DNA from: a virus
IMG/VR virus record: IMGVR_UViG_3300003324_001329
Coordinates: 36,788-97,738 of that record
Direction: 5' to 3' (one strand)
Length of the DNA stretch: 60,951 nucleotides
Numbering within the stretch: position 1 is the first letter of the stretch; the number at the start of each line of letters is the position of its first letter. Below the pieces are notes generated by a model. That model was not told where the DNA came from and searched no databases. It saw nothing but the letters and a program-made list of their open reading frames with translations. Shown in pieces: positions 1-60,951 of this stretch. The translations under genes and the position numbers were made by a program.

Positions 1-2
1 CC

Positions 3-374
3 GCCGATACGTTATTATTCGCTTCCGATCTGTGGAGCGATTTCGTGTCGGGGACCAATTTCACGCAGTTCTACGATCCGGTGTCGCAGTACGAAATCGT
101 CCAGACCGGAGTGATCGGGCGCATTCTCGGCCTGACGCTTATTTCCGACGCCTACCGGGTGCCGCAGTTAAAGGTGTTGCAGCCGGGCGAAATGTATATG
201 GTCAGCCGGCCGGAATATCACGGCGCCTATACGGATCGCGGCCCGGTGGTGGCGCAGGAAGTTAATGGGCAGGCCAACGGCATGGGCGTTCCTGCGCGCG
301 GCTGGTATATGTGGGAACAAATGTCGATGGTTATTCCCAACGCGCGTTCCTTCGTCAAGGCGGTGCGGACGTAA
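3..374 (+). CDS. Probable major capsid protein, C-terminal part
   Basis: The reading frame is open from the first bases, so the start lies outside the window; the GTG at 45 is internal. The visible ~123 residues read as the end of a phage major capsid protein: a 'DPVSQYEIVQTGVIGRILG' stretch, then LISDAYR, a PGEMYMVS strand, and a closing 'MWEQMSMVIPNARSFVKAV'. Conserved 'G..G...G..+.+DAY' followed by an 'MS..I.N.R...K' ending is what I know from HK97-type capsid proteins of large phages. Position upstream of neck and tail genes agrees. The family call is from recall; other virion shell proteins are possible. Confidence 0.6.
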   Translation, partial: ADTLLFASDLWSDFVSGTNFTQFYDPVSQYEIVQTGVIGRILGLTLISDAYRVPQLKVLQPGEMYMVSRPEYHGAYTDRGPVVAQEVNGQANGMGVPARGWYMWEQMSMVIPNARSFVKAVRT

Positions 375-413
375 ATTCAGCCTCCGATTATTCAGAGGAT
401 TGGAGGTAATTCC

Positions 414-1325
414 ATGGCAAAATTCCGCATGAGTGCGGAAGTCACAGCGGCGGTTAATTCCGCCGCGCGTGATTTGACGCGGATGTTGCGGCGACAGCGC
501 ATTGCGGTCGGCCGCGAACAAGTCACCGCTGCCCTGACTTCGATGGTGCGGCAAATCGGTGAACGCGGCGAGGTTAATGCCAGCGTCATCGCCCCGCAAT
601 ATAATCAGGCCGGCGACACTTTGGCGTTGGCGTACCAGACGTTCATCGGCGGCGACATGAAAAATGCGCTGCACATGGCGGCGCTGGCATTTACGGCGGA
701 TGATTGCCGGCCGTTGATGGACGCCATCGTACAGACCAACGATGAAGCCCGGCCCGAGGATAAAGCGGTGCTGGATAATTCGTCGGAGGAAAATACCGCC
801 GTCGCCAACGCCGAGGAAAACGACGACGAAAACGAGGTCGGGGATATCGACACGTCCGACGAGGAAGATGAAGTGGTGACATCCAGCGAGCGGAAATTCC
901 GCCGCCGGCTGGATAAAACCATCGCCAGCGTGTGCGATACCGTCACCGCCGAATTTTCCGGCGATGACGACGATGACGAAAACGCCGACGATAATAACGA
1001 CGATGAATTATCCGCTGACGACGATGCGGATGATGAAGTCGGCGGCGACGTTGGCGAAGCGGAGGATTTTTCCGACGCGCCGGGCGGCGATAACAGCGAC
1101 AGCGATTATTCCGCCGACAACGACGACGATAATGAGGATGAAAATTCCGACGACGATGCGGAGGATGATGGCGAGGTAATGGCCCGCCTGCTGCGCCGGG
1201 TGAAGAAATCGCAGCCGGAGGTTATTGCCGCGGCGAATAAAATCAGCCTCGGCGGCTCGAAAAAGTCCCGCGATACCGCTGGACAATTTCTCGTCAAGGT
1301 CGGCAATATCGGCCGCCGGCGTTAA
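414..1325 (+). CDS. Acidic low-complexity protein (unknown; virion-region)
   Basis: 303 residues after a strong GGAGG ribosome site. Residues 1-~120 look folded and helical and contain several Arg. Residues ~125-255 are almost entirely Asp, Glu, Asn and Ser (runs such as DDDDDENADDNNDDE), and the last ~45 residues are basic (RLLRRVKKSQ). It lies directly after the capsid gene. A scaffold, decoration or core protein would fit that place, but no family is recognised. Several other charged-tail proteins occur at 55-58 kb. Confidence 0.75.
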   Translation: MAKFRMSAEVTAAVNSAARDLTRMLRRQRIAVGREQVTAALTSMVRQIGERGEVNASVIAPQYNQAGDTLALAYQTFIGGDMKNALHMAALAFTADDCRPLMDAIVQTNDEARPEDKAVLDNSSEENTAVANAEENDDENEVGDIDTSDEEDEVVTSSERKFRRRLDKTIASVCDTVTAEFSGDDDDDENADDNNDDELSADDDADDEVGGDVGEAEDFSDAPGGDNSDSDYSADNDDDNEDENSDDDAEDDGEVMARLLRRVKKSQPEVIAAANKISLGGSKKSRDTAGQFLVKVGNIGRRR

Positions 1326-1413
1326 TCGGCCGCCGCAATAATAAGTCTCCGCACCGTGGCGGGTGCATAAGCGGAGCCGGAGTGCCTCTCCCTAAATAAA
1401 ATGAGCGTGCGGC

Positions 1414-1448
1414 GGGCCGGACCTGGACATGGGTTCGGCCCTTTTTTT
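1414..1448 (+). terminator. Rho-independent terminator after acidic protein
   Basis: Ten-base stem (1414-1423 with 1432-1441, one G-T wobble), 8-base loop, then seven T. It closes the capsid-region transcript and shows that the next gene does not begin at the ATG at 1429, which lies inside the hairpin. Confidence 0.85.
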
Positions 1449-1461
1449 CAGGATAATTCAC

Positions 1462-2127
1462 ATGGCGGCGGGACCGAAACTGACGGAAAGCCGGATTTTA
1501 ATAGATTCGATTTCCGGCCTTAAATCGATTATTGGCCAATTGGCCGCCGGCTACGGCAAGCCGCCGGTGCCGGTGGCCAGCGTGGCCGGCTCGTGGGATC
1601 AGCGGGAAATCGCCCAGCAATTCGGTGAGGTTAAATATCCGTTTCTCGCCATCACCTTGCAACGCTTCGCCCGCAACAGCGATTCCTACAATGATAATCT
1701 GCGCCGTGGCGGGGTATATACCTCGCGCGAAGATAGCAATCTGGTGCAGATTTATCGCCTGATCCCGATTATCGCCAATTTTCGCGTCCGTTATTTAGCG
1801 CAGAATTTCGACGACACCTTGGCGTTTTCTTCCCGCTGGTTGCTGCGGCAAAAAGACCAACAATTCATGTTGGAGGGAGCGGATATTGCGGTGAAGGTGA
1901 AAGTGCGCCTGACCGATGATTTATCCATGCCGGAGCAGACGCAAAGTGATTGGGGGAATATTTTTACCCTGGAAACCGATGCCAACATGGAAACCTATAT
2001 TGGCGAAATCGAAACTCGCAGTAAGATAAAAAGAATTTCCCTTGGCACTAATTTGTGGGGTGCCGGCAGCCAAACCGTGCTTCCTGGCAGTGAAACGCAG
2101 GTTATCGACCTGACTGACACCGATTGA
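1462..2127 (+). CDS. Putative neck/tail-completion protein
   Basis: 221 residues from ATG 1462, chosen because the longer ORF start at 1429 lies in a terminator and AGGA sits 9 bases upstream of 1462. The protein has mixed alpha/beta character with a segment 'YPFLAITLQRFARNSDSYND' and several strand-like stretches. No catalytic motif is visible. Its place between capsid and sheath genes is that of head-tail joining or tail-terminator proteins (T4 gp3/gp15 position). Function is inferred from order only. Confidence 0.55.
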   Translation: MAAGPKLTESRILIDSISGLKSIIGQLAAGYGKPPVPVASVAGSWDQREIAQQFGEVKYPFLAITLQRFARNSDSYNDNLRRGGVYTSREDSNLVQIYRLIPIIANFRVRYLAQNFDDTLAFSSRWLLRQKDQQFMLEGADIAVKVKVRLTDDLSMPEQTQSDWGNIFTLETDANMETYIGEIETRSKIKRISLGTNLWGAGSQTVLPGSETQVIDLTDTD

Positions 2128-2149
2128 ATTTTTTGCCCAGGAGCCGCCG

Positions 2150-2479
2150 GTGGCACTGCAAAAAACCTTGATGCTGGATTATTCTTTATTGCAGACCGGT
2201 ATTCGCCGCCGGCAGCAATTGTTTGCCGACCGCACCGCGTTGGAATTAACCAGCGATTTCGAATATCGGCAATTGACCATTGGCGGCGGCGAACAGATTG
2301 CCATCGCCGGGGTCAGCCAATTCTTTTTATTGAAAGCCGATGCGGCGCTGCAAATCAATCTGAACAATACCGGCTACATCACCGTCAACGATTTATTTGT
2401 CATCACCGCGGCGATTAGCAATCTGGTGGTGTTCAACGCCGGCACTGCCGCGGTCCACTGCATAATCTGCAACGTATAA
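2150..2479 (+). CDS. Hypothetical structural-region protein
   Basis: 109 residues, starting with GTG (2150) behind AGGAG. Short beta-rich sequence without recognised motifs; ends 'AVHCIICNV'. It lies in the capsid-to-sheath interval and is probably a small virion or joining protein. Confidence 0.55.
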   Translation: MALQKTLMLDYSLLQTGIRRRQQLFADRTALELTSDFEYRQLTIGGGEQIAIAGVSQFFLLKADAALQINLNNTGYITVNDLFVITAAISNLVVFNAGTAAVHCIICNV

Positions 2480-2504
2480 ACCATCCAGGCAACAGGTGAA
2501 TTAA

Positions 2505-2837
2505 ATGGCGAAGGCAGTAGTGCTTAATCTCACCGACCGGGCAATTACCTTGCGCACGCACGACGGCGATTCCGTCACCGTGCCGCCGTCGCACAGCCGC
2601 CCGGCGCAAATCAACGCGGCATTTTTGAACTGGATGCCGCCCAACCCGCAGCAATTAAAAATCCTCTACTACATCAACGACCAGGGCCAGCGGGTCAACG
2701 ATCTTAATCCACCGGTGCAGGAACCGGAAATTCCGGGAGAAAATCCGGAGGCGGAAAATTCCAGCGACGCTCCGCCTGACGACAGCCAGCCGCACAACCC
2801 ATCGCGGGCCGATCCACGGAATACTTCCCGCAGTTAA
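2505..2837 (+). CDS. Hypothetical protein, disordered Pro/Asn/Glu tail
   Basis: 110 residues. Residues 1-~70 form a compact domain (AVVLNLTDRAITLRTHDGD...); residues ~75-110 are rich in Pro, Asn, Glu and Ser and probably disordered. Lies directly before the sheath gene, transcribed with it. No family recognised. Confidence 0.55.
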   Translation: MAKAVVLNLTDRAITLRTHDGDSVTVPPSHSRPAQINAAFLNWMPPNPQQLKILYYINDQGQRVNDLNPPVQEPEIPGENPEAENSSDAPPDDSQPHNPSRADPRNTSRS

Positions 2838-2901
2838 ATCCCGCCGCTTCTCACCGGCGCGAGCGGTAGGAAAGCGTCGGCGTTTTTCAGGAGACAATTA
2901 A

Positions 2902-5265
2902 ATGGTATTGCCGATCATCACCGGCTCGCCGGGCGTGTATGTGCGGGAAGAAGATATCTCGCAGCAGGATATTCCTTTCACCACTTCCATCGGCTGCCTG
3001 GCGTTTGCCTCGAAAAAGGGCACGCTGGATGCCAAACTGGTGACATCGGCCACCGGATTTAATAAGGAATATGGTCCGTCGGATATTTCCTGGGGCTACG
3101 GGCACATTTCCGCCAATGCGTTTTTCTCCACGCAGAATAACAACAATACCTCGCCGCCGGCGTTGTGGTGCAAGCGGGTGGTTAATACCGACGCGCGCCA
3201 CGCTGGGGCTACCGTGCTGAACGTCGGCTCCGGCGCGGTGGGCGATACCGCCAATGAAATACTGAGTTTTATTAATCCGTTCCCGGTCGGCACCTTGAAT
3301 GGTTATGCCGGCGGCGGACGGCAGATTTTTATTATTCAATTCAGTCAAGCCTTATCCGGCAGCGACAGCATTTCCGGTTCTGTCACCCCAAGCGGTGATG
3401 ATCCGGTGGCGTTTGGTCCGATAGCTTATGCCACGTCGCACGCCGCCACCATGGCGGCTATCGTGGCGGCAATTAATACCGCATTGGACGATGTGCCGCC
3501 GGCCACCAACGCAGCGGGTGGATTTGCCGAAATTCTACTCGGTGATCCGACGCGCAATATGATTATTGTTTATGGGCCGGAAGGCACCACGATTGAATTT
3601 GCCGCCGATTTAACCGGCGGTGGCGGTGGCTCGCGTTTGGTTCTCGGTGCCGGTGGGCCGTCATTGTCCGTCACTACCGCCGAAGCCTCGACATTATTTG
3701 AGGTGTACGCGGAAAATCCCGGCAGTTGGGCCAACGATCTCGGTATTTCCATCACCGATATCGATAATGGCGTCAAGCAACGGGTGCAATTAACTTTTTC
3801 CGACGCCTTGGTCGCTTCCAACATCGTGCATCTGGCGTTATTGGTCAACAGCGATATTATCAATGTCGCCAATACCACTTATGCCACATCCAACGATGCC
3901 ACCTTAACCGCGCTGGCTACGGCGATTGAAACCGCCATTCCCAATTCCACCGCTACGGTGGTTATTCCGGCCGGTTCCGGTGGGTCTAGTGCGCGGCAGA
4001 TAAATATTATTGCCCCAACAGCCGGGGTTGGCGTGCTGGGATTATACGCCGCTTCGGTGACAGCAGGGACTTCGCAGGCTAGCATCAGTTTCCGCGAAAC
4101 CTACGCCGGCAGCGCCTCGGCTGGCACGTTTACCCTCAACGTGTGGAAGCGGGGCAATATTAAAACCCCGGCGGAGTCATTTATCTGCTCCTTGGGTGAG
4201 CAACTGGACGGGCTGGGCCGGCAATTATTTGCCGAGCAAAAAATCAATCTGGCCGCCGGCAAGTCGCAGAATATTCGCGTCTCGGTGAATACCGCCGCGA
4301 TTGCCACTGGCTCGGGTTTGGACAGCGCCTACGCCAGTTATTATAATACGATTACCTGGCTGGATGGTGGCGATGATGGCAGCCTGCCGTCCAATTCACA
4401 ACTGGTGGTGGGTTGGGATACTTTTTCGGACGCCGAGACCTACCGGGTGAATTTATTAATCAACGCCGGGCAAACCGAACTGGTGGTGCAGCAAAAAATT
4501 GCGCAAGTGGCGGAAAATCGCGGCGATTGCTTTGCCATCCTGGATATGCCTTCCGATGCCCAGGAGGTTAATGCCGCTTTATCCTATCGCACCACCGAGA
4601 TGAATATCGACAGTTCGTACGCGGCCGTTTATTCGCCGGATTTGCAGGTGGTTGATCTGACCAGCGATAAAAAGATTTACGTCCCACCGTCGGGCTATGT
4701 GGCTTCGCGCTACGTCTACACCGATAATAACTTTGCGACGTTCTGGGCGCCGGCCGGGCATGATCGCGGTCGCTTGCCGGGGGTAATCGGCCTGCGCGAG
4801 ATTTATAAAAAGCCGGATCGCGACGTGCTGGACCCGGTGCAGATCAATTGCATCCGCCTTGCCTTGGATGGTTCGGGATATTTAATCTGGGGCGATAATA
4901 CCTTGCAGGTGACAAAATCGCTGCGCTCGGCAATTAATGTCCGGCGGTTGATGCTGTACATCGAGACCACTATTGCCGCCTCGCTGGAAAGGAACGTGTT
5001 CGATAATAATTCGGCGCAGTTGGCGTTTTTAATCCAGCAACGGATCAAGAAATTCCTTGACGTGGTGCAGGCCAACGGCGGCATCAAGCGGTATTTGGTG
5101 GTGTGCAATTCGTCGAATAATCCGGCGTATTTTGCCGATGCCGGGCAGCTTAACGTCTCGGTCTACATCGTGCCGATCCGCGCCGCCAAGACCATCCTGT
5201 TGGATGCGGTAATTACCCCGTCCGATATCAACTTCAACGAAATCGTCATCAACGGGCAGGTGTAA
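2902..5265 (+). CDS. Tail sheath protein
   Basis: 787 residues behind AGGAG. The N-terminus 'GSPGVYVREEDIS' is the usual opening of contractile-tail sheath proteins. The C-terminal ~280 residues carry the conserved sheath domain: 'YVPPSGYVASRY', 'WAPAGHDRGRLPGV', 'LDPVQINCIR', 'NVRRLMLYIETTI', and a closing strand-rich part where the sheath handshake strands lie. The middle (~residues 100-400) is Gly/Thr/Ala-rich and likely holds surface-exposed inserted domains, which explains the length (T4 gp18 is 659 residues). The protein surrounds the tube and contracts to drive it through the envelope. Confidence 0.93.
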   Translation: MVLPIITGSPGVYVREEDISQQDIPFTTSIGCLAFASKKGTLDAKLVTSATGFNKEYGPSDISWGYGHISANAFFSTQNNNNTSPPALWCKRVVNTDARHAGATVLNVGSGAVGDTANEILSFINPFPVGTLNGYAGGGRQIFIIQFSQALSGSDSISGSVTPSGDDPVAFGPIAYATSHAATMAAIVAAINTALDDVPPATNAAGGFAEILLGDPTRNMIIVYGPEGTTIEFAADLTGGGGGSRLVLGAGGPSLSVTTAEASTLFEVYAENPGSWANDLGISITDIDNGVKQRVQLTFSDALVASNIVHLALLVNSDIINVANTTYATSNDATLTALATAIETAIPNSTATVVIPAGSGGSSARQINIIAPTAGVGVLGLYAASVTAGTSQASISFRETYAGSASAGTFTLNVWKRGNIKTPAESFICSLGEQLDGLGRQLFAEQKINLAAGKSQNIRVSVNTAAIATGSGLDSAYASYYNTITWLDGGDDGSLPSNSQLVVGWDTFSDAETYRVNLLINAGQTELVVQQKIAQVAENRGDCFAILDMPSDAQEVNAALSYRTTEMNIDSSYAAVYSPDLQVVDLTSDKKIYVPPSGYVASRYVYTDNNFATFWAPAGHDRGRLPGVIGLREIYKKPDRDVLDPVQINCIRLALDGSGYLIWGDNTLQVTKSLRSAINVRRLMLYIETTIAASLERNVFDNNSAQLAFLIQQRIKKFLDVVQANGGIKRYLVVCNSSNNPAYFADAGQLNVSVYIVPIRAAKTILLDAVITPSDINFNEIVINGQV

Positions 5266-5311
5266 AAACCTGCCACAATAAATTCCTCTGGTTGAAAGGA
5301 ATAAAATTCCC

Positions 5312-5836
5312 ATGCCGCGCATTACCCTGAGCGAAGTGCAATCGCTGCCGGATATTCTTTCCACCGAACACTACGTATTTAACCTCGGGGATATTCCCGG
5401 TGTCGGTGACAGTTATCCATTGGCGATTAAATGCGTCGATGCCAACATTCCCGGATTTTCCACCGAGAGTTACGAGGTACCGTTGCATGGGACGGTGCGC
5501 CGGTTCCGCGGCCGCAAAATGTATCCGCGCAGTCTGGCGGTGACGTTCATCGAGGACTCCACGCTGCATACTTTATTAACCCTGCGGCAATGGATGGAAC
5601 AAATCGTCGGCAGCGAAAGCCAGACTTCGATTGGCGGGGTGGCAGATTATTCCACCCTGGCTACCCTGACCTTGTTCGATCAGGCCGGCAACGAGGTAAA
5701 TTCGCTGGAATTTATTAATTGTTTCGTCCAAGACGTGCCGGATACGCAAGTCACCGGAGAAAGTTCCACCGCAATGCGCATCACCGCGACTTTTTCCTAC
5801 GATTACGTGCGGTTCTCCGGCACTGATATGCGATAA
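5312..5836 (+). CDS. Tail tube protein (gp19-like)
   Basis: 174 residues directly after the sheath, as in T4 gp18-gp19. Start ATG 5312 behind AAGGA. Typical tube layout: N-terminal strand set, central helix 'LHTLLTLRQWMEQIV' and C-terminal strands 'ITATFSYDYVRF'. It forms the rigid inner tube through which DNA passes. Shares layout and short motifs with the next gene. Confidence 0.8.
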   Translation: MPRITLSEVQSLPDILSTEHYVFNLGDIPGVGDSYPLAIKCVDANIPGFSTESYEVPLHGTVRRFRGRKMYPRSLAVTFIEDSTLHTLLTLRQWMEQIVGSESQTSIGGVADYSTLATLTLFDQAGNEVNSLEFINCFVQDVPDTQVTGESSTAMRITATFSYDYVRFSGTDMR

Positions 5837-5886
5837 TAAACTGCCAGCGGAATTTATTTTCCACGCTTACGGGGCTGTTCAATTAA

Positions 5887-6468
5887 ATGCCGACACCACG
5901 GCTGAGTGCCGTTCAGGGAATGCCCGATCCAGCGCCAAGTTGGATGTGGACGATGGATATCCTGATGCACGGCACCAACATTATTCAGGATTTGTACGTA
6001 TTGGAGGTGAATTTTCCCTTCGCCTACCTGGAATCTGCGGCACGATATCGGGCCGGGACGTTTTTATATTTTCCCGGCCACAGCAACATTGACAGCCCCG
6101 CCGTGACTTTCTACGAGACCGAGAGTTTTCAACTGTTACAGGCATTCAAATCCTGGCAGGATAAAATCCGCGACAACGACGGCAATTACGGAATGCCGGT
6201 GGATTATCTCGGCACCGTGGTTTTGCATCTGCACGATACCCGTGGGCAGGAACGGGCGCGCTGTTATTTGTACGGCTGCTGGCCGTCGCGCTTGGCCGAT
6301 TGGGCGATGAATTATCAAAATAGCACGCATTTGCAGGTGCAAGTGACGTTCGCCTGCAATGACAGTGAATTTATTTTCAACGACGCCACAGCGGCCGGCG
6401 TCAATCAGGCGTTGGCGCAATTGCAGCCGGAAATTAACCGCTTGGCCGAGGGCAACTTTACGTTCTAA
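5887..6468 (+). CDS. Second tail-tube-like protein (tube paralogue or tube initiator)
   Basis: 193 residues. Shares with its neighbour the opening '(L)SxVQxxPDxxxS', a 'PxVTFxExxSFQLLQAFKSW' helix and a final strand ending in sensitivity to F/Y ('QVTFACNDSEF'). This is the gp19/gp48-54 type arrangement. It may form the tube-baseplate junction, a minor tube ring, or a second tube protein; sequence alone does not decide. Confidence 0.7.
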   Translation: MPTPRLSAVQGMPDPAPSWMWTMDILMHGTNIIQDLYVLEVNFPFAYLESAARYRAGTFLYFPGHSNIDSPAVTFYETESFQLLQAFKSWQDKIRDNDGNYGMPVDYLGTVVLHLHDTRGQERARCYLYGCWPSRLADWAMNYQNSTHLQVQVTFACNDSEFIFNDATAAGVNQALAQLQPEINRLAEGNFTF

Positions 6469-6544
6469 TTTTATCCAGGTTTTTGCCCTGCTTGACGGCG
6501 TTGCAGCCATAAACGCCGCGTCTCCTGAATAACCCCGCCGCCAT

Positions 6545-6564
6545 TACGGCAATAATAAATGCCG
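6545..6564 (+). other. Small inverted repeat before chaperone gene
   Basis: ACGGCA and TGCCGT, six bases each, separated by 8 bases of AT-rich loop and ending just ahead of the AGGAG ribosome site for the ORF at 6578. Could form a leader hairpin that affects translation. No T run follows, so not an intrinsic terminator. Confidence 0.35.
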
Positions 6565-6577
6565 TGCAGGAGACACT

Positions 6578-7825
6578 ATGGCAACCCCACCCAATCCCGA
6601 ACGTCGCCGCATCCGCGTGCAACACTCCGGCGTGATTAATCCCGCCGAATTGGCGCAAGTGCGCCAGGATCACGCCGCCTCGCTGAATAATCCTCCGCGA
6701 GAAAATCCCAACCAAGCCCCGGTGGATAATCCACCCGAGCCACGCGCGCTGGATATCAGCGAATTGCAGGCCGCTTTTGCCAAGGCCGGACAGGCGGCGC
6801 CGAAATTTAATCGCCCGACGGCACCAGAAACCGCACGGGAAAAGCTGCCGACGGCGCGGGAGGAATTATTATCCTCCACAGCGGAAACTCCGGTCAGTGA
6901 ATTGCCATCAAGCGGTAACTCGCTGCAAACCGCCACCGAATTGCATCAGCATCGGGTCAACGGCAATATTGCACCCGGCCGCTTCACGGTACGGGAAATT
7001 CTCCCCTCTAACGGGGTATTTTATAATTATCCGGAATTGGCTATCCGGCCGTTATCAGTGCCGGATTACGCCAAACTGTACCGGGCACGCGCGGAAACCG
7101 ACGAAACTTTATTCATCGACACCATCGCCGGCTGTGTTTCCGGGGTGGATGTGCGCGATCTCAGCCTGAAAGATTTCCGCTACTTATTGTACAAAATCCG
7201 GCTGATTTCCACCCTGAAATCGCCGTACCAATTATCCTATACCTCGATGTACGGCAACCGCTGCACCTACACCGTCACTTCCACCAGCCTGGACGTGAAA
7301 ATCCTCGCTGCTACCGCGGAAGAATATCAGGCGTGGCAGCAGCGGGGATTTAATATCCCCACCTTGCGCGACTACGAAGAATATAATTCGATGGCGGTGA
7401 AATTGTCGCAGGAGGATGATTGGCTGTGGTCGCGGGCCAAATATATCCAGGGGTCATCGGTGGAGGATAAAATCCGCCGCTTGAAGCAGGAATTTGATCC
7501 GGATATTTTATTCACCGATCTGGAAGAATTTGTCCGCAAATTCGAGGAATACGGCGTCACCGAAAGCGTCGAGTTGGCGGATAATAAATTCAATGCGCAG
7601 GAGGCGTTGAAAAAACTGCGGGAGGATTTACGTCGCATAGATTTGGTGCTGGAAGCGCCAACCCTGCCGCCGGCCACCGCCGATGGATTATTGACCCGAC
7701 GCAGCGATGTAGCAGAAGAAATTCGCCGGCTGGAAACTGAACTTGCCAACACGGGGGAGGCGACGCCGAAGCGTGAAACCATCACATTCAGCTTGGAGAT
7801 AGCTGATTTCTTTCCCGTCTTATAG
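6578..7825 (+). CDS. Tail-assembly chaperone, upstream frame (T4 gp26-like)
   Basis: 415 residues behind AGGAG. After a disordered ~125-residue Pro/Ala/Asn-rich head comes 'FTVREILPSNGVFYNYPELA', 'IRPLSVPDYAKLYRARAETD' and 'DLSLKDFRYLLYKIRLIS'. That is the pattern I know for T4 gp26-type baseplate/tail chaperones of large phages. The C-terminal third is charged and helical (coiled-coil-like, ~residues 300-400). It lies between tube and tape-measure genes, the canonical place of frameshifted tail chaperones (lambda G/GT). The frame stops at 7825 inside an apparently conserved region that continues in another frame. Confidence 0.7.
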   Translation: MATPPNPERRRIRVQHSGVINPAELAQVRQDHAASLNNPPRENPNQAPVDNPPEPRALDISELQAAFAKAGQAAPKFNRPTAPETAREKLPTAREELLSSTAETPVSELPSSGNSLQTATELHQHRVNGNIAPGRFTVREILPSNGVFYNYPELAIRPLSVPDYAKLYRARAETDETLFIDTIAGCVSGVDVRDLSLKDFRYLLYKIRLISTLKSPYQLSYTSMYGNRCTYTVTSTSLDVKILAATAEEYQAWQQRGFNIPTLRDYEEYNSMAVKLSQEDDWLWSRAKYIQGSSVEDKIRRLKQEFDPDILFTDLEEFVRKFEEYGVTESVELADNKFNAQEALKKLREDLRRIDLVLEAPTLPPATADGLLTRRSDVAEEIRRLETELANTGEATPKRETITFSLEIADFFPVL

Positions 7826-8048
7826 TCTACGGGATTTGCTGCACCGGATTTATAATCTCTCCACACACTTGCCCAACTTACCGGATTTTATCTACGAAAA
7901 TGCCGCCTGGTTTTTCTACATTTCCAATGAGTTGGAAATGGACCGGATCAAGGCGGAAACAGCAGCACGCGCCGCGATAACCGCACGGGCCAACGCCGCC
8001 AACGATAGCGCACGTAATTCCATGCGCCGGCGCATGACGTTGGGTTGA
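7803..8048 (+). CDS. Tail-assembly chaperone, downstream frame (probable frameshift extension)
   Basis: This frame is open from 7803 (after TAG at 7800) to 8048. It encodes 'SYSLRDLLHRIYNLSTHLP', then 'FIYENAAWFFYISNELEMD' and an Ala/Arg-rich helical end. It has no good start codon or ribosome site near its 5' end: only TTG 7836 or a late ATG 7939 that would drop the conserved part. The overlap with the upstream ORF is 23 bases and contains TTT-CCC-G in the upstream frame. A +1 (or -2) shift there gives a ~489-residue fusion. Read as the extension of the gene before it. Confidence 0.65.
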   Translation: MISFPSYSLRDLLHRIYNLSTHLPNLPDFIYENAAWFFYISNELEMDRIKAETAARAAITARANAANDSARNSMRRRMTLG

Positions 8049-8069
8049 ATTTTTCGGAGAATATTAAGC

Positions 8070-10571
8070 ATGTCCGACACCACGGCTGATTTTGCCTCGC
8101 CATTCCCGCCGGCGCGGGATGAATTGATGCGGATGCTGAAACGCAGCAACGAACGGGCGGATAATTCCGCCCGTTTGTGGCAACAGCAAGCCCGCACCAT
8201 GGGGCGATTAACTACCGTGGTAGAAAATCTGGCGCGCAGTCACGCCACCCCACCCCGGCGCAGCGGGCGCGGCAATCCGGATCAGCCACGCGATCCGGCC
8301 ACTGGCCGATTTATTCGCGCCAGCGCGGCGCCGGATCGCTTGGCCAGCAATTATCTCAGCGAAATTTCCCGCGACAGCAAGCGGCAAGTTTCCACCCTGA
8401 ATGGAATTTCCCGCTTATTATCTTCCGCCGAAGCGGATCGGAAAACCAATACGCTGCAACAGGGCGTGATGTTCAGCCACATGCAGCAAACCATGCGCGA
8501 GATATTAAAAACCTTGCGCAATATGCACGGCGGCTTGGGTGGTGGCGGTGGATTATTCGACGGCCTGGGGGATTTATTTGGCGGTGGTGGCGGTCGTGGT
8601 CGCGCCGCACGGGCACCCCGCAGCGGGCCGGGATTTTTCGGCCGGATGCGCGGCCGGGCGGGAAGATTATTTGGCGGCCTCGGGCGGGGAATTGGCCGCG
8701 GTGGCAGTTTATTAGGCCGTGGCGTAGGCGCGATTGGTCGCGGCATTGGCGCCATCGGCAGCGGGGCTGGAAGATTATTAAGCGGCGTGGGTCGGGTTGG
8801 CGGTTTGGCGATGCGCGGCCTGGGTTCGGTGGCTGGACCCTTAGCCGCCGTGGGATTAATGGATGATTTATCCACTTTGGCCACGCCGGAATCCCGTAAT
8901 ACACCATTTATGGGCGATGAAAGCACCGGCGGAATATTAGGCTCACGATTTTCCCGCTACGCCACTTCGGCTTTATCTGGCGCCACTTTAGGCGGCGTGG
9001 CCGGTTCGGCTTTTGCTGGCGTCGGCGCTATTCCCGGCGCAGCCGCCGGCGCGGCAGCAGGATTGGCGGCAGCGATTTATGCCGATCTGGCGCCGCAAAT
9101 AAACACCATGGTTGGCAGTTTAACCAAAAAAGCCACCGGCATGGTCACAGATTCGGTCAGTTGGATTGCTGATAAACTGCCGTCGTGGAATGATATTGTC
9201 ACCGGCTCGACTAATATTGCTTCGGCTATTGCCGAGGGCACCAAATCTCTCGCTACTGCGGTTGCCAACAAGGTATCAGATATCAGCAGCAAAGCTGCCG
9301 AAGCAGTTAAATCTGGCGTGGTGGCAGCAGGAAATTTAGCCGAGCGGGCTGGCAGTACGATCGCTTCCGGCGCCCGCACGGTGGGCAGTGCTGCGATTTC
9401 TGGCGTGCAAGCCGCTGGCAGCGCAATTAGTTCCGGGGCACAAGCGGTTGGCAGTGCGGTTAGTTCCGGCGCCCAGGCAGCAGGAAGTTTAATCAGTCGG
9501 GGTTATAATGCCATTACCGGTGGTGGCAGTGATGCGGGCACCGATAAATATACCCCAGCCGGCACACCTATCAGCGGCAAGAATTTCCAGGAAAAATCGC
9601 CGAAGATTATGGCGAATTTAATGAAAGATTTCGGCCTAACCAAAGAGCAAGCCGCCGGCATTGTCGGTAATCTCGGCCACGAGTCCGGTGGATTTAATCA
9701 AATGCAGGAGATTAATCCCCTTGGCGGCGGGCAAGGCGGCTACGGTTGGGCGCAATGGACCGGACCACGACGACGGCAATTTTTCGATTGGGCCAAGGCA
9801 AATAATCTTGATCCCAATTCCGACGAAGCCAATTATGGCTTCCTCAAGCACGAATTATCCACCACGGAAAAAGGCGCGATTACCGCGGTCAAGAAAACCA
9901 GTACCGCTGACGATGCGATGCGTGCCTTTGAGGGAGGATTTGAGCGCGCCGGGGTTAAACATTATGGCAGCCGTGGCAAATATACCAACACGGCGCTCAG
10001 TGAATTTGATAAATCCCAGCAAGCGCAAGCTACGCAGCAGGCACAAGCTACCCCTGCCGCTTCGGCCACCAATCCACCGGCACCAGTTAATCGCAATCAG
10101 GAATTAACTGATTACACTGATTTCTCCACCACGTATCAAGGCGATCCACGCAAAATGCAGGAAGCCTGGAAGGCACATCAGGCACAATTGCAGCAAACCC
10201 GTGGCGATATTGCCGCGAAAAAAGCCGCCGGCACCTTGCCGCAATTAAGCGCGCAAGATAAAGCCCAGGCAGTGCTGCAAAATCCAGCATTATATAGTGC
10301 CGCTGATGTAGCGCAAGCCAAAGCCACATTAAATCAAGGCGGGACGGAAACCGCGCGCGATACTGCGGTAACTCCGGATAGATATATGCCGCCCAGCCCG
10401 CAAGGCGATTTTGGCGGACAAGCCAGCGCCGCGCCGCCGCCAGTGACTACGGAAACTGCCAGCCCACGCCGACAACAAATGGCCGGTGGCGGTTTACCAT
10501 CTCTGGATGAAATACCCATGTCGATCAGCGATAACGGAATTATTCTCGTCAATGCCGGGCATCTGGCGTAG
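8070..10571 (+). CDS. Tape-measure protein with tail-lysozyme domain
   Basis: 833 residues. Residues ~1-140 are helical and Arg-rich; ~150-250 are Gly/Arg-rich; ~245-345 contain hydrophobic Gly/Ala segments able to insert into membrane; ~400-490 carry degenerate 'AGSAISSGAQAVGSA' repeats typical of tape measures. Residues ~505-650 form a phage tail lysozyme domain (Phage_lysozyme2 type), with 'GIVGNLGHESGGFNQ' (Glu538 as likely catalytic acid) and 'GGYGWAQWTGPRR'. The protein should set tail length and cut peptidoglycan on entry. The C-terminus is low-complexity Ala/Gln/Pro. Confidence 0.88.
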   Translation: MSDTTADFASPFPPARDELMRMLKRSNERADNSARLWQQQARTMGRLTTVVENLARSHATPPRRSGRGNPDQPRDPATGRFIRASAAPDRLASNYLSEISRDSKRQVSTLNGISRLLSSAEADRKTNTLQQGVMFSHMQQTMREILKTLRNMHGGLGGGGGLFDGLGDLFGGGGGRGRAARAPRSGPGFFGRMRGRAGRLFGGLGRGIGRGGSLLGRGVGAIGRGIGAIGSGAGRLLSGVGRVGGLAMRGLGSVAGPLAAVGLMDDLSTLATPESRNTPFMGDESTGGILGSRFSRYATSALSGATLGGVAGSAFAGVGAIPGAAAGAAAGLAAAIYADLAPQINTMVGSLTKKATGMVTDSVSWIADKLPSWNDIVTGSTNIASAIAEGTKSLATAVANKVSDISSKAAEAVKSGVVAAGNLAERAGSTIASGARTVGSAAISGVQAAGSAISSGAQAVGSAVSSGAQAAGSLISRGYNAITGGGSDAGTDKYTPAGTPISGKNFQEKSPKIMANLMKDFGLTKEQAAGIVGNLGHESGGFNQMQEINPLGGGQGGYGWAQWTGPRRRQFFDWAKANNLDPNSDEANYGFLKHELSTTEKGAITAVKKTSTADDAMRAFEGGFERAGVKHYGSRGKYTNTALSEFDKSQQAQATQQAQATPAASATNPPAPVNRNQELTDYTDFSTTYQGDPRKMQEAWKAHQAQLQQTRGDIAAKKAAGTLPQLSAQDKAQAVLQNPALYSAADVAQAKATLNQGGTETARDTAVTPDRYMPPSPQGDFGGQASAAPPPVTTETASPRRQQMAGGGLPSLDEIPMSISDNGIILVNAGHLA

Positions 10572-10582
10572 GAGATTAAATC

Positions 10583-11362
10583 ATGTCAGGCACCAGCACG
10601 GTACCCGCCTCACTAGCCAATCTAAATAGAAACTACCTGATTAGAATTTGGGGCCAGGATGAAAATAAAACCCCGGTGGATATCATTGCCGCCGCGCCGG
10701 AGGAATTTTCTCTCGATGTATCCTCGGATTGGCAGCCATTATTAAGCGGCATGGGCGATCAAATGCTGGAACGCCTGGGTAAAACCGGCGCTGCCGCACG
10801 GGCCACCGAACGGGTGGCAAATATGACCGGCTACACCTTTCAGAATACTTTTATGACCCAACAGGTGTGGAACTCAACCTCACCGATTGAATTGCGTATT
10901 CCGATTAAATTCAACGCGGTATATAATGCCCGGAGTGAAGTCACCACGCCGATTTTACGCCTATTAAGTCTGTGTCTGCCGTCGGAAATATTCGACACTT
11001 CCGGTAGCACCATTGGCGATTATATCGAACAATTTTTACCCTTGCACGCGCCAGGGCCGACCATCGCCGGCGAGGGCAAGGGTGGCAGCACGTATAATAT
11101 CAGTGTCTCGGTTGGCCGGGTGTTGACATTTACCAATGTGATTATCACCAACGTCTCGGCGGTATTCCATACCCTGCCCAGCCGGGAGGGAGATTTTATT
11201 GCCGCCGACGTGGACGTGTCGCTGCGCACCAGCCGGATTTTAACCAAACGCAATCTGGCCAACATCTTCAAGAATATTCAATTGAGCGATGGACAAATTC
11301 CCACCGCAACACAAGTGCCAACGTCGATAGGTGGCCTCCTGGGTCTAGGAAGGGGGAATTAA
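10583..11362 (+). CDS. Baseplate/tail-tube adaptor candidate
   Basis: 259 residues, ATG behind AGGAG. Contains 'LNRNYLIRIWGQDENKTPVD', a Met/Leu-rich helix, and a strand-rich second half ('VGRVLTFTNVIITNVSAVFH'). It sits between tape measure and hub, where Mu has gp43 (N) and T4-like phages have tube-initiation proteins. Its N-terminus resembles that of the next ORF ('NLNxNYL'). No domain is recognised with certainty. Confidence 0.55.
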   Translation: MSGTSTVPASLANLNRNYLIRIWGQDENKTPVDIIAAAPEEFSLDVSSDWQPLLSGMGDQMLERLGKTGAAARATERVANMTGYTFQNTFMTQQVWNSTSPIELRIPIKFNAVYNARSEVTTPILRLLSLCLPSEIFDTSGSTIGDYIEQFLPLHAPGPTIAGEGKGGSTYNISVSVGRVLTFTNVIITNVSAVFHTLPSREGDFIAADVDVSLRTSRILTKRNLANIFKNIQLSDGQIPTATQVPTSIGGLLGLGRGN

Positions 11363-11365
11363 ATC

Positions 11366-11761
11366 ATGCCTGATGTAGTGTCGAATTTTCGCGGCAGTTC
11401 CACCAATCTAAACACGAACTATCTTTTTTCGCAGTTCGTGCCGACCATCACGGTGAAAGACAGCGACGGCTCGAAGTTAAATGTGTTGGAACCATTCAAC
11501 GTAAAAATGGGCCGGGCTATCGAGGCGGTACGGCCGATAGCTATTCGCCGCTACGTCAATGAGCCGATCACCACCATCACTTTCGAGCAATATAATAATA
11601 CCACCGCATGGTGGATGGTGATGCTGGCCTCGAAGGAATTGCACGCCTTGGCGGTGGAAAACGGCAAGATATTAACCCTGCCGGATATCAATAATATTCG
11701 CCGCTCCACCAGTCAGCGGTTTTTGACCGGGGTGCGGATACCGGTCTACGTCAGCATTTAG
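11366..11761 (+). CDS. Small baseplate protein (gp53/LysM-like)
   Basis: 131 residues, 3 bases after the previous stop. The C-terminal half 'YNNTTAWWMVMLASKELHAL' followed by 'GKILTLPDI' has the LysM-like pattern of T4 gp53 and P2 gpX (W-W at the helix start, G-x-x-L-x-x-P at the end), which clamps the baseplate inner ring. Location beside the hub gene agrees. Confidence 0.6.
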   Translation: MPDVVSNFRGSSTNLNTNYLFSQFVPTITVKDSDGSKLNVLEPFNVKMGRAIEAVRPIAIRRYVNEPITTITFEQYNNTTAWWMVMLASKELHALAVENGKILTLPDINNIRRSTSQRFLTGVRIPVYVSI

Positions 11762-11770
11762 GAGGCGAGG

Positions 11771-12934
11771 ATGGGACTGGCCATCAGCAATCAATTGCAA
11801 TTATCCTTGCGCATCGATGGCTTTGAAATACCGCTCGGCGCCTCGCCGGATTTGCGCCTGTTCATCAACCAATCCTGCCGGCAATTGCTGCCAACCATCA
11901 AGATAAATATTCCCGATGTGGCGAATGCGTTCGGCAAAACCCTGCCGGTGAACGACGGGTCCAGTATTGAAGCGGAATTTAACGACGATAAACGCCCGGC
12001 CTTCCAGGGCAGTGCGGTATTTCGTGCCTTCGGCACACCGCATCGCCAACCGTCCGGGCAAATGATGCTGTACAATATGGTCGGATTATTGGATGCGCTG
12101 CCCTACATTCGCGGCAACCCGCCCAATTCGCTGGACGGGACTTCGGTACAGGTGATGCAAAATGTTGCCAAGGCGATGAATTTTAATTACGTCGGCAACG
12201 TGGCGACCAACGATCAAATGATGTGGCGACCGGGGCGGAAAACCTGGGGCACCTTTACCCGCCATACCGCCATGCACGGCTGGATTTCCGATAAATCGGC
12301 GCTGGCAACCGCAGTCGATGAACAACGGCAATTGCACTACGTCGATATCAATGATTTATTCGCCAACGCCAAGGTGAAAGCGCGGATTATTTATGGCGCC
12401 GGCGCGCAGAACGCCACTTCTCAGCAAGTGCCGAATTTCGTCGCCACGGAATATCGTGCGGTCAACCGTTCGGGCATGTTGAATAATTGGCACGGCTACG
12501 GCCTGCGGATGACCCAGCACGGCATCAACGGCGCGGTGGATAAATTCCGCAACATCACGGCGATGAAATTGAACAATGTGCTGGATATCAACAAAGATAT
12601 TCTCGGCCAATTGGCCGGACGGGCGCGGATTGATCTCCCACCGATTGATACCGGCAACACCCACGATTTCTTTTTGCAAGCGCGGCATCACAATATGCGC
12701 AGTCTGGCGACTTATTCGCAGAATGTCTACGTCTTGGTGCCTGTAACCACCGGCTTGAACGTATTTGACATGGTAGAACTCGACGCCCGCTTGGGGGCCA
12801 ATTCCCCGGATTATTCTTCCTCGGGGCTATATTGTATCACCAACATGACGCGGGCCTTGGTCAATTCGCGCTATTGCGAACGGCTGGAATTAACCTCGGC
12901 CGGGCCACAAAACGACAATTCCTCTCTAGCGTGA
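11771..12934 (+). CDS. Baseplate hub protein (gp27/gpD-like)
   Basis: 387 residues behind AGGAGG. Begins with a beta-barrel-like segment ('LRIDGFEIPLGASPDLRLF'), has a central 'SVQVMQNVAKAMNFNYVGNV' helix as in gpD/gp44/gp27 hub proteins, and ends with another barrel ('MVELDARLGANSPDYSSSGLY'). Followed directly by the spike gene, as in Mu and T4. It should form the trimeric hub that joins tube to spike. Confidence 0.78.
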   Translation: MGLAISNQLQLSLRIDGFEIPLGASPDLRLFINQSCRQLLPTIKINIPDVANAFGKTLPVNDGSSIEAEFNDDKRPAFQGSAVFRAFGTPHRQPSGQMMLYNMVGLLDALPYIRGNPPNSLDGTSVQVMQNVAKAMNFNYVGNVATNDQMMWRPGRKTWGTFTRHTAMHGWISDKSALATAVDEQRQLHYVDINDLFANAKVKARIIYGAGAQNATSQQVPNFVATEYRAVNRSGMLNNWHGYGLRMTQHGINGAVDKFRNITAMKLNNVLDINKDILGQLAGRARIDLPPIDTGNTHDFFLQARHHNMRSLATYSQNVYVLVPVTTGLNVFDMVELDARLGANSPDYSSSGLYCITNMTRALVNSRYCERLELTSAGPQNDNSSLA

Positions 12935-12943
12935 GAAAAAATC

Positions 12944-13588
12944 ATGTTCACTGACATGATGGGCATGTTCCAGAAAGGCAGTCTGGCCGGCAAGATCGGC
13001 CTTGGGATCGTGGTGGATAATAATGATCCGACGAAAAACCAGCGGGTGAAATACCGCATGGCCACCTTGCACGAAGGGCGCAAGGATAATGAATTGGTTT
13101 GGGCAATTCCGCTCGGATGGAGCGCGCAAGGCAACACCCCAGGCGGGGTCGGCAGCATTTCCATTCCACCGGTGGGGGCGAAGATATTAATCTTTTTTCC
13201 CGAGGATGACGAACACGACAGTTATTATTTTGGCGATTTCCACGATCAATCAACCCAGATAGCCGATCTGTTGGAGGATTATCCCAACGCCTACGGCCAC
13301 GTCGATGCCAGCGGCAATCTGTTCCTGGTCAACACGCTGCAAAATACGGTGCGATTTATCCACCGCTCCGGCACCTACATAAAGATCGCCGCCAACGGCG
13401 CGGTGGAGATCGCCGCCGCCGACAGCCTGAAAATCTACAGCAGCACCACCTTGAGTTTGCGTTCGGCTGTGGCGATTAATATCGATGCGCCGATCATCAA
13501 CGTCGATACCGGGGCGGCCAGCACGCTAACGCCCACCGCGCGCACTCCACCCACACCACAGAGTTTCAGCAATAAAGTGGATTATTGA
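12944..13588 (+). CDS. Baseplate spike / gpV-gp5 OB-fold protein
   Basis: 214 residues. Residues ~12-100 form the OB-fold of baseplate assembly protein V: 'GKIGLGIVVDNNDPTKNQRVK', 'PGGVGSISIPPVGAKILIFF', then a 'YYFGDFHD' strand. Residues ~115-200 have short repeated strands ('GAVEIAAADSLKIYSSTTLSL') like the triple-stranded beta-helix of the spike. No lysozyme domain here; that activity is in the tape measure. The PAAR gene at 18955 likely caps it. Confidence 0.82.
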   Translation: MFTDMMGMFQKGSLAGKIGLGIVVDNNDPTKNQRVKYRMATLHEGRKDNELVWAIPLGWSAQGNTPGGVGSISIPPVGAKILIFFPEDDEHDSYYFGDFHDQSTQIADLLEDYPNAYGHVDASGNLFLVNTLQNTVRFIHRSGTYIKIAANGAVEIAAADSLKIYSSTTLSLRSAVAINIDAPIINVDTGAASTLTPTARTPPTPQSFSNKVDY

Positions 13589-13590
13589 AA

Positions 13591-14004
13591 ATGTCCGGCA
13601 CCTTGGTCAGCCCGCGCCAGGGCAAATACTCACGGGTGATTTATCGCGATGTCAATTCGCAATTCACCCTGGATGGCAAGCCGCTGTTGTTGGATAATAT
13701 CCATGCGGTCAACAATGAAATCATCAATCTCATTCTCACCCAGGTTGGCGAACGGCATTTTGAGCCGGAATTTGGCTCGCGTCTGCCGAATTTGATTTTC
13801 GATCAGCCGATTGCCTTCACCGATTGGCTGATGGAGGATGAATTATTCATCGCGGTCAATCGCTGGCTGCCCAACGTGCGGATCGATTTTAATCGCTCAA
13901 CCATTCAGGCGATGGTAGGCGAGGGTGGCTATTATTTCAAGCTGATTTATTCGGTAATTGGTTTGGGCGGCAATTTACAGGTAGATTTTCATCTGTCCAC
14001 TTGA
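13591..14004 (+). CDS. Baseplate wedge protein gp25/gpW-like
   Basis: 137 residues from ATG 13591 (a TTG at 13585 overlaps the previous stop). Shows the gp25 hallmark 'EIINLILTQVGERHFEPEFG', with the conserved 'PEFGSRL' loop, then 'FDQPIAFTDWLMEDELFIAV' and C-terminal strands. gp25 starts sheath assembly on the baseplate inner ring. Confidence 0.88.
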   Translation: MSGTLVSPRQGKYSRVIYRDVNSQFTLDGKPLLLDNIHAVNNEIINLILTQVGERHFEPEFGSRLPNLIFDQPIAFTDWLMEDELFIAVNRWLPNVRIDFNRSTIQAMVGEGGYYFKLIYSVIGLGGNLQVDFHLST

Positions 14005-14016
14005 AGGATCATTATC

Positions 14017-15570
14017 ATGGCAGTGGTGCGGGCTGACGTGGATGCGTTGGCGGAGTACATTGCGACGAATTTATCTGGTTCCCCGACGGCGGAAAATATC
14101 GCCGTGGCTATCCAGGCGTACATCGCCTCGATTGATCCGAGTGATATTCCCCTGAGTAGTGTATCAGTGGATTATGAGGTAAATAAAGCCGAGATGGAGG
14201 CGATTCTCGCGGCGAAAAATACCTGGAAGGATATCACCACTGCCGGCACCGGGCAGACCTTGCTGCAAATGATTGCCACTGCCTTAACGTATAATCAATA
14301 CTCCATTGTGCGTTCGGCGCAGGAAACCATGCTGCCGACGGCAATTATCGATTCCTCGATTTATACCGCCAGTCAGCATCTCGGGGTCAGATTGTCCCGC
14401 CGGATACCGGCGGCCATGACGGTGACATTAACCCGCACATCGGGGACTTTATCCGCCACCATTGACGCTTATTCGCAATTCATCGCCGCCAACACCTATT
14501 TATTCAACCGCGAGGCGATCACTTTTGCCATCGGCGTTACCTCGGTTTCCGCCACCCTGTACGAAGGGCAAGTGCAGTCGGGGGAATTTACCTCGGATGG
14601 TTCGCTGTATCAGACCTACGAGTTCGGCGGCAGCGATTACACCATTTCCGACGTTGACGTGGTAGTGCTGGTGAATAATATCGAATGGAGCCGCACCGCC
14701 TATCAGACGTATTTTTCCACCGGCCTGTGGGAATATAATTCTGGCTCGCAAGTGTATTGGGACGAAACCACGCCGGATGGCAACGTCAAAGTGGTGTTCG
14801 GCAACGGCGTCAACGGGGTAATTCCCTCCGCCGGTTCCACCATCACCATTAAATATGCCACCACCAATGGTGCAGCCGGTAATGCGGATATTTCCACCAA
14901 CACCATAACCTGCACCACCTTGCCGGATATCGGCGGCATCGTCACTGGTGCGGCGGCCGATGGCAGCGATGAAAAATCCGCCAGCGAATATAAAACCTTA
15001 GCCCCTGGATTATTCTTCGCCAAATACCGCGCGGTCAACCGCGCCGATCACGCCGCTATCGCGCGGCGTTATCCCGGCGTGGTGGATGCGATTTTCGAGG
15101 GCCAGCAGGAATTGGCGCCGGGGGATTTAACCTACATGATGGTGATGCGCGCCACCATTTTATCCAATCCAAGCTGGGGATCGACCGGCTCGACGGCGTG
15201 GGATAATTTCATCGCCTGGTTTGAAAACCTCGGCATCGCCAACATGGTGATCCTGCGGCAAAACCCTTCGGCGGTGACGATTAATATCGATGCCGACGTG
15301 TACATCAAGCCGGCCGCCGCTTCGCTGACCGCCATTCAGAATTTAATCACCGCCAATCTGAAAGCTGCGTTCGCTTTGCGGGCGGGGATTTTGGGTTATT
15401 CGCGGTACTTATCCGATATCGAGAACATCATTCAGGACAGCGATCCGGCGATTGATTATTTCATCCTCAATGATCCGACGGCCGATACCGTGGTGGATTT
15501 ATTTGAATACGTCACCTTGGGATCGATCAGCCTGACCATGCACTATTCCAACCGCTCCACCTTGTCCTGA
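14017..15570 (+). CDS. Baseplate wedge protein J / gp6-like
   Basis: 517 residues behind AAGGA. The middle and C-terminal parts read like baseplate J proteins: 'NGVNGVIPSAGSTITIKYAT', 'GAAGNADIS', 'EYKTLAPGLFFAKYRAVNRA', and 'INIDADVYIKPAAASLTAIQ'. Together with gp25 before it and the I-like gene after it, this reproduces the W-J-I order of P2 and Mu. It forms the wedge core that changes shape at contraction. Confidence 0.85.
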   Translation: MAVVRADVDALAEYIATNLSGSPTAENIAVAIQAYIASIDPSDIPLSSVSVDYEVNKAEMEAILAAKNTWKDITTAGTGQTLLQMIATALTYNQYSIVRSAQETMLPTAIIDSSIYTASQHLGVRLSRRIPAAMTVTLTRTSGTLSATIDAYSQFIAANTYLFNREAITFAIGVTSVSATLYEGQVQSGEFTSDGSLYQTYEFGGSDYTISDVDVVVLVNNIEWSRTAYQTYFSTGLWEYNSGSQVYWDETTPDGNVKVVFGNGVNGVIPSAGSTITIKYATTNGAAGNADISTNTITCTTLPDIGGIVTGAAADGSDEKSASEYKTLAPGLFFAKYRAVNRADHAAIARRYPGVVDAIFEGQQELAPGDLTYMMVMRATILSNPSWGSTGSTAWDNFIAWFENLGIANMVILRQNPSAVTINIDADVYIKPAAASLTAIQNLITANLKAAFALRAGILGYSRYLSDIENIIQDSDPAIDYFILNDPTADTVVDLFEYVTLGSISLTMHYSNRSTLS

Positions 15571-15582
15571 TTGGAAGCTGCC

Positions 15583-16209
15583 ATGACCGATAAATATATT
15601 GATTATGAAAACCTGTTGCCGGATATGTACCGCAACAACGAATTTTGGGCGGAATTTACCGCCGCCATGTCGGAAATATTCAACCCGGTTATTCACAATC
15701 CAACGGAAAAACTCGCCAACATCCGCGGGCAAGATACCGAAGCCTATTATTCCGGTCTCAATTGCCAGATGCTCGGCTTTCGCGTGCCGGTATTATCTTT
15801 CGACGACGCGGAATATCGCCGGCTGATGCAATTCCTCGGCACCTTTGTGCAAACCCGTGGCGCCTCGACGAAATTTATTGATTTCATCGGTTTTATTAAA
15901 AACGGCCAATTCGATCTGATCCCATTGTGGGCAAGCGATATTACCGACAGCGGTACTCTGGATGCAGTGCCGGGCACGCCGGTTTGGGAGGGCGGGGATT
16001 GGTTTCCCACTCCGTATTATGATGTATCGTACGATTTGGAATTATTCCCCATTGACGAAGCCCTGATTGGCGATATTTTTCATGTGCTGGCGCCGATCCA
16101 TTTGGTGCTGCGCTACATCGTCGGTGCCTTTCGCGACACCGCGCCGATTTATCTGAAAACCGGCCCGAGTTTGGAAATTCTGCACGATTTCAGTGCGGCC
16201 AGCCGCTAG
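15583..16209 (+). CDS. Baseplate protein I / gp7-like
   Basis: 208 residues from ATG 15583 (GGAAG upstream; the TTG at 15571 is adjacent to the J stop). 'YENLLPDMYRNNEFWAEF' at the N-terminus resembles the 'LLPxx.......l...l' opening of P2-type gpI, and 'FDDAEYRRLMQFLGTFVQTR' fits as well. Position after J and before the fibre supports it. Likely links wedges to fibres. Confidence 0.65.
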   Translation: MTDKYIDYENLLPDMYRNNEFWAEFTAAMSEIFNPVIHNPTEKLANIRGQDTEAYYSGLNCQMLGFRVPVLSFDDAEYRRLMQFLGTFVQTRGASTKFIDFIGFIKNGQFDLIPLWASDITDSGTLDAVPGTPVWEGGDWFPTPYYDVSYDLELFPIDEALIGDIFHVLAPIHLVLRYIVGAFRDTAPIYLKTGPSLEILHDFSAASR

Positions 16210-16223
16210 GAGTAAACAATAAA

Positions 16224-17903
16224 ATGTCGTTTTTATCACAAATCACCGACGCCGGCATCGCCGCAGCCCTGGCCGCACAAGCCGGCGCGGTATTGATCGA
16301 CATGGGCACGGCGAGTTTTTCCTCGGATTTGATCGCCCAAGTGCCGTCCACCTTGCGCGCCATCACGGTGATGAATAATATCACCTACACCGCACCGGCC
16401 AATGCAGTGACGTACCACGTCATCAATGATAATACCATCATGTTCCGGGTGAATTTACCCCCAGGCGTCGGGCCGTTCAATTTCGGCTCGTATTCATTAA
16501 ATCTCGCCGATGGCACGGTGTTTGCCGTCGGCAGTTGGTCAAGTCTGCAAACCAAGGAAAGCGACAGCGCCCGCTACATCGAGCAGACAATTATTTTCAC
16601 CGGCGCCACCAACACCATTAATCTGACCATTATGAATACGATTGACGCCGCCTTGCCGGAAGTGCCAACGCAAGCCGATCTGCCTACCCCGGCGTCAGCG
16701 CCGTATCCGGCATATTTGGTCAACGAATTTACCCCCAATAAAGTGCAGGCATTGGCCACCCGCGATTTGGCCAACAACATCTGGAAATATTATCTGCCGC
16801 GGATGGACAGCGAAAATGCCATCAGCGGCGCCAGCCACGTTTATTCCGACAGCGACGCCGGCTCGATAATTGCCCGCAGCAATGCCGGCGCTAACATGGT
16901 GGATTTATTGCCTGATCCCTCCGCCTTGGAAGCCGGCTGGGAGCGGACGATTAAAAATGCCGACACGCATGGCATGTTGGGTATTCTCGTTGACCCAGGT
17001 TCCTCGGCCTTGCTGGATATAGGCAAGAAAATTCATTTGGGGCCAGGACAAAACGTAACGATTTATTGCGACGGAGTGAATTATTTTACCTGGGGCCGGC
17101 GGCCGGATCGTGCCCGCTGCTTCGGCGGCATGTTGGATTTATATTGCAATCCCAGCGGTGATGATAATAATACCGGTCTGTCCAGCACCAACGCCTTAGC
17201 GACGCTGAACGCCGCAATCGGTTTATTATATTGGACCTTCGATGGCGCTGGCAATCAAGCCACCATTCATCTCAGCACCGGCGATTTTAATACCGCCAGC
17301 CACAACGTCATCACGCCGAATTTTCCGTCGAATTTCAGTTATATTGTTATCAGCGGCGTCGGCGTCAGCACCAAAGTCAGCGCCACTTCCGGCATCGCCT
17401 TGGCGTTTGCCGGCGGTGGACATTGGGATTTGCGGGATTTTTCGGTGGAAGCCGGTGGCATCGATCCGGATGTTTATACCCCGTTGGGACGCGGAATATC
17501 TGCCTCGTTTGGTGCAATTGTTTATATTCGTGGCATTCATTTCGGCCCGTGCGGGCATTCGCACATCGAGTCCAACGATGGCGGCTATGTACATAATCTT
17601 GGCCTGGATTATTATATCTATGGCGATGCCCAATATCATTGGGTCGCTGCCGCCAACGGCTCGATCACGGTGCTGGATGGTCAGGTTTATAACGAAGAAC
17701 TCGGCACCAGTATCGGCACCTTTGCCTACTGCGCCGATGGAGCGATTATAAATTGCACCGGTGCCATCTTCAACGGCGGCTACGCCATCGGCGGGCAGAA
17801 ATATAATGTGTCGTACGGCGCTATTATTGCCACCGGCGGCGCCGGAGTGAATTATTTCCCCGGCACCGTGGCCGGCGTCAACACCAGCGGCTATTACATT
17901 TAA
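16224..17903 (+). CDS. Tail fibre/tail spike, beta-helical C-terminal half
   Basis: 559 residues. Residues ~1-150 look like the gpH-type attachment domain (alternating short strands, 'GTVFAVGSWSSLQTKES'). After a Pro-rich link (~150-175), residues ~285-540 contain regularly spaced Gly/Asn/Ser-rich strands ('DLYCNPSGDDNNTGLSSTNA', 'ISGVGVSTKV', 'DLRDFSVEAGGIDPD') typical of a right-handed beta-helix. This is the probable receptor-binding protein and may bind or cut surface polysaccharide. Confidence 0.78.
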   Translation: MSFLSQITDAGIAAALAAQAGAVLIDMGTASFSSDLIAQVPSTLRAITVMNNITYTAPANAVTYHVINDNTIMFRVNLPPGVGPFNFGSYSLNLADGTVFAVGSWSSLQTKESDSARYIEQTIIFTGATNTINLTIMNTIDAALPEVPTQADLPTPASAPYPAYLVNEFTPNKVQALATRDLANNIWKYYLPRMDSENAISGASHVYSDSDAGSIIARSNAGANMVDLLPDPSALEAGWERTIKNADTHGMLGILVDPGSSALLDIGKKIHLGPGQNVTIYCDGVNYFTWGRRPDRARCFGGMLDLYCNPSGDDNNTGLSSTNALATLNAAIGLLYWTFDGAGNQATIHLSTGDFNTASHNVITPNFPSNFSYIVISGVGVSTKVSATSGIALAFAGGGHWDLRDFSVEAGGIDPDVYTPLGRGISASFGAIVYIRGIHFGPCGHSHIESNDGGYVHNLGLDYYIYGDAQYHWVAAANGSITVLDGQVYNEELGTSIGTFAYCADGAIINCTGAIFNGGYAIGGQKYNVSYGAIIATGGAGVNYFPGTVAGVNTSGYYI

Positions 17904-17913
17904 GGAAAATAAA

Positions 17914-18540
17914 ATGTCGGACAGCAATGATGTAGGAACCTTGGTCGTCGATAGTTCGGTGGCCAGTGCCATAGTGCCGTTGCCAGCCGCACCGCGCAAT
18001 CTTTATAATGTCAAGGATTGGTACTGGACTATCGAAAATATTCCCGGCATGGTTTATTCCAGCGCGCGGGCGACCCTGGTGCCGGCCAATGACGCCGATT
18101 ATATTACCTGGCAGGAGATTAATCCCGACACCGGCAAACCGCTGCGCAAGCCAACCCGCATTGATACCATGCAAAGTTTAATGCAGGTATTGTTGCAGCA
18201 GTACCCGCAAGGCACGCCGATTGGGCAATTATTGGCGCTGATGGAAGGCAACCTGTGGGTGGAATGCACCAGCAATACCGACCTGAATGGGGTTTATTCC
18301 ATCGCTTCGGATCGCCGTTCGAATATCACCGGCATTGCCACATCCATTAATGCTGGCCTGGGTTTGCCAGGCGGCGGGGCGACGTTTAATTATCCCGACG
18401 CGACCGGGGTGCCGCATCCGTGGCCGGCGGATAAATTCATCGCTTTTGCCAAGGTGGTGATGGATTATGTCTATGCGTTGTCGCAAAATGCCGGCGGCAA
18501 TCCGGTGCCACTACCGGATCAGCCGATTGTTATTCCATGA
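17914..18540 (+). CDS. Tail-fibre accessory protein (DUF4376-like candidate)
   Basis: 208 residues, 10 bases after the fibre stop. The 'DRRSNITGIATSINAGLGLP' and 'FIAFAKVVMDYVYAL' segments recall the DUF4376-type region found in fibre-associated phage proteins. The end is Pro-rich. The gene overlaps the next by ATGA, so translation is probably coupled. Likely a fibre chaperone or tip component; the assignment is tentative. Confidence 0.5.
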   Translation: MSDSNDVGTLVVDSSVASAIVPLPAAPRNLYNVKDWYWTIENIPGMVYSSARATLVPANDADYITWQEINPDTGKPLRKPTRIDTMQSLMQVLLQQYPQGTPIGQLLALMEGNLWVECTSNTDLNGVYSIASDRRSNITGIATSINAGLGLPGGGATFNYPDATGVPHPWPADKFIAFAKVVMDYVYALSQNAGGNPVPLPDQPIVIP

Positions 18541-18950
18541 GTGATAATATCACCGCTAATACGGCCACGGTGACGGAAAACAATGTCACCGTGCAACCGA
18601 GCCGCACTTTGCAGGAATTACAGGCGGCCGACCGCACCTTGCAATTGCTGTTGAATAACCCAGATTTCAAGGTGACGTGGAATAATCGCCGGCGCATCGT
18701 CAGTTGGACGTTGATTTTCTGTGGCGCGGTTGTCACCGTCATCACCCTATCCGGATGCGTGACTTTATTTTCTGAGCGCGATTTGCAGCCGAACGTGGCC
18801 AGTTTATTTAGCTGGCTGGTATCCTCGGCGGTGTTTCTCACCACCACTATCATCGGCTCGTACATATTTGGCGCCGCCTTTGAGACCACCAAATTCCGCG
18901 ACAAGATCACCGAATTGGCAGGAACCGTAGTCACTGGGAAAAAGGGTTAG
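18537..18950 (+). CDS. Two-helix membrane protein (holin candidate)
   Basis: 137 residues with two clear hydrophobic segments (~residues 57-80 and 90-115) after a charged helical N-terminus, and a basic end. The first segment contains 'VVTVITLSGC'. Size and topology suit a holin or other inner-membrane phage protein. It sits among late genes and starts inside the stop of the preceding ORF (ATGA). The endolysin (32207) is not adjacent, so the lysis role is inference. Confidence 0.5.
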   Translation: MSDNITANTATVTENNVTVQPSRTLQELQAADRTLQLLLNNPDFKVTWNNRRRIVSWTLIFCGAVVTVITLSGCVTLFSERDLQPNVASLFSWLVSSAVFLTTTIIGSYIFGAAFETTKFRDKITELAGTVVTGKKG

Positions 18951-18954
18951 ATAA

Positions 18955-19224
18955 ATGCCAGGAGTAGCACGGGTTGGCGATACCTCAACGCACGGCGGGC
19001 TGGTTATTACTGGCGCAGCGCACACTTTCACCGGCGGCGGGCAAGCGGTGGCGCGCATCGGCGATTTACATGCCTGCCCATTATCCGGCCACGGCACTAC
19101 GGCGATTATTACCGGTCATACGCAGATGATTATTCAAGGGGCCGGAGTGGCGGTGCGCGGCGTCTCCGTCACCGGCTGCGGGGCGATCATCACCGGCGCT
19201 GGCGGCAGTTTCAACGTCGGATAA
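18955..19224 (+). CDS. PAAR-domain spike tip protein
   Basis: 89 residues. Typical PAAR pattern: 'VARVGDTSTHGG' at the start, a middle 'VARIGDLHACPLSGHG' and a Gly-rich ending 'TGCGAIITGAGGSFNVG', with His13, His53, Cys55 and a later Cys as likely metal ligands. It forms the sharp tip on the central spike (gp5.4 role). Confidence 0.92.
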   Translation: MPGVARVGDTSTHGGLVITGAAHTFTGGGQAVARIGDLHACPLSGHGTTAIITGHTQMIIQGAGVAVRGVSVTGCGAIITGAGGSFNVG

Positions 19225-19247
19225 TTATCCGAGCCGGAGGCGGCGCC

Positions 19248-19838
19248 ATGATTTTATTAAACACCCGGTTTCAAATCCAGCAATACGCGCTGCCACCGCA
19301 CAAACTGCTGCCGCATGTCGGGATGGAAAAAATCGATGCGGTGATTTTCAGCATTTCCCGCGACGCCTTCAATCTCGGCATGGCGATGCAGCGGTTGGAG
19401 GATGAACATAATAATCATTGCCGGCATTTGCTGATTGACCGCGACGGCAAGTGCTACCAATTCGCTGATTTATTGCAACCACTGTACCATCTGCCGAATT
19501 ATACCGTCACCCAGCAGCTTGGCAATTACAACACGGTGGCGGTGGAAATAGTCAGCAGCGGCAAAATATTCTACCCGGACGGCAAATATCTGCTGTTGCG
19601 CCAGGGCGAATTTCAATCCCGCATTTCCCGCAACAACATCCGCCCGGTGCCGAGCGGCCGTTCCACGCAATATTATGAGACGATGTATTATCAGCAGTAC
19701 AACACTCTGCGCGATATTATCATTGAATTTCGCAGCAACTTCCCCCACATCGCCCTGCTGAATTGCGATTTTTGGCCGGAATTGAAACGCTTCGCCTTGC
19801 CGGCGGTGTTCCCGCTGCGCCGGCTGAACATCGAATAA
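19248..19838 (+). CDS. Divergent amidase_2-like protein
   Basis: 196 residues. Contains 'CRHLLIDRDGKCYQFADLLQ', then LYH, 'NTVAVEIVSSGK', and 'QQYNTLRDIIIEFRSNFPHI', which follow the N-acetylmuramoyl-L-alanine amidase (amidase_2/PGRP) order: H-x-x-I-D-x-D-G, His, N-x-x-x-x-x-I/V-E, then a Q-Y-x-x-L helix. The final His/Asp zinc ligand region is not obvious. It could be a structural relic or a modified cell-wall enzyme. The last plus-strand gene before the minus-strand operon. Confidence 0.45.
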   Translation: MILLNTRFQIQQYALPPHKLLPHVGMEKIDAVIFSISRDAFNLGMAMQRLEDEHNNHCRHLLIDRDGKCYQFADLLQPLYHLPNYTVTQQLGNYNTVAVEIVSSGKIFYPDGKYLLLRQGEFQSRISRNNIRPVPSGRSTQYYETMYYQQYNTLRDIIIEFRSNFPHIALLNCDFWPELKRFALPAVFPLRRLNIE

Positions 19839-20141
19839 TTAAATGCTGAATTGCCAGCGATTTGGCGGCAATTCCTCGGCGGCGATTTGCTGGACGTGGA
19901 ATATTTCCCGGCCTTCCCATTCCAAGGTCAATCGCTGAATTTCCGGTTGCTCAAGCAAGCGCAACGCCTGTTTTTCCGGTGCGGCCGGATGCGTGGCGAT
20001 AGATAATAGCATTATCGCCAGGCTGACCGCTTGCTGTTCATCAGCGTAGCCTTTCTGATAATAGCAAGTCAGGGCGGGATTGCATACGTACCACAGCCGC
20101 ACCGGCAAGTGGGGCTGCGTGGCGTTGATGGTCTGCGACAT
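19839..20141 (-). CDS. Hypothetical protein, end of minus operon
   Basis: 100 residues, convergent with the gene before it: the two stop codons lie side by side. Contains a hydrophobic Ala/Leu helix (~40-55) and 'LTLEWEGREIFHVQQIAAEE'. No family recognised. It is the last gene of the minus-strand operon. Confidence 0.55.
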   Translation of the reverse strand: MSQTINATQPHLPVRLWYVCNPALTCYYQKGYADEQQAVSLAIMLLSIATHPAAPEKQALRLLEQPEIQRLTLEWEGREIFHVQQIAAEELPPNRWQFSI

Positions 20142-20156
20142 AAATAATCTCCGGGT

Positions 20157-20978
20157 TCATAATGCACGGTAGAGCAGAATTAAATTGCGCAGATCGAAGC
20201 GGTCCACCGAGTACTTCTCGCAGATATTTTTATAGGGAATGCTACGCCGGGCGTCGGGCTTTTGCTTCGCCGCCTGATCCTCCAATTTAATCGCTTCATT
20301 CAGCGCGGTGCGCAACACGCTACCCTTGCTGGAATTTATATATTCCACCACCGCCTGATGGTAATGCTTGGCCTTACCGGTGAGGCGAATGCCGCGTTCA
20401 TTCAGCGAGTGGTTGAATTGTTCCTCGCTGATTTTATTGAACACGAAGCGCACCAACAGATTGCGCACTTCGCTGCGGTTGGCCGGGGTGGTAATCGAAT
20501 ACATGAAGGAATTAAATTTATCCATGAAACCGGCCACCGTGTATTCCTGAATAATCTGCGGCAGCACGTCGATATTCTGCCGCTGGATGCGGTGCCGGCG
20601 GTTGGAACGGCGTTCCACCGCTTTCAATAACCGGGCATAATCCAACGGGGTGTAGTGGAATTGCCGCAGCAATTGCTTCGGATCGGCATCGCGCGGTTGA
20701 TCGAGGATTTTATCGGTGTAGCCGTGCAGGGCAATCGGATTATCAAACACCAATAATGGCGTGGCCAGTTTATTGAGCCGGGCCAGATTGGCCAGCATAT
20801 CGCGCACGCTGGGCGCGATCAATAATTCCGCCCGCCGCAAGCGCCGCCGGTAGCGTTTATCCCGCAGTTTTTTGAGATCGTTGCTCAACACCGCTACGGC
20901 GTTGGCCCCGTAGCGGGCACGCAACACCCCCACTACGTTCAATAACGAATTGCTGGTGACACCAAAAATTTGCGCCAT
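20157..20978 (-). CDS. Hypothetical basic protein
   Basis: 273 residues, strongly basic (e.g. 'KRYRRRLRRAELLI'), mainly helical. The C-terminal ~30 residues ('SIPYKNICEKYSVDRFDLRN') look like a helix-turn-helix. May bind nucleic acid; no family recognised. Starts 3 bases after the stop of the upstream gene on the minus strand. Confidence 0.55.
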   Translation of the reverse strand: MAQIFGVTSNSLLNVVGVLRARYGANAVAVLSNDLKKLRDKRYRRRLRRAELLIAPSVRDMLANLARLNKLATPLLVFDNPIALHGYTDKILDQPRDADPKQLLRQFHYTPLDYARLLKAVERRSNRRHRIQRQNIDVLPQIIQEYTVAGFMDKFNSFMYSITTPANRSEVRNLLVRFVFNKISEEQFNHSLNERGIRLTGKAKHYHQAVVEYINSSKGSVLRTALNEAIKLEDQAAKQKPDARRSIPYKNICEKYSVDRFDLRNLILLYRAL

Positions 20979-20981
20979 AAT

Positions 20982-21341
20982 TCACGCTCCGGGCGGCTTG
21001 ATAAAACAGTACAGCAGTAAATCATCGCGCAGATCATAAATCGGATCATCGGCGATGAAACTCATTAAGTAGCAAGCTACGGCGTGGCCGGTTGGATTGG
21101 CGACAGTGAGAATTTTGCTATCCTCAACCTTCCACCATTTATTTTCCACCAATATCCAATAATGCCCGCCGCGAATATCGTACGGCACTTCCCGGCAATC
21201 GGCAATCGAACAGCACGGTTTATCGCTGCCATTTTGTTTGAGCGATTTGTACCATTCTTCCAACAACGGATCGGCCCGGCGGTTCGGATCAGGAGCGGTC
21301 GGGGTTATTAGCGTCAGCCAGAGGATAATATACCGCCACAT
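20982..21341 (-). CDS. Small secreted Cys-containing protein of host type
   Basis: 119 residues with a hydrophobic N-terminal segment (WRYIILWLTLI), probably a signal peptide or anchor. Then 'EEWYKSLKQNGSDKPCCSIA' followed by DCREVPYD, 'WKVEDSKIL' and a final 'LLLYCFIKPPGA'. The 'CCs..DCR......y.v...g.W..V....il' pattern is, from memory, common in small periplasmic proteins of alphaproteobacteria. Suggests a gene taken from such a host. Function unknown. Confidence 0.6.
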   Translation of the reverse strand: MWRYIILWLTLITPTAPDPNRRADPLLEEWYKSLKQNGSDKPCCSIADCREVPYDIRGGHYWILVENKWWKVEDSKILTVANPTGHAVACYLMSFIADDPIYDLRDDLLLYCFIKPPGA

Positions 21342-21377
21342 TGTATTTGCCTCGCTGCGACGGTGGGGATTTTATTA

Positions 21378-21566
21378 TCAGCGACCATGTTGGCTGTCCG
21401 GCACATCGGCTACCGCACGATGAAAGGCACTCCACTGCTCGGCAGTGGCATTCGGCTGGCCCGAAATAATTTTTGCGGCATCGTACAACACCCATAATCT
21501 GCGGCGCAATTCCGCGTCCAGCGCCAGGGTGGTTCGTTGTATTGGATCAAGATCAGGATTTTCCAT
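21378..21566 (-). CDS. Small hypothetical protein
   Basis: 62 residues from the ATG at 21566, chosen because GAGAGGGG precedes it at good distance; a longer ORF upstream would overlap the neighbouring gene. Helical ('QRTTLALDAELRRRLWVLYD'), no known domain. Confidence 0.5.
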   Translation of the reverse strand: MENPDLDPIQRTTLALDAELRRRLWVLYDAAKIISGQPNATAEQWSAFHRAVADVPDSQHGR

Positions 21567-21577
21567 TGCTGCCCCTC

Positions 21578-21883
21578 TCATTTTTTCAGAAAACTCGGCG
21601 TCAATTGCATGATGGCGCGATATTGCTCTGGCGAGCAAATAATCATTTTGCGGGTCGGATCGATCCATGGTGGCGCATCGACGTAATCCGCCACATCAAT
21701 GATCCGATACGGCTCGACTGAGGTAAATTTTGCCAGCAGGCGAATAAACCAATTCCGTTCGACAAATTCCGCATGATAGCCGGCAATTACGCGCGAATGA
21801 TGCACCGAGGCGATTAATTGATAGCCTTCGGTCCACATGATGCTGCGGACTTGGCGGATTGCATCGTCCTTATCGTCATACAT
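21578..21883 (-). CDS. Hypothetical protein
   Basis: 101 residues, mixed alpha/beta, beginning 'MYDDKDDAIRQVRSIMWTEG' and containing 'DAPPWIDPTRKMIICSPEQY'. Part of the minus operon between the kinase-like gene and a small ORF. No family recognised. Confidence 0.5.
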   Translation of the reverse strand: MYDDKDDAIRQVRSIMWTEGYQLIASVHHSRVIAGYHAEFVERNWFIRLLAKFTSVEPYRIIDVADYVDAPPWIDPTRKMIICSPEQYRAIMQLTPSFLKK

Positions 21884-21904
21884 CGTCGTTGTCCTCTGGT
21901 GGCG

Positions 21905-22513
21905 TTATTTTTTATCTTCCGACCGGATAATTCCGAAATTCTGCACTTTGGCGATGTGCAAACTAATAACCTGCACCCGCTGCAACACTGACCGATCCAG
22001 CATGGTATGGACTTCGTTCCACAGCCGGTGTTTGGTGAGAAAACCACGCAAGATTAAATCCTGCGTCTCACGAAAAGTGTTTTGCACCACCCGAAAGCCA
22101 TCCGCCGGCGAGGTCGGCCAAGGGTACAACGGGAAATAATATAATAAACTGTACTGACTGAGATTTTTTAATACCTCCCATTCCATCGCCGCACCCACTT
22201 CATCCGAAATCACCGGGGCGCAATATAGCAGGCAATAACAATAATGATCGAGCAAGGTGCGCTCGTAAATGCCGGGAAGGTTGGCCGCATCCTGGATGAT
22301 TTTTTCCTGAAAACAGGCATTCTGGATTAACCACTGTTGCTCGACTGGTGACGAGGCCAGACTCATTTGCGTCTGGTTAAATTTTGCGAAAGTGCCGCGC
22401 ACCACTGAGGGATGCAGTGGTAAATCCTTGGCACGGGATAATTCCTGCGCCACGCTGGTTTTGCCAGTGCCACTGGCACCAATAAACCCTACCCGGATTG
22501 ATCCTTCAACCAT
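21905..22513 (-). CDS. P-loop kinase/ATPase (nucleoside kinase-like)
   Basis: 202 residues from ATG 22513, which overlaps the stop of the Rad50-like gene (ATGGTTGA), suggesting translational coupling. N-terminus 'IRVGFIGASGTGKTSVAQEL' holds a Walker A motif (GASGTGKT). Later 'GIYERTLLDHYCYCLL' resembles the D/ER...D region of deoxynucleoside or NadR-type kinases (AAA_28 group). It may phosphorylate a nucleoside or nicotinamide riboside; the substrate cannot be told. Confidence 0.65.
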   Translation of the reverse strand: MVEGSIRVGFIGASGTGKTSVAQELSRAKDLPLHPSVVRGTFAKFNQTQMSLASSPVEQQWLIQNACFQEKIIQDAANLPGIYERTLLDHYCYCLLYCAPVISDEVGAAMEWEVLKNLSQYSLLYYFPLYPWPTSPADGFRVVQNTFRETQDLILRGFLTKHRLWNEVHTMLDRSVLQRVQVISLHIAKVQNFGIIRSEDKK

Positions 22514-24809
22514 ATTGCTGCTCCTGTGTATTGGCGTGGCCCCAGGTGGTGACGCCATTTTTCCGCACCAAAAGTAATTCAGCGGCGTTGGGGATAGGCA
22601 TTTCCTCCTGACTGCGCGGGGTGATTAATACCAGATTGGGGATCACGGCGGTTAATGCTGGAATAAACTCATGGGTGAACAAGGTTAAATCTTTCTGGTC
22701 AATTCCCGCTTCCAGTTCATCGAGTACGAGATGCGAACAGCGCAGACTGTCCGGCATCAAGGAAATCAACGCCAACGCCGATACCGCGAGGAATTGCCGC
22801 GACTCCGAGCCGGATAATGAGCGCACATCGCCGATTTTGCCGTGCCGCTCGGCGACGATGGAAAATAAATTCGGTGCCACTTCGGCGTGGAATTTGATCG
22901 GCTCCGGGTACAGGCTGGGGGCCAGATTATTCAGTGCCGTGGTGTAGGCATTGGCCAGGGAATTAATCTGCATCACCCGAATGCCCTTGGCCGAGTAGGC
23001 TTCTGCTAAGGCTTGCAGAATATCTTTATTCTCCACCACTTTGTCGATTTCACTCAATTCCGCCTCGATTTCCTGCAACTGGCGGCGGGCTGCATTATAT
23101 TCCGATTGCTGCACGGAAAATCGATGTAGTTTATCCGACACCTTGTTCAGCGCCGGGGAAATCTCGCCAATGGCGGCCAGGATACCGCGATGCGCCCGCC
23201 GCGCTGCGGTGATATTTTCGTACGGTTGCTGCATCTCGGCCAGTTTTTGCAGCAAGCGAATATCGTGGTTGACCCGGTTGCGGGCTTCCTCGGTTTTATT
23301 TAATTCCCGCTCGACAGCGCGCAATTGCGTGCGATCCACCGTGGCGTATTCGGTGATGCTCGGCAGCCGGCGCAATTGCCGGCGCAACTCTTGCCGCCGC
23401 TGGGCGATATTTAATTCTTTGGCGATGCGCCGGGCTTTTTGCCGCTGCTGATCCAAGCGTTGCTGCACATCGCCAATATCGCAGGTTAATATTTCCTGCG
23501 GCAATTTCTCCTGCAATTTACGCACGAAAGCGGCGCTCTCGGCGGTGAACAGGCGATTTTTATCCTCGGCAACGATCTGCCGCAGCCGGGCAATTTCCTC
23601 GGCGTGCTGTTGGCGTTGCACCACTTGCCCGCACAACGGACAGGGTTGGCCGACTTGCACCTTGCGCCGCTGTTTCAGGTGGAATTTATGTTCCGCCAAT
23701 TGCTGCTGCAATTTATCCAATTTGCGCTCGCTGGGCGAGGGGATATTCTGCACGCTGGCAGCAATGGCATGGTAGCGCAGGATGAACCGCTCGAATTTGT
23801 AATACCGCTCGACGATAGTTTCCAATTTGTCGATCCAGCCGTTCAGCGCGTTTTGCAACCGCTGTAATTCCTCCACCCCACGGCTGGCTGGCAGAGCCGA
23901 TAAGCGGCGGATAATTCGCTTGCGCGCTTTGTAGATTTTCTTCTGCGTGCGTGCCGCTCCCAGCCGGCGCTGCAATTTGCGCAAGCGGTGATCGAGGCGG
24001 GTTAATTCGCCATCATATTGCCGGCGCTGGCGTTGCAATTCCACCAGACTGGCTTCGGAGGATAATTGCTCGGCTAAGGTGATGTAGCCGTTGAGATCGG
24101 CGTGCTGTTGATTTAATTCCTCCAATTGCCGGCGCAATTTATCCCGCCGCTGACGGGCTTTGGCGATGCGCGGCGCTAAATCTTTTTGCCCCGCCTCGGC
24201 CAATTGCGCCTTTTGCTTGTGCAGAATTTGCTGTTGCGCCGCCTTGGCATTAACCTCCTGCAATTCCCGCAGCAAGGCCCGACGCATCGCGTCATAAATG
24301 CGCAATTCAAACACCGACTCAAAATAATCCATGCGCCGGGCCGCCGAGCCGACCGCCAGCACCGAAGGGCGGTAGCTGGAAATATAAAACTGCGAATAGA
24401 TGTGATCGTCGGAAAATGGGATGGCTTGCTGGATGAATTTACGTGCGGTGTCGATTGCCTTTACATCGAGGGGTTTATTATCCCGGCTGATGCTGTAATT
24501 GACCGATTTGTTGCGGGCGAATTGGACAATATCCCAGCGGGTGTCGCCGTTGGTTAATTGCAATTCAATCCGGGCCTTGTCGAACACCAAATCCCGCGCC
24601 GCGCGTTTTTTCACCGCCAATGGTGGGGCTTCGGTGATAAGATTGCTGATGCTGGCGGCCAATAATGATTTGCCTACCCCGTTGGCCGAGTGTGAACGCC
24701 GATCCAGATTTAATCCCCGCACTACTTGGAGAGGGTACTTATCCATTTTCCAAATAAGGTCGCGGAAAACTATATGGTTTTGCAGCCGGAGTTGATGCAG
24801 CGTAATCAT
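22506..24809 (-). CDS. Rad50/SbcC/gp46-type recombination ATPase
   Basis: 767 residues. Walker A 'SANGVGKS' (residues 41-48), long heptad-type coiled coils (~180-370 and ~400-590) either side of a zinc hook CPLC (Cys390, Cys393), then signature 'LSGSESRQFLAVSALALISL' and Walker B 'HLVLDELEAGID' near the C-terminus. This is the complete SMC-like layout of T4 gp46. The nuclease partner (gp47/SbcD) is not in the window. Acts in end processing, recombination and recombination-driven replication. Confidence 0.92.
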   Translation of the reverse strand: MITLHQLRLQNHIVFRDLIWKMDKYPLQVVRGLNLDRRSHSANGVGKSLLAASISNLITEAPPLAVKKRAARDLVFDKARIELQLTNGDTRWDIVQFARNKSVNYSISRDNKPLDVKAIDTARKFIQQAIPFSDDHIYSQFYISSYRPSVLAVGSAARRMDYFESVFELRIYDAMRRALLRELQEVNAKAAQQQILHKQKAQLAEAGQKDLAPRIAKARQRRDKLRRQLEELNQQHADLNGYITLAEQLSSEASLVELQRQRRQYDGELTRLDHRLRKLQRRLGAARTQKKIYKARKRIIRRLSALPASRGVEELQRLQNALNGWIDKLETIVERYYKFERFILRYHAIAASVQNIPSPSERKLDKLQQQLAEHKFHLKQRRKVQVGQPCPLCGQVVQRQQHAEEIARLRQIVAEDKNRLFTAESAAFVRKLQEKLPQEILTCDIGDVQQRLDQQRQKARRIAKELNIAQRRQELRRQLRRLPSITEYATVDRTQLRAVERELNKTEEARNRVNHDIRLLQKLAEMQQPYENITAARRAHRGILAAIGEISPALNKVSDKLHRFSVQQSEYNAARRQLQEIEAELSEIDKVVENKDILQALAEAYSAKGIRVMQINSLANAYTTALNNLAPSLYPEPIKFHAEVAPNLFSIVAERHGKIGDVRSLSGSESRQFLAVSALALISLMPDSLRCSHLVLDELEAGIDQKDLTLFTHEFIPALTAVIPNLVLITPRSQEEMPIPNAAELLLVRKNGVTTWGHANTQEQQYG

Positions 24810-24821
24810 GCGGGAGCCTTT

Positions 24822-25631
24822 TTATTGTTCGCTGGCAAATTCTTCCTCAACATCCATTTCCTCGCTGCGGCGTGGACTGTAGCGTTGCTGGATGGCGCCA
24901 CAATAATCGAGTAATTCGAACATATCGATCACATGGGCAAACTGCGAGAGAAAATAATTGCTCATATTGCGGTTGGGCGCAATGGCAATGGTGGTGGCAA
25001 TATCCAGGCTGGCAAGATGCTGCACCGCTGGTAGGATTTGCACATCCTGGGAGAAAATCAACGCATGGTTCATTTCCGGCAGATCGGCGTTCCAGGCCAA
25101 CTCCATCATGCGGACAATAATCTCCGGGGCGAGGGAATTTTGCGCCATGCGGTTTTCCGCTTGCCGCAGCAATTGATCTAAGGATAATCCCTCGGTGCCG
25201 CGCGGATCAACCCGCAAGCCGCGTTGCTTCGTCACCAGATGGAATTTTTCCTGCTGCAACAGGCCGAACAGACGGAAAATCTTTTCGTTGTTGGCCAGAT
25301 AACCGGAAAAATAATTGATCGGCGGCTGGATGTGCTTGTGGTCGCGGAATTTGGTGAAATCGACGTAGAATTTATTATCCAGCAGCGAATAATAAAAATA
25401 ATCCGCATCAATGAACCAAGTCGCCGGCTCGGTTTGTTCCAGCCATTGTGTTATCGGCAACGCCTTGATAATCCGCCGCCCGGTGTTGTAGCCGCTGGCG
25501 CTGAGAATGGCGCGGTAACGCGATCCCCAGGTTTGCCGGTTGATGCGCGCCGAAGTATCGCTGGTATCCGGGGAATTTAGATTAATCGCTTGGCGCTGAT
25601 GGCGAATCCGTGGCGAAAAATTAGACGACAT
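24822..25631 (-). CDS. NYN/PIN-like domain protein
   Basis: 269 residues from ATG 25631, which overlaps the stop of the clamp-loader gene. 'TWFIDADYFYYSLLDNKFYV' followed by 'VDFTKFRD', then 'MNHALIFSQDVQILPAVQHL' and 'IATTIAIAPNRNMSNYFLSQ' give the NYN (LabA/DUF88-like) pattern: a first acidic 'D-x-D', a second 'S-x-D-x-x-x-x-P', and a strand then helix. NYN proteins are metal-dependent RNases of the PIN fold. The C-terminus is acidic. Role in phage RNA processing is inferred. Confidence 0.6.
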   Translation of the reverse strand: MSSNFSPRIRHQRQAINLNSPDTSDTSARINRQTWGSRYRAILSASGYNTGRRIIKALPITQWLEQTEPATWFIDADYFYYSLLDNKFYVDFTKFRDHKHIQPPINYFSGYLANNEKIFRLFGLLQQEKFHLVTKQRGLRVDPRGTEGLSLDQLLRQAENRMAQNSLAPEIIVRMMELAWNADLPEMNHALIFSQDVQILPAVQHLASLDIATTIAIAPNRNMSNYFLSQFAHVIDMFELLDYCGAIQQRYSPRRSEEMDVEEEFASEQ

Positions 25632-26661
25632 TAGCGGTTTTTCCTCTATTTTGGGCAATGTAGGCCAAACGCGCCGGCAACAAATGCTGTTCCGGCAGGA
25701 TAAATCGCTGGACTTCGGCCCGTACATCCAGCAGGGAATTTTGCACCCGCAGCACCCGAGCCAGCGAGATTTGTTCGGTGTGCTGCGCCAGTTTATCCGT
25801 CAACGGCGAGCGCCACGGGGCGCGGTCGATTTTATTTTGCAGCAACCAGCCGTTCATGGTCAGCAGGGCATTTAACAACGGAATGGCCGCCGGGGTTGGG
25901 GTTAGATTAGCCAGCACCAGTTGCGGCCGCCGGCGATAGATAAACACCAGAATTTTTATCGCCAGATTGCTCGGGGCTAAATCCGGCACCGCGGCAAAAG
26001 CCCCGGCCAACATGGCGGCATAATCCGCTCCACCACTATCAGCCGCCCCTTGCAGCAATTGCAACGCCAAGGCCGGCTGGCCGTTGGCGGCAGTGGCAAT
26101 ATCGCGCAATAGTTTATTTTTCCGTGGCAGTTGCAGTCTTTCCCGTCCGGCTACCCGGCGCAACAGTGGCAGAATATCCGCCGGTTGCGGCTGCACTAAG
26201 GGCAATAAATAACAGCGCCGCACAATTGCCGGCAATAAGGCTTGTGGCTCGCTGGTGACAAGCAACCAAATGGTGCGTTCCGGCGCATCCTCGATGGGTT
26301 TTAATAACGCCGAGGCAGCGGCGCCGGTGGCTTGGTGAATTTCATCCAGCAGCATGATGCGATATTTGCGCCGGGGCGCGTAATTGGCCGCCGCGATGAT
26401 TTCGCGGATACGGTCGATACCGCGATCCGTGCCGATATTAAATTCCTGCAAATCCGCCAACGGCCGACCGTATTTAACCCCGTTGAACAAATACGCCAGA
26501 ATATAACCGAGACTGGTTTTACCCACTCCGGACGGGCCGCTGATTAAAATCTGCCGCGGGATGCGCTGATTATTAATCATTCCCTGCACGCGCGAGACCG
26601 CCGCCGGCTGGCCGAGCAAATCTTTAAGGCGGCGGGGGCGGTATTTATCAACGAACTCCAT
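25621..26661 (-). CDS. Clamp-loader ATPase (gp44/RFC-type)
   Basis: 346 residues. 'FVDKYRPRRLKDLLGQ' is the RFC-box opening; Walker A 'GPSGVGKTS' (42-50), Walker B 'IMLLDEIHQATG', sensor-1 'WLLVTSEP' and 'AIVRRCYLLPL' (SRC-like arginine finger) follow, then a C-terminal helical collar. It loads the sliding clamp for the phage polymerase. Neither clamp nor polymerase is in this window. Downstream genes on this strand overlap or follow closely. Confidence 0.9.
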   Translation of the reverse strand: MEFVDKYRPRRLKDLLGQPAAVSRVQGMINNQRIPRQILISGPSGVGKTSLGYILAYLFNGVKYGRPLADLQEFNIGTDRGIDRIREIIAAANYAPRRKYRIMLLDEIHQATGAAASALLKPIEDAPERTIWLLVTSEPQALLPAIVRRCYLLPLVQPQPADILPLLRRVAGRERLQLPRKNKLLRDIATAANGQPALALQLLQGAADSGGADYAAMLAGAFAAVPDLAPSNLAIKILVFIYRRRPQLVLANLTPTPAAIPLLNALLTMNGWLLQNKIDRAPWRSPLTDKLAQHTEQISLARVLRVQNSLLDVRAEVQRFILPEQHLLPARLAYIAQNRGKTANVV

Positions 26662-26758
26662 CGTACCACCAATAGTTGAATATTATCGCTGCTGCGGCGT
26701 TGGCCGCAGCGAGCAAGGTCAGTACTACCAGGAGTACCGGCGGTCGCGGTGATTGCAT
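26648..26758 (-). CDS. 36-residue single-span membrane peptide
   Basis: Short ORF starting at 26758 with 'MQSPRPPVLLVVLTLLAAAN' and a following 'AAAAIIFNYWWYDGVR'. One hydrophobic helix (~residues 8-27). Overlaps the first codons of the clamp-loader gene by 14 bases, so translation may be coupled. A GGGGA lies ~9-13 bases upstream. Function unknown. Confidence 0.5.
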   Translation of the reverse strand: MQSPRPPVLLVVLTLLAAANAAAAIIFNYWWYDGVR

Positions 26759-26761
26759 TAT

Positions 26762-26890
26762 TTACGGTTCCCCAAACAAATAAATCGCTAACCAATGTCC
26801 GACCAGATTAACCACCAACAACAGCGCGACGATGCCAACCACCGTCAACAGTTTGCGCTGCCACGTCGGATATTTAAGGGTAAGCAACAT
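26762..26890 (-). CDS. 42-residue single-span membrane peptide
   Basis: ORF from 26890 with basic N-terminus 'MLLTLKYPTWQRKLL' and one hydrophobic helix ('TVVGIVALLLVVNLVGHWLA'), ending 'IYLFGEP'. It overlaps the stop of the preceding minus-strand gene and ends 3 bases before the next small ORF begins. Third-position G/C use matches coding sequence nearby. Function unknown. Confidence 0.5.
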   Translation of the reverse strand: MLLTLKYPTWQRKLLTVVGIVALLLVVNLVGHWLAIYLFGEP

Positions 26891-27245
26891 CGGTGATCCC
26901 CATGGCGTAAAACTGCAATTGCCACTCGGTTTTCGCATCACACTGCACCGGCACCACTACCAGTTTGTGCAGATGCACCACATGCCGGCCGGATTGATAA
27001 TAACCACCAAGCAACTGCCCCTGGGCGGTGAGTTGCCGTTCCAGATGCCCAGCATTATTGAACCACACCGCTTTCAGCGGCAACAATAAATGCCGGACGT
27101 GGCGCAGCAAATGCGCAAGGTGCAGGAACAATTCCCGTGGCGGTGCGAGGCCATGGAATTGCAGATTATATTCGTTTTGAGCCATAGAAACAAAAGCAAG
27201 CGCACAATCGAGAATAATCAATTGCCGACGAGCGGGCGGAAGCAT
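26874..27245 (-). CDS. Hypothetical protein
   Basis: 123 residues from 27245, where AAGGA precedes the ATG by 7 bases; an internal ATG at 27185 has no clear ribosome site. His/Leu-rich middle ('LFLHLAHLLRHVRHLLLPL') and strand-rich end. No family recognised. Confidence 0.5.
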   Translation of the reverse strand: MLPPARRQLIILDCALAFVSMAQNEYNLQFHGLAPPRELFLHLAHLLRHVRHLLLPLKAVWFNNAGHLERQLTAQGQLLGGYYQSGRHVVHLHKLVVVPVQCDAKTEWQLQFYAMGITDVAYP

Positions 27246-27307
27246 GGAAAATCCTTCGGCGGTTAATAACCGAACGAATAGCCGGGAAAATGATTAGGGC
27301 TGGTCTG

Positions 27308-27400
27308 TTATTTTACCAGCAATTCGGTGCAACCCCGCACAATAAGCACCAGCAGAATGGCCATCAGCACGATGAACAACAGCGAACTCAGCCGGCGCAT
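27308..27400 (-). CDS. 30-residue single-span membrane peptide
   Basis: ORF beginning at 27400 in a TGATG overlap with the stop of the upstream gene. Basic start MRRLSS, then the hydrophobic helix 'LLFIVLMAILLVLIV' and a short polar end. The overlap favours a real translated peptide. Confidence 0.45.
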   Translation of the reverse strand: MRRLSSLLFIVLMAILLVLIVRGCTELLVK

Positions 27401-27768
27401 CAGGCGTTCTCCGGTGGGGCAATTAAATCCCACGGCAACGGCGAGTTGCGCATAATCTCTGGTTGCTCGGCCAACGGGCAAAATTCCAACAGCCAGCGGG
27501 AAAATTTCCCACCGATTTTATATTGGCGCAATTCCGCGGCGAAGGTTAATTGCGCCGCCTGTTCATCGGTGGTGCAATCCAACAGTTTCAAGTACAGGGT
27601 ATATTCCGGCTTGACCGCGGCATTTTGCCCGCGGCGCAATTCCGTGACCACGGCTGGGGGAATTTCCCCCTCACCGGTGAAGATTAAAATCTCCCCAGCG
27701 ATCACCGCCGATTCCGGGCGCAGCAAATGTTGGCATAGCCACAATTCCATGGTATATTTGCCGGGCAT
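27400..27768 (-). CDS. Hypothetical protein
   Basis: 122 residues, beta-rich ('SAVIAGEILIFTGEGEIPPA'), with 'LTFAAELRQYKIGGKFSRWL'. Part of the minus operon, coupled with the small peptide after it. No family recognised. Confidence 0.5.
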   Translation of the reverse strand: MPGKYTMELWLCQHLLRPESAVIAGEILIFTGEGEIPPAVVTELRRGQNAAVKPEYTLYLKLLDCTTDEQAAQLTFAAELRQYKIGGKFSRWLLEFCPLAEQPEIMRNSPLPWDLIAPPENA

Positions 27769-27784
27769 GATTGTCTGCCTTTTT

Positions 27785-28114
27785 CTAGCCGTAGTACCAG
27801 AAATATAATACGCCGATGGCGCAAAATACTGCTAAGATCAGCGCCAGTTGGTCAACAAAATTCCGCCGACGTGGGCTGTAGAATATCAGGTGATGACTAA
27901 TCAGCCGGACCCAAATCATCGCCACCAGCAATATACTGAGCAGACAAGCCAGCGGCAGATAATTGTCCCGCTGATAGATGGAGATGGCCGAGAGAACGAT
28001 CAACAGCCAGAGAAACAGCCCGAGAATAAAAACCGGAACCGTGCCACGGGTATTCATCACCGGGCGGTCGGCGTTGTCGTTCGAGGGAATTTTAATCAAT
28101 GGTGGTTCCGACAT
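27785..28114 (-). CDS. Three-span membrane protein
   Basis: 109 residues from ATG 28114. Three hydrophobic segments (~residues 27-48, 54-72 and 89-107) and short charged loops; ends 'GVLYFWYYG'. Small integral membrane protein of unknown role within a block of membrane peptides. Confidence 0.55.
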   Translation of the reverse strand: MSEPPLIKIPSNDNADRPVMNTRGTVPVFILGLFLWLLIVLSAISIYQRDNYLPLACLLSILLVAMIWVRLISHHLIFYSPRRRNFVDQLALILAVFCAIGVLYFWYYG

Positions 28115-28127
28115 GCAGCAGTTCCAT

Positions 28128-28286
28128 TTATAGGGAGAAATATTTTTTCTCCGGCTTAGGTGGCTCAAGGTCAGGTCCGGCAAAGTGCGACATTAGCAAT
28201 AAAATGCCGATGACCAACAGGGCGCCACACAGCGCCCCATAGATAATGGCGATTATGCCCCACGGATCAGGGTCGCGGCTTGTCAT
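28128..28286 (-). CDS. 52-residue membrane protein
   Basis: ORF from 28286 overlapping the stop of the first operon gene. 'WGIIAIIYGALCGALLVIGI' forms one membrane helix, followed by a charged tail 'DLEPPKPEKKYFSL'. Not similar to its membrane neighbours. Function unknown. Confidence 0.5.
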   Translation of the reverse strand: MTSRDPDPWGIIAIIYGALCGALLVIGILLLMSHFAGPDLEPPKPEKKYFSL

Positions 28287-28491
28287 CAGGATTATCCTTC
28301 ACCAGTTCCACGCTATCGTAGGTGAGCATCAGACAGCCGCCGCGTTTTTTCGACTCCATCAAACCTTTGCCTTCCGCCAACATGATGCGGGCATGGCGCA
28401 ATAAAATGGTGGTGCTGCTGGGGGCTTGCCCCGGTGCAGGATTGATCGCTTCGACAACCAGTTTCACATGATAATTGGCCGGGAGTTTCAC
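28267..28491 (-). CDS. First gene of minus operon, hypothetical
   Basis: 74 residues: strand-rich with 'PSSTTILLRHARIMLAEGKG' and 'GGCLMLTYDSVELVKDN'. Starts ~26 bases after the AGTAAAGT element on the minus strand and so is the leader gene of the ~8.7-kb operon. No family recognised. Confidence 0.55.
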   Translation of the reverse strand: MKLPANYHVKLVVEAINPAPGQAPSSTTILLRHARIMLAEGKGLMESKKRGGCLMLTYDSVELVKDNPDDKPRP

Positions 28492-28516
28492 GGAGATTCC
28501 TGTCTGGCTTTGGTTA

Positions 28517-28544
28517 ACTTTACTGCCGCTGGGATCAGTAAAGT
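28517..28544. promoter_or_regulatory. Divergent promoter pair, inverted AGTAAAGT
   Basis: ACTTTACT (28517-28524) and AGTAAAGT (28537-28544) form an exact 8-base inverted pair separated by 12 bases. One copy points to the minus operon and one to the plus gene at 28580. The same motif occurs ahead of several other transcription units, so each half probably acts as the -10-type element of a promoter. Confidence 0.65.
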
Positions 28545-28579
28545 ACCAGCAATTGAAAACAATTGCCGGGGAAAATCTA

Positions 28580-29443
28580 TTGCCGATCTTAGCGAATAAA
28601 CTATTGGAGCAACTGCTCAGTATCTACCAGCGAATGCGCCGGTTCTTTCGCCAGGAAAATATCGCCCAACGGGAATTTGACAGCCTGTTGCGCGGACAAT
28701 TCACCGCCGCCAGTCTGCATCATCTGGCCCGACGGTGTGCGTGGCGGGAGGCCGGCTTGCGGCAGATCGCGGCAATAAACTGGCAAAATCCGGTGCATGT
28801 CACCGGCTCGCTGCCGAATTGCCGCGATTACGCCAGTTACGCCGAGGCGGTGGCGGCCTATCCGCACGTGCGGGCGGATTATCAGCAAATTCTCAGTGAT
28901 AATATCGCCGGGCCGTTGGTGATGCAGGCGGAAATCGGCTTCCGCGTGCTGGATAGTGGCGGAAAAATATTCAATATTCATTTTCATGCCATTGTCGAGG
29001 CCAAGGAATATGAAAAATTCAAGGAAAATACCCGCCAGTGGCGGCAGGGCCGGCAGCCAAATAATTGGGCCTTGTTGAGCCGCAAGGTAGCGCGGCGGCG
29101 GGGTGGGCAACCAAATGGCGAATACGTGGCGAATTTAGCCAATTATTTTAATAAATTCACCGTACGGGAAGCGGATAATCGCACCCGGCATAAGGGATTT
29201 CTCCCCTGGCCGGAACTGACGGTAGAAATTGATCGCGAGTTGTTTATCCGCGGTGGCAAGCCGCGGCGGATTAATAAATTCTGGCGCAATATTCTGGCGC
29301 AATTAAAACGCTGGGAAATATTCGAATTAACCCAGACCAAGCAATATTATCCCACAAGCTACAATATAGAACCTAATCAGACCAGCCTGGTTTTATTGTT
29401 TTATCAGCTATTCGGACGGCCGCAAATATGGGACAGCGGATAA
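28580..29443 (+). CDS. HUH-endonuclease-like (Rep-type) protein, candidate
   Basis: 287 residues from TTG 28580, chosen because GGGGAA sits 5-10 bases upstream and the promoter element lies just before; the longer ORF start at 28475 lies ahead of the promoter. Contains 'PVHVTGSLPNC' (possible motif 1), 'FNIHFHAIVEAKEY' (HUH motif 2, His134 and His136) and 'NYFNKF' (Y-x-x-K, Tyr189 and Lys192). These occur in the order and rough spacing of rolling-circle Rep/HUH nickases. The C-terminus is basic ('RINKFWRNILAQLKRWEIFE'). Family inferred from motifs only. Confidence 0.5.
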   Translation: MPILANKLLEQLLSIYQRMRRFFRQENIAQREFDSLLRGQFTAASLHHLARRCAWREAGLRQIAAINWQNPVHVTGSLPNCRDYASYAEAVAAYPHVRADYQQILSDNIAGPLVMQAEIGFRVLDSGGKIFNIHFHAIVEAKEYEKFKENTRQWRQGRQPNNWALLSRKVARRRGGQPNGEYVANLANYFNKFTVREADNRTRHKGFLPWPELTVEIDRELFIRGGKPRRINKFWRNILAQLKRWEIFELTQTKQYYPTSYNIEPNQTSLVLLFYQLFGRPQIWDSG

Positions 29444-29725
29444 ATAACTAATAAAAATTGCCCTCGCCCCATGGCCCACCGGAGCTAGTCTGCCCAACGA
29501 TTAATTCCTGAGCCTACTTCCACGTCTATCCTAACACCGTTACACCTTACCAAATTTAATCATCTGGTGGGTAAGCTATTCATGTACTTATTTCCAGACT
29601 CACTCCATGGTAAATTGTACCGTGGTACCGTAGGCACAGTTCAATTTATAACCAGCAGTCATTCTACTGCACAATGTGGTGGGGAATCATCACCCAACGT
29701 CTAACCATTAAACTCGGAGGAAGCC
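29444..29725 (+). other. 282-base intergenic region after HUH-like gene
   Basis: No ORF. It contains a stem-loop at 29605-29625 (8-base arms with one wobble, 5-base loop) and an inverted CTTACC/GGTAAG pair (29546-29551 and 29570-29575). TAAATT at 29611-29616 is a weak variant of the TAAAGT promoter element. It ends with CGGAGGAAG, the ribosome site for 29726. Could hold a replication or nicking site for the preceding protein; that is speculation. Confidence 0.5.
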
Positions 29726-30058
29726 ATGAGTTTACACTTATTCTCCCGCCACAGCGGTATGCTGGACAACAGTTCCTCCCCCACTGCCCCCGAGACGATT
29801 GAATTACGTATATTGGATCACTTGATCGGCTACGCCCAGCATTTAGTGGTATCCGGTCATCAACACCAATATCAATCTGTCACTCTAACCGATCTTGGCT
29901 ACAAATTTCTCCACATCCGCCCGCGTTTATTAACCGGCCTGCGGCTGGATTTGCTGGTGGAACCCGGTTTGGCCAACCTCACCTTGTTTCTCTCCGATGA
30001 TAGAGGGTTGCTATTAACCGCCCGCTGTCAACGCGATTGGGATGCTTTGCCGCCGTGA
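29726..30058 (+). CDS. Hypothetical protein, paralogue of 30867 ORF
   Basis: 110 residues behind CGGAGGAAG. Shares with the ORF at 30867 a layout 'Y.SV.LTDLGYKFL...P', a hydrophobic 'LTLFLSDDRGLLL' strand and an ending RC..+W..L. Both look like small beta-rich domains. Function unknown. Confidence 0.6.
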   Translation: MSLHLFSRHSGMLDNSSSPTAPETIELRILDHLIGYAQHLVVSGHQHQYQSVTLTDLGYKFLHIRPRLLTGLRLDLLVEPGLANLTLFLSDDRGLLLTARCQRDWDALPP

Positions 30059-30071
30059 GTTTAATCACCTT

Positions 30072-30087
30072 GCGCTAGATGTAGCGC
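30072..30087. promoter_or_regulatory. Palindrome at -35 region, possible operator
   Basis: GCGCTA and TAGCGC, six bases each, with a 4-base centre, 15 bases upstream of the TAAAGT element at 30103. It lies where an activator or repressor would bind. Confidence 0.3.
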
Positions 30088-30102
30088 CGATAGTACTCAA
30101 GG

Positions 30103-30108
30103 TAAAGT
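30103..30108 (+). promoter_or_regulatory. TAAAGT-type promoter element
   Basis: GGTAAAGTAC motif between genes 29726 and 30174. The expected start (~7 bases downstream) falls in the 5' arm of the terminator hairpin that follows, so new transcripts would lack a full hairpin while read-through transcripts would stop. Confidence 0.5.
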
Positions 30109-30111
30109 ACA

Positions 30112-30141
30112 CCGGGTGGTAACGTCATCACCCGGTTTTTT
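30112..30141 (+). terminator. Rho-independent terminator
   Basis: CCGGGTG (30112-30118) pairs with CACCCGG (30129-30135), followed by six T. Ends the 29726 transcript. Overlaps the start region of the promoter just upstream. Confidence 0.85.
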
Positions 30142-30173
30142 CTCTTGATGGGCCGATAGCTCTGAGGTACTCC

Positions 30174-30854
30174 ATGCTGCAAATCCCCGAAGTGCGTGAC
30201 GATTTTGCCCCGCTGTCCAGTGCCGCGTTTTACAAACTGCGCGAAGCGCAATTGCGTAAGCTGCGCCTGCCTAAATCCCACGCTGATAAGGACACCAAGC
30301 CCCGCCAGCCCGATCTGTCGGCAACCTGGTGGCGACCGGCTGGCTGGGTTAATAAGTATTATCCGCGGGCGTGGCTGCGCGTGGTTCGCTCTCAGTATAC
30401 CGAATTTGACTACCGGCTGCACCGCCACGGTTTTACCAAGCTGGAAGAATATTCCATCGGCCGGGTAATTGGCACCAATCTGGCATCCAGCCCGGAATTT
30501 AATGAGCATATCTGGATGCACCGCCACCAGGGTTATCTGGTGGTCAACCCCAATCCGCGCTGGCTGCAAATCCATTTCGTCGCCTCCCGCCACGTCAATG
30601 TTTATCTGCACACGCATTGGCTGATTTATTGCCGCGCCAAGGCCGAATTGCTGGAAACCGCCGAGCGGGTTGAGGCCGCCCGCACCGATTTGTTTTTCCG
30701 CCGTGAGATTTATGATCTGTTGCAGGAGGGCGTCGACGAGCAACGCCGCATCAGCGAACATTTGACCGCTCTGACCAATGCGGTGGATAAACTGACCGCT
30801 ACTGTCGAGGAATCCCGTCGAGGTGCGCAATTGGTGGCACCAACCCGGTTTTAA
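30174..30854 (+). CDS. Hypothetical protein with C-terminal coiled coil
   Basis: 226 residues. Residues 1-~150 are a mixed domain containing 'ATWWRPAGWVNKYYPRAWLR' and 'RWLQIHFVASRHVNVYLHTH'; residues ~155-215 are heptad-like (LLETAERVEAAR..., LTALTNAVDKLTATVEES), indicating a coiled coil. No family recognised. First gene after the promoter/terminator at 30.1 kb. Confidence 0.6.
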   Translation: MLQIPEVRDDFAPLSSAAFYKLREAQLRKLRLPKSHADKDTKPRQPDLSATWWRPAGWVNKYYPRAWLRVVRSQYTEFDYRLHRHGFTKLEEYSIGRVIGTNLASSPEFNEHIWMHRHQGYLVVNPNPRWLQIHFVASRHVNVYLHTHWLIYCRAKAELLETAERVEAARTDLFFRREIYDLLQEGVDEQRRISEHLTALTNAVDKLTATVEESRRGAQLVAPTRF

Positions 30855-30866
30855 TCGAGGTTTGCT

Positions 30867-31172
30867 ATGGTCAAGGACGCGCCTCCCTACCCGGTGATTT
30901 TATTTTCCCGTGCGATTGGAACTTGCGCGCGTTATCAACGCGGTGCTGGTGACACCGTGACTTATTATGACGTGCAGTTTAACGATTTGGGCCGGCAAGC
31001 CTTGCGTCTGATGCCGCTGACTTATATTTCTCCGCCTTATCAGATTTCCCTCAGTATCGATACTAAGTTGGCCGCCGCATATTTAATCATCATGCCGGCC
31101 AAGAACGATGCCGCCCATCCTCTGCGTTTTGGCTTGCGTTGCTCGATCAATTGGCCGGTGTTGCTGACGTAA
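30867..31172 (+). CDS. Hypothetical protein, paralogue of 29726 ORF
   Basis: 101 residues. 'YYDVQFNDLGRQALRLMPL' matches 'YQSVTLTDLGYKFLHIRP' of the ORF at 29726, and both end with RC..+W.VL/AL. A duplication followed by divergence, with the coiled-coil gene in between. Function unknown. Confidence 0.6.
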   Translation: MVKDAPPYPVILFSRAIGTCARYQRGAGDTVTYYDVQFNDLGRQALRLMPLTYISPPYQISLSIDTKLAAAYLIIMPAKNDAAHPLRFGLRCSINWPVLLT

Positions 31173-31203
31173 TCTGCCCCGGTTTAATCCATGAGGTTTT
31201 GCC

Positions 31204-31539
31204 ATGCCATCCGATCATCTGCCAACCCCGCCGTCGCCTGACGATGCTGATAACTCCAATAATAACAACGCGGATAATAATAACGACAACGCTGCCGCCT
31301 TGCCGTTGGTGTTGTCGCCGGATTTGGATGCCAGGGAATTGTTGATCCAATTGCGCGCTGGCTTGGCCGGGGCAGTGGAAAATTCCCGCCTGTTTCACAC
31401 CTTTCTCGAATTAAATATACACGAGCAAGTAGAGTTGCTGTTTTTAGTGTCCGTCGGCCATGGCGAACAGATTGATTTATTGGCCGAGGAATTATCCGCC
31501 CAGGTCGAGACTGATGCCGCAGCCGGGCCGGACTGTTGA
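31204..31539 (+). CDS. Hypothetical protein, Asn/Asp-rich head
   Basis: 111 residues. Residues ~8-32 are Pro, Asp and Asn-rich (DNSNNNNADNNNDN), followed by a helical domain 'DARELLIQLRAGLAGAVENS' and an acidic end. No family recognised. Another member of the set of proteins with charged or polar disordered parts. Confidence 0.55.
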   Translation: MPSDHLPTPPSPDDADNSNNNNADNNNDNAAALPLVLSPDLDARELLIQLRAGLAGAVENSRLFHTFLELNIHEQVELLFLVSVGHGEQIDLLAEELSAQVETDAAAGPDC

Positions 31540-31583
31540 ATTATCTGCCGGGTAATTTTTCCCTGTCCAGGGAGATATCCGCC

Positions 31584-31889
31584 ATGTCCCGTCGTCCGCG
31601 TGAAACCCGTCCAGCCAATGCCACTGAGCCGGCCGGTGAACCGATAGTCGAGCCGGAGATTTTATTTTCCGAGACCAGCCATCCGATTGCCGCCATCGAT
31701 GCCCAGGACGTGATCGAGCCGATGACGTTTAATATCGCCGCCGCCATCCGCCAGTTGTGGTGGCCGGGGCTGCATCCGGATTTTATTTACCTGCCGCGCT
31801 TGGAGCGCGCGGTAAAATACATCGAGCGGGAAATTTCTCGCTTGCGCGCTGTCGAGGCCCGCGCTGTGGAAGAAACCGAGGGGGAATGA
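31584..31889 (+). CDS. Hypothetical protein
   Basis: 101 residues from ATG 31584 (AGGGAG upstream); the TTG at 31536 inside the preceding gene has no ribosome site. Disordered head, then 'NIAAAIRQLWWPGLHPDFIY' and a charged C-terminal helix. Unknown. Confidence 0.55.
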   Translation: MSRRPRETRPANATEPAGEPIVEPEILFSETSHPIAAIDAQDVIEPMTFNIAAAIRQLWWPGLHPDFIYLPRLERAVKYIEREISRLRAVEARAVEETEGE

Positions 31890-31898
31890 GAGTTATCC

Positions 31899-32165
31899 AT
31901 GAACAAATCCAGCTTCACCACCACCGCTACTGCGCACCAACACACTTGCGCCGTGCCCGGCTGCGAGAAAACTATTCCGCGTCGCTTACTGATGTGCCGC
32001 ACGCATTGGTTTATGGTGCCGCGCAAACTGCAAACTGCGGTCGGCAACGCCTATCGGCCTGGGCAGGAAAACGATTTGAATTTATCTCCGGCGTACTTGA
32101 GCGCGATGTACGCCGCTATCCAGGCAGTCGATCCGAATTATGTGCCGCCGCGCGGCTACGAATAA
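31899..32165 (+). CDS. Small zinc-finger-like protein
   Basis: 88 residues. 'CAVPGCEKTIPRRLLMCRTH' gives a C-x5-C...C-x2-H metal-binding motif, followed by 'WFMVPRKLQTAVGNAYRPGQ'. This C..C.....ip....MC..HW..+P pattern is familiar from small phage and prophage proteins of unknown role. Confidence 0.6.
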   Translation: MNKSSFTTTATAHQHTCAVPGCEKTIPRRLLMCRTHWFMVPRKLQTAVGNAYRPGQENDLNLSPAYLSAMYAAIQAVDPNYVPPRGYE

Positions 32166-32206
32166 CACCACGGATAATTTCGGGCTGATCGATGGAGGAT
32201 TAGCCC

Positions 32207-32827
32207 GTGCCCATCACCCGTGAATTTGTCGCCCAATTGGCGCCGCAACTTAAACTGGAATTGATCGCCGAATTAACCGCCGCCCTGCTGTATTTTCCAC
32301 CCCGCTACGGCATCGACAACCCCGGCCAGTTGCAGGTGTTTCTCGCCCAACTGGCCCACGAATCCGCCGATTTTACCCGGCTGGTGGAAAATCTTAATTA
32401 TCGCGCCGACCGTTTGCCGATAGTCTGGCCGGATCGTTTTCCTGACGCTGCTACCGCAGCGGTGTACGCGCATCAACCGCAAAAACTCGCCAATTACGTC
32501 TACGCCAATCGTATGGGCAACGGCTCCGCTGCCTCCGATGACGGCTGGCAGTTTCGCGGTCGGGGGTTAATTCAATTGACCGGGCGGGATAATTATCAGC
32601 AATTCGCCGCCAGCGAAAGCCTGGATTTGGCGGTGTTGGCGGATTATCTCTCCACCTATTTTGGCGGCGTGCATAGTGCCTGCTGGTACTGGCAAAGCAA
32701 TAAACTGCACGATTGCTGCGACCGCGCCACCATGCGCGAGGCCACCTATTGCATCAATCGTAGCTACACCAGTCTGCCGGAGCGGCTGCGCCGCTACGAT
32801 CAAATCGTGCAAATCTGGCCGGTTTGA
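32207..32827 (+). CDS. GH19 endolysin (chitinase-like muramidase)
   Basis: 206 residues from GTG 32207 behind GGAGG. 'VFLAQLAHESADFTRLVENL' contains the catalytic Glu52 of family-19 glycosidases, and 'DGWQFRGRGLIQLTGRDNYQ' is the typical substrate-cleft motif, preceded by 'LANYVYANRMGNG'. No signal peptide. It should hydrolyse peptidoglycan at lysis. No holin is adjacent; the membrane protein at 18537 is a candidate. Confidence 0.9.
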   Translation: MPITREFVAQLAPQLKLELIAELTAALLYFPPRYGIDNPGQLQVFLAQLAHESADFTRLVENLNYRADRLPIVWPDRFPDAATAAVYAHQPQKLANYVYANRMGNGSAASDDGWQFRGRGLIQLTGRDNYQQFAASESLDLAVLADYLSTYFGGVHSACWYWQSNKLHDCCDRATMREATYCINRSYTSLPERLRRYDQIVQIWPV

Positions 32828-32898
32828 ACGGCTTTTTCAGAGTTGTTGCACGTACAGTGTTGTTAATTCTCTAGGTTCTCAGCCATAAGGAATATTCC

Positions 32899-35523
32899 AT
32901 GCGCAATTTTCGCCAATATCTACTGGCCGGGGCAGTGGCTTGCTTCGGCTTATTTAATACTCCCGCCAGCGCCAAGCCGCTGCCGGACGGACCTTTTTCC
33001 GTCAAGGGTGCGTTGATCCTCGCCCCCGACGGCAGCCCGGTCAGATTATCCGGTTTTCATTATTGGCCAGCGGATAATCAGGCGCAGATCGAAGCAGATT
33101 TCCGCAAGATGTTGAGCGAAGGCGCCAACGTGGTGCGGGTGTCGTGGCTGAATAAATATATCCGCAGCAGCAACCGCGATTTGTTGCTGTTGGATCGCAC
33201 CATCGCCGCTGCCGATGCCACCGGCATGAAGGTTATTCTGGATAATCACGCCAACAATGGCGAAAATGAACCCTGTTGGGCGCAGCAAGCCAACGGCCTG
33301 TGGTACGATACCAACGAAGGCCAGTATAATGCCGCCAAGGATAATAACGACGGCTGCGGCCGCAACGGCGGCACCACTCATGCGCAATGGGTCAAGGATT
33401 GGGCCACTCTGGCGCAACGCTACGCTGGGCGTAGATCGGTCATCGGCGCTGATTTGCACAATGAGCCGATTAATTATGGCTTTGGCGCCGACTGGACGAC
33501 CAATAATGTCGCGCGCAATTTGCGCCTCGCCTATCAGCAAGCCGGCAACGAAATTCTCAAATACGCCGACTGGCTGATTATTGCCGAGGGCAGCCAGGAT
33601 TATTCCGGTGGCCCGGCCGGCAAGGCACCGTGGGGCGATCTCAGCCAAGTGCAGGCCAACCCGCTGCAATTATCCAAGCCGCGCGTGGTGTATTCGGTGC
33701 ATGATTATCCGGTGGAGACTTCCGGCTTCAATCCCGACGGCGGTGATGCCAAATACCAGCAGGCGATGAAAATCTACGGCTACCTGACGGAGAATAATAT
33801 TGCCCCGGTGCTGATTGGTGAATGGGGCGCCAACATGAAGGCGGCCAACGATCCATCCTACGTGCAAACCCTGGTGGATCGCTATATGAATAAATATCCG
33901 CTGCGGGTGCATTCGACTTTTTATCTCTGGAACAATTCGTCCAATTGCAACAACACCCAGCCCTGCGGCGCGGTGGATGGCAACGGCAACGTCCGCCAGG
34001 ACGTGAAGGCAAATAATTGGGCTAAGGTTATTTGGAAAGGCACCGAGACCGATCCCGCCCTGGGGAATAATCCCCCGCCGCCACCGCCGCCGGTTTTTAC
34101 CGAAAGCAAGGATCGCACTTCCATAACCTCGGCCAACGATCCGCCGATTATCAATTCGGTCGGGGATAAATGGACCCTCACCGCTGACGGCAAGGTGGCG
34201 GTCAATGGTGTAGCGGATGACAGCACCGGGCGGGTGGTGCGCGGGTTTTATCTTGGCCACGAATTTTATCAGCAAAACGCCGACAACAATTGGTGGAAAA
34301 AGAAACTGGCCGCCGACCCTTGGGCGCAAGTCAGTGATCCGACGGGGGGACAAATTCCCCCGACCACCACTGTCACCAAGGGGCAATGGCAGCAATTAAC
34401 CCTCGGCGGCATGACGTATTTTATTTTGCCGCCGGCGCAAATCGAGGCGGGCAAAACTTATCCGCTGGTGCTGTTTTTGCATCAGTTCGAAAATGCCTCC
34501 GGCATTCCCGCGCAATTGGAGCCGTGGTTTAATACCGTGGCGTGGCGCTCCAAATATCCCGCCTACATCGTCGCCCCGCAATGCTGGAACAATAATAACG
34601 ACGTGAATTGGGGCGGCGTCAACGGCCAGATCACCAATTGTGAAAAACAAGCGGTTGCGATAGCGAAGGCAGTCGCCGCAGCCAATCAGGTGGATAAAAA
34701 TCGCCTGTACGTCACCGGAGATTCGATGGGCGGCATCGGCTCCTGGGAAGCGGCGATTCAATTCAATGCGCAAACTGGCCGGCAAGAAAAAATCTTCGCC
34801 GCCTTCCTGCCCCTGGCTGGCGCAGTTTATTCCTACGGTTTTCCCCAGCCGAATGCGGATGTATTAACCGCTCTGGCCAATGTGCCGATTTACGCCATCC
34901 ACGGCGCCAACGATACTTCGGTGCCGCTGGATTGGGATCGCAATGTGAAAGCGTCGAATAAACTGAGCAAATTCACCTACGAGGAAGTCCCCGGCTACGG
35001 CCATGACGTGTGGGATGATTTTTATCCATTGCCGAAGGGGCAAAAATATTGGGATTGGCTGTTCCAGCAGGCGGCAAATAATGTGGTGGTTACGCCGCCA
35101 CCGCCGGTGGTAAATGAATCCGCCGAAGGCACCTTGGTTGACGAGGTTTCCGACAGCGCGATTATTGATGCCACCGGCGCCAAATGGACCTTGGTAAATA
35201 CTGCCGCCAACGGTTTGCGCATCGCGGTCAATGGCGCCCCCGACACCGCCACCGAGCGGGTGGTTAAATTGCTCTACAGCGCGCGGGAGCATCGCATCTA
35301 CCAGATGAACCTGGATAATAACTGGTGGTGGAAGTCCAAGCCGGCGGATAATTGGACCGCTTCGGCGGCACCGAATATCGTCGGCACCGCCATCACCCAT
35401 CAGACCGTGTTGGAGGAATTAAATTCCCTGACTGCATTGCTGGCCGCTTCGCCGGTTAATCTCACCGAGGTTAATAAACTCCTGGGTCAGATCAAGACCG
35501 ATGTTGGGGTGTTGAAGCCGTAA
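32899..35523 (+). CDS. Secreted GH5-type cellulase fused to alpha/beta-hydrolase esterase
   Basis: 874 residues. A signal peptide (MRNFRQYLLAGAVACFGLF, cut after 'TPASA') is followed by a GH5-like barrel (~30-370) with acid/base Glu189 in 'GADLHNEP' and nucleophile Glu308 in 'LIGEWGAN'. Residues ~400-480 and ~738-825 are two copies of a carbohydrate-module-like domain ('KWTL...VAVNG...NNWWxK'). Between them lies an esterase (~490-730) with 'TGDSMGG' (Ser609), 'HGAND' (Asp672) and 'GYGHD' (His702). Predicted to degrade cellulose-like polysaccharide and remove ester groups. AAGGA lies before the start. Looks like an acquired, separately regulated gene. Confidence 0.85.
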   Translation: MRNFRQYLLAGAVACFGLFNTPASAKPLPDGPFSVKGALILAPDGSPVRLSGFHYWPADNQAQIEADFRKMLSEGANVVRVSWLNKYIRSSNRDLLLLDRTIAAADATGMKVILDNHANNGENEPCWAQQANGLWYDTNEGQYNAAKDNNDGCGRNGGTTHAQWVKDWATLAQRYAGRRSVIGADLHNEPINYGFGADWTTNNVARNLRLAYQQAGNEILKYADWLIIAEGSQDYSGGPAGKAPWGDLSQVQANPLQLSKPRVVYSVHDYPVETSGFNPDGGDAKYQQAMKIYGYLTENNIAPVLIGEWGANMKAANDPSYVQTLVDRYMNKYPLRVHSTFYLWNNSSNCNNTQPCGAVDGNGNVRQDVKANNWAKVIWKGTETDPALGNNPPPPPPPVFTESKDRTSITSANDPPIINSVGDKWTLTADGKVAVNGVADDSTGRVVRGFYLGHEFYQQNADNNWWKKKLAADPWAQVSDPTGGQIPPTTTVTKGQWQQLTLGGMTYFILPPAQIEAGKTYPLVLFLHQFENASGIPAQLEPWFNTVAWRSKYPAYIVAPQCWNNNNDVNWGGVNGQITNCEKQAVAIAKAVAAANQVDKNRLYVTGDSMGGIGSWEAAIQFNAQTGRQEKIFAAFLPLAGAVYSYGFPQPNADVLTALANVPIYAIHGANDTSVPLDWDRNVKASNKLSKFTYEEVPGYGHDVWDDFYPLPKGQKYWDWLFQQAANNVVVTPPPPVVNESAEGTLVDEVSDSAIIDATGAKWTLVNTAANGLRIAVNGAPDTATERVVKLLYSAREHRIYQMNLDNNWWWKSKPADNWTASAAPNIVGTAITHQTVLEELNSLTALLAASPVNLTEVNKLLGQIKTDVGVLKP

Positions 35524-35535
35524 CCATTCCCCGCC

Positions 35536-35564
35536 GCCGGCGGTAAAGTAGTTTTACCGCCGGC
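35536..35564. terminator. 12-base hairpin after cellulase gene, contains TAAAGT
   Basis: GCCGGCGGTAAA (35536-35547) pairs fully with 35553-35564; loop 5 bases. It lies 12 bases after the cellulase stop and has no T run. Could terminate in both directions or process mRNA. The GGTAAAGTA promoter motif falls within it (TAAAGT 35544-35549), so it may also be a promoter for the next gene. Confidence 0.5.
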
Positions 35565-35582
35565 TAGCAACGAGGCATTAAC

Positions 35583-36557
35583 TTGAGCCATCCCGTTCGC
35601 AAGGCTCTGCTGGCAGTCCAGCAGGGCCATTATTTTTTGCCTGCCGAGCCGCCGCGCTTTCGCGTCAGTGGCTTGCCGTTTTGTCCGATTTTATTTGCCC
35701 TGGAAGCCAAGCAACCGCAGCGCAGCGTGGAATTTGAATCCGGGTTTTATTTTAATATTGGCCACGCCTTGCACAATCTGTGGCAAACCGTCGGCCCGCA
35801 CAGCCTGCCGGATGAATTGATTGGCGACTGGCAATGCACGCGGGTTTTGCAGGAAAGCGGCAACAAACGCACGAAGATTATTCACCGCTGCGGCCGGGTG
35901 CAGGAATTTTCCACCTTCAACCACGCCAAGCGGGCGGTTTGTCCGCACGGCAAAACCGATTGCGCCGATTATTTGACGTACAAGGAACTGGAATTTGAAT
36001 GGCACGGCCTGACCGGGCACACTGATTTTCTTTTGCGTGATAAACGCGGCCGCTACCATCTGGTCGATTTCAAGACCACCAGCAATTTTTTGTTCGAAAA
36101 GCCAAAATTCGCCATCCAGCAAGGCTATTATCCCAACCAGCGTTATTTGGAACAATTGCGTGCCTACGTGATAATGATCGAGGCCAAATATAATATCAAG
36201 GTGCATGATTACACCGTCGCCTACCTGTCGCGGGAAAAAGCCTTGGAAGTCGGGCGGGATAAAAAACCCGCCTTGCGGCTATTCACCTATCTGGTGACGG
36301 ATAAAATCCGCCGCAGCCAACGCAAGCGGCATCGCGAATATCGCCGGCGTTATCGCAGCGTGCAACGCTGGCTGGAAAATCCGACCCGGCAGGCTACCCG
36401 ACGCTTATATGAAGCGCGGCCGTGCCACACCCGCCTGGAATATCTCAACGAAATGGCGGTGCGGTTTCTCAGCAATCAGCCGTGCGAACACCACGCCAGC
36501 GGCGCTTGCTACAACGGCAAGATGGAAAAACATCTGCGCCGATTGGCGGTAAAATAA
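35583..36557 (+). CDS. PD-(D/E)XK nuclease, RecB/Cas4-like
   Basis: 324 residues from TTG 35583 (GAGG upstream). 'GLTGHTDFLLRDKRGRYHLV' followed by 'DFKTTSNF' gives the G-x-x-D...D-F-K-T catalytic motif, with 'IQQGYYPNQRYLEQLRAYVI' as the Q-x-x-x-Y helix. Cys residues at 'GLPFCP' and near the C-terminus ('NQPCEHHASGACYNG') could bind a metal or Fe-S cluster, as in Cas4/AddB. Likely an exonuclease for recombination or DNA processing. Confidence 0.78.
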   Translation: MSHPVRKALLAVQQGHYFLPAEPPRFRVSGLPFCPILFALEAKQPQRSVEFESGFYFNIGHALHNLWQTVGPHSLPDELIGDWQCTRVLQESGNKRTKIIHRCGRVQEFSTFNHAKRAVCPHGKTDCADYLTYKELEFEWHGLTGHTDFLLRDKRGRYHLVDFKTTSNFLFEKPKFAIQQGYYPNQRYLEQLRAYVIMIEAKYNIKVHDYTVAYLSREKALEVGRDKKPALRLFTYLVTDKIRRSQRKRHREYRRRYRSVQRWLENPTRQATRRLYEARPCHTRLEYLNEMAVRFLSNQPCEHHASGACYNGKMEKHLRRLAVK

Positions 36558-36577
36558 TTATTGGAGGTTAATTCGTC

Positions 36578-37243
36578 ATGTCGCAACGCTTTCAGTTGCC
36601 GCTGCGCCGCAGCATGGACCCGCCGCTGGCCGGGGCGGGGGTATTATCCGACGCCGAATTGTTGAAGCTGTATTATCAAAACAACGGCGAGCCGCTGTTT
36701 CCGTTTTTTGTCAACCAACGCAGCGAGCGCGGTCTGCCCTCGTACGGCTTGGGGCCTTGCACCTACGATATTCGCCTGGATTATAAATTCCGCGCCTTCA
36801 TTGATTTTTCCACCACCCAGGAACAAGGCCAGGATTTCCACCACACCATCGATATCATGGACAAGGACAGTTTATTCACCGACGAATTTACCGTCCCCTA
36901 TAACGGCTATTTCGATCTGGCCCCTGGCGGATTTATTCTCGCCAAAGCCATGGAGTGTTTTCGCCTGCCGCGCGATGTGATGGGCCACGTCAGTGATAAA
37001 TCCACCTACGCCCGCTGCGGGTTGGCGTTGCAGAATACCATTATTGATCCCGGCTTCGAAGGAGATTTAACCTTGGAAATCTCCAACCACAACTTCCGCC
37101 CGATTCGGATTTATCCTGGCGCCGGTATCGCCCAGGTCAGTTTTCATCGGGTACTCGGCCACGTCAATCGTTCCTACGCCGACCGCTTCAACGGCAAAGG
37201 GGGAAAATACCACCGCCAGATCGGAGTCGTTCCGCCTAGATAA
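36578..37243 (+). CDS. dCTP deaminase (Dcd-like)
   Basis: 221 residues. 'CTYDIRLDYKFRAF' (N-terminal strand), 'VMGHVSDKSTYARCGLALQN' (substrate-binding S-x-x-x-R segment) and 'DPGFEGDLTLEISNH' (catalytic Glu region) are the Dcd/dUTPase-fold hallmarks; ends with 'GIAQVSFHR'. Converts dCTP to dUTP. With the uracil-DNA glycosylase (42931) and ribonucleotide reductase (39606), it implies phage control of dTTP supply. Confidence 0.88.
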   Translation: MSQRFQLPLRRSMDPPLAGAGVLSDAELLKLYYQNNGEPLFPFFVNQRSERGLPSYGLGPCTYDIRLDYKFRAFIDFSTTQEQGQDFHHTIDIMDKDSLFTDEFTVPYNGYFDLAPGGFILAKAMECFRLPRDVMGHVSDKSTYARCGLALQNTIIDPGFEGDLTLEISNHNFRPIRIYPGAGIAQVSFHRVLGHVNRSYADRFNGKGGKYHRQIGVVPPR

Positions 37244-37268
37244 TAACTCTAGCAACAGGAGAAATAAA

Positions 37269-37592
37269 ATGTCACGAGCCAAAGGCCAACACACCAAGGA
37301 TTATCTTGCCGATGAACTAGCCAAAGTGGGCCTGGATGAATTAGCCGCCCGCGCCCGCACCGGTGAATTTCACGATTACCTGTCGCCGCACGCTCTGCCG
37401 GAAATAGAATTAATCAACGAATTGAATAAAATCGGTGGTCCGGCAACTAAGAAAATATTAAATCGATTAATCAATGGCGAATTTGACGCCTCGCGCGAGG
37501 AATCCGATGAATGGGCCAAATCCCCCGAGGGCCAGGAACTTATGCGCCACTTCACTGGCGGCAGCAATCGGGCGCAACGGCGGAATAAATAA
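37269..37592 (+). CDS. Hypothetical protein
   Basis: 107 residues behind AGGAG. Charged, helical: 'DYLADELAKVGLDELAARAR' and 'GPATKKILNRLINGEFDASR'; basic end 'GGSNRAQRRNK'. Part of a run of short genes 37.2-38.9 kb. No family recognised. Confidence 0.55.
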   Translation: MSRAKGQHTKDYLADELAKVGLDELAARARTGEFHDYLSPHALPEIELINELNKIGGPATKKILNRLINGEFDASREESDEWAKSPEGQELMRHFTGGSNRAQRRNK

Positions 37593-37605
37593 CGGAGTAG
37601 CCAGC

Positions 37606-37860
37606 ATGATGAAAGCTCTCGCCAAGGACGGCAACGGCAAGGATATCCTGATTATCGGCCTGTCGCTGGCCAACCTGAATAAATTCCGCAAGGAACTCGG
37701 CTCCACCTTCATCCGCATCGACGGCGCGGAGACCAATCTGCCGCTGGATGTGGTGATATTTTCCGGTGCCACCGAAGCGCACATGGCAGAGATGCTGTAC
37801 AAAGGCGGCCTTATTGGCCCCAACACCAAGATCAATATTGACGATAAACTGAAATCGTGA
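37606..37860 (+). CDS. Small hypothetical phage protein
   Basis: 84 residues from ATG 37606 (GGAG upstream). Compact alpha/beta: 'DILIIGLSLANLNKFRKELG', 'PLDVVIFSGATEAHMAEMLY'. From memory this layout (+ILGLS..NL..L..G.P..+...+.GL....++IF.G.TE) is common among small phage proteins. Function unknown. Confidence 0.6.
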   Translation: MMKALAKDGNGKDILIIGLSLANLNKFRKELGSTFIRIDGAETNLPLDVVIFSGATEAHMAEMLYKGGLIGPNTKINIDDKLKS

Positions 37861-38093
37861 ACCTCGCCGCCGGCGAGTTGGTACGATTAATAAAAGCCGC
37901 GCCGCCGGTGCGACATTTACCGCATTACAGCAGTTATTTGCCCGGCAGCCAAGCCGGCGATATTCTCACCTTTCATTCCTGGCAGCCGGACGGCCGCGCG
38001 GTTCTGGAAACCAAATACGGCGAGCAATTAATATTATCCGTAGATTATTTTGTCCCTTTGCTTCCGAAAGGCCCTGCCGATGCCAGCCATTGA
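37857..38093 (+). CDS. Hypothetical protein
   Basis: 78 residues from GTG 37857 in a GTGA overlap with the previous stop. Strand-rich, SH3-like feel ('SQAGDILTFHSWQPDGRAVL'). Its end overlaps the next start (38080). Unknown. Confidence 0.5.
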   Translation: MNLAAGELVRLIKAAPPVRHLPHYSSYLPGSQAGDILTFHSWQPDGRAVLETKYGEQLILSVDYFVPLLPKGPADASH

Positions 38094-38559
38094 TTGCCTG
38101 GATATGGCAATATCACCGGCCACCCAGCAGGCAATTGCCGCGATTCGGCAATTATCTGCCCAGCGCCCGTACGATCCGCGCGCCTTGATGCAATTGGTGC
38201 GGCAAAATCCTTCGGCGGTGAAAAACCTGTTGCAGCCGCATTCGCTGCATCTTCCGCCGCAAAATATTCTGGTGCAATACTGGCAGGAAATCCAAAATAA
38301 ACTACCGCTGCGGCATCTGGTGGTGTCGCTGGTGGATCAGCCCGGTCGTTATCTGCCGCCGTTTTTGCTGGCGCAAATCGCCAGTCAATTCGGCTTTGGC
38401 GATCAGGACATGGTGCAGGATTTCGTCACCACCGACAACAACGACCAAGCCGCCACCCACGCCATGCTGGCAAAATATAATATCCCGAATTTATTCGTTG
38501 AGCGCGCCTCACGCGGATTAATCGCGGTGCATTTGTTCCAGGTGATAACCATGGAGTAA
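38080..38559 (+). CDS. Hypothetical helical protein
   Basis: 159 residues from ATG 38080, overlapping the preceding gene by 14 bases. Helical ('ATQQAIAAIRQLSAQRPYDP', 'AQIASQFGFGDQDMVQDFVT'), with no known motif. Unknown. Confidence 0.5.
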   Translation: MPAIDCLDMAISPATQQAIAAIRQLSAQRPYDPRALMQLVRQNPSAVKNLLQPHSLHLPPQNILVQYWQEIQNKLPLRHLVVSLVDQPGRYLPPFLLAQIASQFGFGDQDMVQDFVTTDNNDQAATHAMLAKYNIPNLFVERASRGLIAVHLFQVITME

Positions 38560-38590
38560 ACTAGCAGCGTACCATTGAAGGTTATCTGCT

Positions 38591-38926
38591 ATGTCGAAAT
38601 CATCCTGGCGCGGACTGAATAAATCCGCCATGCTGCGCCGTTATCAACAAACCAATGAACCTGAGCCGGCAGATTTGCCCGGCCCTGGCCGTGCTGCGGC
38701 TTTAACCATCACCGCAGCGCAGGAACGCGAAACCCTTCCCGAGCCGCTTACCATCGTCAGCTTTTTGCCGAAAACACCCGCCAAGCCGGAATTTATTATT
38801 CCCCCTGATGGCAAACTTGCCACCTTGCATGACGCTGATCTGCGCTTGCACATCGCGCAAATAGGTCGCAGTTTTATTATCAGCGACCGACCGGGGCGGA
38901 CGGAAATCATCACCTTGCCGAGTTGA
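38591..38926 (+). CDS. Hypothetical protein
   Basis: 111 residues behind GAAGG. Disordered Pro/Ala/Glu-rich first half, compact strand-rich end ('LRLHIAQIGRSFIISDRPGR'). Unknown. Confidence 0.5.
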   Translation: MSKSSWRGLNKSAMLRRYQQTNEPEPADLPGPGRAAALTITAAQERETLPEPLTIVSFLPKTPAKPEFIIPPDGKLATLHDADLRLHIAQIGRSFIISDRPGRTEIITLPS

Positions 38927-38994
38927 CTAACCGCTGGATTACATTGCGGTAAGGTAAGCTCCGCCTAGCAACTACCCTCGATCCGCCTCGATGG

Positions 38995-39023
38995 TTTATT
39001 GTTGATGGCCCGGCAGCTATAAT
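38995..39023 (+). promoter_or_regulatory. Possible sigma70-type promoter
   Basis: TATAAT at 39018-39023 with TTTATT 17 bases upstream, in the 139-base gap ahead of the gene at 39066. The -10 is perfect, the -35 poor. A TAAGGT variant of the recurrent phage element occurs at 38950. Confidence 0.4.
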
Positions 39024-39065
39024 TTATGCTGTCGTGGTCGCGTACAATTAAACCACCGAGGCACC

Positions 39066-39554
39066 ATGCCCATTCAACACGTCTCCACGCCGCGCAATCG
39101 CACCATCCCGCGCGGCGTTGTGGCTCCCCGGCCGGAGCCGGTTTCATTACGCAAAGCCTTGATGGCGGCGCGCGGCACCGTCGATTGGAAAAATTCCAAG
39201 TGGGTGCGGGTCTCGCGCGTGGTACAATTATCTGACAATACCCGGCGTAAAGTATTAAGGTGCGAGACTATCACCGAAAAACCCAACACGCCGCCGGAAC
39301 GTGGGCATTTCTGTTCCTTCCGCCCGCTCGATCCTGCCTACACGGGCGCCCTGTCCAAATGTCCAGCAATTGTTTTTGATTGCAATTGCCATCGCTGGTT
39401 ATTTGTCTGGGAATTTGCCATGTTTTATCGCGGAGCAGCCCGCTTACTGCGTTCCAACGGCGAATATCCCGAAGTTACTAATCCCCGCCTCAACCTGGGC
39501 ATTTGCAAGCATCTGATCGTCGGCGCCCAGGCGCTTATCAGCCGGCGCATCTAA
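39066..39554 (+). CDS. Cys-rich SWIM-like phage protein
   Basis: 162 residues. The second half 'LSKCPAIVFDCNCHRWLFVW' ... 'LNLGICKHLIVGAQALI' contains C-x6-C-x-C...C-x-H, a SWIM-type zinc-binding pattern. A similar 'C..i...C.C..+.f..e......L' protein is, from memory, frequent in phages. Might bind DNA or protein. Lies just upstream of the reductase gene. Confidence 0.55.
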   Translation: MPIQHVSTPRNRTIPRGVVAPRPEPVSLRKALMAARGTVDWKNSKWVRVSRVVQLSDNTRRKVLRCETITEKPNTPPERGHFCSFRPLDPAYTGALSKCPAIVFDCNCHRWLFVWEFAMFYRGAARLLRSNGEYPEVTNPRLNLGICKHLIVGAQALISRRI

Positions 39555-39605
39555 TAATCCCACTCGCGTTATTAAATAACCTGCCACAAACTCAAGGGAA
39601 ATCCC

Positions 39606-41993
39606 ATGCCTGCTTTCGACAACCCCAACGCCAGTCGCAGCCTGTCCGCTTACGCCAGCCACACCACGCGAGTTTATCAAGTACCGGAGGGGATGCCCTT
39701 ATCCGTATTCAATAATAAATATTCCCGTCGCAAAGCCAACGGCGACATGCAATCCTACGCCGAACGCATCAGCGAGGTCATCACCGGCAATTTTTTGCTC
39801 GATCCGCGCTGGCGCAACAACGACGGCGAAACCCAGCCGAGTTTATTCACTGACAAGGGATTGGCGGCGGAATATCAACGCACGCTGGAATTGGCGGTGG
39901 CTGGGGTAATTCCTACCTCCGGGCGGCATTTGCAGAACGGCGATCACGAGCAGCCGAACAAGATTATGGAATTATTCACCAATTGCTCGACGGCGATGTT
40001 TTCCTTCATGTTGTTTCGTTTATTGCTGCGCGGCTCCGGGGTAGGACGGGATTATTCCTCCGCCTGCTGCCGGGTTGATTGGAATAATATGCCGAACCTC
40101 CGCCTGGTACTGGACGAAACCCATCCGGATTTCAATGCGGTGGAATTTAATGGTTATTTCGATGCCAAGCGTGATGCCCAGCACAAATATGACAGCGATT
40201 CCGAGATGGTGCGCTGGTTCACCGTGGAAGATTCCCGCGAAGGCTGGGTCAAGTGCGTGGAAATATTAGAAACCGCCGCGTGGCAGGGCAAGCATCGCGA
40301 CAAGTTATTTATTTTTGATTTTTCCCAGGTGCGTCCGGCTGGCGCCCCGATTATGGGTTTGCAGGGTCGTCCGGCTTCCGGGCCGCTGGCATTAATGCGC
40401 GCGTTGGCGAAAATCGCCTCAATCAAAGGCACCGACATGAAACCGTGGCGGCAAGCCTTATTTATCGATCATTATCTGGCGGCTTGCGTGCAAATGGGCG
40501 GGGTCAGGCGATCCGCTCGTATGTCGGTCAAGCATTGGCGCGACCGCGATGTGATTGAATTTGTCGATATCAAGCGCGGTGGTTTTCTCTGGTCGTCGAA
40601 TAATTCCATTCTGGTCGATGAGGATTTTTGGGACAAGGCCCGCTCCCCGAAACCCTCCCACGCCCGGCGGGTATTCGAAGCCATCGCCGCTGCCTCGTAT
40701 TTCGATGCCACCGGCGAGCCGGGTTTCATCAACGTCGATAAGATGAACAATAATAAGGACGGCATGGACCGCATCAGCCGCGACAATTATATCAATCTGG
40801 CGAATTATCCGGATTTGCACCCGCGCACCCAGGACATGATCGAAAATGTGCTGGGCCACGTGATGCAACTGAAAAATCCGTTCCTGACCAACCCGTGCGG
40901 CGAAATCGTGCTGGCCACCTACGGTGGTTATTGTTTAATCGGTGACGTGTGCCTGGCGCACGCGCATTCCAAGGCGGAAGCGATTGACGCGGTGCAATTG
41001 CTGGCGAAATTCCTGGTGCGGGTTAATCTGATGCGTGCGGATTATTCGGCCGAAGTCAAGCGCACCAATCGCATCGGCGTTGGGCTGACGGGCATTCACG
41101 AATTTGCCTGGACGCATTTCGGCCTGACGTTCCGCGATATGATTTCCTATCACGCGCACGCCTTCAAGCCGGCCAACGTGCATGATGGTTATATTTTCGA
41201 TCCCAAGATGCGTGACAAGGCGCGTCGGGTGCAGGATTTCTGGTTATTCATCGACAGCCTGCGCCGGCACACTGAGCGGGCGGCGGATGAAATTTCCCGC
41301 GAATTAAACCTCACCCCGCCGCACACCGTCACCACGATCAAGCCATCCGGCACTATTTCCAAGGTGATGGCTTGCACCGAGGGTTGCCATCTACCGGCCT
41401 TGAAGCATTATCTGCGCTGGGTGCAATATCACGTCAACGATCCCGATCTGGCGGAATTAAAATCCCGTGGTTATCCGACCCGCGATATCTCGGCCAAATA
41501 CCCCGATCATCATATCGTCGGATTTCCCACCAAGCAACCGATTGTCGATTTAATGGGCGCGGAAAACGTCATTACCGCCGATGAAACCTCGCCGGCGGAG
41601 AATTATCAATGGCTGCAATTGTTGGAGCGGTTCTGGCTTGGTGGCGAGCGCGGCAATCAGGTCAGCTACACCTTGAAATATGATCCGCAGCAAACCGATT
41701 TCACCGATTATATGCAATTAATCCTCGATCACCAGCCGCATACCAAGGTGTGTTCGGTGTTGCCGCAATCGGATTGGCAGGAAAGCGCGCGGATATTTGG
41801 GTATGTCCCCGAACAACCCATTACGGAAGCTGAATACCAGGAATTTATGTCGTTCATCACCAATCGGGTGGCATTCGAAAGCTACGATGACGAGGCGTTA
41901 AAATGTGAGGGAGGGGCCTGCCCCATTGAGTTCGATAACCCAACGAATCTCCGTAAAATATCCACGGAGACCAGAATCACTGTCGCGGAGTAA
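39606..41993 (+). CDS. nrdJ: Ribonucleotide reductase, class II (B12-dependent) type
   Basis: 795 residues. Catalytic Cys431 in 'NPCGEI', partner Cys127 in 'FTNCSTAM', and a C-terminal shuttle pair Cys767/Cys772 in 'CEGGACPIEF'. 'GTISKVMACTEGCHLPA' is also conserved. No NrdB gene and no intein are visible. The C-x4-C tail and lack of a radical-generating small subunit fit the adenosylcobalamin-dependent class II enzyme. Makes dNTP precursors independently of oxygen; the host or medium must supply B12. Confidence 0.87.
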   Translation: MPAFDNPNASRSLSAYASHTTRVYQVPEGMPLSVFNNKYSRRKANGDMQSYAERISEVITGNFLLDPRWRNNDGETQPSLFTDKGLAAEYQRTLELAVAGVIPTSGRHLQNGDHEQPNKIMELFTNCSTAMFSFMLFRLLLRGSGVGRDYSSACCRVDWNNMPNLRLVLDETHPDFNAVEFNGYFDAKRDAQHKYDSDSEMVRWFTVEDSREGWVKCVEILETAAWQGKHRDKLFIFDFSQVRPAGAPIMGLQGRPASGPLALMRALAKIASIKGTDMKPWRQALFIDHYLAACVQMGGVRRSARMSVKHWRDRDVIEFVDIKRGGFLWSSNNSILVDEDFWDKARSPKPSHARRVFEAIAAASYFDATGEPGFINVDKMNNNKDGMDRISRDNYINLANYPDLHPRTQDMIENVLGHVMQLKNPFLTNPCGEIVLATYGGYCLIGDVCLAHAHSKAEAIDAVQLLAKFLVRVNLMRADYSAEVKRTNRIGVGLTGIHEFAWTHFGLTFRDMISYHAHAFKPANVHDGYIFDPKMRDKARRVQDFWLFIDSLRRHTERAADEISRELNLTPPHTVTTIKPSGTISKVMACTEGCHLPALKHYLRWVQYHVNDPDLAELKSRGYPTRDISAKYPDHHIVGFPTKQPIVDLMGAENVITADETSPAENYQWLQLLERFWLGGERGNQVSYTLKYDPQQTDFTDYMQLILDHQPHTKVCSVLPQSDWQESARIFGYVPEQPITEAEYQEFMSFITNRVAFESYDDEALKCEGGACPIEFDNPTNLRKISTETRITVAE

Positions 41994-41999
41994 TCTTCC

Positions 42000-42272
42000 A
42001 TGTTGCCGCCGGGCGTACAAATAACCACCGAACCGGTTGAATGGCTGGACAGCGGCGAATTATTAGCCATCGGCCACGGTAATTGTCCGGACTGCGGCAA
42101 CATCGCTTGCATGACGCAAGGCCCGCGCGGCGGCATGACGCAGAATTACGCCTGCCGCTATTGCGGCGCGGAATTTAACTACGGCTTGTTCGGTGGGCAT
42201 CGCAACAGCAAAAAGGGTCAACCGGATCACCAGCGATTGTGTGAGATATTTGGTATCGTGCTGGAAAAATAA
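42000..42272 (+). CDS. Zinc-ribbon phage protein
   Basis: 90 residues starting 6 bases after the reductase stop. 'GNCPDCGNIACMTQGPRGG' and 'NYACRYCGAEFNYGLFG' form two C-x2-C knuckles. The 'P.GG...N..C..CG..FN' form is, to my memory, common in small phage proteins. Role unknown. Confidence 0.6.
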   Translation: MLPPGVQITTEPVEWLDSGELLAIGHGNCPDCGNIACMTQGPRGGMTQNYACRYCGAEFNYGLFGGHRNSKKGQPDHQRLCEIFGIVLEK

Positions 42273-42291
42273 CTTCCGCCCACCGCGCCGA

Positions 42292-42297
42292 TAAAGT
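42292..42297 (+). promoter_or_regulatory. TAAAGT-type promoter element
   Basis: GATAAAGTACAC motif directly before the terminator hairpin at 42300. As at 30.1 kb, the expected start of transcription falls in the hairpin's 5' arm. Would serve the cupin gene at 42346 and those after it. Confidence 0.5.
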
Positions 42298-42299
42298 AC

Positions 42300-42329
42300 A
42301 CGGGGTAGCCATGCCGGCTGCCCCGTTTT
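42300..42329 (+). terminator. Rho-independent terminator
   Basis: An 11-base stem (42300-42310 with 42316-42326, one wobble), 5-base loop, then TTTT. Ends the reductase transcript. Confidence 0.8.
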
Positions 42330-42345
42330 CGTTGGAATCGATAGC

Positions 42346-42792
42346 ATGTCCGCATGGTTCGGAATAATCTGCCTGATTACCGCGCAAGCCGGGGAACTCC
42401 CGGCGCCAAATTTATTGCAGCAACCATTTTATCAAGACCCGCCGATTGGCGAAGTGCAGCAAGCCTATCCTGGGGTTAAATTTACCCTGCGGCAATTCAA
42501 AGCCATCACCGACGGCCAGCAGGAATTGCGGCAATATCTGGTGGAATTTGCCCCCGGCGCGCACACCCCCGCACACCGCAGCCGGGAAAATGAATTAGCC
42601 TACGTGGTGCAGGGAGAAATCCTGGTGCAGCAACAAGGCAAGCGAACGGTGTATAAAACCGGCCAGCATTTTATTCCGCCGCAAGACAGCGAACGGATGC
42701 TGGGCAACGCCTCGAATAAACAACCAGCGCAAATGCTGTTGACGGTATTGACTCCGAGCCAGGGTTATCACACGCGACAGGAGCGGCGATGA
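42346..42792 (+). CDS. Cupin-domain protein, probably exported
   Basis: 148 residues. Hydrophobic N-terminus 'MSAWFGIICLITAQAGE' looks like a signal peptide. Residues ~70-125 follow the cupin pattern: 'FAPGAHTPAHRSRENELAYV' and VQGEILV, then 'YKTGQHFIPPQ'. One usual His is replaced (H-R-S-R-E). Cupins bind metals or small sugars/acids; the role for a phage is unclear. Confidence 0.6.
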   Translation: MSAWFGIICLITAQAGELPAPNLLQQPFYQDPPIGEVQQAYPGVKFTLRQFKAITDGQQELRQYLVEFAPGAHTPAHRSRENELAYVVQGEILVQQQGKRTVYKTGQHFIPPQDSERMLGNASNKQPAQMLLTVLTPSQGYHTRQERR

Positions 42793-42941
42793 ATTACAGT
42801 TATCAACTGTACGAAGAAATCCCCACTATCGCCACCAACTCGCGTTTATTCGGCTGGGTGCAATATGTCTACGATTGCCGCGGCCAGTTGCTCTATAAGA
42901 TTTATCCCCCACTGCACGAGTGCCGCTATCATGGCCGATAA
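42789..42941 (+). CDS. 50-residue hypothetical protein
   Basis: ORF in an ATGA overlap with the cupin stop: 'MNYSYQLYEEIPTIATNSRL', then a strand 'FGWVQYVYDCRGQLLYKIYP' and ending 'CRYHGR'. It overlaps the start of the glycosylase by 11 bases. Overlap at both ends and ordinary codon use support translation. Confidence 0.5.
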   Translation: MNYSYQLYEEIPTIATNSRLFGWVQYVYDCRGQLLYKIYPPLHECRYHGR

Positions 42942-43458
42942 GCGAGTGCGGCCGCAAATTCCCCCCGCCGCCAAATGGAATAGAATAATCATTATTGGTG
43001 AAGCGCCGGGCGAACAAGAGGCCCAAGCCGGACGGCCGTTCGTTGGCCCGTCCGGGCAATTATTGAACGAAATGCTGGCCACGGCGAAAATCCAGCGGAA
43101 AAACTGCATCGTGCTGAATCCCTTTCAGACCCGCCCTCCGAACAATCGCATTGAATATTTTTTCACCCGCCCCGGTGAAGTCAAGCCGGAATTTCGCGCC
43201 GAGATTAAACGCTTCCAACGCACGCTGGAAAAATATCAACCAGCGGTATTATTAACCTTCGGCCGCACCGCGGCCTGGGCGGTGAGCCATTATCTCGGCC
43301 CGCTCAGTGATCGCTTCGGCAAGATTTATCTTTCCGATTACGGCCCGGTGTGGCATTTGTTCCATCCGGCGTATTTTCTCCGCGGCAATAAACAACACAT
43401 GGCGGCGCAAATACGGCATCTGCGACTGGCGCGCAAAATCGCCCGCCGGCTACTCTAG
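42931..43458 (+). CDS. Uracil-DNA glycosylase, family 4/5-like
   Basis: 175 residues from ATG 42931 inside the end of the previous small ORF. 'IIIIGEAPGEQEAQAGRPFV' followed by 'GPSGQLLNEML' is the family-4 motif A, and 'LFHPAYFLRGN' the conserved motif B. The four Fe-S cysteines of family 4 are not visible. It removes uracil from DNA, fitting with the phage dCTP deaminase. Confidence 0.85.
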   Translation: MADKRVRPQIPPAAKWNRIIIIGEAPGEQEAQAGRPFVGPSGQLLNEMLATAKIQRKNCIVLNPFQTRPPNNRIEYFFTRPGEVKPEFRAEIKRFQRTLEKYQPAVLLTFGRTAAWAVSHYLGPLSDRFGKIYLSDYGPVWHLFHPAYFLRGNKQHMAAQIRHLRLARKIARRLL

Positions 43459-43468
43459 GAGATAAACC

Positions 43469-43738
43469 ATGCCTGATAATACCGAGCCATTTTGTCCCAT
43501 CCCACCGGAGCATAAACTACGTATGGAGGCGGTGGATGTGGCGATGCGCTTATGGCCGCGCAATGACGGCGGCAGTTTTACCGGCCGCACCGCATTTTAT
43601 GTCGGGGTGGCCTGGGCGGTGAATTATATTTTCGAACAGCATCCGCACATTGCCCGGCAATTGGCGTTGGAATGGCAACAGCAGGGTGAGCCAATTAATC
43701 CGAACGCTTGGCAAAAACTATTTCCAGGGGAGGGTTGA
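43469..43738 (+). CDS. Hypothetical protein
   Basis: 89 residues behind AGGAG. 'HKLRMEAVDVAMRLWPRNDG' and 'VAWAVNYIFEQHPHIARQLA'; mainly helical. Unknown. Confidence 0.5.
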   Translation: MPDNTEPFCPIPPEHKLRMEAVDVAMRLWPRNDGGSFTGRTAFYVGVAWAVNYIFEQHPHIARQLALEWQQQGEPINPNAWQKLFPGEG

Positions 43739-43885
43739 ATGCAAATCTATCGTCCCTGGCAATTGCTCCGAACGCAACAGGAAATTCGCCAGCGACGGCG
43801 CCTGCGTTTTCTCACCGCCTGGGGCGTGTTGCTGGGCACGCTTGGTGTCATCGTGGGAATTTTTCGTTTATGGGGAAAATATTAA
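43739..43885 (+). CDS. 48-residue single-span membrane protein
   Basis: Starts at the base after the previous stop. Basic, Gln/Arg-rich first half ('RTQQEIRQRRRLRFLT') and one membrane helix 'AWGVLLGTLGVIVGIFRLW'. Role unknown. Confidence 0.5.
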   Translation: MQIYRPWQLLRTQQEIRQRRRLRFLTAWGVLLGTLGVIVGIFRLWGKY

Positions 43886-43964
43886 ATGCCAGATCAATGA
43901 TAGGAGAATCCGATTAGTTGCCGGGGCGGTTAATTTCGGCTATCGTCAACCCGGAGATAGTCGA

Positions 43965-44954
43965 ATGCCTACATTACCACCCGGAGTTAGTTTCGGTACT
44001 CCGAAGCCGCCGAATTACACCCGGCCGAATAATCCACGCCCGGCCACGCCGGCCAAGCCAAGTACTTCCGGCACCAGCCCGACGGCCAGCGGCACTGATC
44101 CGAACAACGGCCGCTTCGCGCAATTCGGCCCGCGCATCGCGATATTAAATTCCTCCACCGTGGTCGATGCAGCAGAAACCAGTGCTGCCGTAGCGGCGAT
44201 GCAAATTCAACTGGACCGGGATTTCGCCCCGGTGTGGGGCACTACGGCCAATTTGCGCGTGATCGGCAGCAAGGATGAATTGCGCCCGAACGACTGGCTG
44301 CTGGAAATTCTGGATAATTCCGACGTGCAGGGTGCGCTCGGTTATCACGATTTAACTCCGTCCGGGCAACCGGTCGGCAAGGTGTTCGCCGGCACCGACA
44401 AGCAATACGGTTTATCCTGGACCGTGACCCTTTCCCACGAAGTGCTGGAAATGGTGATGGACCCGTACATCACCACCACGGTATTTAATCAGACCAGCAA
44501 CACCGGCGGGCTGTTGTACGCCTTTGAGATGTGCGACGCCTGCGAAGATGACAGCATGGGTTATCAAATCAACGGCGTGCTGCTGAGTGATTTTATTTGT
44601 CCAACCTGGTTCGAGGGATTCCGCACCCCCGGCTCGACCAAATTCGATTTCGGCGGCAAATTGCGCAAGCCGTTCGAAATCGGCCGCGGTGGTTATTCCA
44701 GCGTATTTCCGATCCCCAACCGGCGCGGCTGGGTGCAGGTTTATGGGCAAAGCCAGCCCGGCAAACGCCTGATGATGAAGGCGCAGCGGCGGGATTTATC
44801 CTCGCGTACCCTGCGCCGCCAAGACGGCGGGGAAAATAAACTGCACGGGCGCAGCGACCAGCCGCCAAATTTGCAATTGGTCAGCGTGCCGGAATTGGTC
44901 AAGGAATATGGCGATGATCCGGCGGTGCAGCAAATGGGCCAGGAACAGTCCTAA
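43965..44954 (+). CDS. Metalloprotease-like phage protein (SHEVLE motif)
   Basis: 329 residues from ATG 43965 (GGAG upstream); the longer ORF is rejected because its head overlaps two other genes. Pro/Ser/Thr-rich head (~1-45), then a domain with 'WTVTLSHEVLEMVMDPY' (His158, Glu159) and 'EMCDACEDDSMGYQINGVLL'. H-E-x-x-E...D-P is a variant of the zincin helix that I have seen in unannotated phage and bacterial proteins. Protease activity is inferred. Confidence 0.55.
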   Translation: MPTLPPGVSFGTPKPPNYTRPNNPRPATPAKPSTSGTSPTASGTDPNNGRFAQFGPRIAILNSSTVVDAAETSAAVAAMQIQLDRDFAPVWGTTANLRVIGSKDELRPNDWLLEILDNSDVQGALGYHDLTPSGQPVGKVFAGTDKQYGLSWTVTLSHEVLEMVMDPYITTTVFNQTSNTGGLLYAFEMCDACEDDSMGYQINGVLLSDFICPTWFEGFRTPGSTKFDFGGKLRKPFEIGRGGYSSVFPIPNRRGWVQVYGQSQPGKRLMMKAQRRDLSSRTLRRQDGGENKLHGRSDQPPNLQLVSVPELVKEYGDDPAVQQMGQEQS

Positions 44955-44980
44955 CCGCGCCTGTTAATTTTGGGCGTTTC

Positions 44981-45000
44981 CTAAGTCAACCTAAGTCAAC
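44981..45000. repeat. 10-base tandem duplication
   Basis: CTAAGTCAAC occurs twice back to back, followed by CTAG, 43 bases upstream of a TAAAGT promoter element. Helical-turn spacing suggests a paired protein-binding site. Confidence 0.6.
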
Positions 45001-45002
45001 CT

Positions 45003-45036
45003 AGCGCCAGGGAGTTAATTCTCTCTGGCGCTTTTT
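45003..45036 (+). terminator. Rho-independent terminator
   Basis: AGCGCCAG (45003-45010) pairs with CTGGCGCT (45025-45032), a 14-base loop with internal complementarity, then a five-T run. Ends the 42-45 kb transcript. Confidence 0.85.
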
Positions 45037-45042
45037 CTGTGG

Positions 45043-45048
45043 TAAAGT
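45043..45048 (+). promoter_or_regulatory. TAAAGT-type promoter element
   Basis: GGTAAAGTAG directly after a terminator and 31 bases ahead of the NADAR gene start; a clear terminator-then-promoter boundary supports promoter function. Confidence 0.6.
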
Positions 45049-45078
45049 AGCTGGCGAGCCATTGGGGGAAAATCCATT

Positions 45079-45612
45079 ATGTCGGCAACTACCGCACCGC
45101 TTCGCTATTTCACCGGCGCCTTCGCTTTTTTGGACAATAATCATTTCTCCCCGATCACCGTGCGGGTTAAATACCACAACGATTGGCGCAAGCTGGCGTT
45201 TGGTTCCATCCAGCACGCGATTTGGGCTTATCGGTTGACCAACTTTGCCGATATTAATCGGATACGCTGCGAAGCCGATTTATCCTTGGTGCGCCGGCAG
45301 GCGCGTGTCTGCGCCTTGCGCGAGGATTGGTACGATAATCGCGAACGCATAATGCGCGATTTAATTGCGCAGAAATTCGTTATATTTCCCGAACTGTACA
45401 CCGAGAGTAAATACCTACCGCCATTGGCCTTCAGCTTGGCAGCGACCGGCGAAATGCGGTTGGAATTTAATTCCCCCTGGCCGGATGATTTATTTTGGGG
45501 TGTGGAGTCGGTGTTTGGCTTGCACCCGCGAGGGGAGAATAAACTTGGCGAATTGTTGATGCAACAGCGGGCGGAAAATAACCGTCTGCTGCAACGGCTG
45601 GATCGACGCTAG
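45079..45612 (+). CDS. NADAR (YbiA-like) ADP-ribose-processing protein
   Basis: 177 residues behind GGGGGA. Follows the NADAR/DUF1768 pattern: an N-terminal 'F.F.N..FSPI' segment, 'SIQHAIWAYRLTN' (in place of 'VEHAYQA.K'), 'ADLSLVRRQARVCALREDWY', 'IMRDLIAQKF', 'SLAATGEMRLEFNSPWPDDL' and 'GENKLGELLMQQR'. NADAR proteins split N-glycosidic bonds and include enzymes that remove ADP-ribose from guanine bases. First gene of a transcription unit. May counter DarT-type toxins or act in NAD turnover. Confidence 0.8.
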   Translation: MSATTAPLRYFTGAFAFLDNNHFSPITVRVKYHNDWRKLAFGSIQHAIWAYRLTNFADINRIRCEADLSLVRRQARVCALREDWYDNRERIMRDLIAQKFVIFPELYTESKYLPPLAFSLAATGEMRLEFNSPWPDDLFWGVESVFGLHPRGENKLGELLMQQRAENNRLLQRLDRR

Positions 45613-45624
45613 GAGTATAATATC

Positions 45625-46047
45625 ATGGCTCACGATTTTACCATCACCGTATTATCAGAAAAGCAGCATCCGCTGTACGTGGAGAAAATGGAAAATTGGC
45701 TGCATCATCCGGGTGAGCCGCCGGTCAAAATGCACTCGGCTTATAACCACAACGGGGATTATATTGGCGATATCGCCACCGCCCAGCAACTCTGCGACAA
45801 CTACGGCATCGCCCCGGAAACCATCGATCCCGAGCATTCGGTGTGTTCGATTGGTTATTCAGCCAAGGATAATAAATGGTACGGCTGGTCACACCGGGCA
45901 ATTTGCGGCTTCGGCATCGGGGATAAAATCTTCGAGGAAAATTTCGGTGATGATGATACCCCGTTTGTTGAGCATGGCCGCGTCACCATCAGCAGCATGG
46001 GCGAGGCGAAACTCGCCGCCAAGCGATTTGCCGAATATATCGGTTAA
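45625..46047 (+). CDS. Conserved phage hypothetical protein
   Basis: 140 residues behind AGGAG. 'HSVCSIGYSAKDNKWYGWSH' followed by 'RAICGFGIGDKIF' is a segment I know from unannotated large-phage proteins. 12 bases after the NADAR gene, so co-transcribed with it. No enzymatic motif. Confidence 0.6.
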   Translation: MAHDFTITVLSEKQHPLYVEKMENWLHHPGEPPVKMHSAYNHNGDYIGDIATAQQLCDNYGIAPETIDPEHSVCSIGYSAKDNKWYGWSHRAICGFGIGDKIFEENFGDDDTPFVEHGRVTISSMGEAKLAAKRFAEYIG

Positions 46048-46067
46048 CCGCCTATGGGAGATAAAAC

Positions 46068-46268
46068 ATGGCACCAATCGCACCTATCCGCTGGCAACCG
46101 ATGGCATTTTGTTTTTTCCTCGCCGCCCTGATCCTGGTGATAACTGCCATCTATGCCGCTATTCATCAGGAATATTGGGCGCTGATCGTGCTGGTGCCAG
46201 CAGTACTTAATGTCTACAGCGGAGTGCGTATTCAACGCGCACACGATAAACAGATGGGCCGTGGCTAA
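46068..46268 (+). CDS. Two-span small membrane protein
   Basis: 66 residues. Hydrophobic segments ~13-32 and ~37-52 (e.g. 'FCFFLAALILVITAIYAAI'), basic end. Unknown; co-transcribed with NADAR. Confidence 0.5.
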   Translation: MAPIAPIRWQPMAFCFFLAALILVITAIYAAIHQEYWALIVLVPAVLNVYSGVRIQRAHDKQMGRG

Positions 46269-46299
46269 TTAGCGAATAATTCACATATAGCGATCTGAA

Positions 46300-47070
46300 A
46301 TGCCAAGAGTAAAAATTTATCAGGGGGATTGTCGCAAGATTTTGCGCCGATTGCCTACCGGCAAATTTGATTTAATTGTCACCAGTCCACCGTACGACGC
46401 TGGCAAGGAATATGAAGGGCAGCGAAATCTGCAAGCATATACGCAATTCGCGCGAAAATGGCTGTCGCGCATACCGCGATTGCTGAAACCGCACGGATCA
46501 TTGTGGCTCAATGTTGGTTATACAAAAATCGGCAACAATGAAACCCTGCCGCTGACCTATCTATATCATACGGTAAAACCACCGGAGTTGCATCTGGTGC
46601 AGGAATTGGTCTGGCACTTCGAAGGCGGCATGGCGTATAAAAAACGCTTCACGCACCGCACTGAACGCTGGATGTGGTTTGCCCGTAATCCGGATGCAGT
46701 ATATTTTGATTTGGATGCCGTGCGCGATGCACGGCTGAACCGCACGCAGGACAAGCGCAATAATCCGCTGGGCAAAAATCCATCCGATTATTGGTATTTC
46801 GACCGCGTGAGCGGTGGCACCGCTGCCAAGGCAGAAAAAACTGCCCACCCCTGTCAATTCCCGGAGCGGATGATACGGCGAATAATTCGCGCCTGTTCAC
46901 CGGCCAAGGGTCGGGTGCTGGACCCGTTCGGCGGCTCCGGTACTACCGCTGTGGTCGCGCGAAAACTCGGCCGCCGGGCTGTTTTGTGTGAATTGCAGCC
47001 GGATTATATTAAAATCATGCGCCAACGCCTGCGCGACAACGGTATCCGCTCGCGAGTTATTCGCCAATGA
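46300..47070 (+). CDS. DNA methyltransferase (N4-C or N6-A), copy 1
   Basis: 256 residues. 'FDLIVTSPPYD' (motif IV, TSPPY at residues 28-32) and, near the end, 'LDPFGGSGTTAVVARKLGRR' (motif I), the beta-class order (catalytic before SAM site). No restriction enzyme is adjacent. It ends in a 4-base overlap with a second methyltransferase. Likely protects phage DNA from host restriction. Confidence 0.88.
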   Translation: MPRVKIYQGDCRKILRRLPTGKFDLIVTSPPYDAGKEYEGQRNLQAYTQFARKWLSRIPRLLKPHGSLWLNVGYTKIGNNETLPLTYLYHTVKPPELHLVQELVWHFEGGMAYKKRFTHRTERWMWFARNPDAVYFDLDAVRDARLNRTQDKRNNPLGKNPSDYWYFDRVSGGTAAKAEKTAHPCQFPERMIRRIIRACSPAKGRVLDPFGGSGTTAVVARKLGRRAVLCELQPDYIKIMRQRLRDNGIRSRVIRQ

Positions 47071-47837
47071 CCAAGCTGGAATTGCATCGCGGCGATTGCC
47101 TGGAAATTCTGCCGAAGATTAAAGCCAAATCGGTGGATGTGTGCATATATTCACCTCCGTACAATATCGGCACGCAATATCATTCGTATTATGATAAACG
47201 CAGCGAGGCGGCTTATCTGGATTTCATGTACCGGGTGGCGGCGCAGGCATATCGGATATTAAAAGATGATGGTGCATTATTTCTTAACCTTGGTCACGTC
47301 ACTGCCAAACCGCTCCTGCCCTATCGGGTGGCAGCTTTACTTACCAGCTTATTCAAGCTGCAAAATGTTGTCGTGTGGGTTAAATCAATTACCGTCGGGG
47401 CAGACAGCCGCGGTCATTTCAAGCCGATTAATAGTCAGCGATACCTCAACAATAATTGCGAATACATCTTCCATTTCAGCAAAACCGGCGACCTGAAAAT
47501 CGACCGCCTCGCCATCGGCGTACCTTACAAAGATAAATCCAATATTGCCCGGCGTGGCCACAGCCAGGATAAACGCTGCCGCGGCTCGGCATGGTTTATT
47601 CCCTATCCCACACGCAAAAAGAAACTCAGCCATCCGGCAACTTATCCTACCAAACTGCCATTGTGGTGTATTAAACTGCACGGCAAATCTCGCCCACGGG
47701 TGCTGGACCCGTTCATGGGCTTGGGTGCCACCGGTATCGCCGCGTTGCGCTGTGATGCGCGCAAATTCATCGGCATCGAATTGGATAAAAAATATTTCCG
47801 CACCGCGCGGCGACGGTTGCATAAACGTCGGCAATAG
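47067..47837 (+). CDS. DNA methyltransferase (N4-C or N6-A), copy 2
   Basis: 256 residues, ATGA overlap with copy 1 and the same length. 'VDVCIYSPPYNIGTQYHSYY' (motif IV) and 'RVLDPFMGLGATGIAALRCD' (motif I). Recognition regions in the middle differ from copy 1, so the two probably methylate different sites or opposite strands of an asymmetric site. Confidence 0.88.
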   Translation: MTKLELHRGDCLEILPKIKAKSVDVCIYSPPYNIGTQYHSYYDKRSEAAYLDFMYRVAAQAYRILKDDGALFLNLGHVTAKPLLPYRVAALLTSLFKLQNVVVWVKSITVGADSRGHFKPINSQRYLNNNCEYIFHFSKTGDLKIDRLAIGVPYKDKSNIARRGHSQDKRCRGSAWFIPYPTRKKKLSHPATYPTKLPLWCIKLHGKSRPRVLDPFMGLGATGIAALRCDARKFIGIELDKKYFRTARRRLHKRRQ

Positions 47838-47840
47838 CGT

Positions 47841-47880
47841 AATAACCCCGGAAACCCCAGGAAACTCCCGGCAACTACGG
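47841..47880. repeat. Degenerate 10-base repeat, four units
   Basis: Four 10-base units in register (consensus near GAAACCCCCG) lie between the methyltransferase stop and the promoter element at 47928. Same period as repeats at 44981 and 55001. Confidence 0.45.
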
Positions 47881-47927
47881 CGGCATTGTCGATCTTCACG
47901 CCAGCGTTAAGACAGCCACGGTACAGG

Positions 47928-47933
47928 TAAAGT
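47928..47933 (+). promoter_or_regulatory. TAAAGT-type promoter element
   Basis: CAGGTAAAGTACGC in the 130-base gap after the methyltransferases. TTAAGA 16 bases upstream could be a weak -35. Would drive the genes from 47.97 kb. Confidence 0.55.
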
Positions 47934-47968
47934 ACGCAGATAGCGCAATAAACTTAGGAAACCGGGCC

Positions 47969-48043
47969 ATGAATCATCCACTGCCAATTGGCGGCATCCC
48001 GCGCGGTAATTTATTGCATAACCCACATGATTCCCCAGGTTAA
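47969..48043 (+). CDS. 24-residue leader peptide candidate
   Basis: ORF 'MNHPLPIGGIPRGNLLHN...' with AGGA upstream, ending two bases before the next start (48045). Could be a translated leader coupled to the membrane protein gene, or chance. Confidence 0.25.
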   Translation: MNHPLPIGGIPRGNLLHNPHDSPG

Positions 48044-48044
48044 A

Positions 48045-48272
48045 ATGCCGCATTTAGTCATGACCGATAATTATTTCCGCATCAACGTCAGCATCGCTCT
48101 GTGGTTAATGGTGGTGGTCCTGGCGTTGCTGTTGCTGTCGCGGGTGGAAAATCGCGCCGCTTCGATTTTGTACGCACGACTGGCAGCCTTCGGCTACATT
48201 GTGCTGTGGGCAGGATTAATCGGTCTGCTGCAATTGTTGATGTTGCTGATAATGAACGCATCGACCACGTAG
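48045..48272 (+). CDS. Two-span small membrane protein
   Basis: 75 residues from ATG 48045 (CAGG upstream). Two hydrophobic segments ('SIALWLMVVVLALLLLS' and 'IVLWAGLIGLLQLLMLL') joined by 'ENRAASILYARLA'. Unknown. Confidence 0.55.
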   Translation: MPHLVMTDNYFRINVSIALWLMVVVLALLLLSRVENRAASILYARLAAFGYIVLWAGLIGLLQLLMLLIMNASTT

Positions 48273-48279
48273 GTATTCC

Positions 48280-48684
48280 ATGAACAAGCCCCTGACTACC
48301 GCTACCAAGCTACAGATCGAATTATATTGCCGGGAAGTGGCGATTCGCCTCAACGCGGCGCAAATGCTGGATTTTATGCAAGAGCCGGATGGCGAAGCCG
48401 TACCAATGCTGTGGTGCGGCGGCGCTTTTCTCGATGGCATCCTGGAACCGGATGACGTGTGGGAGCCGATTAATTGGTCGGAAATGCCGTTGCTGGCGGA
48501 TTTGTACAATAAATTCGGTGCGGCGGGAATTTATTTCTGGGCGGCGTATCGCCGGCAAGCCCGGCGCACTGATTTGCGCCCGGAAGTGCGGAAGATTTAT
48601 AAATCCGCCGAACGGGAAATTTCTGCCCACATTTTCCGCCGCAGCATGGCCGGCGAGCAGCGTGACCGGCAATTGCTGCACTGA
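48280..48684 (+). CDS. Hypothetical protein
   Basis: 134 residues, helical, containing 'LWCGGAFLDGILEPDDVWEP' and a charged end. Eight bases after the membrane protein. Unknown. Confidence 0.55.
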   Translation: MNKPLTTATKLQIELYCREVAIRLNAAQMLDFMQEPDGEAVPMLWCGGAFLDGILEPDDVWEPINWSEMPLLADLYNKFGAAGIYFWAAYRRQARRTDLRPEVRKIYKSAEREISAHIFRRSMAGEQRDRQLLH

Positions 48685-48717
48685 AATTCCTCCACCCGAT
48701 TTTTATATGGCAACTCG

Positions 48718-48954
48718 ATGTATTTTATCGAAGTCTGGCGCGGATTATTCCGCCATGGTGGCGTCTATCGCCGGCGCAGTTGGCCCAGCGGTAGAGCGAT
48801 TTTTATCGAGTGCAATAAACTGATCCTGGTGGATATCCGCTGCCCGCAACTGCAAGTCAGCCTCAGTTCCTTGCATGGCCCGCGCCCGCAGGATTTATTC
48901 CGGGCGATCCCGCCGCATGACAAATACGCAACCGATTGGCAGGAAGTAAAATGA
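48718..48954 (+). CDS. Hypothetical protein
   Basis: 78 residues, strand-rich ('YFIEVWRGLFRHGGVYRRRS', 'LVDIRCPQLQVSLSSLHG'). Overlaps the next gene by 4 bases. No strong ribosome site, so the start is uncertain. Confidence 0.45.
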   Translation: MYFIEVWRGLFRHGGVYRRRSWPSGRAIFIECNKLILVDIRCPQLQVSLSSLHGPRPQDLFRAIPPHDKYATDWQEVK

Positions 48955-49961
48955 GCGAACGTCTGGTATTGGAATTGCACAATAAACTGGCGATGGTGCA
49001 AGACCCGGAAGGCAAGTCGCATCTGGTGCGCTTGCAGCAACGCAAGGCCGGCTTGCGCGGGGTGGTGCAGAATTTCGCCGCCGGTGTCGCCCCGCAACAT
49101 ATTCCAGTGGAGCCGGATGATATTCTCAGCATTTTCTGGCACGAAATGCCGCGCTTCGGCAAGGTCTATAATACCTACGTCGAGCCACACGTTAAATCGG
49201 AAAAACTGTCCCGTTGGGGCCGCATCACGTATTATCGCGATCTCAGCGACGCCGAATTGGAAAATTTCCACGCTGGATTACAATTAACCTACCGGCGGTT
49301 TATTCGCCGCTACGGGTTGCGGTTTTTGCTGCCGATTGATCTGGAAGTGCGCAACCCGAAAGGCAAGATGGTCGGTATGTACCATCCGCACAAGGGCGAG
49401 CGCGAGCATTATATTGAATTGGCGCCGCAGAGTTTTATCCAGGGCGAGAATAAAAAGAATGCCATGCGCTACATCATGCGGATCGCCGCGCATGAATTAG
49501 GGCATCCGCTGTGGCAATTATATTTGCCGGATGCCATCAAAGCCCGCTGGGTGCGGCTGTACCATTCATTTGCCCAGGTGCAGGAATTAAAAACTAATGA
49601 TCTGGATGCGATCCGCCAGGATGTAGTCGGCAGTAAAATATCCTTGCGGGAATATCAACGCCAAGCTCCGGATGAAACCAAACTTTTCCTCGCTGCCATT
49701 CTGTTGTGGATCAAGCGGGTGCATCACCTGGACAGCAAATATATCAATCTGCTGCTGGGTGAAAACGACAGTCTGGTGGATTATTGGCCGCATAGCCGGT
49801 TGCATCTGTCGCAAATAAAGGTGCCAATCACCGAATATGCCGGTAAAAATCCGGAGGAAACCTTTTGCGAGGCATTATCCGTCACCGCCTTGCGCGAGGA
49901 ATTGCCGCGCCCGATCACCAAACTGGTCGCCCGTTCGATCAAGGCGGTGCAGCCAAAATAA
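48951..49961 (+). CDS. Zinc metallopeptidase-like protein (HELGH)
   Basis: 336 residues from ATG 48951. 'IMRIAAHELGHPLWQLYLPD' contains HELGH (His181, Glu182, His185), and 'ITEYAGKNPEETFCEALSVT' has the downstream 'N-P-x-E-x-F-x-E' of gluzincins, where the Glu is the third zinc ligand. The N-terminal half is helical and unrecognised. Could cut host or virion proteins; the substrate is unknown. Confidence 0.7.
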   Translation: MSERLVLELHNKLAMVQDPEGKSHLVRLQQRKAGLRGVVQNFAAGVAPQHIPVEPDDILSIFWHEMPRFGKVYNTYVEPHVKSEKLSRWGRITYYRDLSDAELENFHAGLQLTYRRFIRRYGLRFLLPIDLEVRNPKGKMVGMYHPHKGEREHYIELAPQSFIQGENKKNAMRYIMRIAAHELGHPLWQLYLPDAIKARWVRLYHSFAQVQELKTNDLDAIRQDVVGSKISLREYQRQAPDETKLFLAAILLWIKRVHHLDSKYINLLLGENDSLVDYWPHSRLHLSQIKVPITEYAGKNPEETFCEALSVTALREELPRPITKLVARSIKAVQPK

Positions 49962-50315
49962 ATGCGCTGGTACCGACGGCTCAATGCCTGGCTACGTTGG
50001 GATTTAATCGCGGTCTGTGAATTAAGTAAGGGATTAGGCGAGTACGATTATCACGATTATCCCGACAGCAAGGAATGCTGGCCATTGCGGCAATATCGCT
50101 ACCGCTGTTGTCGCTGCGATAAACCTTTTTCAATCACGGAGCATCAATATGAGCGAGCCAGAAAATACCTCCAATCCGTCAACCCCAGCGCCTACCACTG
50201 CCTTACCCGATCTTTTGCAAGCCGGACAAAATCGGCTGGTGCCGCAGATAAATCCCGACAGCCGGTTTCGCAAAAGATATCGTCCACTGGCCGAACACGA
50301 ATTGGCGCTGAATGA
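49962..50315 (+). CDS. Small Cys-rich protein overlapping next gene
   Basis: ORF of 117 codons starting at the base after the peptidase stop. Residues 1-~60 look genuine, with 'RCCRCDKPFSI' as a knuckle. Residues ~63-117 run out of frame through the next gene and have low-quality composition (Ser/Arg/Ala). Either the long overlap is real or the true protein once ended near 50149. Confidence 0.45.
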   Translation: MRWYRRLNAWLRWDLIAVCELSKGLGEYDYHDYPDSKECWPLRQYRYRCCRCDKPFSITEHQYERARKYLQSVNPSAYHCLTRSFASRTKSAGAADKSRQPVSQKISSTGRTRIGAE

Positions 50316-50514
50316 TGCGATCAAGGATCAGGCGGCCAAGCTGGAATATTTAATCAATGCCTTGGGCAACACCCGTCATACGGCACTCGCCCTGACGCAT
50401 CTGGAAATCGCTATATTTTGGGCGGTGAAACAGCTCACTGGCGAACCAATCAAATATTCATCCGCCGAGATCGCGCAAATCCTGGAAATCATGCAGACCA
50501 TCAAAGCCGATTGA
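50149..50514 (+). CDS. Acb2/Tad1-like helical protein (candidate anti-CBASS sponge)
   Basis: 121 residues. After a Pro/Thr-rich head (~40 residues) come 'YRPLAEHELALNDAIKDQAA', 'LEYLINALGN' and 'RHTALALTHLEIAIFWAVKQ'. The layout 'R.L...E..L...IK..A..L...I.....R..ALA.T.LE.A..WAVK.+T' matches, from memory, the two-helix domain of Acb2/Tad1 homology (DUF7681-type) phage proteins. Acb2 proteins bind cyclic oligonucleotides and block CBASS defence. Assignment rests on pattern recall. Confidence 0.55.
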   Translation: MSEPENTSNPSTPAPTTALPDLLQAGQNRLVPQINPDSRFRKRYRPLAEHELALNDAIKDQAAKLEYLINALGNTRHTALALTHLEIAIFWAVKQLTGEPIKYSSAEIAQILEIMQTIKAD

Positions 50515-50540
50515 ATTTTAATCAGTGAGGAAACATTAAA

Positions 50541-51509
50541 ATGCGTGACTTGCTTACCTTCAAGGAAATGATTACCGCCAATCTGTCCAGCAAACAGATT
50601 ATCGTCATCCTGAATGCGTTGTTAAATGCCGCTGCCGAGCCATTATTTCAGCACTCGCACCTGATGCGGCAATTGGTTTTGCAAGCCATGCTGCAAACCC
50701 AAGTCGATCACCGGCGCAAAATCTCCATCCACAGCAAGGAAAATACCGCCGCGTTGATTATTTATGGCATCACCAATCGGGATTTTTCCGCCATCAAGCA
50801 TTGCGAAATCGATCGTGGCACCTTGTTCAAGGCGGTGGATATTGTCTATGGGCGATTAAAACAGGCGGTGGAATTGGAACGCCGCTTGGTACGCCGGCCG
50901 AAATCCTCCAAGCTATTATTGCGCCAAGCCATGCTGGCGCACCGGCTGGGAATGCCGGTGAATTTAATGACCCCACTGGCGCGCTGGATCGGCGAATATT
51001 ATGAATTATATCTGCAATTCAAGGAACGCATTATCGCCAAATATATTAAATTCGCCTATCAGGAAGCCAACCGTGCCCGCGCCCTGACCGATTTGCACGT
51101 CGATGTGGGCGAATTGTTCAAGAATTATTTGCTGGCGTTGAACCGGGCGATTGATAAATGCGACGCCAATCGCGGCACCCTGACTTCCTATATTCAGCAA
51201 TGGATGATGTCAGCCCGGTCCAGCCCGGAATTTGACCACCAATATGGCGTCGCTTTCACCTTGCCGGCCAACGTGCGCAAGGAAATGGAGCGGCGTTCCA
51301 TCCCGCTCACCAATATGTCCACAACGATTAATGAAACCCATCACGAAATTCCCGATCCCGACGCCGAACCGCTGCGCTTGCGTCCGGATAAAACCTTATT
51401 GGCCTGTCTGCGCCAGTTGCCGCACATGCAGGTGCCGTATTTAATGCTGGATTTGCCGGTGCTGTTGACGCCAGCCGAGGTAAATAATCTGCGCGGTTTG
51501 GCCGCCTGA
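50541..51509 (+). CDS. Sigma-70-region-2-like factor, candidate
   Basis: 322 residues behind GTGAGGA. Residues ~150-235 resemble sigma region 2: 'LQFKERIIAKYIKFAYQEAN', 'DVGELFKNYLLALNRAIDKC', 'DANRGTLTSYIQQWMMSA', i.e. the 'D+.qe...gL..A+.+fD...G.+.tYi..Wm' core. The following 'FTLPANVRKEMERRSIP' fits region 3. The rest is helical and unrecognised. Likely directs host RNA polymerase to phage promoters. Confidence 0.6.
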   Translation: MRDLLTFKEMITANLSSKQIIVILNALLNAAAEPLFQHSHLMRQLVLQAMLQTQVDHRRKISIHSKENTAALIIYGITNRDFSAIKHCEIDRGTLFKAVDIVYGRLKQAVELERRLVRRPKSSKLLLRQAMLAHRLGMPVNLMTPLARWIGEYYELYLQFKERIIAKYIKFAYQEANRARALTDLHVDVGELFKNYLLALNRAIDKCDANRGTLTSYIQQWMMSARSSPEFDHQYGVAFTLPANVRKEMERRSIPLTNMSTTINETHHEIPDPDAEPLRLRPDKTLLACLRQLPHMQVPYLMLDLPVLLTPAEVNNLRGLAA

Positions 51510-51557
51510 CCCCTGCTATCCCACACCAGGGAATTAAATCCCCACCGCAACCGGCGG

Positions 51558-51563
51558 TAAAGT
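51558..51563 (+). promoter_or_regulatory. TAAAGT-type promoter element
   Basis: GGCGGTAAAGTGTAGG, 30 bases ahead of the start at 51593, in the gap after the sigma-like gene. Confidence 0.5.
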
Positions 51564-51592
51564 GTAGGCACGACTAGCATGGATCAACGGCG

Positions 51593-52030
51593 ATGGTTGA
51601 GTGGCGCATCCTGCCGCAATTCCCTAATTATATGGTCTCAACGCACGGCCACATTCGCGCCTTTTTGCCGCCCGGTCGCGCCGACCGCTATCAGGAAATC
51701 CTCCCGCGGCATAATCCACGCCGGCATCGTTATTCCGTGCAAGTGCGCGATTGGCGCGGCGACTGGCAGGATGTTTTATTGGCCAGATTAATTGCCCTGG
51801 CTTTCCTGGGTCCACCCGGCAAATCCGTCCTGCGTTATCGCAACGGCGATTATACCGACGTGCGGTTGGCCAATATTAAATATTCTACCGCGGTGCATAA
51901 ACTCACCCCGGAAATAGTACGGGAAATTCGCCGCAGCCAGCAATCAATTCATTCGCAAGCGCGTAAATACGGAGTAACACCCGGCACCATCAGCCGGGTA
52001 TTGCACCGACGGGCCTGGCTTCACGTCTGA
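51593..52030 (+). CDS. Degenerate homing-endonuclease-like protein (NUMOD4 + HTH)
   Basis: 145 residues. 'EWRILPQFPNYMVSTHGHIR' is a NUMOD4-type opening. 'LIALAFLGPPGKSVLRYRNG' followed by DYTDVRLANI is an HNH_3-like segment in which the catalytic His is replaced ('LRYRNGD' for 'v.H.nGd') and the N is R. 'LTPEIVREIRRSQQSIHSQA' then 'GVTPGTISRVL' is a helix-turn-helix. Possibly a domesticated DNA-binding protein. Confidence 0.65.
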   Translation: MVEWRILPQFPNYMVSTHGHIRAFLPPGRADRYQEILPRHNPRRHRYSVQVRDWRGDWQDVLLARLIALAFLGPPGKSVLRYRNGDYTDVRLANIKYSTAVHKLTPEIVREIRRSQQSIHSQARKYGVTPGTISRVLHRRAWLHV

Positions 52031-52049
52031 TAAACCACAGGAACCACCC

Positions 52050-53069
52050 ATGGCGTTTACCTCAACTAAACCAATCACTACCCGCGAGCGCAAGCCGCGG
52101 CTCACCGATGAAGTGGAGGTTTTCGATTTCACGCAAAACCCGAACGAATGGATTGCGGTGCGTTATCTCGGCCCGTATAATTCCTACGCCCAGGGCTGGC
52201 TGACCATCAAGTTAAAAAATCCGCAAAAAGGCCGCAAGACCGTCCCGATTCCCAAGGTCTGCCTGGATTATAATCCGAAAACGCAAACCTTCGACAAGGA
52301 AATTTGCCCGTACCGCAAGGCCGGGATTTATATGCCGCAACGCTACATCGCCAACATGATCGTGCGCGATTTACAGGACGACAAGCCGCGCCGAGCCAAG
52401 CCGCCGACCCGCAAGGAACGCGAGCCGCGCCGGCTGCTGGACGATAAAACCCGCTGGCACATCAAGGATAAAAATTCCCGCAGTTGGACGCCGGTGCGGG
52501 TGCATGAAATGCCAGCCACGGTGGCGGCCAAACTGGCGGCGCTGTCGGAATTGAATACGGTGCGGCGCAACGGCAAAAAACGCGCCTACGATATAACCGA
52601 TCTGGATTACGGCATGGATGTGAATATCCGCTATAATCCAGACGCCGCCGGCACGGCGAAATGGGAAGTGCAGCGCGGCGAACGCACCAAATTGAGCCGG
52701 GAGGAACGGGAATATTTAATTTGGGACTTGGAAAATCTTAAATCCATCGCTCCGGAAAAGCGCCGGGAAGCCGAGGCGGAATGGGAGCGGATCGAGCCGG
52801 TGTGGGTGCCGGACAAAAAACGCGGCGGCAAAAATGATCGTAGCCGACGGGAGCGCGATAAAGATCGCGATGCAGATTCTCGTCGCCGTTCTCGTCGTCG
52901 GCGGGATCGTGATCGTCCGCGACGCGATAAAGAAATATCGACGCAAAGAAATCGGCGGCGTGTACGAGATCGTGCTGCTGATAATTCTCGGCAGCGCAAT
53001 CGTGCTGATTCTCGCCAGCGCCGCCGACGTAATTCCCGCGACCTGGAAAACCTCGATAACTTCGATTAA
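52050..53069 (+). CDS. Hypothetical protein with Arg/Asp-rich tail
   Basis: 339 residues. Residues 1-~250 are a folded unknown domain ('DFTQNPNEWIAVRYLGPYNS', 'KNPQKGRKTVPIPKVC'). Residues ~258-335 are almost only Arg, Asp, Ser and Asn (RD/RS-like). The tail region is shared in another frame with a membrane-protein ORF (52834-53115). Could bind nucleic acid by its tail. Confidence 0.6.
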   Translation: MAFTSTKPITTRERKPRLTDEVEVFDFTQNPNEWIAVRYLGPYNSYAQGWLTIKLKNPQKGRKTVPIPKVCLDYNPKTQTFDKEICPYRKAGIYMPQRYIANMIVRDLQDDKPRRAKPPTRKEREPRRLLDDKTRWHIKDKNSRSWTPVRVHEMPATVAAKLAALSELNTVRRNGKKRAYDITDLDYGMDVNIRYNPDAAGTAKWEVQRGERTKLSREEREYLIWDLENLKSIAPEKRREAEAEWERIEPVWVPDKKRGGKNDRSRRERDKDRDADSRRRSRRRRDRDRPRRDKEISTQRNRRRVRDRAADNSRQRNRADSRQRRRRNSRDLENLDNFD

Positions 53070-53115
53070 ACCGCCGGCGGGGCCGCAACCGCCGCAGGTA
53101 ATCGAGGATTATTGA
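52834..53115 (+). CDS. Two-span membrane protein embedded in another gene
   Basis: 93 residues, frame differing from the 52050 gene. Two clear hydrophobic segments ('IAMQILVAVLVVGGIVIV' and 'YEIVLLIILGSAIVLILASA') separated by 'KKYRRKEIGGV', then a Pro-rich tail outside the overlap. Third positions are C/G-rich as in other genes here. 236 bases overlap the Arg/Asp tail of the 52050 gene. Confidence 0.6.
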   Translation: MIVADGSAIKIAMQILVAVLVVGGIVIVRDAIKKYRRKEIGGVYEIVLLIILGSAIVLILASAADVIPATWKTSITSIKPPAGPQPPQVIEDY

Positions 53116-53152
53116 CCGCTACTAATTATCTGCGCTTAGGGGAGATTTAATC

Positions 53153-53374
53153 ATGGAATGGCTACGCAACACTTATTCGGCCAACGCCACCAACATCATC
53201 GCCGCCTACCGAAAATCCCGCCCCGGTCACGAAATAATCACTGGCGCTCCGAAACCGGGCAACGGCGAAACCGTGGAAAGTCTGCGCGCCAAGGATATGG
53301 TCGGGGTGTATGACAACGGCGAACAATTAACCGTCGCGGACGACACCGACACCGATCTGCCGCCGGCCGCGTAA
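53153..53374 (+). CDS. Hypothetical protein
   Basis: 73 residues behind GGGGAG. 'NATNIIAAYRKSRPGHEIIT', acidic end ('VADDTDTDLPPAA'). Its stop codon overlaps a TAAAGT element (53372-53377), inside the small hairpin GCGTAA/TTACGC. Unknown. Confidence 0.5.
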   Translation: MEWLRNTYSANATNIIAAYRKSRPGHEIITGAPKPGNGETVESLRAKDMVGVYDNGEQLTVADDTDTDLPPAA

Positions 53375-53460
53375 AGTATTACGCAAGCTATTAATCCCAG
53401 CCTGCATACTTTTGCCTACTCCTGCGCCGGAATTTACCGGCGCTGTCAGGAAGATTTGCC

Positions 53461-54903
53461 GTGGCAAAAACTCCGAAAGCCCGCCAGCGCCCCAGCGGTG
53501 GCGCCGGCAATAAATCGATGCTGCTGTACACCGGCATCCTCGATGGGATCGAAAAAGATTTCGATCTGGCGGCCAGCGAAGCCTCGCGCGACAGATTATC
53601 CTCCGGCTTGCTGGTGGTGGATTTAATATCCGGCGGTGGGCTGGTGCCCGGTATGGTCACAGTGTCCGGCCCCGAGGCTTCCGGCAAATCCACCCTGACC
53701 TTGACCGCAATTAAATCCGCCATGCGGTCAGATATCCCGATCATTAATCATTATGACGCCGAAGGCACCGCGCAATCCGATCCGGATTATGCCGCAGCCT
53801 GCATGGGCGTGGCCTCGCTGCGCGAAGTGTACGGAGAAAAAATCAACGGGGTGTGGCGCCTACCCCCACGGGTCAGATATTGGGACACCACCATTCTGGA
53901 AAAATATTTCAATTCGGTGGTGCGGACACTCAACCGCATTCCGGATAAAATGTACAGCGCCGAACGCAAACGCTGGTATTTGCGGGTAGCCCGTACCGGC
54001 CCGGACGGCAAGCGACAGGAAAAATTCCTCGCGCTCGGTGAAGCGGATGCCAAGCTGTCGGATAAACACTTCGCCTGGATACCGACCGATAATCCATATC
54101 CGCAGGCATTAATTGTTCCCGATAGCTACGTGACTTTTTTGCCCGAGGATGTGGACACCGAGGAACAAGCTACCAACGCGATGGCCGAACAAGCCCGCGA
54201 ATTTGCCAAGCATTTACGGCGCATCGTTGGTAAATTCCGGCGCAAGCAAGTGGTGGTGTTCGGGGTTAATCAAATGCGCGAGCGCCCCGGCGTGATGTAC
54301 GGCCCGACCACTTACGAACCGGCCGGCAATGCGCTCAAGTTATATTCCTCGATGCGATTTGCAATTAATGCCCGCGCAGTGCCGCAGAATTGGCGCCAGT
54401 CTGGCTCAAAAACCAGCCAATATTCGGAAGAAAATTCGGTCGAGGGCAACGGCGCCGATCAATACGCCTACAAGCACATTCGGGTGATTAAAAACAAGAC
54501 CGGCACCCCCTGGCAGGAAGGCTGGATCAGAATATGGATTAAGGATCGCCGGGGTAAAGGTAGGGGAGCCGATCCGGTGTTTGACACCGCGCAGTTTTTA
54601 TTGATGACCGGGTTGGCGCAAGTCAACCGTCGGGAGATTAAATTCGCCAAGGGGGATGAATTACCGGCGTTCGCTGGCAAGCGATTAACCTGGGACGATT
54701 TCAAGGCGCTGATTATTGCCGAGGAATATAAATCGCCGGCGGCGGTGGAGCGGGCGGGTAAACTGAGCAAGGGGCAAAAGGCAGATATGCGTTTGCGCCG
54801 GGCGTGTTTTAATCTGCTGCGCAACGGCAAGGCGCTGCAATTATTAAGCGACCAATCCGCCAGCCGGCACAAGGGCAAGGGTGATGACGATCTGGAAGAT
54901 TGA
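53461..54903 (+). CDS. RecA/UvsX-type recombinase
   Basis: 480 residues from GTG 53461 behind AGGAAG. Walker A 'GPEASGKST' (residues 70-78), Walker B region 'QVVVFGVNQMRERPG' and 'PAGNALKLYSSMRFAINARA', as in RecA loop L2. Between ~140 and ~235 lies an insertion relative to bacterial RecA ('KRWYLRVARTGPDGKRQEKF') probably on the protein surface. Basic and acidic C-terminal tail. Catalyses strand exchange with the Rad50-like system of the minus operon. Confidence 0.9.
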   Translation: MAKTPKARQRPSGGAGNKSMLLYTGILDGIEKDFDLAASEASRDRLSSGLLVVDLISGGGLVPGMVTVSGPEASGKSTLTLTAIKSAMRSDIPIINHYDAEGTAQSDPDYAAACMGVASLREVYGEKINGVWRLPPRVRYWDTTILEKYFNSVVRTLNRIPDKMYSAERKRWYLRVARTGPDGKRQEKFLALGEADAKLSDKHFAWIPTDNPYPQALIVPDSYVTFLPEDVDTEEQATNAMAEQAREFAKHLRRIVGKFRRKQVVVFGVNQMRERPGVMYGPTTYEPAGNALKLYSSMRFAINARAVPQNWRQSGSKTSQYSEENSVEGNGADQYAYKHIRVIKNKTGTPWQEGWIRIWIKDRRGKGRGADPVFDTAQFLLMTGLAQVNRREIKFAKGDELPAFAGKRLTWDDFKALIIAEEYKSPAAVERAGKLSKGQKADMRLRRACFNLLRNGKALQLLSDQSASRHKGKGDDDLED

Positions 54904-54928
54904 CCGGAAAGTTAAACCTGGATAAAGT
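54900..54928 (+). promoter_or_regulatory. Promoter TTGACC-17-TAAAGT
   Basis: TTGACC (54900-54905) and TAAAGT (54923-54928) with a 17-base spacer. It is the clearest case where the recurrent TAAAGT element has a sigma70-like -35 partner; it overlaps the stop of the recombinase gene. Confidence 0.6.
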
Positions 54929-55235
54929 ACAGTTTGCCGGTTCGATTAACTACCTGGACAGTCGAACCGGGCCGAGCCAGTCGAGACAGTAGAGGGAGAA
55001 GTAAACTACAGTAAACTACAGACGGGGCGAGATACGGCAAGGCAATACTTGTCGTCTACACAGTCGCCGGGGTAGATAAATAGCAAGTAGCGGCAAGTTA
55101 AATGACGGCTTGACGGGACGGGCTGGATGTGCTACCCTGGGGCTGCGGAAGTGTCGGTCGGTTTTACTTGGCGACGCTGAGAAATCTACTGACACCGATG
55201 TATGGATAATTGCAACTCAACCGATGGAGACGACT
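54904..55235 (+). other. 332-base leader/intergenic region
   Basis: No convincing gene. It contains a promoter, a perfect 9-base inverted repeat CCGGTTCGA / TCGAACCGG (54937-54945, 54962-54970) close to the expected transcript start, and the tandem duplicate GTAAACTACA (55001-55020). It ends with GGAG ahead of 55236. A long structured leader for the charged-tail gene cluster. Confidence 0.5.
55001..55020. repeat. 10-base tandem duplication
   Basis: GTAAACTACA twice back to back, about 75 bases downstream of the TAAAGT element at 54923. Confidence 0.6.
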
Positions 55236-55625
55236 ATGGCGAAATCGCCGAAGCGTGACAAGAGCAGCAAGAAAAAGGGCAAGGCGGCGAGCAGCGGCGG
55301 GGGAAATTTGGCCCGGCGCATCACCGAGCGGGTGAAGGAACTGGATAAGGAAGGCCAGCAACTTTTTCTCGCCCTACTGGAACGGGTGACGCAGGCCGAG
55401 GGAGGCGCCGACAGCAACGACGACAACGACAACGACGACAACGACAACAATAATAATAACAACGACGACAACGACGACAACGACAACAATAATAATAACA
55501 ATGACGACGACAACGACGACAACGACAACGATGATGACGACAACGACAACGACGACAACGATGACGACGATGACAATGACGACGAAAAGCCGGCGCGGCG
55601 GAAGAAAAAGGGCCGCCGGCGGTAA
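55236..55625 (+). CDS. Charge-polarised protein: Lys-rich head, Asp/Asn tail
   Basis: 129 residues from ATG 55236 (GGAG upstream); an ORF reaching back to 55110 starts inside the leader. Head 'MAKSPKRDKSSKKKGKAASS', short helical middle ('RVKELDKEGQQLFLALLERV'), then ~60 residues of Asp and Asn only, and a basic end KPARRKKKGRRR. The tail is encoded by GACAAC/AAT repeats (55414-55585). Unknown; resembles disordered nucleic-acid-mimic or condensate-forming proteins. Confidence 0.6.
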   Translation: MAKSPKRDKSSKKKGKAASSGGGNLARRITERVKELDKEGQQLFLALLERVTQAEGGADSNDDNDNDDNDNNNNNNDDNDDNDNNNNNNDDDNDDNDNDDDDNDNDDNDDDDDNDDEKPARRKKKGRRR

Positions 55626-55684
55626 TTCGACAACGAGGCAGGGGGCGGCAATTGCCGCCCCTCACCTTTTCAGGGGAATAAACC

Positions 55685-56428
55685 ATGCGCGATCATTGGA
55701 CGCCGCCGCGTCACTTGCGCACCACGCTGGCGCAATTGCCGGCCGCAGAAGCCAAACGTGCCCAGGAGCATTTTTATTATTTGTACGGGCAATTTGGCGC
55801 CGAACCACTGAATTATCCGTGGGGTGTGACCGATATTCCCCGGCTGGAATTTAATCCGGCCAGCGAATATCTGGTGCGCGATACGATAATGACGGTATGG
55901 CGGGAATATTTTGCCGCCCGTCGCCAGCGTACCTTGGCCGCCGTCGCCGCAGGGGATAAAAACGCCGAGGAATTGCAGCGCAGTAAATTCTATCGGCTGA
56001 CCGAACCGGAAGGATTATCCGGTGCCTGTAAAATAGCGGCGCAGGTGAGTTATCTGGTGTTCCCATTTCAGGGCTGGATAAATTCCAACCAGCAGCATAC
56101 GTTTATTGTCACCAAGTCCGGGGATATCTACGACATGAACCGCCATTGCGGCGACGTGTCGCGGTTGCTGCAAAAAGGTAAATATCCGTACCGCATCGGC
56201 AAGGCGGAAACTTATTCGCCAGCCGGAGTGCGGGGTTTAGTGTCCTGGGATAAAGTAATCTGGCAGGTGATTGACCTGTTGCGGCAGTCACAATTTGCCG
56301 TCGCGCCGATGTGGCAGCAGCGGCATTTAACCCGCGTGCCGCAGTGGGCGCAATCAATTCATCTGCGACGGAGCGACAGGGAGGAAGATGCAGAAAATCT
56401 GGTCGATGCCTATGAGGCGGTAGCTTGA
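55685..56428 (+). CDS. Hypothetical protein
   Basis: 247 residues behind AGGGGA. 'FYYLYGQFGAEPLNYPWGVT', 'CKIAAQVSYLVFPFQGWINS', 'QQHTFIVTKSGDIYDMNRHC'. Globular, no known motif. Ends acidic. Confidence 0.55.
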   Translation: MRDHWTPPRHLRTTLAQLPAAEAKRAQEHFYYLYGQFGAEPLNYPWGVTDIPRLEFNPASEYLVRDTIMTVWREYFAARRQRTLAAVAAGDKNAEELQRSKFYRLTEPEGLSGACKIAAQVSYLVFPFQGWINSNQQHTFIVTKSGDIYDMNRHCGDVSRLLQKGKYPYRIGKAETYSPAGVRGLVSWDKVIWQVIDLLRQSQFAVAPMWQQRHLTRVPQWAQSIHLRRSDREEDAENLVDAYEAVA

Positions 56429-56464
56429 TAGCTGCCGAATAAGTTAACCAACAGAGAGGATAAA

Positions 56465-56992
56465 ATGGCGAAATCACCCAGCAAACGAGATAATGCCCGC
56501 GGTTCGGAATTGGAGGCGATGGTGGCGTTTCCCGGTGTCGAACACCTGACCGGAACCATCGTGCGCCACGACGAACATGGCGTGCAATTCCAATATTATC
56601 GCTACGGTTCCCGCTACACGCAGGTTTTTCCCGCGTCGCAAATAATCACCTGCCTGGGTACGGTGGGTTCGGATGAATGCGAATTGTGGTACCGCACCGG
56701 GGCGAAAACTTTATTCGACAAGGGCAAGCGGGATCGCGGCATTCCGATTTCCGAACCGAAGCAGTACGGCAGCCACTTGCTGCGGGCATCGTCGCCGGAT
56801 TATTCGGTGATTTTGCTCGATCCGACGCTGACCACCATCATCGGCAAATCCACCGGTGACACCGGACGCGGCAAGCGGAAAAAGGCCAGCGGCGGCGAAG
56901 GGGCGGAAAAATCCAAGCGCAGCAAGGATAAAGGCTCCGGCCGGAAGGCCGCAGCCAAAAAGAGCAACGGCAAGAAAGACGATTGGGCATAA
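56465..56992 (+). CDS. Hypothetical protein with Lys/Gly basic tail
   Basis: 175 residues behind GAGAGGA. N-terminal ~135 residues are strand-rich ('VEHLTGTIVRHDEHGVQFQY', 'YTQVFPASQIITCLGTVG'); the last ~40 are Lys/Ser/Gly-rich ('GKRKKASGGEGAEKSKRSKD'). May bind nucleic acid. Confidence 0.55.
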   Translation: MAKSPSKRDNARGSELEAMVAFPGVEHLTGTIVRHDEHGVQFQYYRYGSRYTQVFPASQIITCLGTVGSDECELWYRTGAKTLFDKGKRDRGIPISEPKQYGSHLLRASSPDYSVILLDPTLTTIIGKSTGDTGRGKRKKASGGEGAEKSKRSKDKGSGRKAAAKKSNGKKDDWA

Positions 56993-57026
56993 TCCCAGCG
57001 GCCTGAATAAACTGCAACACCAACCT

Positions 57027-57066
57027 CGGGGTCGCCGGCATGATTGCCTGCGGCCCCGGTTTATTT
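57027..57066 (+). terminator. Terminator hairpin
   Basis: A ~13-base imperfect stem (57027-57039 with 57046-57058) followed by a T-rich stretch. Confidence 0.65.
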
Positions 57067-57090
57067 TAATCCAGGCAACAGGAGCCTTAC

Positions 57091-57672
57091 ATGGCTGACG
57101 AAACCCGCACCCCGATCAATCAGCGGCATCAGGAATGGCTGGCGGCGTGGATGAATTTTCTCAAGCTGCTGTCGCCGGATGCCTTGAACGGATTATATAG
57201 CGGGGTTGCCGATGGTGATTTATTATCCATGGCGTTCGGCAATCTGAAAAAGAAAACCCGGCGGCGGTTGGAGGCCAATGAATTATCGCCGGAACGGTAC
57301 GAGCGGCTCACCGAGCGGATGCGGGAAAATATGGGCCGCGAGGAAAACACCATCGAGCAAGTGCTGGCGGTGCATCGGGAATTTGAGCGGTTGATCGAAC
57401 GCGACGAAGCCGAGGAAGAATTGGATAACGAGAACGAAAACGAGAATAATCAGAACGAGGATTATCAGGACGAGAACGAGAACGAAGCGGTGACAGCGGC
57501 CGAGGAAAATGAAAACGAAGCGGAGGAAAACGAGGAAGTGGAGAACGCGAACGAGAATGAGGAAAACAATAATGATGAAAACGAAAACGAGAACGAGAAC
57601 GCGGAGGAAAACGACGACAACGAAAATGACGACGATGACGATCCGCCGAAACGCAAACGGCGTGACGAGTAA
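57091..57672 (+). CDS. Acidic-tail protein A (paralogue of 57725 ORF)
   Basis: 193 residues behind AGGAG. Helical domain (~1-110): 'AWMNFLKLLSPDALNGLYSG', 'ANELSPERYERLTERMRENM'. Residues ~110-185 are Glu/Asn/Asp only, and the end is PPKRKRRDE. Shares the order 'W.NFL.LLS.DAL...ELS.E..E...+R+...+E.VL...RE' with the next gene. Unknown function. Confidence 0.6.
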   Translation: MADETRTPINQRHQEWLAAWMNFLKLLSPDALNGLYSGVADGDLLSMAFGNLKKKTRRRLEANELSPERYERLTERMRENMGREENTIEQVLAVHREFERLIERDEAEEELDNENENENNQNEDYQDENENEAVTAAEENENEAEENEEVENANENEENNNDENENENENAEENDDNENDDDDDPPKRKRRDE

Positions 57673-57679
57673 ACTAGAC

Positions 57680-57709
57680 GGGGAGACCGGGAGCGGTCTC
57701 CCCGATTAA
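57680..57709 (+). terminator. Terminator-like hairpin
   Basis: GGGGAGACC (57680-57688) pairs fully with 57695-57703 over a 6-base loop; followed by ATTAATT rather than a T run. Confidence 0.55.
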
Positions 57710-57724
57710 TTGGAAGGAACGACG

Positions 57725-58213
57725 ATGCCGAAAGATAAAGCGACCAAGGGCCAGGATCGGATACTACGAAACCTCGCCAAGAATTATCGCGAGGCAAGGC
57801 CGACATTCCAACGCATGTGGCAGAATTATCTATCGCTGTTATCGGACGAAGCCTTGCAGCGAGAATTTTTCGCCCATCTTCCGAGGAATTTTCTCAGCCG
57901 TGTACTTGGTCCGCATGTGGCGTTGATCGCTGGCAAGCGGCCGGACGAATTGAGCAAGGAAAATCGGGAAATTATCCGCCAGCGACTTGCCCGCCAAGGC
58001 ATCGCTGCACCGTTGGAGACGGTGCTGGAATTTGCCCGAGAATTGCAGGATATTAAAGGCGTGGATTATTCTGTCCGCGAGGGCAAGACGATATATGATT
58101 TTGATGACGACGAACGTGATGAATTAGCCGACGATGATAACGACGATGGCGACGACATAGATGATTTTGAACTCAACAGCCGATTGCGACTTGGTAGCAG
58201 TCAGGGGAAATAA
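57725..58213 (+). CDS. Acidic-tail protein B (paralogue of 57091 ORF)
   Basis: 162 residues from ATG 57725 (AAGGA upstream). 'MWQNYLSLLSDEALQREFFA' and 'PDELSKENREIIRQRLARQG' match the helical domain of protein A. The tail (~125-150) is Asp-rich ('DFDDDERDELADDDNDDGDD'). Each of the pair ends in its own hairpin, so they are separately terminated. Confidence 0.6.
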   Translation: MPKDKATKGQDRILRNLAKNYREARPTFQRMWQNYLSLLSDEALQREFFAHLPRNFLSRVLGPHVALIAGKRPDELSKENREIIRQRLARQGIAAPLETVLEFARELQDIKGVDYSVREGKTIYDFDDDERDELADDDNDDGDDIDDFELNSRLRLGSSQGK

Positions 58214-58224
58214 AAGCTAACCCG

Positions 58225-58246
58225 AGGGGCCGCAAGGCCCCTTAAT
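58225..58246 (+). terminator. Terminator hairpin with GCAA loop
   Basis: AGGGGCC pairs with GGCCCCT over a GCAA tetraloop, followed by TAAT. Short but very stable. Confidence 0.6.
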
Positions 58247-58263
58247 CGTATGTGGAGGATGAA

Positions 58264-58710
58264 ATGCAGCGACCCTTCTCCGATGTGATGAACGACCGCA
58301 AATTTGCGCTTCTGCTGCGGCAGACTATGGGGGCGGATATTGCCCCGTACGGCGAGATATTTTTCGAATTACGAACGGTGTCGCCGGCCGCCGCTGATTG
58401 GTGGCACGTCGCGCCGGGATTAAATATCGAGCGATTGCGCGCCGGCAAATATATGCTGCCGGAAGTCATCCAACTGTGGCAGGCTTCCGGGTTCAGCGAG
58501 GCGAATTTTCGCCTGATGTGCGACGTTTATGCCATGGAGGAAAATCAACGGCTGCAATTCATGCTGGCAAACAACATGCTGCGGCCGGCGCCAACTGGCG
58601 GGATAAAATACGAGATGGCGCCCGGCTGCATCATGGCGATAAAAATGGTGGAATCGTGGGAGGCGTTCGTCAGGCTATGTGAAAAAGGCGGCGGGTCGCC
58701 GCTGCATTAA
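58264..58710 (+). CDS. Hypothetical protein
   Basis: 148 residues from ATG 58264 (GGAGG 5-9 bases upstream). 'VMNDRKFALLLRQTMGADIA', 'EVIQLWQASGFSEANFRLMC'. Mainly helical; unknown. Confidence 0.55.
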   Translation: MQRPFSDVMNDRKFALLLRQTMGADIAPYGEIFFELRTVSPAAADWWHVAPGLNIERLRAGKYMLPEVIQLWQASGFSEANFRLMCDVYAMEENQRLQFMLANNMLRPAPTGGIKYEMAPGCIMAIKMVESWEAFVRLCEKGGGSPLH

Positions 58711-58732
58711 CCATCACTCAGGGAGAAATAAA

Positions 58733-58912
58733 ATGCACCGCTACGTCAGCGCCAGCCAATTGCGTCCTGGCGATAAAATAATCACCGGCAGCGGACACAT
58801 TCGCCCGCTGCGGAGTATCACTCCCGGATTTTGGCGCGGCTCGCTGCTATTATCCTGGCGTGATGGTTGGTCCTGCATCCATAAAACCACCGAGGTTGCG
58901 GTGGCACGTTAG
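58733..58912 (+). CDS. 59-residue hypothetical protein
   Basis: From ATG 58733 behind GGGAGAAATAA. 'VSASQLRPGDKIITGSGHIR' and 'LLSWRDGWSCIHKTTEVAV': an SH3-like or intein-like beta fold is possible. Unknown. Confidence 0.5.
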   Translation: MHRYVSASQLRPGDKIITGSGHIRPLRSITPGFWRGSLLLSWRDGWSCIHKTTEVAVAR

Positions 58913-58922
58913 GAGAAATAAA

Positions 58923-59297
58923 ATGTCGGAACTGCTGCAAAAATACGGTGAATCGGCCTACCAGACGTGGCAAAAATTTCGCTTTGAAACGCCGATCACC
59001 AAACGCATGGCGGAAGAATATTTTCACGCGATGCAGGTCGAGCAGAATCCCATCAAAATGGGCAATGCCACGATAAAACACCGGCTGCTGTTATTCAATC
59101 GGGTGGTCGAAGAATTGCAATTGGAACAGATTACCGAAGCGGAAGCCAGCGAATTATTCATCCATTGCTATCGCCAGGAATTGATTGACAGCAAGGAATT
59201 GTCGAGCGAGATTATCGAACGGATGCTGGAATTTTACAGCTTCCATTTGCGCCGACAGCGTGACGGTAAATTCACCGCCCGCTTGCCTAACTATTAA
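58923..59297 (+). CDS. Hypothetical helical protein
   Basis: 124 residues from ATG 58923 behind AGGAG. All-helical, charged ('RVVEELQLEQITEAEASELF', 'ELSSEIIERMLEFYSFHLRR'). Unknown. Confidence 0.55.
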   Translation: MSELLQKYGESAYQTWQKFRFETPITKRMAEEYFHAMQVEQNPIKMGNATIKHRLLLFNRVVEELQLEQITEAEASELFIHCYRQELIDSKELSSEIIERMLEFYSFHLRRQRDGKFTARLPNY

Positions 59298-59322
59298 CCT
59301 ACAAACCAAATAGGAGGATAAA

Positions 59323-59484
59323 ATGTCGGATATGTCGGAGGAACTGCGGCGGCGGATCGAACAGGAAGCCAAGCGGTTGCGCGAGGCGCAAAAAACTTGC
59401 GACCACGGCAATTATCGCGGCATGGCGGTGCATGGTCGCTGCTGCCCGGATTGCGGGTATTTTCTGGTGGATTTTGGCGATTAA
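59323..59484 (+). CDS. 53-residue zinc-ribbon-like protein
   Basis: ATG behind TAGGAGG. Charged helix 'MSEELRRRIEQEAKRLREAQ', then 'TCDHGNYRGMAVHGRCCPDC' followed by GYFLVDFGD, with a C-x-H...C-C-x2-C metal site. Good ribosome site and codon use. Unknown role, perhaps an adaptor. Confidence 0.6.
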   Translation: MSDMSEELRRRIEQEAKRLREAQKTCDHGNYRGMAVHGRCCPDCGYFLVDFGD

Positions 59485-59539
59485 TCCGCCGCGGGTAAAA
59501 TAATGTTAATTCCTCAACGCCCATGGAGGTAGCAGTGCG

Positions 59540-60859
59540 ATGGCGAAAAAACGCTTGGTCTACGATGCCGACAGCATCGACGTAAATCTCGGTCTGGATG
59601 CGGTCAGAAAATCCCCGCAGGTTTATATCGGCAACCCGGACTCCGACGGGATTTTCCACATCCTGAAAGAGCCGATTGATAATGCCATTGATGAATGCCT
59701 GCAAGCCGCGGTGAAAAATAAAACCATCGGCATCGCCATCGACGGCCCCTATCTGTGGGTGTGGGATCAGGGACGGGGCATTCCGGTGGATCAGCATAAG
59801 GTGACGAAAATATCCACCCTCACCACAGTATTAACCACCCTATCCTCGGGCGGCAAAATGCGCGAGGGCGGCAAGGCTGGCTACGAAAAAACCCGTGGCA
59901 TTCACGGCATGGGTGTGGCATTAACCAATGCCATGTCGGCGCATCTGGAAGTGTGGACCTATCGTTCCGGCTGGTATTATCAGAAATTTTTCGCCGGCAA
60001 GCCAGCCAAGCCGGAGCCGATCAAGACCGAAGCGCCAAAACTGCCCGGCAATCGTCACATCAAGCACGGCACGGTAATTAAATTCACCCCGGATTTCAGC
60101 CTGTTCGACAAAGGCTCGCAACTCAGCGTGCGCAAATTGCGCAATTTCCTGCGCCTGACCGCTTATCTGCATCCCGACATCACCCTGCAATTAATTCGCG
60201 GCAAAAAATTCCAGGAATATCATCAGCCGCGTGGCTTGCTGGCTTTGATCGAGCGGCAATTAAAAGATTTGGCGGTCGAAGCCAACGGCAAGGTATTCCA
60301 GCACCACGACGAATTAATCGACGCCGCCCTGGTGTGGTCAACCCACACCGACGAAGCCACACAGAGTTTTATTAATGGCAGCCCCACTGCGGATGGCGGC
60401 ACCCACGTTCAAGGATTAAATCAGGCGATCAACGAAGCCTTGAACCCCTTCAAGGGCAAGCGGGCGAAATTCCGCGCCGAGGATTTGCGTGCCGGATTGA
60501 TTTGTGTGATTAACGTCAAGGTGGATCGGCCGCGCTTCACCAGCCAGACGAAAGAAAAGCTGGGAATGCCGGAAGTCACCGAAAACGTCAAGCGGGCCTT
60601 AATCCCCGCCTTGGCGAAATTCTTCGCGGCCAATAAACCACTGGTGCGGGAAATTCTCCGCCGCGCTTCCGAGCAATTCAAGGCCAACGAGGAATTTAAG
60701 GTCAGCAAAAAGGCCGCCGCGGAATTAAAAGTCAGCAAGCAAGGCAAGCTGTTGCTGCCGGAAAAACTGATGACCGCCCTGACCAATAAACCGATGGAGC
60801 GGGAATTGTTTTTGGTCGAAGGCGATTCCGCCGGCGGCACCGCGCGGCGTGCCCGCGAT
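59540..60859 (+). CDS. Type II DNA topoisomerase, ATPase/TOPRIM part (GyrB/ParE-like), cut off by chimeric junction
   Basis: ~440 residues to the point where similarity ends. GHKL motifs: 'EPIDNAIDE' (N box), 'DQGRGIP' (G1; DNGRGIP in most relatives), 'GIHGMGVALTNAMS' (G2), transducer Lys region 'SQTKEKLGMPEV', then TOPRIM 'ELFLVEGDSAGGTARRARD'. Relaxes or decatenates phage DNA. After 'RRARD' the frame stays open to the window end but no longer looks like TOPRIM; that part reads better as another gene on the other strand. Confidence 0.88.
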
Positions 60860-60951
60860 GCCAGCTGCCGGCACGCGGCCTCGCTGCGGCCGAGCATGGC
60901 GGCAACTTCCGGAAAAGGCGTGTCGAAGACGTCGTGCAGCAGGAAGGCCGC
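60841..60951 (-). CDS. Fragment of a bacterial ECF sigma factor (region 4), likely foreign sequence
   Basis: Minus strand, open from the window edge: 'FLLHDVFDTPFPEVAAML', then 'GRSEAACRQLASRARRA'. This is the region-4 signature of SigJ-type ECF sigma factors ('FLLH-VF-....eiA..lG.s...CRQLASRARR'). It meets the topoisomerase at the shared stretch 60841-60859. Composition is higher in G+C than the phage genes beside it. Most probably an assembly chimera rather than a phage gene. Confidence 0.75.

Follow-up and report, generated by a model that had tools for sequence, protein, structure and literature searches.

The tail-assembly chaperone gene of a viral record (IMG/VR IMGVR_UViG_3300003324_001329) probably gives rise to a short and a long chaperone by programmed +1 frameshifting, a reading to which we assign a probability of roughly 0.8 from sequence comparison and in which the tRNA-Phe would move from UUU to UUC near the end of the gene. 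The whole stretch of DNA analyzed, hereafter the window, comprises 60,951 nucleotides and covers positions 36788–97738 of the 97,738-base record. Across relatives, the split between the reading frames, the slip word and the extension as a protein sequence are conserved. We infer the slip itself, its efficiency, the identity of the slipping tRNA and the role in assembly. Most ribosomes would terminate at 7825 and release a 415-residue short form, and a fraction would slip +1 at 7811–7814, with the P-site tRNA-Phe exchanging the wobble codon UUU for the Watson–Crick codon UUC, and read on to 8048 to yield a 489-residue form with an additional C-terminal domain. If the pair works as gpG/gpGT does in lambda, the portion common to both forms would bind the tape-measure protein, and recruitment of tube subunits would fall to the additional domain.

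The gene lies in a tail module in which a tail sheath gene (2902–5265) comes first in gene order, followed by two tail-tube-like genes on the + strand (5312–5836 and 5887–6468; PHROG_45 tail tube, E = 4.4e-23 and 4.6e-17). Profile matches place the chaperone open reading frame (ORF) between these and a tape-measure-like ORF directly downstream (8070–10571, + strand; PHROG_9570 tail length tape measure, E = 2.3e-13). The 0-frame ORF, the presumed short form (TAC-N), occupies 6578–7825 (+ strand, 415 residues, stop TAG at 7823–7825) and its 3' end reads ATA GCT GAT TTC TTT CCC GTC TTA TAG. The +1 frame is open from 7803 to 8048 (81 codons) and overlaps the 0 frame by 23 bases (7803–7825, + strand). 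Within this overlap lie the candidate slip word TTT-C (7811–7814, + strand), which is the only in-frame TTTC of the ORF, and an alternative, CCC-G (7814–7817, + strand), also found in a relative, L002. The predicted extension (TAC-C domain) runs on the + strand from CCG at 7815 to the stop TGA at 8046–8048 (7815–8048) and would bring the fusion to 489 residues. A sequence-only reading of this DNA had already noted the stop at 7825, the second frame open from 7803 to 8048, the 23-base overlap and the lack of a usable start in the second frame, and all of this was confirmed: from 36 bases before to 45 bases after the stop, the sole start candidate is TTG at 7836, which has no Shine–Dalgarno-like 4-mer. 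No tRNA genes were found within the window. An open +1 frame of 40–110 codons past the stop also occurs in 46 of 439 other long ORFs from the same loci; the feature rises above chance because 52 of the 76 de-duplicated loci have it at the equivalent position and because the extension is under selection at the protein level.

The ORF described earlier as T4 gp26-like codes for a protein that its profile matches relate to T4 gp26/gp51 only distantly. It matches PHROG_13792 (E = 1.5e-14), PHROG_150 (baseplate hub, E = 7.1e-6) and PF12322 (E = 1.4e-4), the last at 22.1 bits, which is under the gathering score of 24.5; gene B of PaBG clears that score with 26.0 bits. A structure model of the window ORF has a mean pLDDT of 74 and is good from about residue 140. 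At E values of 0.001 or lower its fold matches 13 predicted viral proteins, of which three carry the name baseplate or baseplate hub protein and the others are unnamed or uncharacterised; the SP-15 baseplate hub subunit is matched at E = 9.5e-7, and the match to the baseplate hub subunit of the T4-like phage phiP4-3 reaches just E = 0.042. Searches of the PDB gave nothing significant, by fold with the window model (best E = 0.35) or by sequence (best E = 0.86), and a scan of NCBIfam gave no useful match. A CxxC pair precedes the Phe-Phe motif in Motura, BcepSauron and T4 gp26 and is missing in the window and L002; at the corresponding place (window 7583–7768, approximately residues 336–397) the model has two long inserted helices.

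Distant relatives were collected from phage records and viral contigs. Of the 104 loci taken in, four (L047, L090, L101 and L102) ran off ends, leaving 100 readable; removal of loci more than 90% identical at the junction reduced these to 66, and 10 added phage records brought the set to 76 (L106, which is the L002 contig again, was left out of the analysis). A split was called where a frame stayed open for 35–110 codons beyond the stop, with +1 preferred if both frames were open, and this rule was combined with hand-listed identifiers for the -1 and two-gene loci. The 76 de-duplicated relatives thus comprise 52 loci with a +1 split, seven with a -1 split, 15 two-gene loci and two that were set aside. 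The -1 class fell from eight rows to seven when L062 was set aside for an apparent upstream frame error, and visual inspection confirmed L116 as -1; the 16 rows classed as "other" are the 15 two-gene loci and L055, which was set aside as its extension runs off the locus. Among the two-gene loci, L044 is cut off with gene B outside the sequence, and in L010, where gene B gave the match, gene A was read manually. In L062, which stays outside the counts, the chaperone ORF apparently changes frame upstream of its C-terminus (about 3501–4210), perhaps through a sequencing indel.

The +1 split is found in named isolate records (RHph_I42, PhiXhv-16, phiXF1, QdP_Psa3, immuto, Mel-JY01, LIS04, GXN1 and SP-15), and the 52 loci fall into 16 groups at an identity of 40% and into 39 at 60%, so that, being related to each other, they are not independent trials in any of the counts over loci given here. 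The closest relative of the window, L002, is 44–45% identical in alignments and shares both the arrangement and the string GAT TTC TTT CCC G; eight of the last 10 codons that encode the same residue in the two genes are identical, compared with 41% of 172 over the gene. The clade to which the window belongs has few members, L002 being the one close relative from the viral-contig search. In that search the subgroup alignment A6 recovered the L002 contig alone and the extension alone found no relative, and the Motura-type alignment A5, used against genome contigs, found none either. A nine-protein alignment held no stretch conserved enough to serve as a query, and it was the subgroup alignments that gave relatives.

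At the split, an in-frame TTT followed by C or T is present in all 52 of the +1 loci, within a conserved Phe-Phe, Phe-Leu or similar motif ahead of the stop. Retention of split frames together with a slip site in relatives had been set beforehand as a test of the frameshift, and these 52 loci retain both. TTT-C alone is found in 27, TTT-T alone in 12 and both in 13; the TTT nearest the stop lies 1–10 codons from it and is followed by CTT (18 loci), CGN (11), TGG (10), CCC (9) or other codons (4). Elsewhere in the same ORFs TTT-C/T occurs at 87 of 15,920 codons, which would predict 3.7 of 52 loci. Codon usage is a fairer control, since the Phe residues are themselves conserved, and it leads to the same picture: where TTT is the minority Phe codon the slip word is nevertheless present in 23 of 23 loci against 3.5 predicted. 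The simplest model for all 52 sites, read from their sequences, would have the P-site tRNA-Phe move from UUU to UUC or UUU.

The sequence-only reading had placed the slip one codon further on, as a +1 shift of CCC to CCG within TTT-CCC-G. Shifts of this type are described for the Listeria phages PSA, A118 and A500, which according to the available text of PMC5009743 have +1 sites at CCC, and the window's TTT CCC G, retained in L002, also holds a CCC. The Listeria sites, as described there, lie in capsid and tail shaft genes, and at the split of the present family CCC is found in just 21 of 52 +1 loci (21 or 22, depending on the search span), leaving 31 without it, whereas TTT-C/T is found in every one. 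UUU to UUC is for this reason the better candidate, and we regard a slip on the proline codon as unlikely. What survives of the earlier proposal is the region of the site and the fused sequence IADFFPSYS, which translation of either slip produces, so that within the window the sequence is equally compatible with both codons; the overlap with CCC-G, predicted to be kept in relatives, is kept in L002, but the element conserved across the family is TTT-C/T. CTT-C/T occurs at 19 of 52 splits, and in some phages tRNA-Pro (CCC) or tRNA-Leu (CUU) may be the one that slips.

The same frame would be reached by a -2 frameshift, the type known from phage Mu, and 24 of the 52 +1 loci have a T tract that would permit it; a re-pairing site for it is nevertheless absent from the window overlap and from 14 other +1 loci, which makes it very unlikely. 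Of the programmed +1/-2 shift first suggested for this family, the +1 alternative is thus borne out by the split in 52 of 76 loci, and the -2 alternative is not, there being no re-pairing site in the window.

The bacterial prfB gene shifts +1 at CUU-UGA with a Shine–Dalgarno sequence upstream. There, as proposed here, the P-site tRNA slips one base forward, but the window overlap contains no in-frame CUU, and none followed by C or T, a Shine–Dalgarno-like element is not general in the family, and the distance from UUU to the stop varies between 1 and 10 codons. Shine–Dalgarno-like 4-mers precede the slip word in 14 of 52 +1 loci, compared with 100 of 1040 other positions, and downstream RNA folding has a median z of -0.84 over 51 loci, with +1.54 (no structure) in the window; across the +1 loci, neither upstream Shine–Dalgarno elements nor downstream structure emerged as a general stimulator. 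The words GGGG or GGAG stand directly ahead of TTT TTT C in L017, L020, L025 and other AT-rich +1 loci and are possibly a lineage-specific stimulator. In the available text of the PRFect paper (PMC10885494), CCC and UUU are given as the next most slippery codons at a prfB-type site.

The earlier impression that the second frame continues in a conserved-looking way is supported by a median dN/dS of 0.13 for the extension, with all values below 0.5, over 27 pairs with usable dS, although these pairs include near-duplicate loci and are not independent; dS was saturated in 56 further pairs. This selection on the protein, and the recurrence of the split at one position in 52 de-duplicated loci, complete genomes of cultured phages among them, already refute gene decay or an error in sequencing or assembly as an explanation for the family, despite the short homopolymers that adjoin the site and a relative, L062, that resembles a frame error further upstream; its probability is negligible. 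A profile of the frameshift extension, searched against 584 ORFs of the two-gene loci, matches the C-terminus of gene B, the long paralogue encoded in a single frame, in 14 of 15, and no other ORF was matched at E < 0.01. The product that the +1 loci would make by fusion is therefore encoded by one continuous gene in other lineages.

In many records the extension is either missed or listed as a separate hypothetical gene, among them RHph_I42, Motura, PhiXhv-16, RHEph12, BcepSauron and SP-15, where it is annotated as its own CDS; a fusion would correct these annotations. That it is in truth a small gene with its own start is quite improbable. A start codon with a Shine–Dalgarno-like 4-mer does lie near the split in 12 of 52 +1 loci, but 19 have no ATG there and six have no ATG, GTG or TTG; the window offers only the TTG at 7836, without a Shine–Dalgarno sequence. 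Moreover, the same domain is joined in frame to the chaperone domain in those 14 two-gene loci, and a separate gene would leave the TTT-C/T in all 52 loci unexplained.

Compared directly, the C-terminus of T4 gp51 and the extension give no significant match (HMM E value 3.6; P of 0.019 in hhalign). An indirect link is suggested by the sequence of cyanophage S-SM1, in which the CDS annotated as gp51 (3073–3255 of its locus, L131) falls inside the -1 extension of gp26. Cyanophage gp51 is reported to be about 20% of the length of other gp51 proteins and similar to their C-terminal region (Sullivan et al., 2010, PMC3037559, in the portion of that paper available). For S-SM1, at any rate, this unusually short "gp51" would be the gp26 extension in the -1 frame.

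The seven -1 loci all carry NNT TTT TTC at the place occupied by TTT-C/T in the +1 loci. Seven further records were fetched after this pattern had been noted: six are -1 loci and carry the word in every case (CBB, RaK2, slurp01, S-SM1, PA5oct and XbC2, with PA5oct a near relative of MIJ3 from the earlier set, and XbC2 of CBB), and the seventh, Dickeya JA29, is a two-gene locus. In the short genes of two-gene loci, TTT-C/T was found in one of 16 examined, T4 gp26 among them, the exception being L031. In AT-rich two-gene loci the codon is TTC in 10 of 11, even though TTT makes up 70–91% of their Phe codons; L031 again is the exception (TTT T). The words at this place are TTC TTC in Lu11, PaBG and HRDY3, TTC TTT A in NCTB and TTC TTT G in T4 gp26. 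In both +1 and -1 loci the way in which the T run is phased against the reading frame agrees with the direction of the shift, an agreement that also bears on transcriptional slippage on the T tract, since a polymerase is blind to frame. Some relatives have six to eight consecutive T here, which would suit such slippage, but the window has just TTT CCC, and the 18 loci with TTT CTT likewise have no long run at the site, so that we consider transcriptional slippage highly improbable in comparison with a ribosomal shift.

Chaperones of the lambda gpG/gpGT type are produced by a programmed frameshift, mostly -1. As the available part of PMC5009743 describes them, they likewise comprise a short and a long product from overlapping frames between the tube and tape-measure genes. 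The likeness is one of gene arrangement: the window shift would be +1 rather than -1, and its protein is gp26/gp51-like. Closer in family are the chaperones (TACs) of T4-like phages, for which the portions of two reports accessible to us describe separate short and long genes in some phages (PMC10885494, citing Vladimirov et al., 2022) and polyT -1 signals in TAC-N genes (PMC12846349, citing Vladimirov, Gautam and Davidson, 2022). The remark in the sequence-only reading that T4-like phages are not known for such shifts is accordingly out of date. Our two-gene and -1 loci are in line with those reports, as far as their available text goes, and the window and 51 other loci differ from the systems reported there in using a +1 site, TTT-C/T. 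The Adele paper (PMC12846349) describes, in its available part, a conserved -1 shift at GTTTTT in the TAC genes of Vandenendeviridae and Andersonviridae, which resemble the window in that TAC-N ends with a conserved T-rich slippery site and a C-terminal frame had been missed but, compared by description, shift in the opposite direction. The chaperone of the haloarchaeal myovirus HSTV-2 is very likely made by a +1 shift (PMC5009743, available text) and is thus another +1 case in a myovirus tail chaperone, likened here by description. Short and long chaperone pairs, and the -1 and two-gene versions in T4-like phages, are already in print in the parts of these papers available to us; in the literature searched, which covered few subscription journals, we did not see the UUU-C/U +1 version described for the gp26/gp51-like family.

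It seems reasonably likely that the same principle extends to one large contractile-tail chaperone superfamily of jumbo, marine and T4-like phages. The long form would then arise as tRNA-Phe moves from one Phe codon to the other, UUU or UUC, with the direction set by the register of the short U tract at the conserved Phe-Phe (UUU-C/U for +1, U-UUU-UUC for -1); lineages would have exchanged +1, -1 and gene duplication for one another and kept the same two proteins, with the slip word mostly absent beside the duplicate. If this is true, the family holds a +1 slip motif that is conserved widely and is of a type not found in the literature searched; for forward shifts, the available text of the PRFect paper (PMC10885494) states that no general motif has been identified so far. 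The 52 de-duplicated loci with a common forward-slip motif form a natural test set for +1 slippage, and the three genetic solutions for the same protein pair (+1, -1 and two genes) are open to side-by-side comparison.

Several other genes of the window drew attention. The SbcC-like ORF at 22506–24809 (- strand) was matched by its profile from position 295 onward only, and the ORF at 24822–25727 (- strand), without a PHROG match, overlaps that at 25621–26661; the N-terminus of the SbcC-like ORF has possibly been split or replaced in this region (22506–26661, - strand). In the tail module, positions 10583–11362 match PHROG_1114, "PmgG-like head morphogenesis" (E = 5e-34), despite their location, and the tape-measure-like ORF at 8070–10571 contains a phage tail lysozyme domain (PF18013, residues 512–645, E = 5.2e-29).

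Follow-up and report, generated by a model that had tools for sequence, protein, structure and literature searches.

The window analysed here is a 60,951 nt stretch of viral DNA, positions 36,788–97,738 of record IMGVR_UViG_3300003324_001329 (97,738 bases). It carries a gene for a phage sigma factor, genes for a single-strand DNA-binding protein (SSB) and a UvsX/RecA-like recombinase, and a short recurrent element, [GA]TAAA[GC]TA, that is mostly preceded by G, giving the spelling GGTAAA[GC]TA (Table 1). The original prediction listed eight main sites with TAAAGT, and the hexamer is present at all of them: at 28517 on the minus strand and at 28539, 30103, 42292, 45043, 47928, 51558 and 54923 on the plus strand. 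Four weaker sites had also been listed; those at 35544 and 53372 are exact copies of GTAAAGTA, while 29611 (TAAATT) and 38950 (TAAGGT) drop out. Absent from that list were a second spelling, GTAAACTA (38556, 57669 and the tandem 55001 and 55011, with two copies beyond the window and one coding copy), and a copy of GTAAAGTA at 39247, within a gene that matches a PHROG. The sites at 28516 and 28538 fall within one 88-base divergent gap. The genes behind the sites include those for a Cas4-like exonuclease, the HNH endonuclease plus SSB, RecA, and a minus-strand clamp-loader and SbcC-like block. The Cas4-like gene has a TTG start in the ORF list.

Table 1. Elements and neighbouring genes in the window.
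Feature	Position	Strand	Context
AGTAAAGTT	28516..28523	-	31 nt before first gene of minus-strand block with clamp-loader and SbcC-like genes
GTAAAGTA	28538..28545	+	paired back to back with 28516(-); gene 28580-29443 starts 41 nt later
GTAAAGTA	30102..30109	+	followed after 1 base by terminator-like hairpin 30111-30136; 71 nt upstream of gene 30174-30854
GTAAAGTA	35543..35550	+	39 nt before Cas4-like exonuclease gene 35583-36557; within inverted repeat
GTAAACTA, second spelling	38556..38563	+	TAA is stop codon of gene ending 38559
ATAAAGTA	42291..42298	+	followed after 1 base by terminator-like hairpin 42300-42326; 54 nt upstream of gene 42346-42792
GTAAAGTA	45042..45049	+	in 46 bases separating terminator stem 45003-45032 from NADAR gene start 45079
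GTAAAGTA	47927..47934	+	ahead of plus-strand gene run whose last gene is the sigma factor
Phage sigma factor, 322 aa	50541..51509	+	PHROG 17569; sigma70 domain 2 fold in model
GTAAAGTG	51557..51564	+	about 35-36 nt before HNH gene preceding SSB gene
HNH endonuclease gene	51593..52030	+	between element 51557 and SSB gene
SSB	52050..53069	+	PHROG 15004, E 3.9e-42
GTAAAGTA	53371..53378	+	89 nt before RecA/UvsX gene; TAA is stop codon of gene ending 53374
UvsX/RecA-like recombinase	53461..54903	+	
ATAAAGTA	54922..54929	+	with lone TTGACC at 54900
GTAAACTA tandem pair (55001, 55011)	55001..55018	+	
GTAAACTA	57669..57676	+	overlaps stop codon of 57091-57672; hairpin 57679-57704 starts 2 bases later

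The element is concentrated between genes. Genes were called with a custom-written caller, and two of the 139 ORFs, weak minus-strand calls (score <6) overlapping the 35544 and 38556 sites, were left out. With the other 137, GTAAA[GC]TA occurs 13 times in noncoding and twice in coding DNA of the full record (56-fold density, p = 1.2e-12), so it is not as frequent in genes as between them. The corresponding noncoding and coding counts are 11 and 14 for TAAAGT (8-fold density, p = 2.6e-6), 7 and 1 for GTAAAGTA, and 12 and 10 for [GA][GA]TAAA[GC]TA. When all ORFs are kept, six of the eight GTAAAGTA copies are intergenic (p = 7.6e-6). Seven of these copies lie in the window, where shuffles average 0.45 and none of 100 reaches seven; the remainder of the 97,738-base record adds one. 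A de novo EM search over 66 upstream regions of the record recovers the same element, as ggTAAA.T, with an LL of 61.9 versus 15.1–21.7 in six Markov controls (30 seeds for the real data, 8 for the controls). Because the initial EM returned the Shine-Dalgarno motif, this search was run with the 16 bases nearest each start masked and with the site fraction limited to at most 0.25. Among the 4096 hexamers upstream of genes in this record, TAAAGT ranks 3 and GTAAAG 16, with TTAATC and ATTATC outranking TAAAGT; TGTAAA occurs upstream zero times in sense and once in antisense orientation.

What might read such an element? The product of gene 50541–51509 matches PHROG 17569 (E = 1.3e-33), its sole PHROG match at E 0.001. 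In its structural model, approximately residues 12–236 adopt the fold of sigma70 domain 2 (VIA-align Z of 13.8 to one such domain), and a profile built from ten members of the family matches RpoD region 2 (E = 7e-5). Judged by the model, the protein is a predicted sigma70-family factor with domain 2, the domain for −10 recognition. Foldseek alone finds no match to the model at E 0.001 (best 1.7e-3), NCBIfam sigma70-ECF falls below cut-off (E = 0.0022), and a Pfam search at 0.01 gives no match, region 2 included. A working region 4 may be lacking. Residues 228–322 have pLDDT <50 in the model, and of 50 VIA-align rows, 34 end at model residue 231–236, 15 at 251–254 and one at 316. Since that one row (9a8c) reaches model residue 316 and sigma70 residue 614, region 4 may be present. 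Sigma70_r4 has no match in the record and matches 14 of 14 controls, but Pfam overlooks region 2 of this sigma too. As for a phage RNA polymerase gene, the record, which may be incomplete, has no PF00562 or PF00623 match (controls match); for PF00940 there was no matching control.

Related elements are found in distant phages with a homologous sigma. Eight named relatives were compared, each picked on a sigma or SSB match, with sigmas 18–23% identical to this one. The order sigma-SSB-RecA, with small genes interposed at times, is common to this phage and seven named jumbo phages; RHph has the sigma and lacks the order. GTAAAT or GTAAAC ranks 1–5 of 4096 upstream hexamers in all eight (Peetri 1, GR7B 2, Motura 2, Lu11 3, PaBG 3 with GTAAAC, PhiXhv16 5, RHph_N28_1 5, Yoloswag 5), the hexamers GTAAAT/G/C having been selected after inspection of 36–100 kb of these relatives. 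The best of the three ranks 111 in T7, 530 in 201phi2-1, 1215 in lambda, 1299 in T4 and 1876 in P1, five unrelated controls, and, in four phages taken later (37–41 kb each), 38 in BcepSauron, 95 in HRDY3, 111 in NCTB and 200 in JA29. TGTAAA ranks 4 in HRDY3. Earlier rankings on 36–50 kb pieces, also by the best of the three, gave Motura 2, GR7B 3, RHph_N28 3, PaBG 8, Lu11b 9, Peetri 10, Yoloswag 43, PhiXhv16 59 and Lu11a 240; EM on these nine pieces found a GTAAA motif in four (Lu11b, Motura, GR7B, RHph_N28) and a different top motif in five (Lu11a, PaBG, Yoloswag, Peetri, PhiXhv16). Eighteen IMG/VR loci were also covered, 11 with the sigma gene and 12 long enough for ranking; by the best of the three hexamers, L039, a PaBG copy, ranks 2, L036 60, L031 66 and the rest worse.

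In 17 whole records, GTAAAGTA outnumbers its reversed pattern by a factor of about two or more in GR7B (19:8), Sen-NF (6:2) and the records of L042 (12:3) and L031 (4:1), and is mostly at or below it in the remaining ones (for example, Lu11 5:10). TGTAAATA exceeds its reversed pattern in Lu11 (40:5), Yoloswag (34:10), GR7B (29:8), PhiXhv16 (18:3) and Peetri (6:1). The L026, L037 and L040 records, with the sigma present, have no excess of either pattern. In control 201phi2-1 the TGTAAATA ratio is 13:6, yet upstream enrichment is absent in the 100 kb tested. Of 11 relatives, 8 have an element ahead of the SSB gene: five of a first seven (0.015–0.053 expected each) and, with the looser GTAAA[TGC], three of four further ones. 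In the phage studied here, no element lies within 120 nt upstream of the SSB start, and one precedes the adjoining HNH gene. The existing record of Pseudomonas phage Lu11 (NC_017972) annotates that phage's form of the element as a “putative middle/late promoter,” and all eight such features inspected read CTGTAAAT. The Lu11 promoters share with the present element a GTAAA core, an intergenic position, the lack of a −35 and the presence of a homologous sigma in the same phage; one of them lies past the sigma gene, immediately ahead of SSB. They differ in spelling: Lu11 reads AAAACTGTAAATA..GTA, whereas the element here is GGTAAA[GC]TA and does not match CTGTAAAT exactly; GTAAAG/C likewise differs from the GTAAAT common in relatives. 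As in a Lu11-type class (PHROG 17569-like sigma), GTAAA[T/C/G] is enriched upstream in sense orientation in this record, and the homologous sigma is near SSB and RecA.

The idea of a phage promoter class, put forward in the original prediction, is well supported by the noncoding enrichment, the sense orientation, the position ahead of genes and the related elements in relatives. Individual placements in its favour are the divergent pair 28516(−)/28538(+), a back-to-back pair in GR7B with 18 bases between its members, and the 45042 element, set between a terminator stem and a start codon. Specifically, [GA]TAAA[GC]TA is probably a −10-only promoter class read by host RNA polymerase together with the phage sigma 50541–51509. 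The sigma would replace sigma70 on the host enzyme, its domain 2 would recognise the element as melted −10 DNA, and transcription would start ~5–7 bases downstream, with −35 contact dispensable. The class would drive several non-structural units, replication and recombination genes among them, and probably also the unit ending with the sigma gene (element 47927).

There are other ways to read the element. Ordinary host sigma70 promoters, perhaps activator-aided, could supply these sequences as their −10 boxes, with the phage sigma serving another role. TAAAGT does match TATAAT, the −10 it resembles, at 4 of 6 bases, and the 54900/54923 pair is scored as sigma70-type. The TTGACC partner claimed at 54900 is present, with its 17-base spacer, as a single case rather than a property of the class. 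A common −35 partner is not supported: the best TTGACA match at the 13 sites of this phage averages 3.15/6 versus 2.80 at 3000 random noncoding positions, and in anchored logos from 10 phages the information summed over −32..−14 ranges from −2.51 to 0.64 bits. Six of these phages have single columns above threshold, none of them common to more than two. The region holds about as many sigma70-like matches as its shuffles do (20 and 20 versus 17.5 and 16.4 expected), TATAAT has no noncoding excess (5 noncoding, 80 coding), and related elements recur in phages picked by their sigma or SSB gene, so a host sigma70 origin is unlikely. Binding of a phage activator or repressor in place of sigma is a slimmer prospect. 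The tandem 55001/55011 and the back-to-back 28516/28538 look operator-like; however, the core is asymmetric, orientation is strongly sense (Motura 15:0, Lu11 23:5), and spacing to the start is close, with medians of 39–64 nt in nine of ten phages and 90.5 in the tenth.

A further reading places the function in the RNA, as a leader element for processing, stability or translation. Sense orientation and placement upstream of genes would be expected in this case too, and several sites adjoin hairpins. Three of them adjoin terminator-like hairpins (30102, 42291, 57669), which is odd for a productive promoter. Against a leader element, start-codon distance varies from 29 to 453 nt, and a class-wide 5′ hairpin just past the start can be rejected, the mean z being −0.50 at the 13 sites versus −0.56 in 108 control segments. 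Downstream-fold z in relatives is 0.21 in Lu11 (8 sites), −0.60 in GR7B (9) and −0.45 in Motura (4). Counted more narrowly, a stem adjoins the element at 5 of 22 loosely matched sites in this record (background 0.053) and at 13 of 139 in eight relatives (background 0.036–0.059). No RNA family at gathering score and no tRNA was found. Only 9 bases separate the end of a terminator stem from the 45042 element, so a transcription start is needed at or after the element. A leader role is therefore very improbable. Chance or composition, for which the custom-written gene caller and a greater frequency of AT-rich words between genes might be invoked, is negligible given the shuffles, the Markov EM controls and the AT-rich TATAAT, GTAAAT (5 noncoding, 54 coding) and TGAAAT, none of which has a noncoding excess.

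If the element is a −10-only promoter class, when would it act? Early or middle genes had been suggested because no site was noticed ahead of the structural genes, and this is partly borne out. The sites do precede replication and recombination genes, a placement that fits middle genes. The structural block has 0 of 13 exact noncoding sites, but the chance of 0/13 there is 0.154, so avoidance is unproven; beyond the window, the gene heading that block has a weak GGTAAATT 73 nt upstream (EM posterior 0.68). A known −10-only system is the T4 late promoter, TATAAATA, read by sigma gp55 on host RNA polymerase. The present element is likewise −10-only, without a −35 and putatively read by a phage sigma. 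It does not match the TATAAATA core, its sites precede replication and recombination genes, with no exact noncoding one in the structural block, and its sigma matches PHROG 17569 alone at E 0.001. In the T4-like phage Aeh1, both the element, CTAAATA, and gp55 have diverged (PMC1524935).

What would such a class mean for these phages? The chances seem evenly balanced that a widespread large-phage lineage (Lu11, PaBG, Yoloswag, GR7B, Motura, PhiXhv, RHph and the present phage) uses a compact sigma, with domain 2 and without a −35-reading region 4, to read a −10-only GTAAA core whose following letter (T, C or G) depends on the lineage, firing the SSB promoter and those of other replication genes. 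The T4-late mode would then have a second example, transferred to middle genes, in which sigma and promoter co-evolve. Among the titles and abstract openings searched, none ties the PHROG 17569 sigma family to a promoter motif, and novelty is claimed within that scope. The jumbo-type phages concerned are not known to encode an RNA polymerase. If the proposal is true, a phage sigma family of uncharted specificity would be tied to the DNA it reads, and one gene-expression class would be mapped in jumbo-type phages. Sigmas that are 18–23% identical, with cores differing by one letter, would offer a natural experiment on how domain 2 and the −10 change together, and the small sigma/promoter pair would be amenable to direct test.

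What is the evidence that the TAAAGT-like element is a promoter class, as the original prediction proposed? First, it is concentrated between genes. All eight main sites of that prediction were found at their positions; of its four weaker sites, two proved to be exact copies of GTAAAGTA and two had no match. There are 7 occurrences of GTAAAGTA in the window versus 0.45 expected, a count attained in 0 of 100 shuffles, and 6 of 8 copies are intergenic under our own scripted call of 139 genes, which leaves 8% of the DNA intergenic. With two weak minus-strand ORFs removed from the gene set, both of which overlap element sites, GTAAA[GC]TA has 13 noncoding and 2 coding copies (56-fold, p 1.2e-12); the spelling GTAAACTA has 6 and 1. 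Second, an EM motif search, run on 66 upstream regions after masking of the Shine-Dalgarno zone, returned ggTAAA.T as its top motif (LL 61.9 vs 15.1–21.7 in six Markov controls run with fewer seeds). Weaker spellings such as AATAAACT are among its 30 listed members, and the TAA in some of these may be owed to stop codons. Third, when thirteen sites chosen for TAAA[GC]T are aligned, the base preceding the core is G in 11 of 13, the base upstream of that is G in 10, and A follows the core in 11. No −35 element common to the thirteen was found.

The placement of the element fits this picture. The next called gene starts 29–117 nt downstream at 11 of the 13 sites, and 313 and 453 nt downstream at the remaining two. 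The 47927 site stands at the head of a plus-strand gene run whose last member is the phage sigma factor gene, and the 45042 element has a terminator on one side and a start codon on the other. The original prediction noticed no site ahead of the structural genes, and their block indeed holds no exact noncoding copy; but with 14 of 78 upstream regions in it (992 of 7392 nt), 0 of 13 would arise by chance with a probability of 0.154. Strong terminator-like hairpins follow three elements at a distance of 1–2 bases, so the start would be expected inside the 5′ arm. A stem abuts 5 of 22 loosely matched sites of this virus, versus a background of 0.053, and attenuation or promoter/terminator overlap is possible at the three hairpins. 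At 38556, 53371 and 57669, the element's TAA also serves the preceding gene as stop codon.

Features of the window, by window coordinate
Feature	Position	Strand	Remark
Gene block including clamp loader and SbcC-like genes	beyond the 28516 element	minus	downstream of element
Elements with terminator-like hairpin	30102-30136, 42291-42326, 57669-57704		hairpin 1–2 bases after each element
Inverted repeat GCCGGCGGTAAA...TTTACCGCCGGC	35530-35563		contains 35543 element
Cas4-like exonuclease gene	start 35583		downstream of element
Ribonucleotide reductase gene (PHROG 367)	39606-41993		best matches among phages: Rhizobium, Tunturiibacter and actinophages, with a class II annotation in some
NADAR protein gene	start 45079		downstream of element
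N6/N4 DNA methylase genes	46300-47837		two side by side, near NADAR-domain gene
Sigma factor gene	50541-51509	plus	PHROG 17569, 1.3e-33
HNH endonuclease gene	51593-52030		downstream of element; followed by SSB
SSB gene	start 52050		downstream of element, after HNH gene
RecA/UvsX gene	start 53461		downstream of element
Tandem GTAAACTACA repeat	55001-55018		with 54922 element in 330-base gap after RecA

Similar words stand out in eight named phages with a homologous sigma factor. Each of the 4096 hexamers was ranked by its count in sense-upstream DNA relative to an order-1 model of that DNA, using whole or nearly whole records. GTAAAT ranks (sense:antisense) 1 in Peetri (20:8), 2 in GR7B (31:9) and Motura (15:0), 3 in Lu11 (23:5), and 5 in PhiXhv16 (15:2), RHph_N28_1 (21:4) and Yoloswag (27:10), and GTAAAC ranks 3 in PaBG (17:3), the three hexamers having been chosen after 36–100 kb of these eight phages had been inspected. 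GTAAAG ranks 16 in the present record (7:3) and 19 in the IMG/VR record of locus L042 (6:1), which was retained once its counts were known. In five unrelated controls, the best of the three hexamers ranks 111 (T7), 530 (201phi2-1, 100 of 317 kb), 1215 (lambda), 1299 (T4, 160 of 169 kb) and 1876 (P1). The ranking recovers T7 promoter words (CGACTC, 13:0) and, in T4, the sense word GTTTAC (34:3), which we take to be the −35 of the T4 early promoter. Support from four later phages, BcepSauron, HRDY3, NCTB and JA29, is mixed because their best ranks are only 38, 95, 111 and 200, on 37–41 kb.

The element also recurs before particular genes. The order sigma–SSB–RecA, sometimes with small intervening genes, is common to Lu11, PaBG, Motura, Yoloswag, GR7B, Peetri and PhiXhv; RHph lacks it and has its SSB elsewhere. 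The 120 nt upstream of SSB were scanned in the first seven relatives and then in the four later phages. The element lies upstream of SSB by 58 nt in Lu11, 63 in Motura, 64 and 89 in Yoloswag, 45 in GR7B, and 39 and 100 in Peetri, and is absent from this interval in PaBG and PhiXhv16. A looser GTAAA[TGC] lies 55, 61 and 45 nt upstream in BcepSauron, HRDY3 and JA29, and is absent from the same interval in NCTB. Overall, 8 of 11 relatives have an SSB-preceding element, with 0.015–0.053 expected per scanned interval in the first seven. In several relatives sigma and SSB are neighbors; here the HNH gene, probably a mobile insertion, separates them, with the element on one side and SSB on the other. 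An element precedes RecA in the present virus, BcepSauron and NCTB (0 of the first 7 relatives), and precedes sigma in Lu11 (1 of 8 relatives) and JA29 (1 of 4 later phages); the sigma gene of the present virus has none.

Is the sigma factor a plausible partner? The 322-aa protein has relatives in 91 phage records at E 1e-3, 15 of which cover >80% of the query, and a profile built from ten of the sigmas matches RpoD region 2 (E 7e-5). Its AlphaFold2 model (8 sequences; mean pLDDT 61.8, pTM 0.60) is best at residues 91–180 (79–90), with 50–62 at residues 51–90 and <50 at 228–322. Foldseek returned no match at E 0.001, its top matches being sigma70 chains (best 1.7e-3). VIA-align matched sigma70 domain 2 (5yix; Z 13.8, rmsd 3.5, 215 residues) and 1sig (Z 11.6), Z values that helical models can attain by chance, but the entries behind the matches listed are for sigma70 or RNA polymerase, and the PHROG and profile matches concur. 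Among the 50 matches listed, 34 stop at model residue 231–236 (about E. coli sigma70 residue 448), 15 at 251–254, and one (9a8c) at 316, equivalent to sigma70 residue 614. Pfam gave no match to region 4 and was blind to region 2 here too.

Two observations concern the records themselves. The window is part of a record of 97,738 bases that appears to be a gapped scaffold, because 22 unread bases in a row (record position 36766-36787) lie directly to the left of the window. For both sigma and RecA, the records named Salmonella phage Sen-NF (PV359490.1; our L013) and Alcaligenes phage Afa-NA1 (PV550095.1) score identically as matches. The sigma of Sen-NF clusters with that of Yoloswag, and the CDS annotated in Sen-NF follow one another almost without gaps. 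The naming or assembly of these two records may need checking.

How might the element be read? Sites of the CTGTAAAT type are annotated “putative middle/late promoter” in the Lu11 record. Passages of the PaBG paper (PMC7412058) state that the sigma factor occurs only in the Lupandier group and Mieseafarmvirus, and give no promoter motif. In a jumbo phage overview (PMC7824862), group 2 phages have sigma factors of two types, one minimal, and no polymerase of their own. T4 late promoters (PMC1524935) serve as a working analogy for the class. The timing, the start points and the link of the sigma factor to the element we infer. The promoter-like class is real, and there is good reason to think that the host polymerase reads it with the phage sigma factor.

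Follow-up and report, generated by a model that had tools for sequence, protein, structure and literature searches.

A phage gene beside an endolysin encodes a predicted exported GH5-esterase protein with two copies of an unnamed beta module

The locus and its phage setting

The window, the whole stretch of DNA analysed here, comprises 60,951 nucleotides and corresponds to bases 36788-97738 of the 97,738-base virus record IMGVR_UViG_3300003324_001329. Phage genes in this record include those for a sheath, a baseplate, a major head protein, an endolysin and an RNR. The major head protein is 34-39% identical to those of large myophages of Vibrio, Xanthomonas, Burkholderia, Achromobacter and Rhizobium, and because the records of these matched phages are ~190-260 kb long, the record is probably part of a larger genome.

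The gene under study is an intact open reading frame of 874 codons without internal stops (Table 1). It starts 71 bp 3' of an endolysin gene, is co-directional with its neighbours and has phage genes on both sides. Downstream lies a nuclease gene, followed by genes for a dCTP deaminase, several short open reading frames and a B12-type RNR. The tail cluster (sheath, tape measure, baseplate and fibre) ends ~13 kb upstream.

Table 1. Features of the enzyme gene and its surroundings (window positions unless stated otherwise)
Feature	Position	Strand	Basis or detail
Endolysin (phrog_181, GH19-like), without signal peptide	32207..32827	+	PHROG E 1.3e-55; weak GH19 Pfam match
Enzyme gene	32899..35523	+	
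Signal peptide, Sec/SPI type, residues 1-25, cleavage after ASA (residue 25)	32899..32973	+	Sequence and hydropathy
GH5 domain, residues 27-383	32977..34047	+	PDB matches, phrog_18474 7.9e-22, conserved residues
Catalytic Glu codons	E189 33463-33465; E308 33820-33822	+	
WW module 1 (KWTL..VAVNG..NNWW), residues ~404-484, after Pro linker	34108..34350	+	
Esterase, alpha/beta hydrolase, residues 495-727	34381..35079	+	PDB 3doh 2.3e-14, 3wyd 1.4e-9; profile 5.4e-20
Esterase triad codons	S609 34723-34725; D672 34912-34914; H702 35002-35004	+	
WW module 2, residues ~741-829	35119..35385	+	Mean pLDDT 94.7
C-terminal helical tail, helices 834-849 and 855-870	35386..35520	+	AlphaFold2 model
Hairpin, 12-bp stem, no U-tract	35536..35564	+	z -2.7
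PD-(D/E)XK nuclease	35583..36557	+	Pfam PF12705 3.1e-6, phrog_1706 1.3e-15
Tagged proteins (record positions)	886, 1545, 4133, 5175, 12302, 12784, 14573, 15952, 16965, 21418, 22112		

The initial annotation had read a hairpin immediately after the gene as one sign of a separate, moron-like unit. The hairpin is real, but the separate unit finds little support, because the neighbours are co-directional, the codon usage is native and there is no clear terminator. As an intrinsic terminator the hairpin itself is unsupported, since it has no U-tract and is absent from the terminator-like sites returned by a terminator scan. The 71-bp gap on the 5' side and the hairpin on the 3' side nonetheless make co-transcription with the endolysin gene less certain.

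The codon-usage distance between the enzyme gene and the rest of the record is 0.079 (z 0.3), the lowest among 36 long genes, which indicates that the gene most likely has belonged to the phage genome for a long time rather than arising from an assembly join. This value also counters the chimeric insert that had been named as the outcome that would undo the initial reading. Bacterial DNA joined by assembly, or very recent cargo, might be suspected in an environmental virus record, the more so as single-protein scans of viral_contigs and genome_contigs returned no close relative of the protein; the codon usage, the flanking phage genes and the relatives on viral contigs described below make either origin extremely improbable.

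Domain architecture and export signal

The protein consists of a signal peptide, a GH5 domain, a proline linker, a first WW module, an esterase domain, a second proline linker, a second WW module and a two-helix tail, and a short tail of similar look follows the WW module of a viral relative (L121). Thus the signal peptide, both GH5 glutamates, the Ser-Asp-His triad and the two repeated modules that had been noticed at first reading are all present in one phage protein, which is exported and multi-domain as far as its sequence can tell. An AlphaFold2 model built from a 30-row alignment gave separate and confident domains, with a GH5 domain of barrel-like order and both WW modules as confident all-beta units, in line with the domain assignments (mean pLDDT 78.7); the pTM of 0.49 means that the relative placement of the domains in this model is unreliable.

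The N-terminus, MRNFRQYLLAGAVACFGLFNTPASA followed by KP after the cleavage site, has a basic start, a hydrophobic core (maximum 12-residue hydropathy 2.36) and an AxA-type cleavage site, and was called as a signal peptide from sequence and hydropathy rather than by a trained predictor. A lipoprotein N-terminus, with Cys15 in AVAC as the modified residue, was set aside because Arg5 lies too near Cys15 and the AxA site fits; in the usual lipobox pattern the charged residue does not lie so close to the cysteine.

The GH5 and esterase domains

The GH5 domain matches the PDB entries 8fc0 (CelE2), 1vrx and 1ece (E1 endocellulase) at E ~1e-21, and its predicted model follows a TIM-barrel-like sequence of strands and helices. 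E189 lies in HNEP and E308 in GEWG, so that the NEP acid/base glutamate and the nucleophile glutamate of the family are both in place within the predicted barrel; both residues are invariant in comparison with five other GH5s, as are R80, H117, N188, H268, Y270 and W344. The Pfam Cellulase model PF00150 gave no match at E up to 0.1, which marks the domain as a divergent member. Acidothermus E1 and CelE2 share their fold, catalytic residues, secretion and modular build with the window protein, although the sequences of the GH5 domains are only distantly similar.

The esterase domain has a GxSxG nucleophile (S609 in GDSMGG), an aspartate and a histidine in the order expected of an alpha/beta hydrolase, and all three residues are kept in the relatives L091, L090 and L093. 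Because the score against NCBIfam esterase_phb (4.8e-5) is far below the curated cut-off, membership in the TM0033/PHB-depolymerase-like group of serine esterases is assigned at superfamily level only. The TM0033-type esterase (3doh) and LC-Est1C (3wyd) share the fold and triad order and, unlike the window enzyme, are fused to neither a GH5 domain nor a WW module. The esterase domain alone had no match in the phages collection. In two viral relatives, L159 (3337-5772) and L160 (4819-7335), the esterases have GGSPW where the others have GHDVW; the catalytic histidine appears to be absent from both, and these domains may therefore be inactive.

An unnamed beta module

The two WW modules are ~49% identical in a pairwise alignment and conform to a consensus of ~80 residues, D.SG..WTL..GG.VAVNG...T..V....Y....YQ.N....WW. 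Profile matches in the enzyme (1e-34 and 3e-31) place the motif beyond chance, and the only two motif matches in the whole window are both in the enzyme gene. In the predicted model, module 1 is all-beta with block pLDDT mostly 90-95, and module 2 is likewise all-beta and confident when folded alone (Table 1). The WW module is thus an unnamed beta module that folds confidently in prediction.

Searches of known families gave no match to Pfam below E 0.03 and none to PDB sequences, and a fold search gave nothing significant (best E about 0.5); the weak, sub-threshold top fold matches were beta-propeller blades, including those of Photorhabdus lectins. Identification as a known carbohydrate-binding module or a propeller lectin finds no support in these results. 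The module alone had no match in the phages collection, a module-pair scan yielded no confirmed relatives and a 12-module alignment contained no searchable stretch. The WW model finds two modules in the record and ten in four other viral records. In alphaproteobacterial genomes it found none (0/385), in a search that had no positive control within the class, although the same model does detect modules in virus records. Two of 399 sampled Pseudomonadota genomes carry the module, in lipoprotein-like, exported proteins that resemble glycosidases.

The modules had been described as sugar-binding-like. What holds is that they recur beside GH or esterase domains on most contigs that carry them; no binding family or fold was significantly matched. 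By this association with GH and esterase domains, we consider the WW module a candidate polysaccharide-binding module.

Relatives on viral contigs and in bacteria

Alignment scans of IMG/VR recovered L091, L090, L120, L093, L092, L121, L123, L156, L158, L159 and L160, open reading frames in which GH5 or GH5-like, esterase and WW parts occur in varied order. The protein had been called unusual, a description that needs qualifying given that relatives with the same parts lie on several other viral contigs. WW modules are found on nine viral contigs, including that of the window, with a GH or esterase domain alongside in all but L156, which matches neither enzyme profile; L092 has a GH5 domain without esterase or WW module. 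Some of the settings are those of phages: L158 is preceded by a portal gene, L092 is followed by a tail-tube gene and L120 comes after a baseplate J gene.

L159, L160 and L091 share all three parts with the window protein, in different domain orders. L159 and L160 are both esterase-WW-GH5 proteins with signal peptides, and are thus exported by sequence. L160 lies 37 bp 3' of a GH108 endolysin gene, directly after it as in the window, although the endolysin families differ. L091, a GH5-WW-esterase-WW-..-WW protein, is longer than the window protein, lacks a signal peptide and has a GH108-type endolysin gene a few genes upstream. Six members have signal peptides (the window protein, L090, L093, L156, L159 and L160). 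Only two of these directly follow an endolysin gene, a share that counts against the exit role proposed below but is nonetheless above chance among ~100 genes by an informal estimate of a pattern noticed post hoc.

The contig that carries L090, L091 and L120 (IMGVR_UViG_3300048861_000143, 149.8 kb) has at least three GH/esterase multi-domain genes. Besides baseplate and endolysin genes it contains TrbI, T2SSE-family ATPase and VirD4/TraG-type coupling genes; these conjugation genes give it a mixed nature, and it is possibly a phage-plasmid. The tail-fibre gene of the window and the gene next to it (16224-18540) have relatives on the L091 contig (27%, E 2e-14; 36%, E 7e-33), which suggests that tail modules may have been exchanged between the two phages.

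In a maximum-likelihood tree, the window GH5 groups with those of L090, L091, L092, L093 and L123 (100/99), while the sampled bacterial enzymes and the group of classical phage GH5s (22 rows, 100/98) lie elsewhere. In the esterase tree, all ten viral-contig esterases are split from five bacterial ones by a 100/100 branch. Both trees are bounded by the sampling of bacterial rows, and the window GH5 sits on a long branch. A bacterial GH5 outside the tree (L168, in G734) scored above the other bacterial hits against the lineage profile (1.7e-76), so bacterial members of this GH5 lineage probably exist. None of the sampled bacterial GH5 open reading frames contains an esterase or WW module. The gene beside L168 encodes a multi-TM protein without a Pfam match, putatively a polysaccharide polymerase. 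The initial annotation's choice of cellulose as the substrate therefore goes further than the comparisons do: the GH5 lineage is far from characterised cellulases, and its nearest sampled bacterial relative adjoins this putative polymerase gene.

Comparison with known phage GH5 enzymes

Phage depolymerases have mostly been described as parts of the virion that help entry. GenBank phage GH5s, from phages of Erwinia, Klebsiella, Serratia and Pseudomonas, match the GH5 part of the window protein only. Like the window protein, the four that were examined (S6 gp095 and those of phiEaP8, LASTA and Skulduggery) are phage-encoded, have the GH5 fold and catalytic residues and probably act on bacterial exopolysaccharide; two of the four adjoin GH48 proteins. 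The literature reports that S6 gp095 is a verified cellulase and that it acts in infection through host cellulose (PMC9544554). These proteins carry N-terminal choice-of-anchor-like or tail-adaptor domains and are encoded in tail or structural regions, whereas the window protein has a signal peptide, an N-terminal GH5 domain, an esterase domain and WW modules, is encoded next to an endolysin gene and belongs to a different, well-supported GH5 group. The attachment or adaptor domain and the tail-module position of a depolymerase of the S6 gp095 type are both absent.

The enzyme might nevertheless be a virion-borne depolymerase, a tail spike or fibre that aids adsorption, given that the phage GH5s already known are encoded in the company of tail, baseplate or structural genes (PMC9544554). 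Within the present family, L120 (WW modules and esterase) follows baseplate J and L092 (GH5) precedes a tail-tube gene. L120, with the same parts, occupies a tail-fibre slot, and virion forms therefore probably exist. For the window protein itself we regard this role as quite unlikely in view of its signal peptide, the lack of a phage adaptor or choice-of-anchor-like domain, the N-terminal position of the GH5 domain, the distance from the tail cluster and the separate group in the GH5 tree. The absence of virion context remarked on from the outset is thus borne out, with no virion-attachment domain found and the gene outside the tail cluster. From its sequence, the protein would belong within the known phage polysaccharide depolymerases as an exported enzyme, with a GH5-WW-esterase-WW build that appears to differ from that of tail-borne cellulases.

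A proposed role in phage exit

We propose that the protein is an exported, multi-domain polysaccharide-degrading enzyme of the phage exit programme, freed at lysis, and put the probability of this reading at roughly one in two. It is favoured because a signal peptide and intact active sites are combined with an endolysin gene 71 bp upstream; because L160 lies directly downstream, and L091 a few genes downstream, of GH108-type endolysins; because the GH5 and esterase domains group with viral-contig sequences and the WW module recurs on nine viral contigs, as well as in exported glycosidase-like proteins of two bacterial genomes; and because the protein has no virion-attachment domain and its gene lies 13 kb from the tail genes with native codon usage. 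The earlier suggestion that such an enzyme dissolves matrix before or at lysis fits its adjacency to the endolysin gene, its export signal and its non-tail position.

In this scheme the enzyme would be made late, together with the neighbouring endolysin, and the signal peptide would carry it across the inner membrane of the host. Sec export alone ends in the periplasm, and passage beyond it needs a further secretion step; the enzyme would thus either be held in the periplasm or be passed onward by a host secretion system. Once the endolysin opened the cell, it would be released to the surrounding matrix, where the two WW modules would anchor it on the polymer, conceivably cellulose. The GH5 domain would cleave the beta-linked backbone while the esterase stripped acyl groups that block cleavage, and the loosened exopolysaccharide around the dying cell would allow the progeny to spread, to the benefit of the phage.

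The gene could instead be an auxiliary metabolic gene whose exported product digests plant or environmental polysaccharide to feed the infection. The GH5 domain resembles the extracellular endocellulases of saprophytes, and enzymes that pair a GH with an esterase are well suited to acetylated plant polymers. Activity has been proven for glycosidases of soil viruses (PMC9485262), including the chitosanase V-Csn, whose gene lies on a soil viral contig and is treated as an auxiliary metabolic gene; V-Csn appears to differ from the window protein in enzyme type and domain build, and the passages of that paper concerned with it link it to no role in lysis. Against a metabolic function, an extracellular enzyme would come too late and act at too great a distance to nourish a cell near lysis, the neighbourhood shows no recognisable sugar uptake gene, the enzyme gene adjoins an endolysin gene, as does L160, and the nearest sampled bacterial GH5 relative adjoins a putative polysaccharide polymerase gene. 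We therefore consider it unlikely.

The same export signal would also fit an enzyme that acts early, removing a surface polysaccharide receptor and so blocking superinfection or the loss of progeny on debris, and cellulose is reported as a phage receptor in Erwinia (PMC9544554). The place of the gene among lysis genes suggests late expression, and receptor stripping is on this ground very unlikely. If the exit role is correct, a recurring exported enzyme beside the endolysin would represent an added matrix-clearing step at phage exit, and could account for part of the secreted glycosidases on viral contigs that are counted as auxiliary metabolic genes.

Other features of the record

Some 58 kb 5' of the enzyme gene, the record has a polysaccharide-synthesis-like set (record bases 5943-11980), which consists of genes for TackOD1, a GT2 glycosyltransferase, an HlyD-like protein, a 443-aa protein and an NAD epimerase. 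The HlyD-like call was made by eye, with weak Pfam matches; the 443-aa protein is a candidate glycosidase-like protein by reading, with no family match. A Phyllobacterium plasmid shares the order TackOD1-GT2-HlyD, and a Roseibium plasmid shares TackOD1-GT2. A scan of viral_contigs found no close relative of the phage GT2, and a search of GenBank phages for TackOD1 found nothing. Codon usage in the set is phage-like except for the epimerase (z 2.8). It is a speculative thought, and a very unlikely one, that several unrelated phage groups share a kit of this GH5 lineage, the esterase and the WW module as an additional, exported lysis component for matrix removal at exit, paired here with a synthesis set such that a coat would be built during infection and removed at its end.

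Eleven mostly unrelated proteins of the record share an N-terminal tag that reads approximately M(P/S)IxRRLxIFA (Table 1); two of them appear ADP-ribosyltransferase-like by eye and one is a Nudix protein. By analogy with the internal proteins of T4, which are packaged in the head, the tag is a candidate targeting signal for head-packaged proteins. A further stretch of the phage record (L003, 9377-11497) encodes the catalytic core of a eukaryote-type topoisomerase I (PF01028, 3.3e-19).
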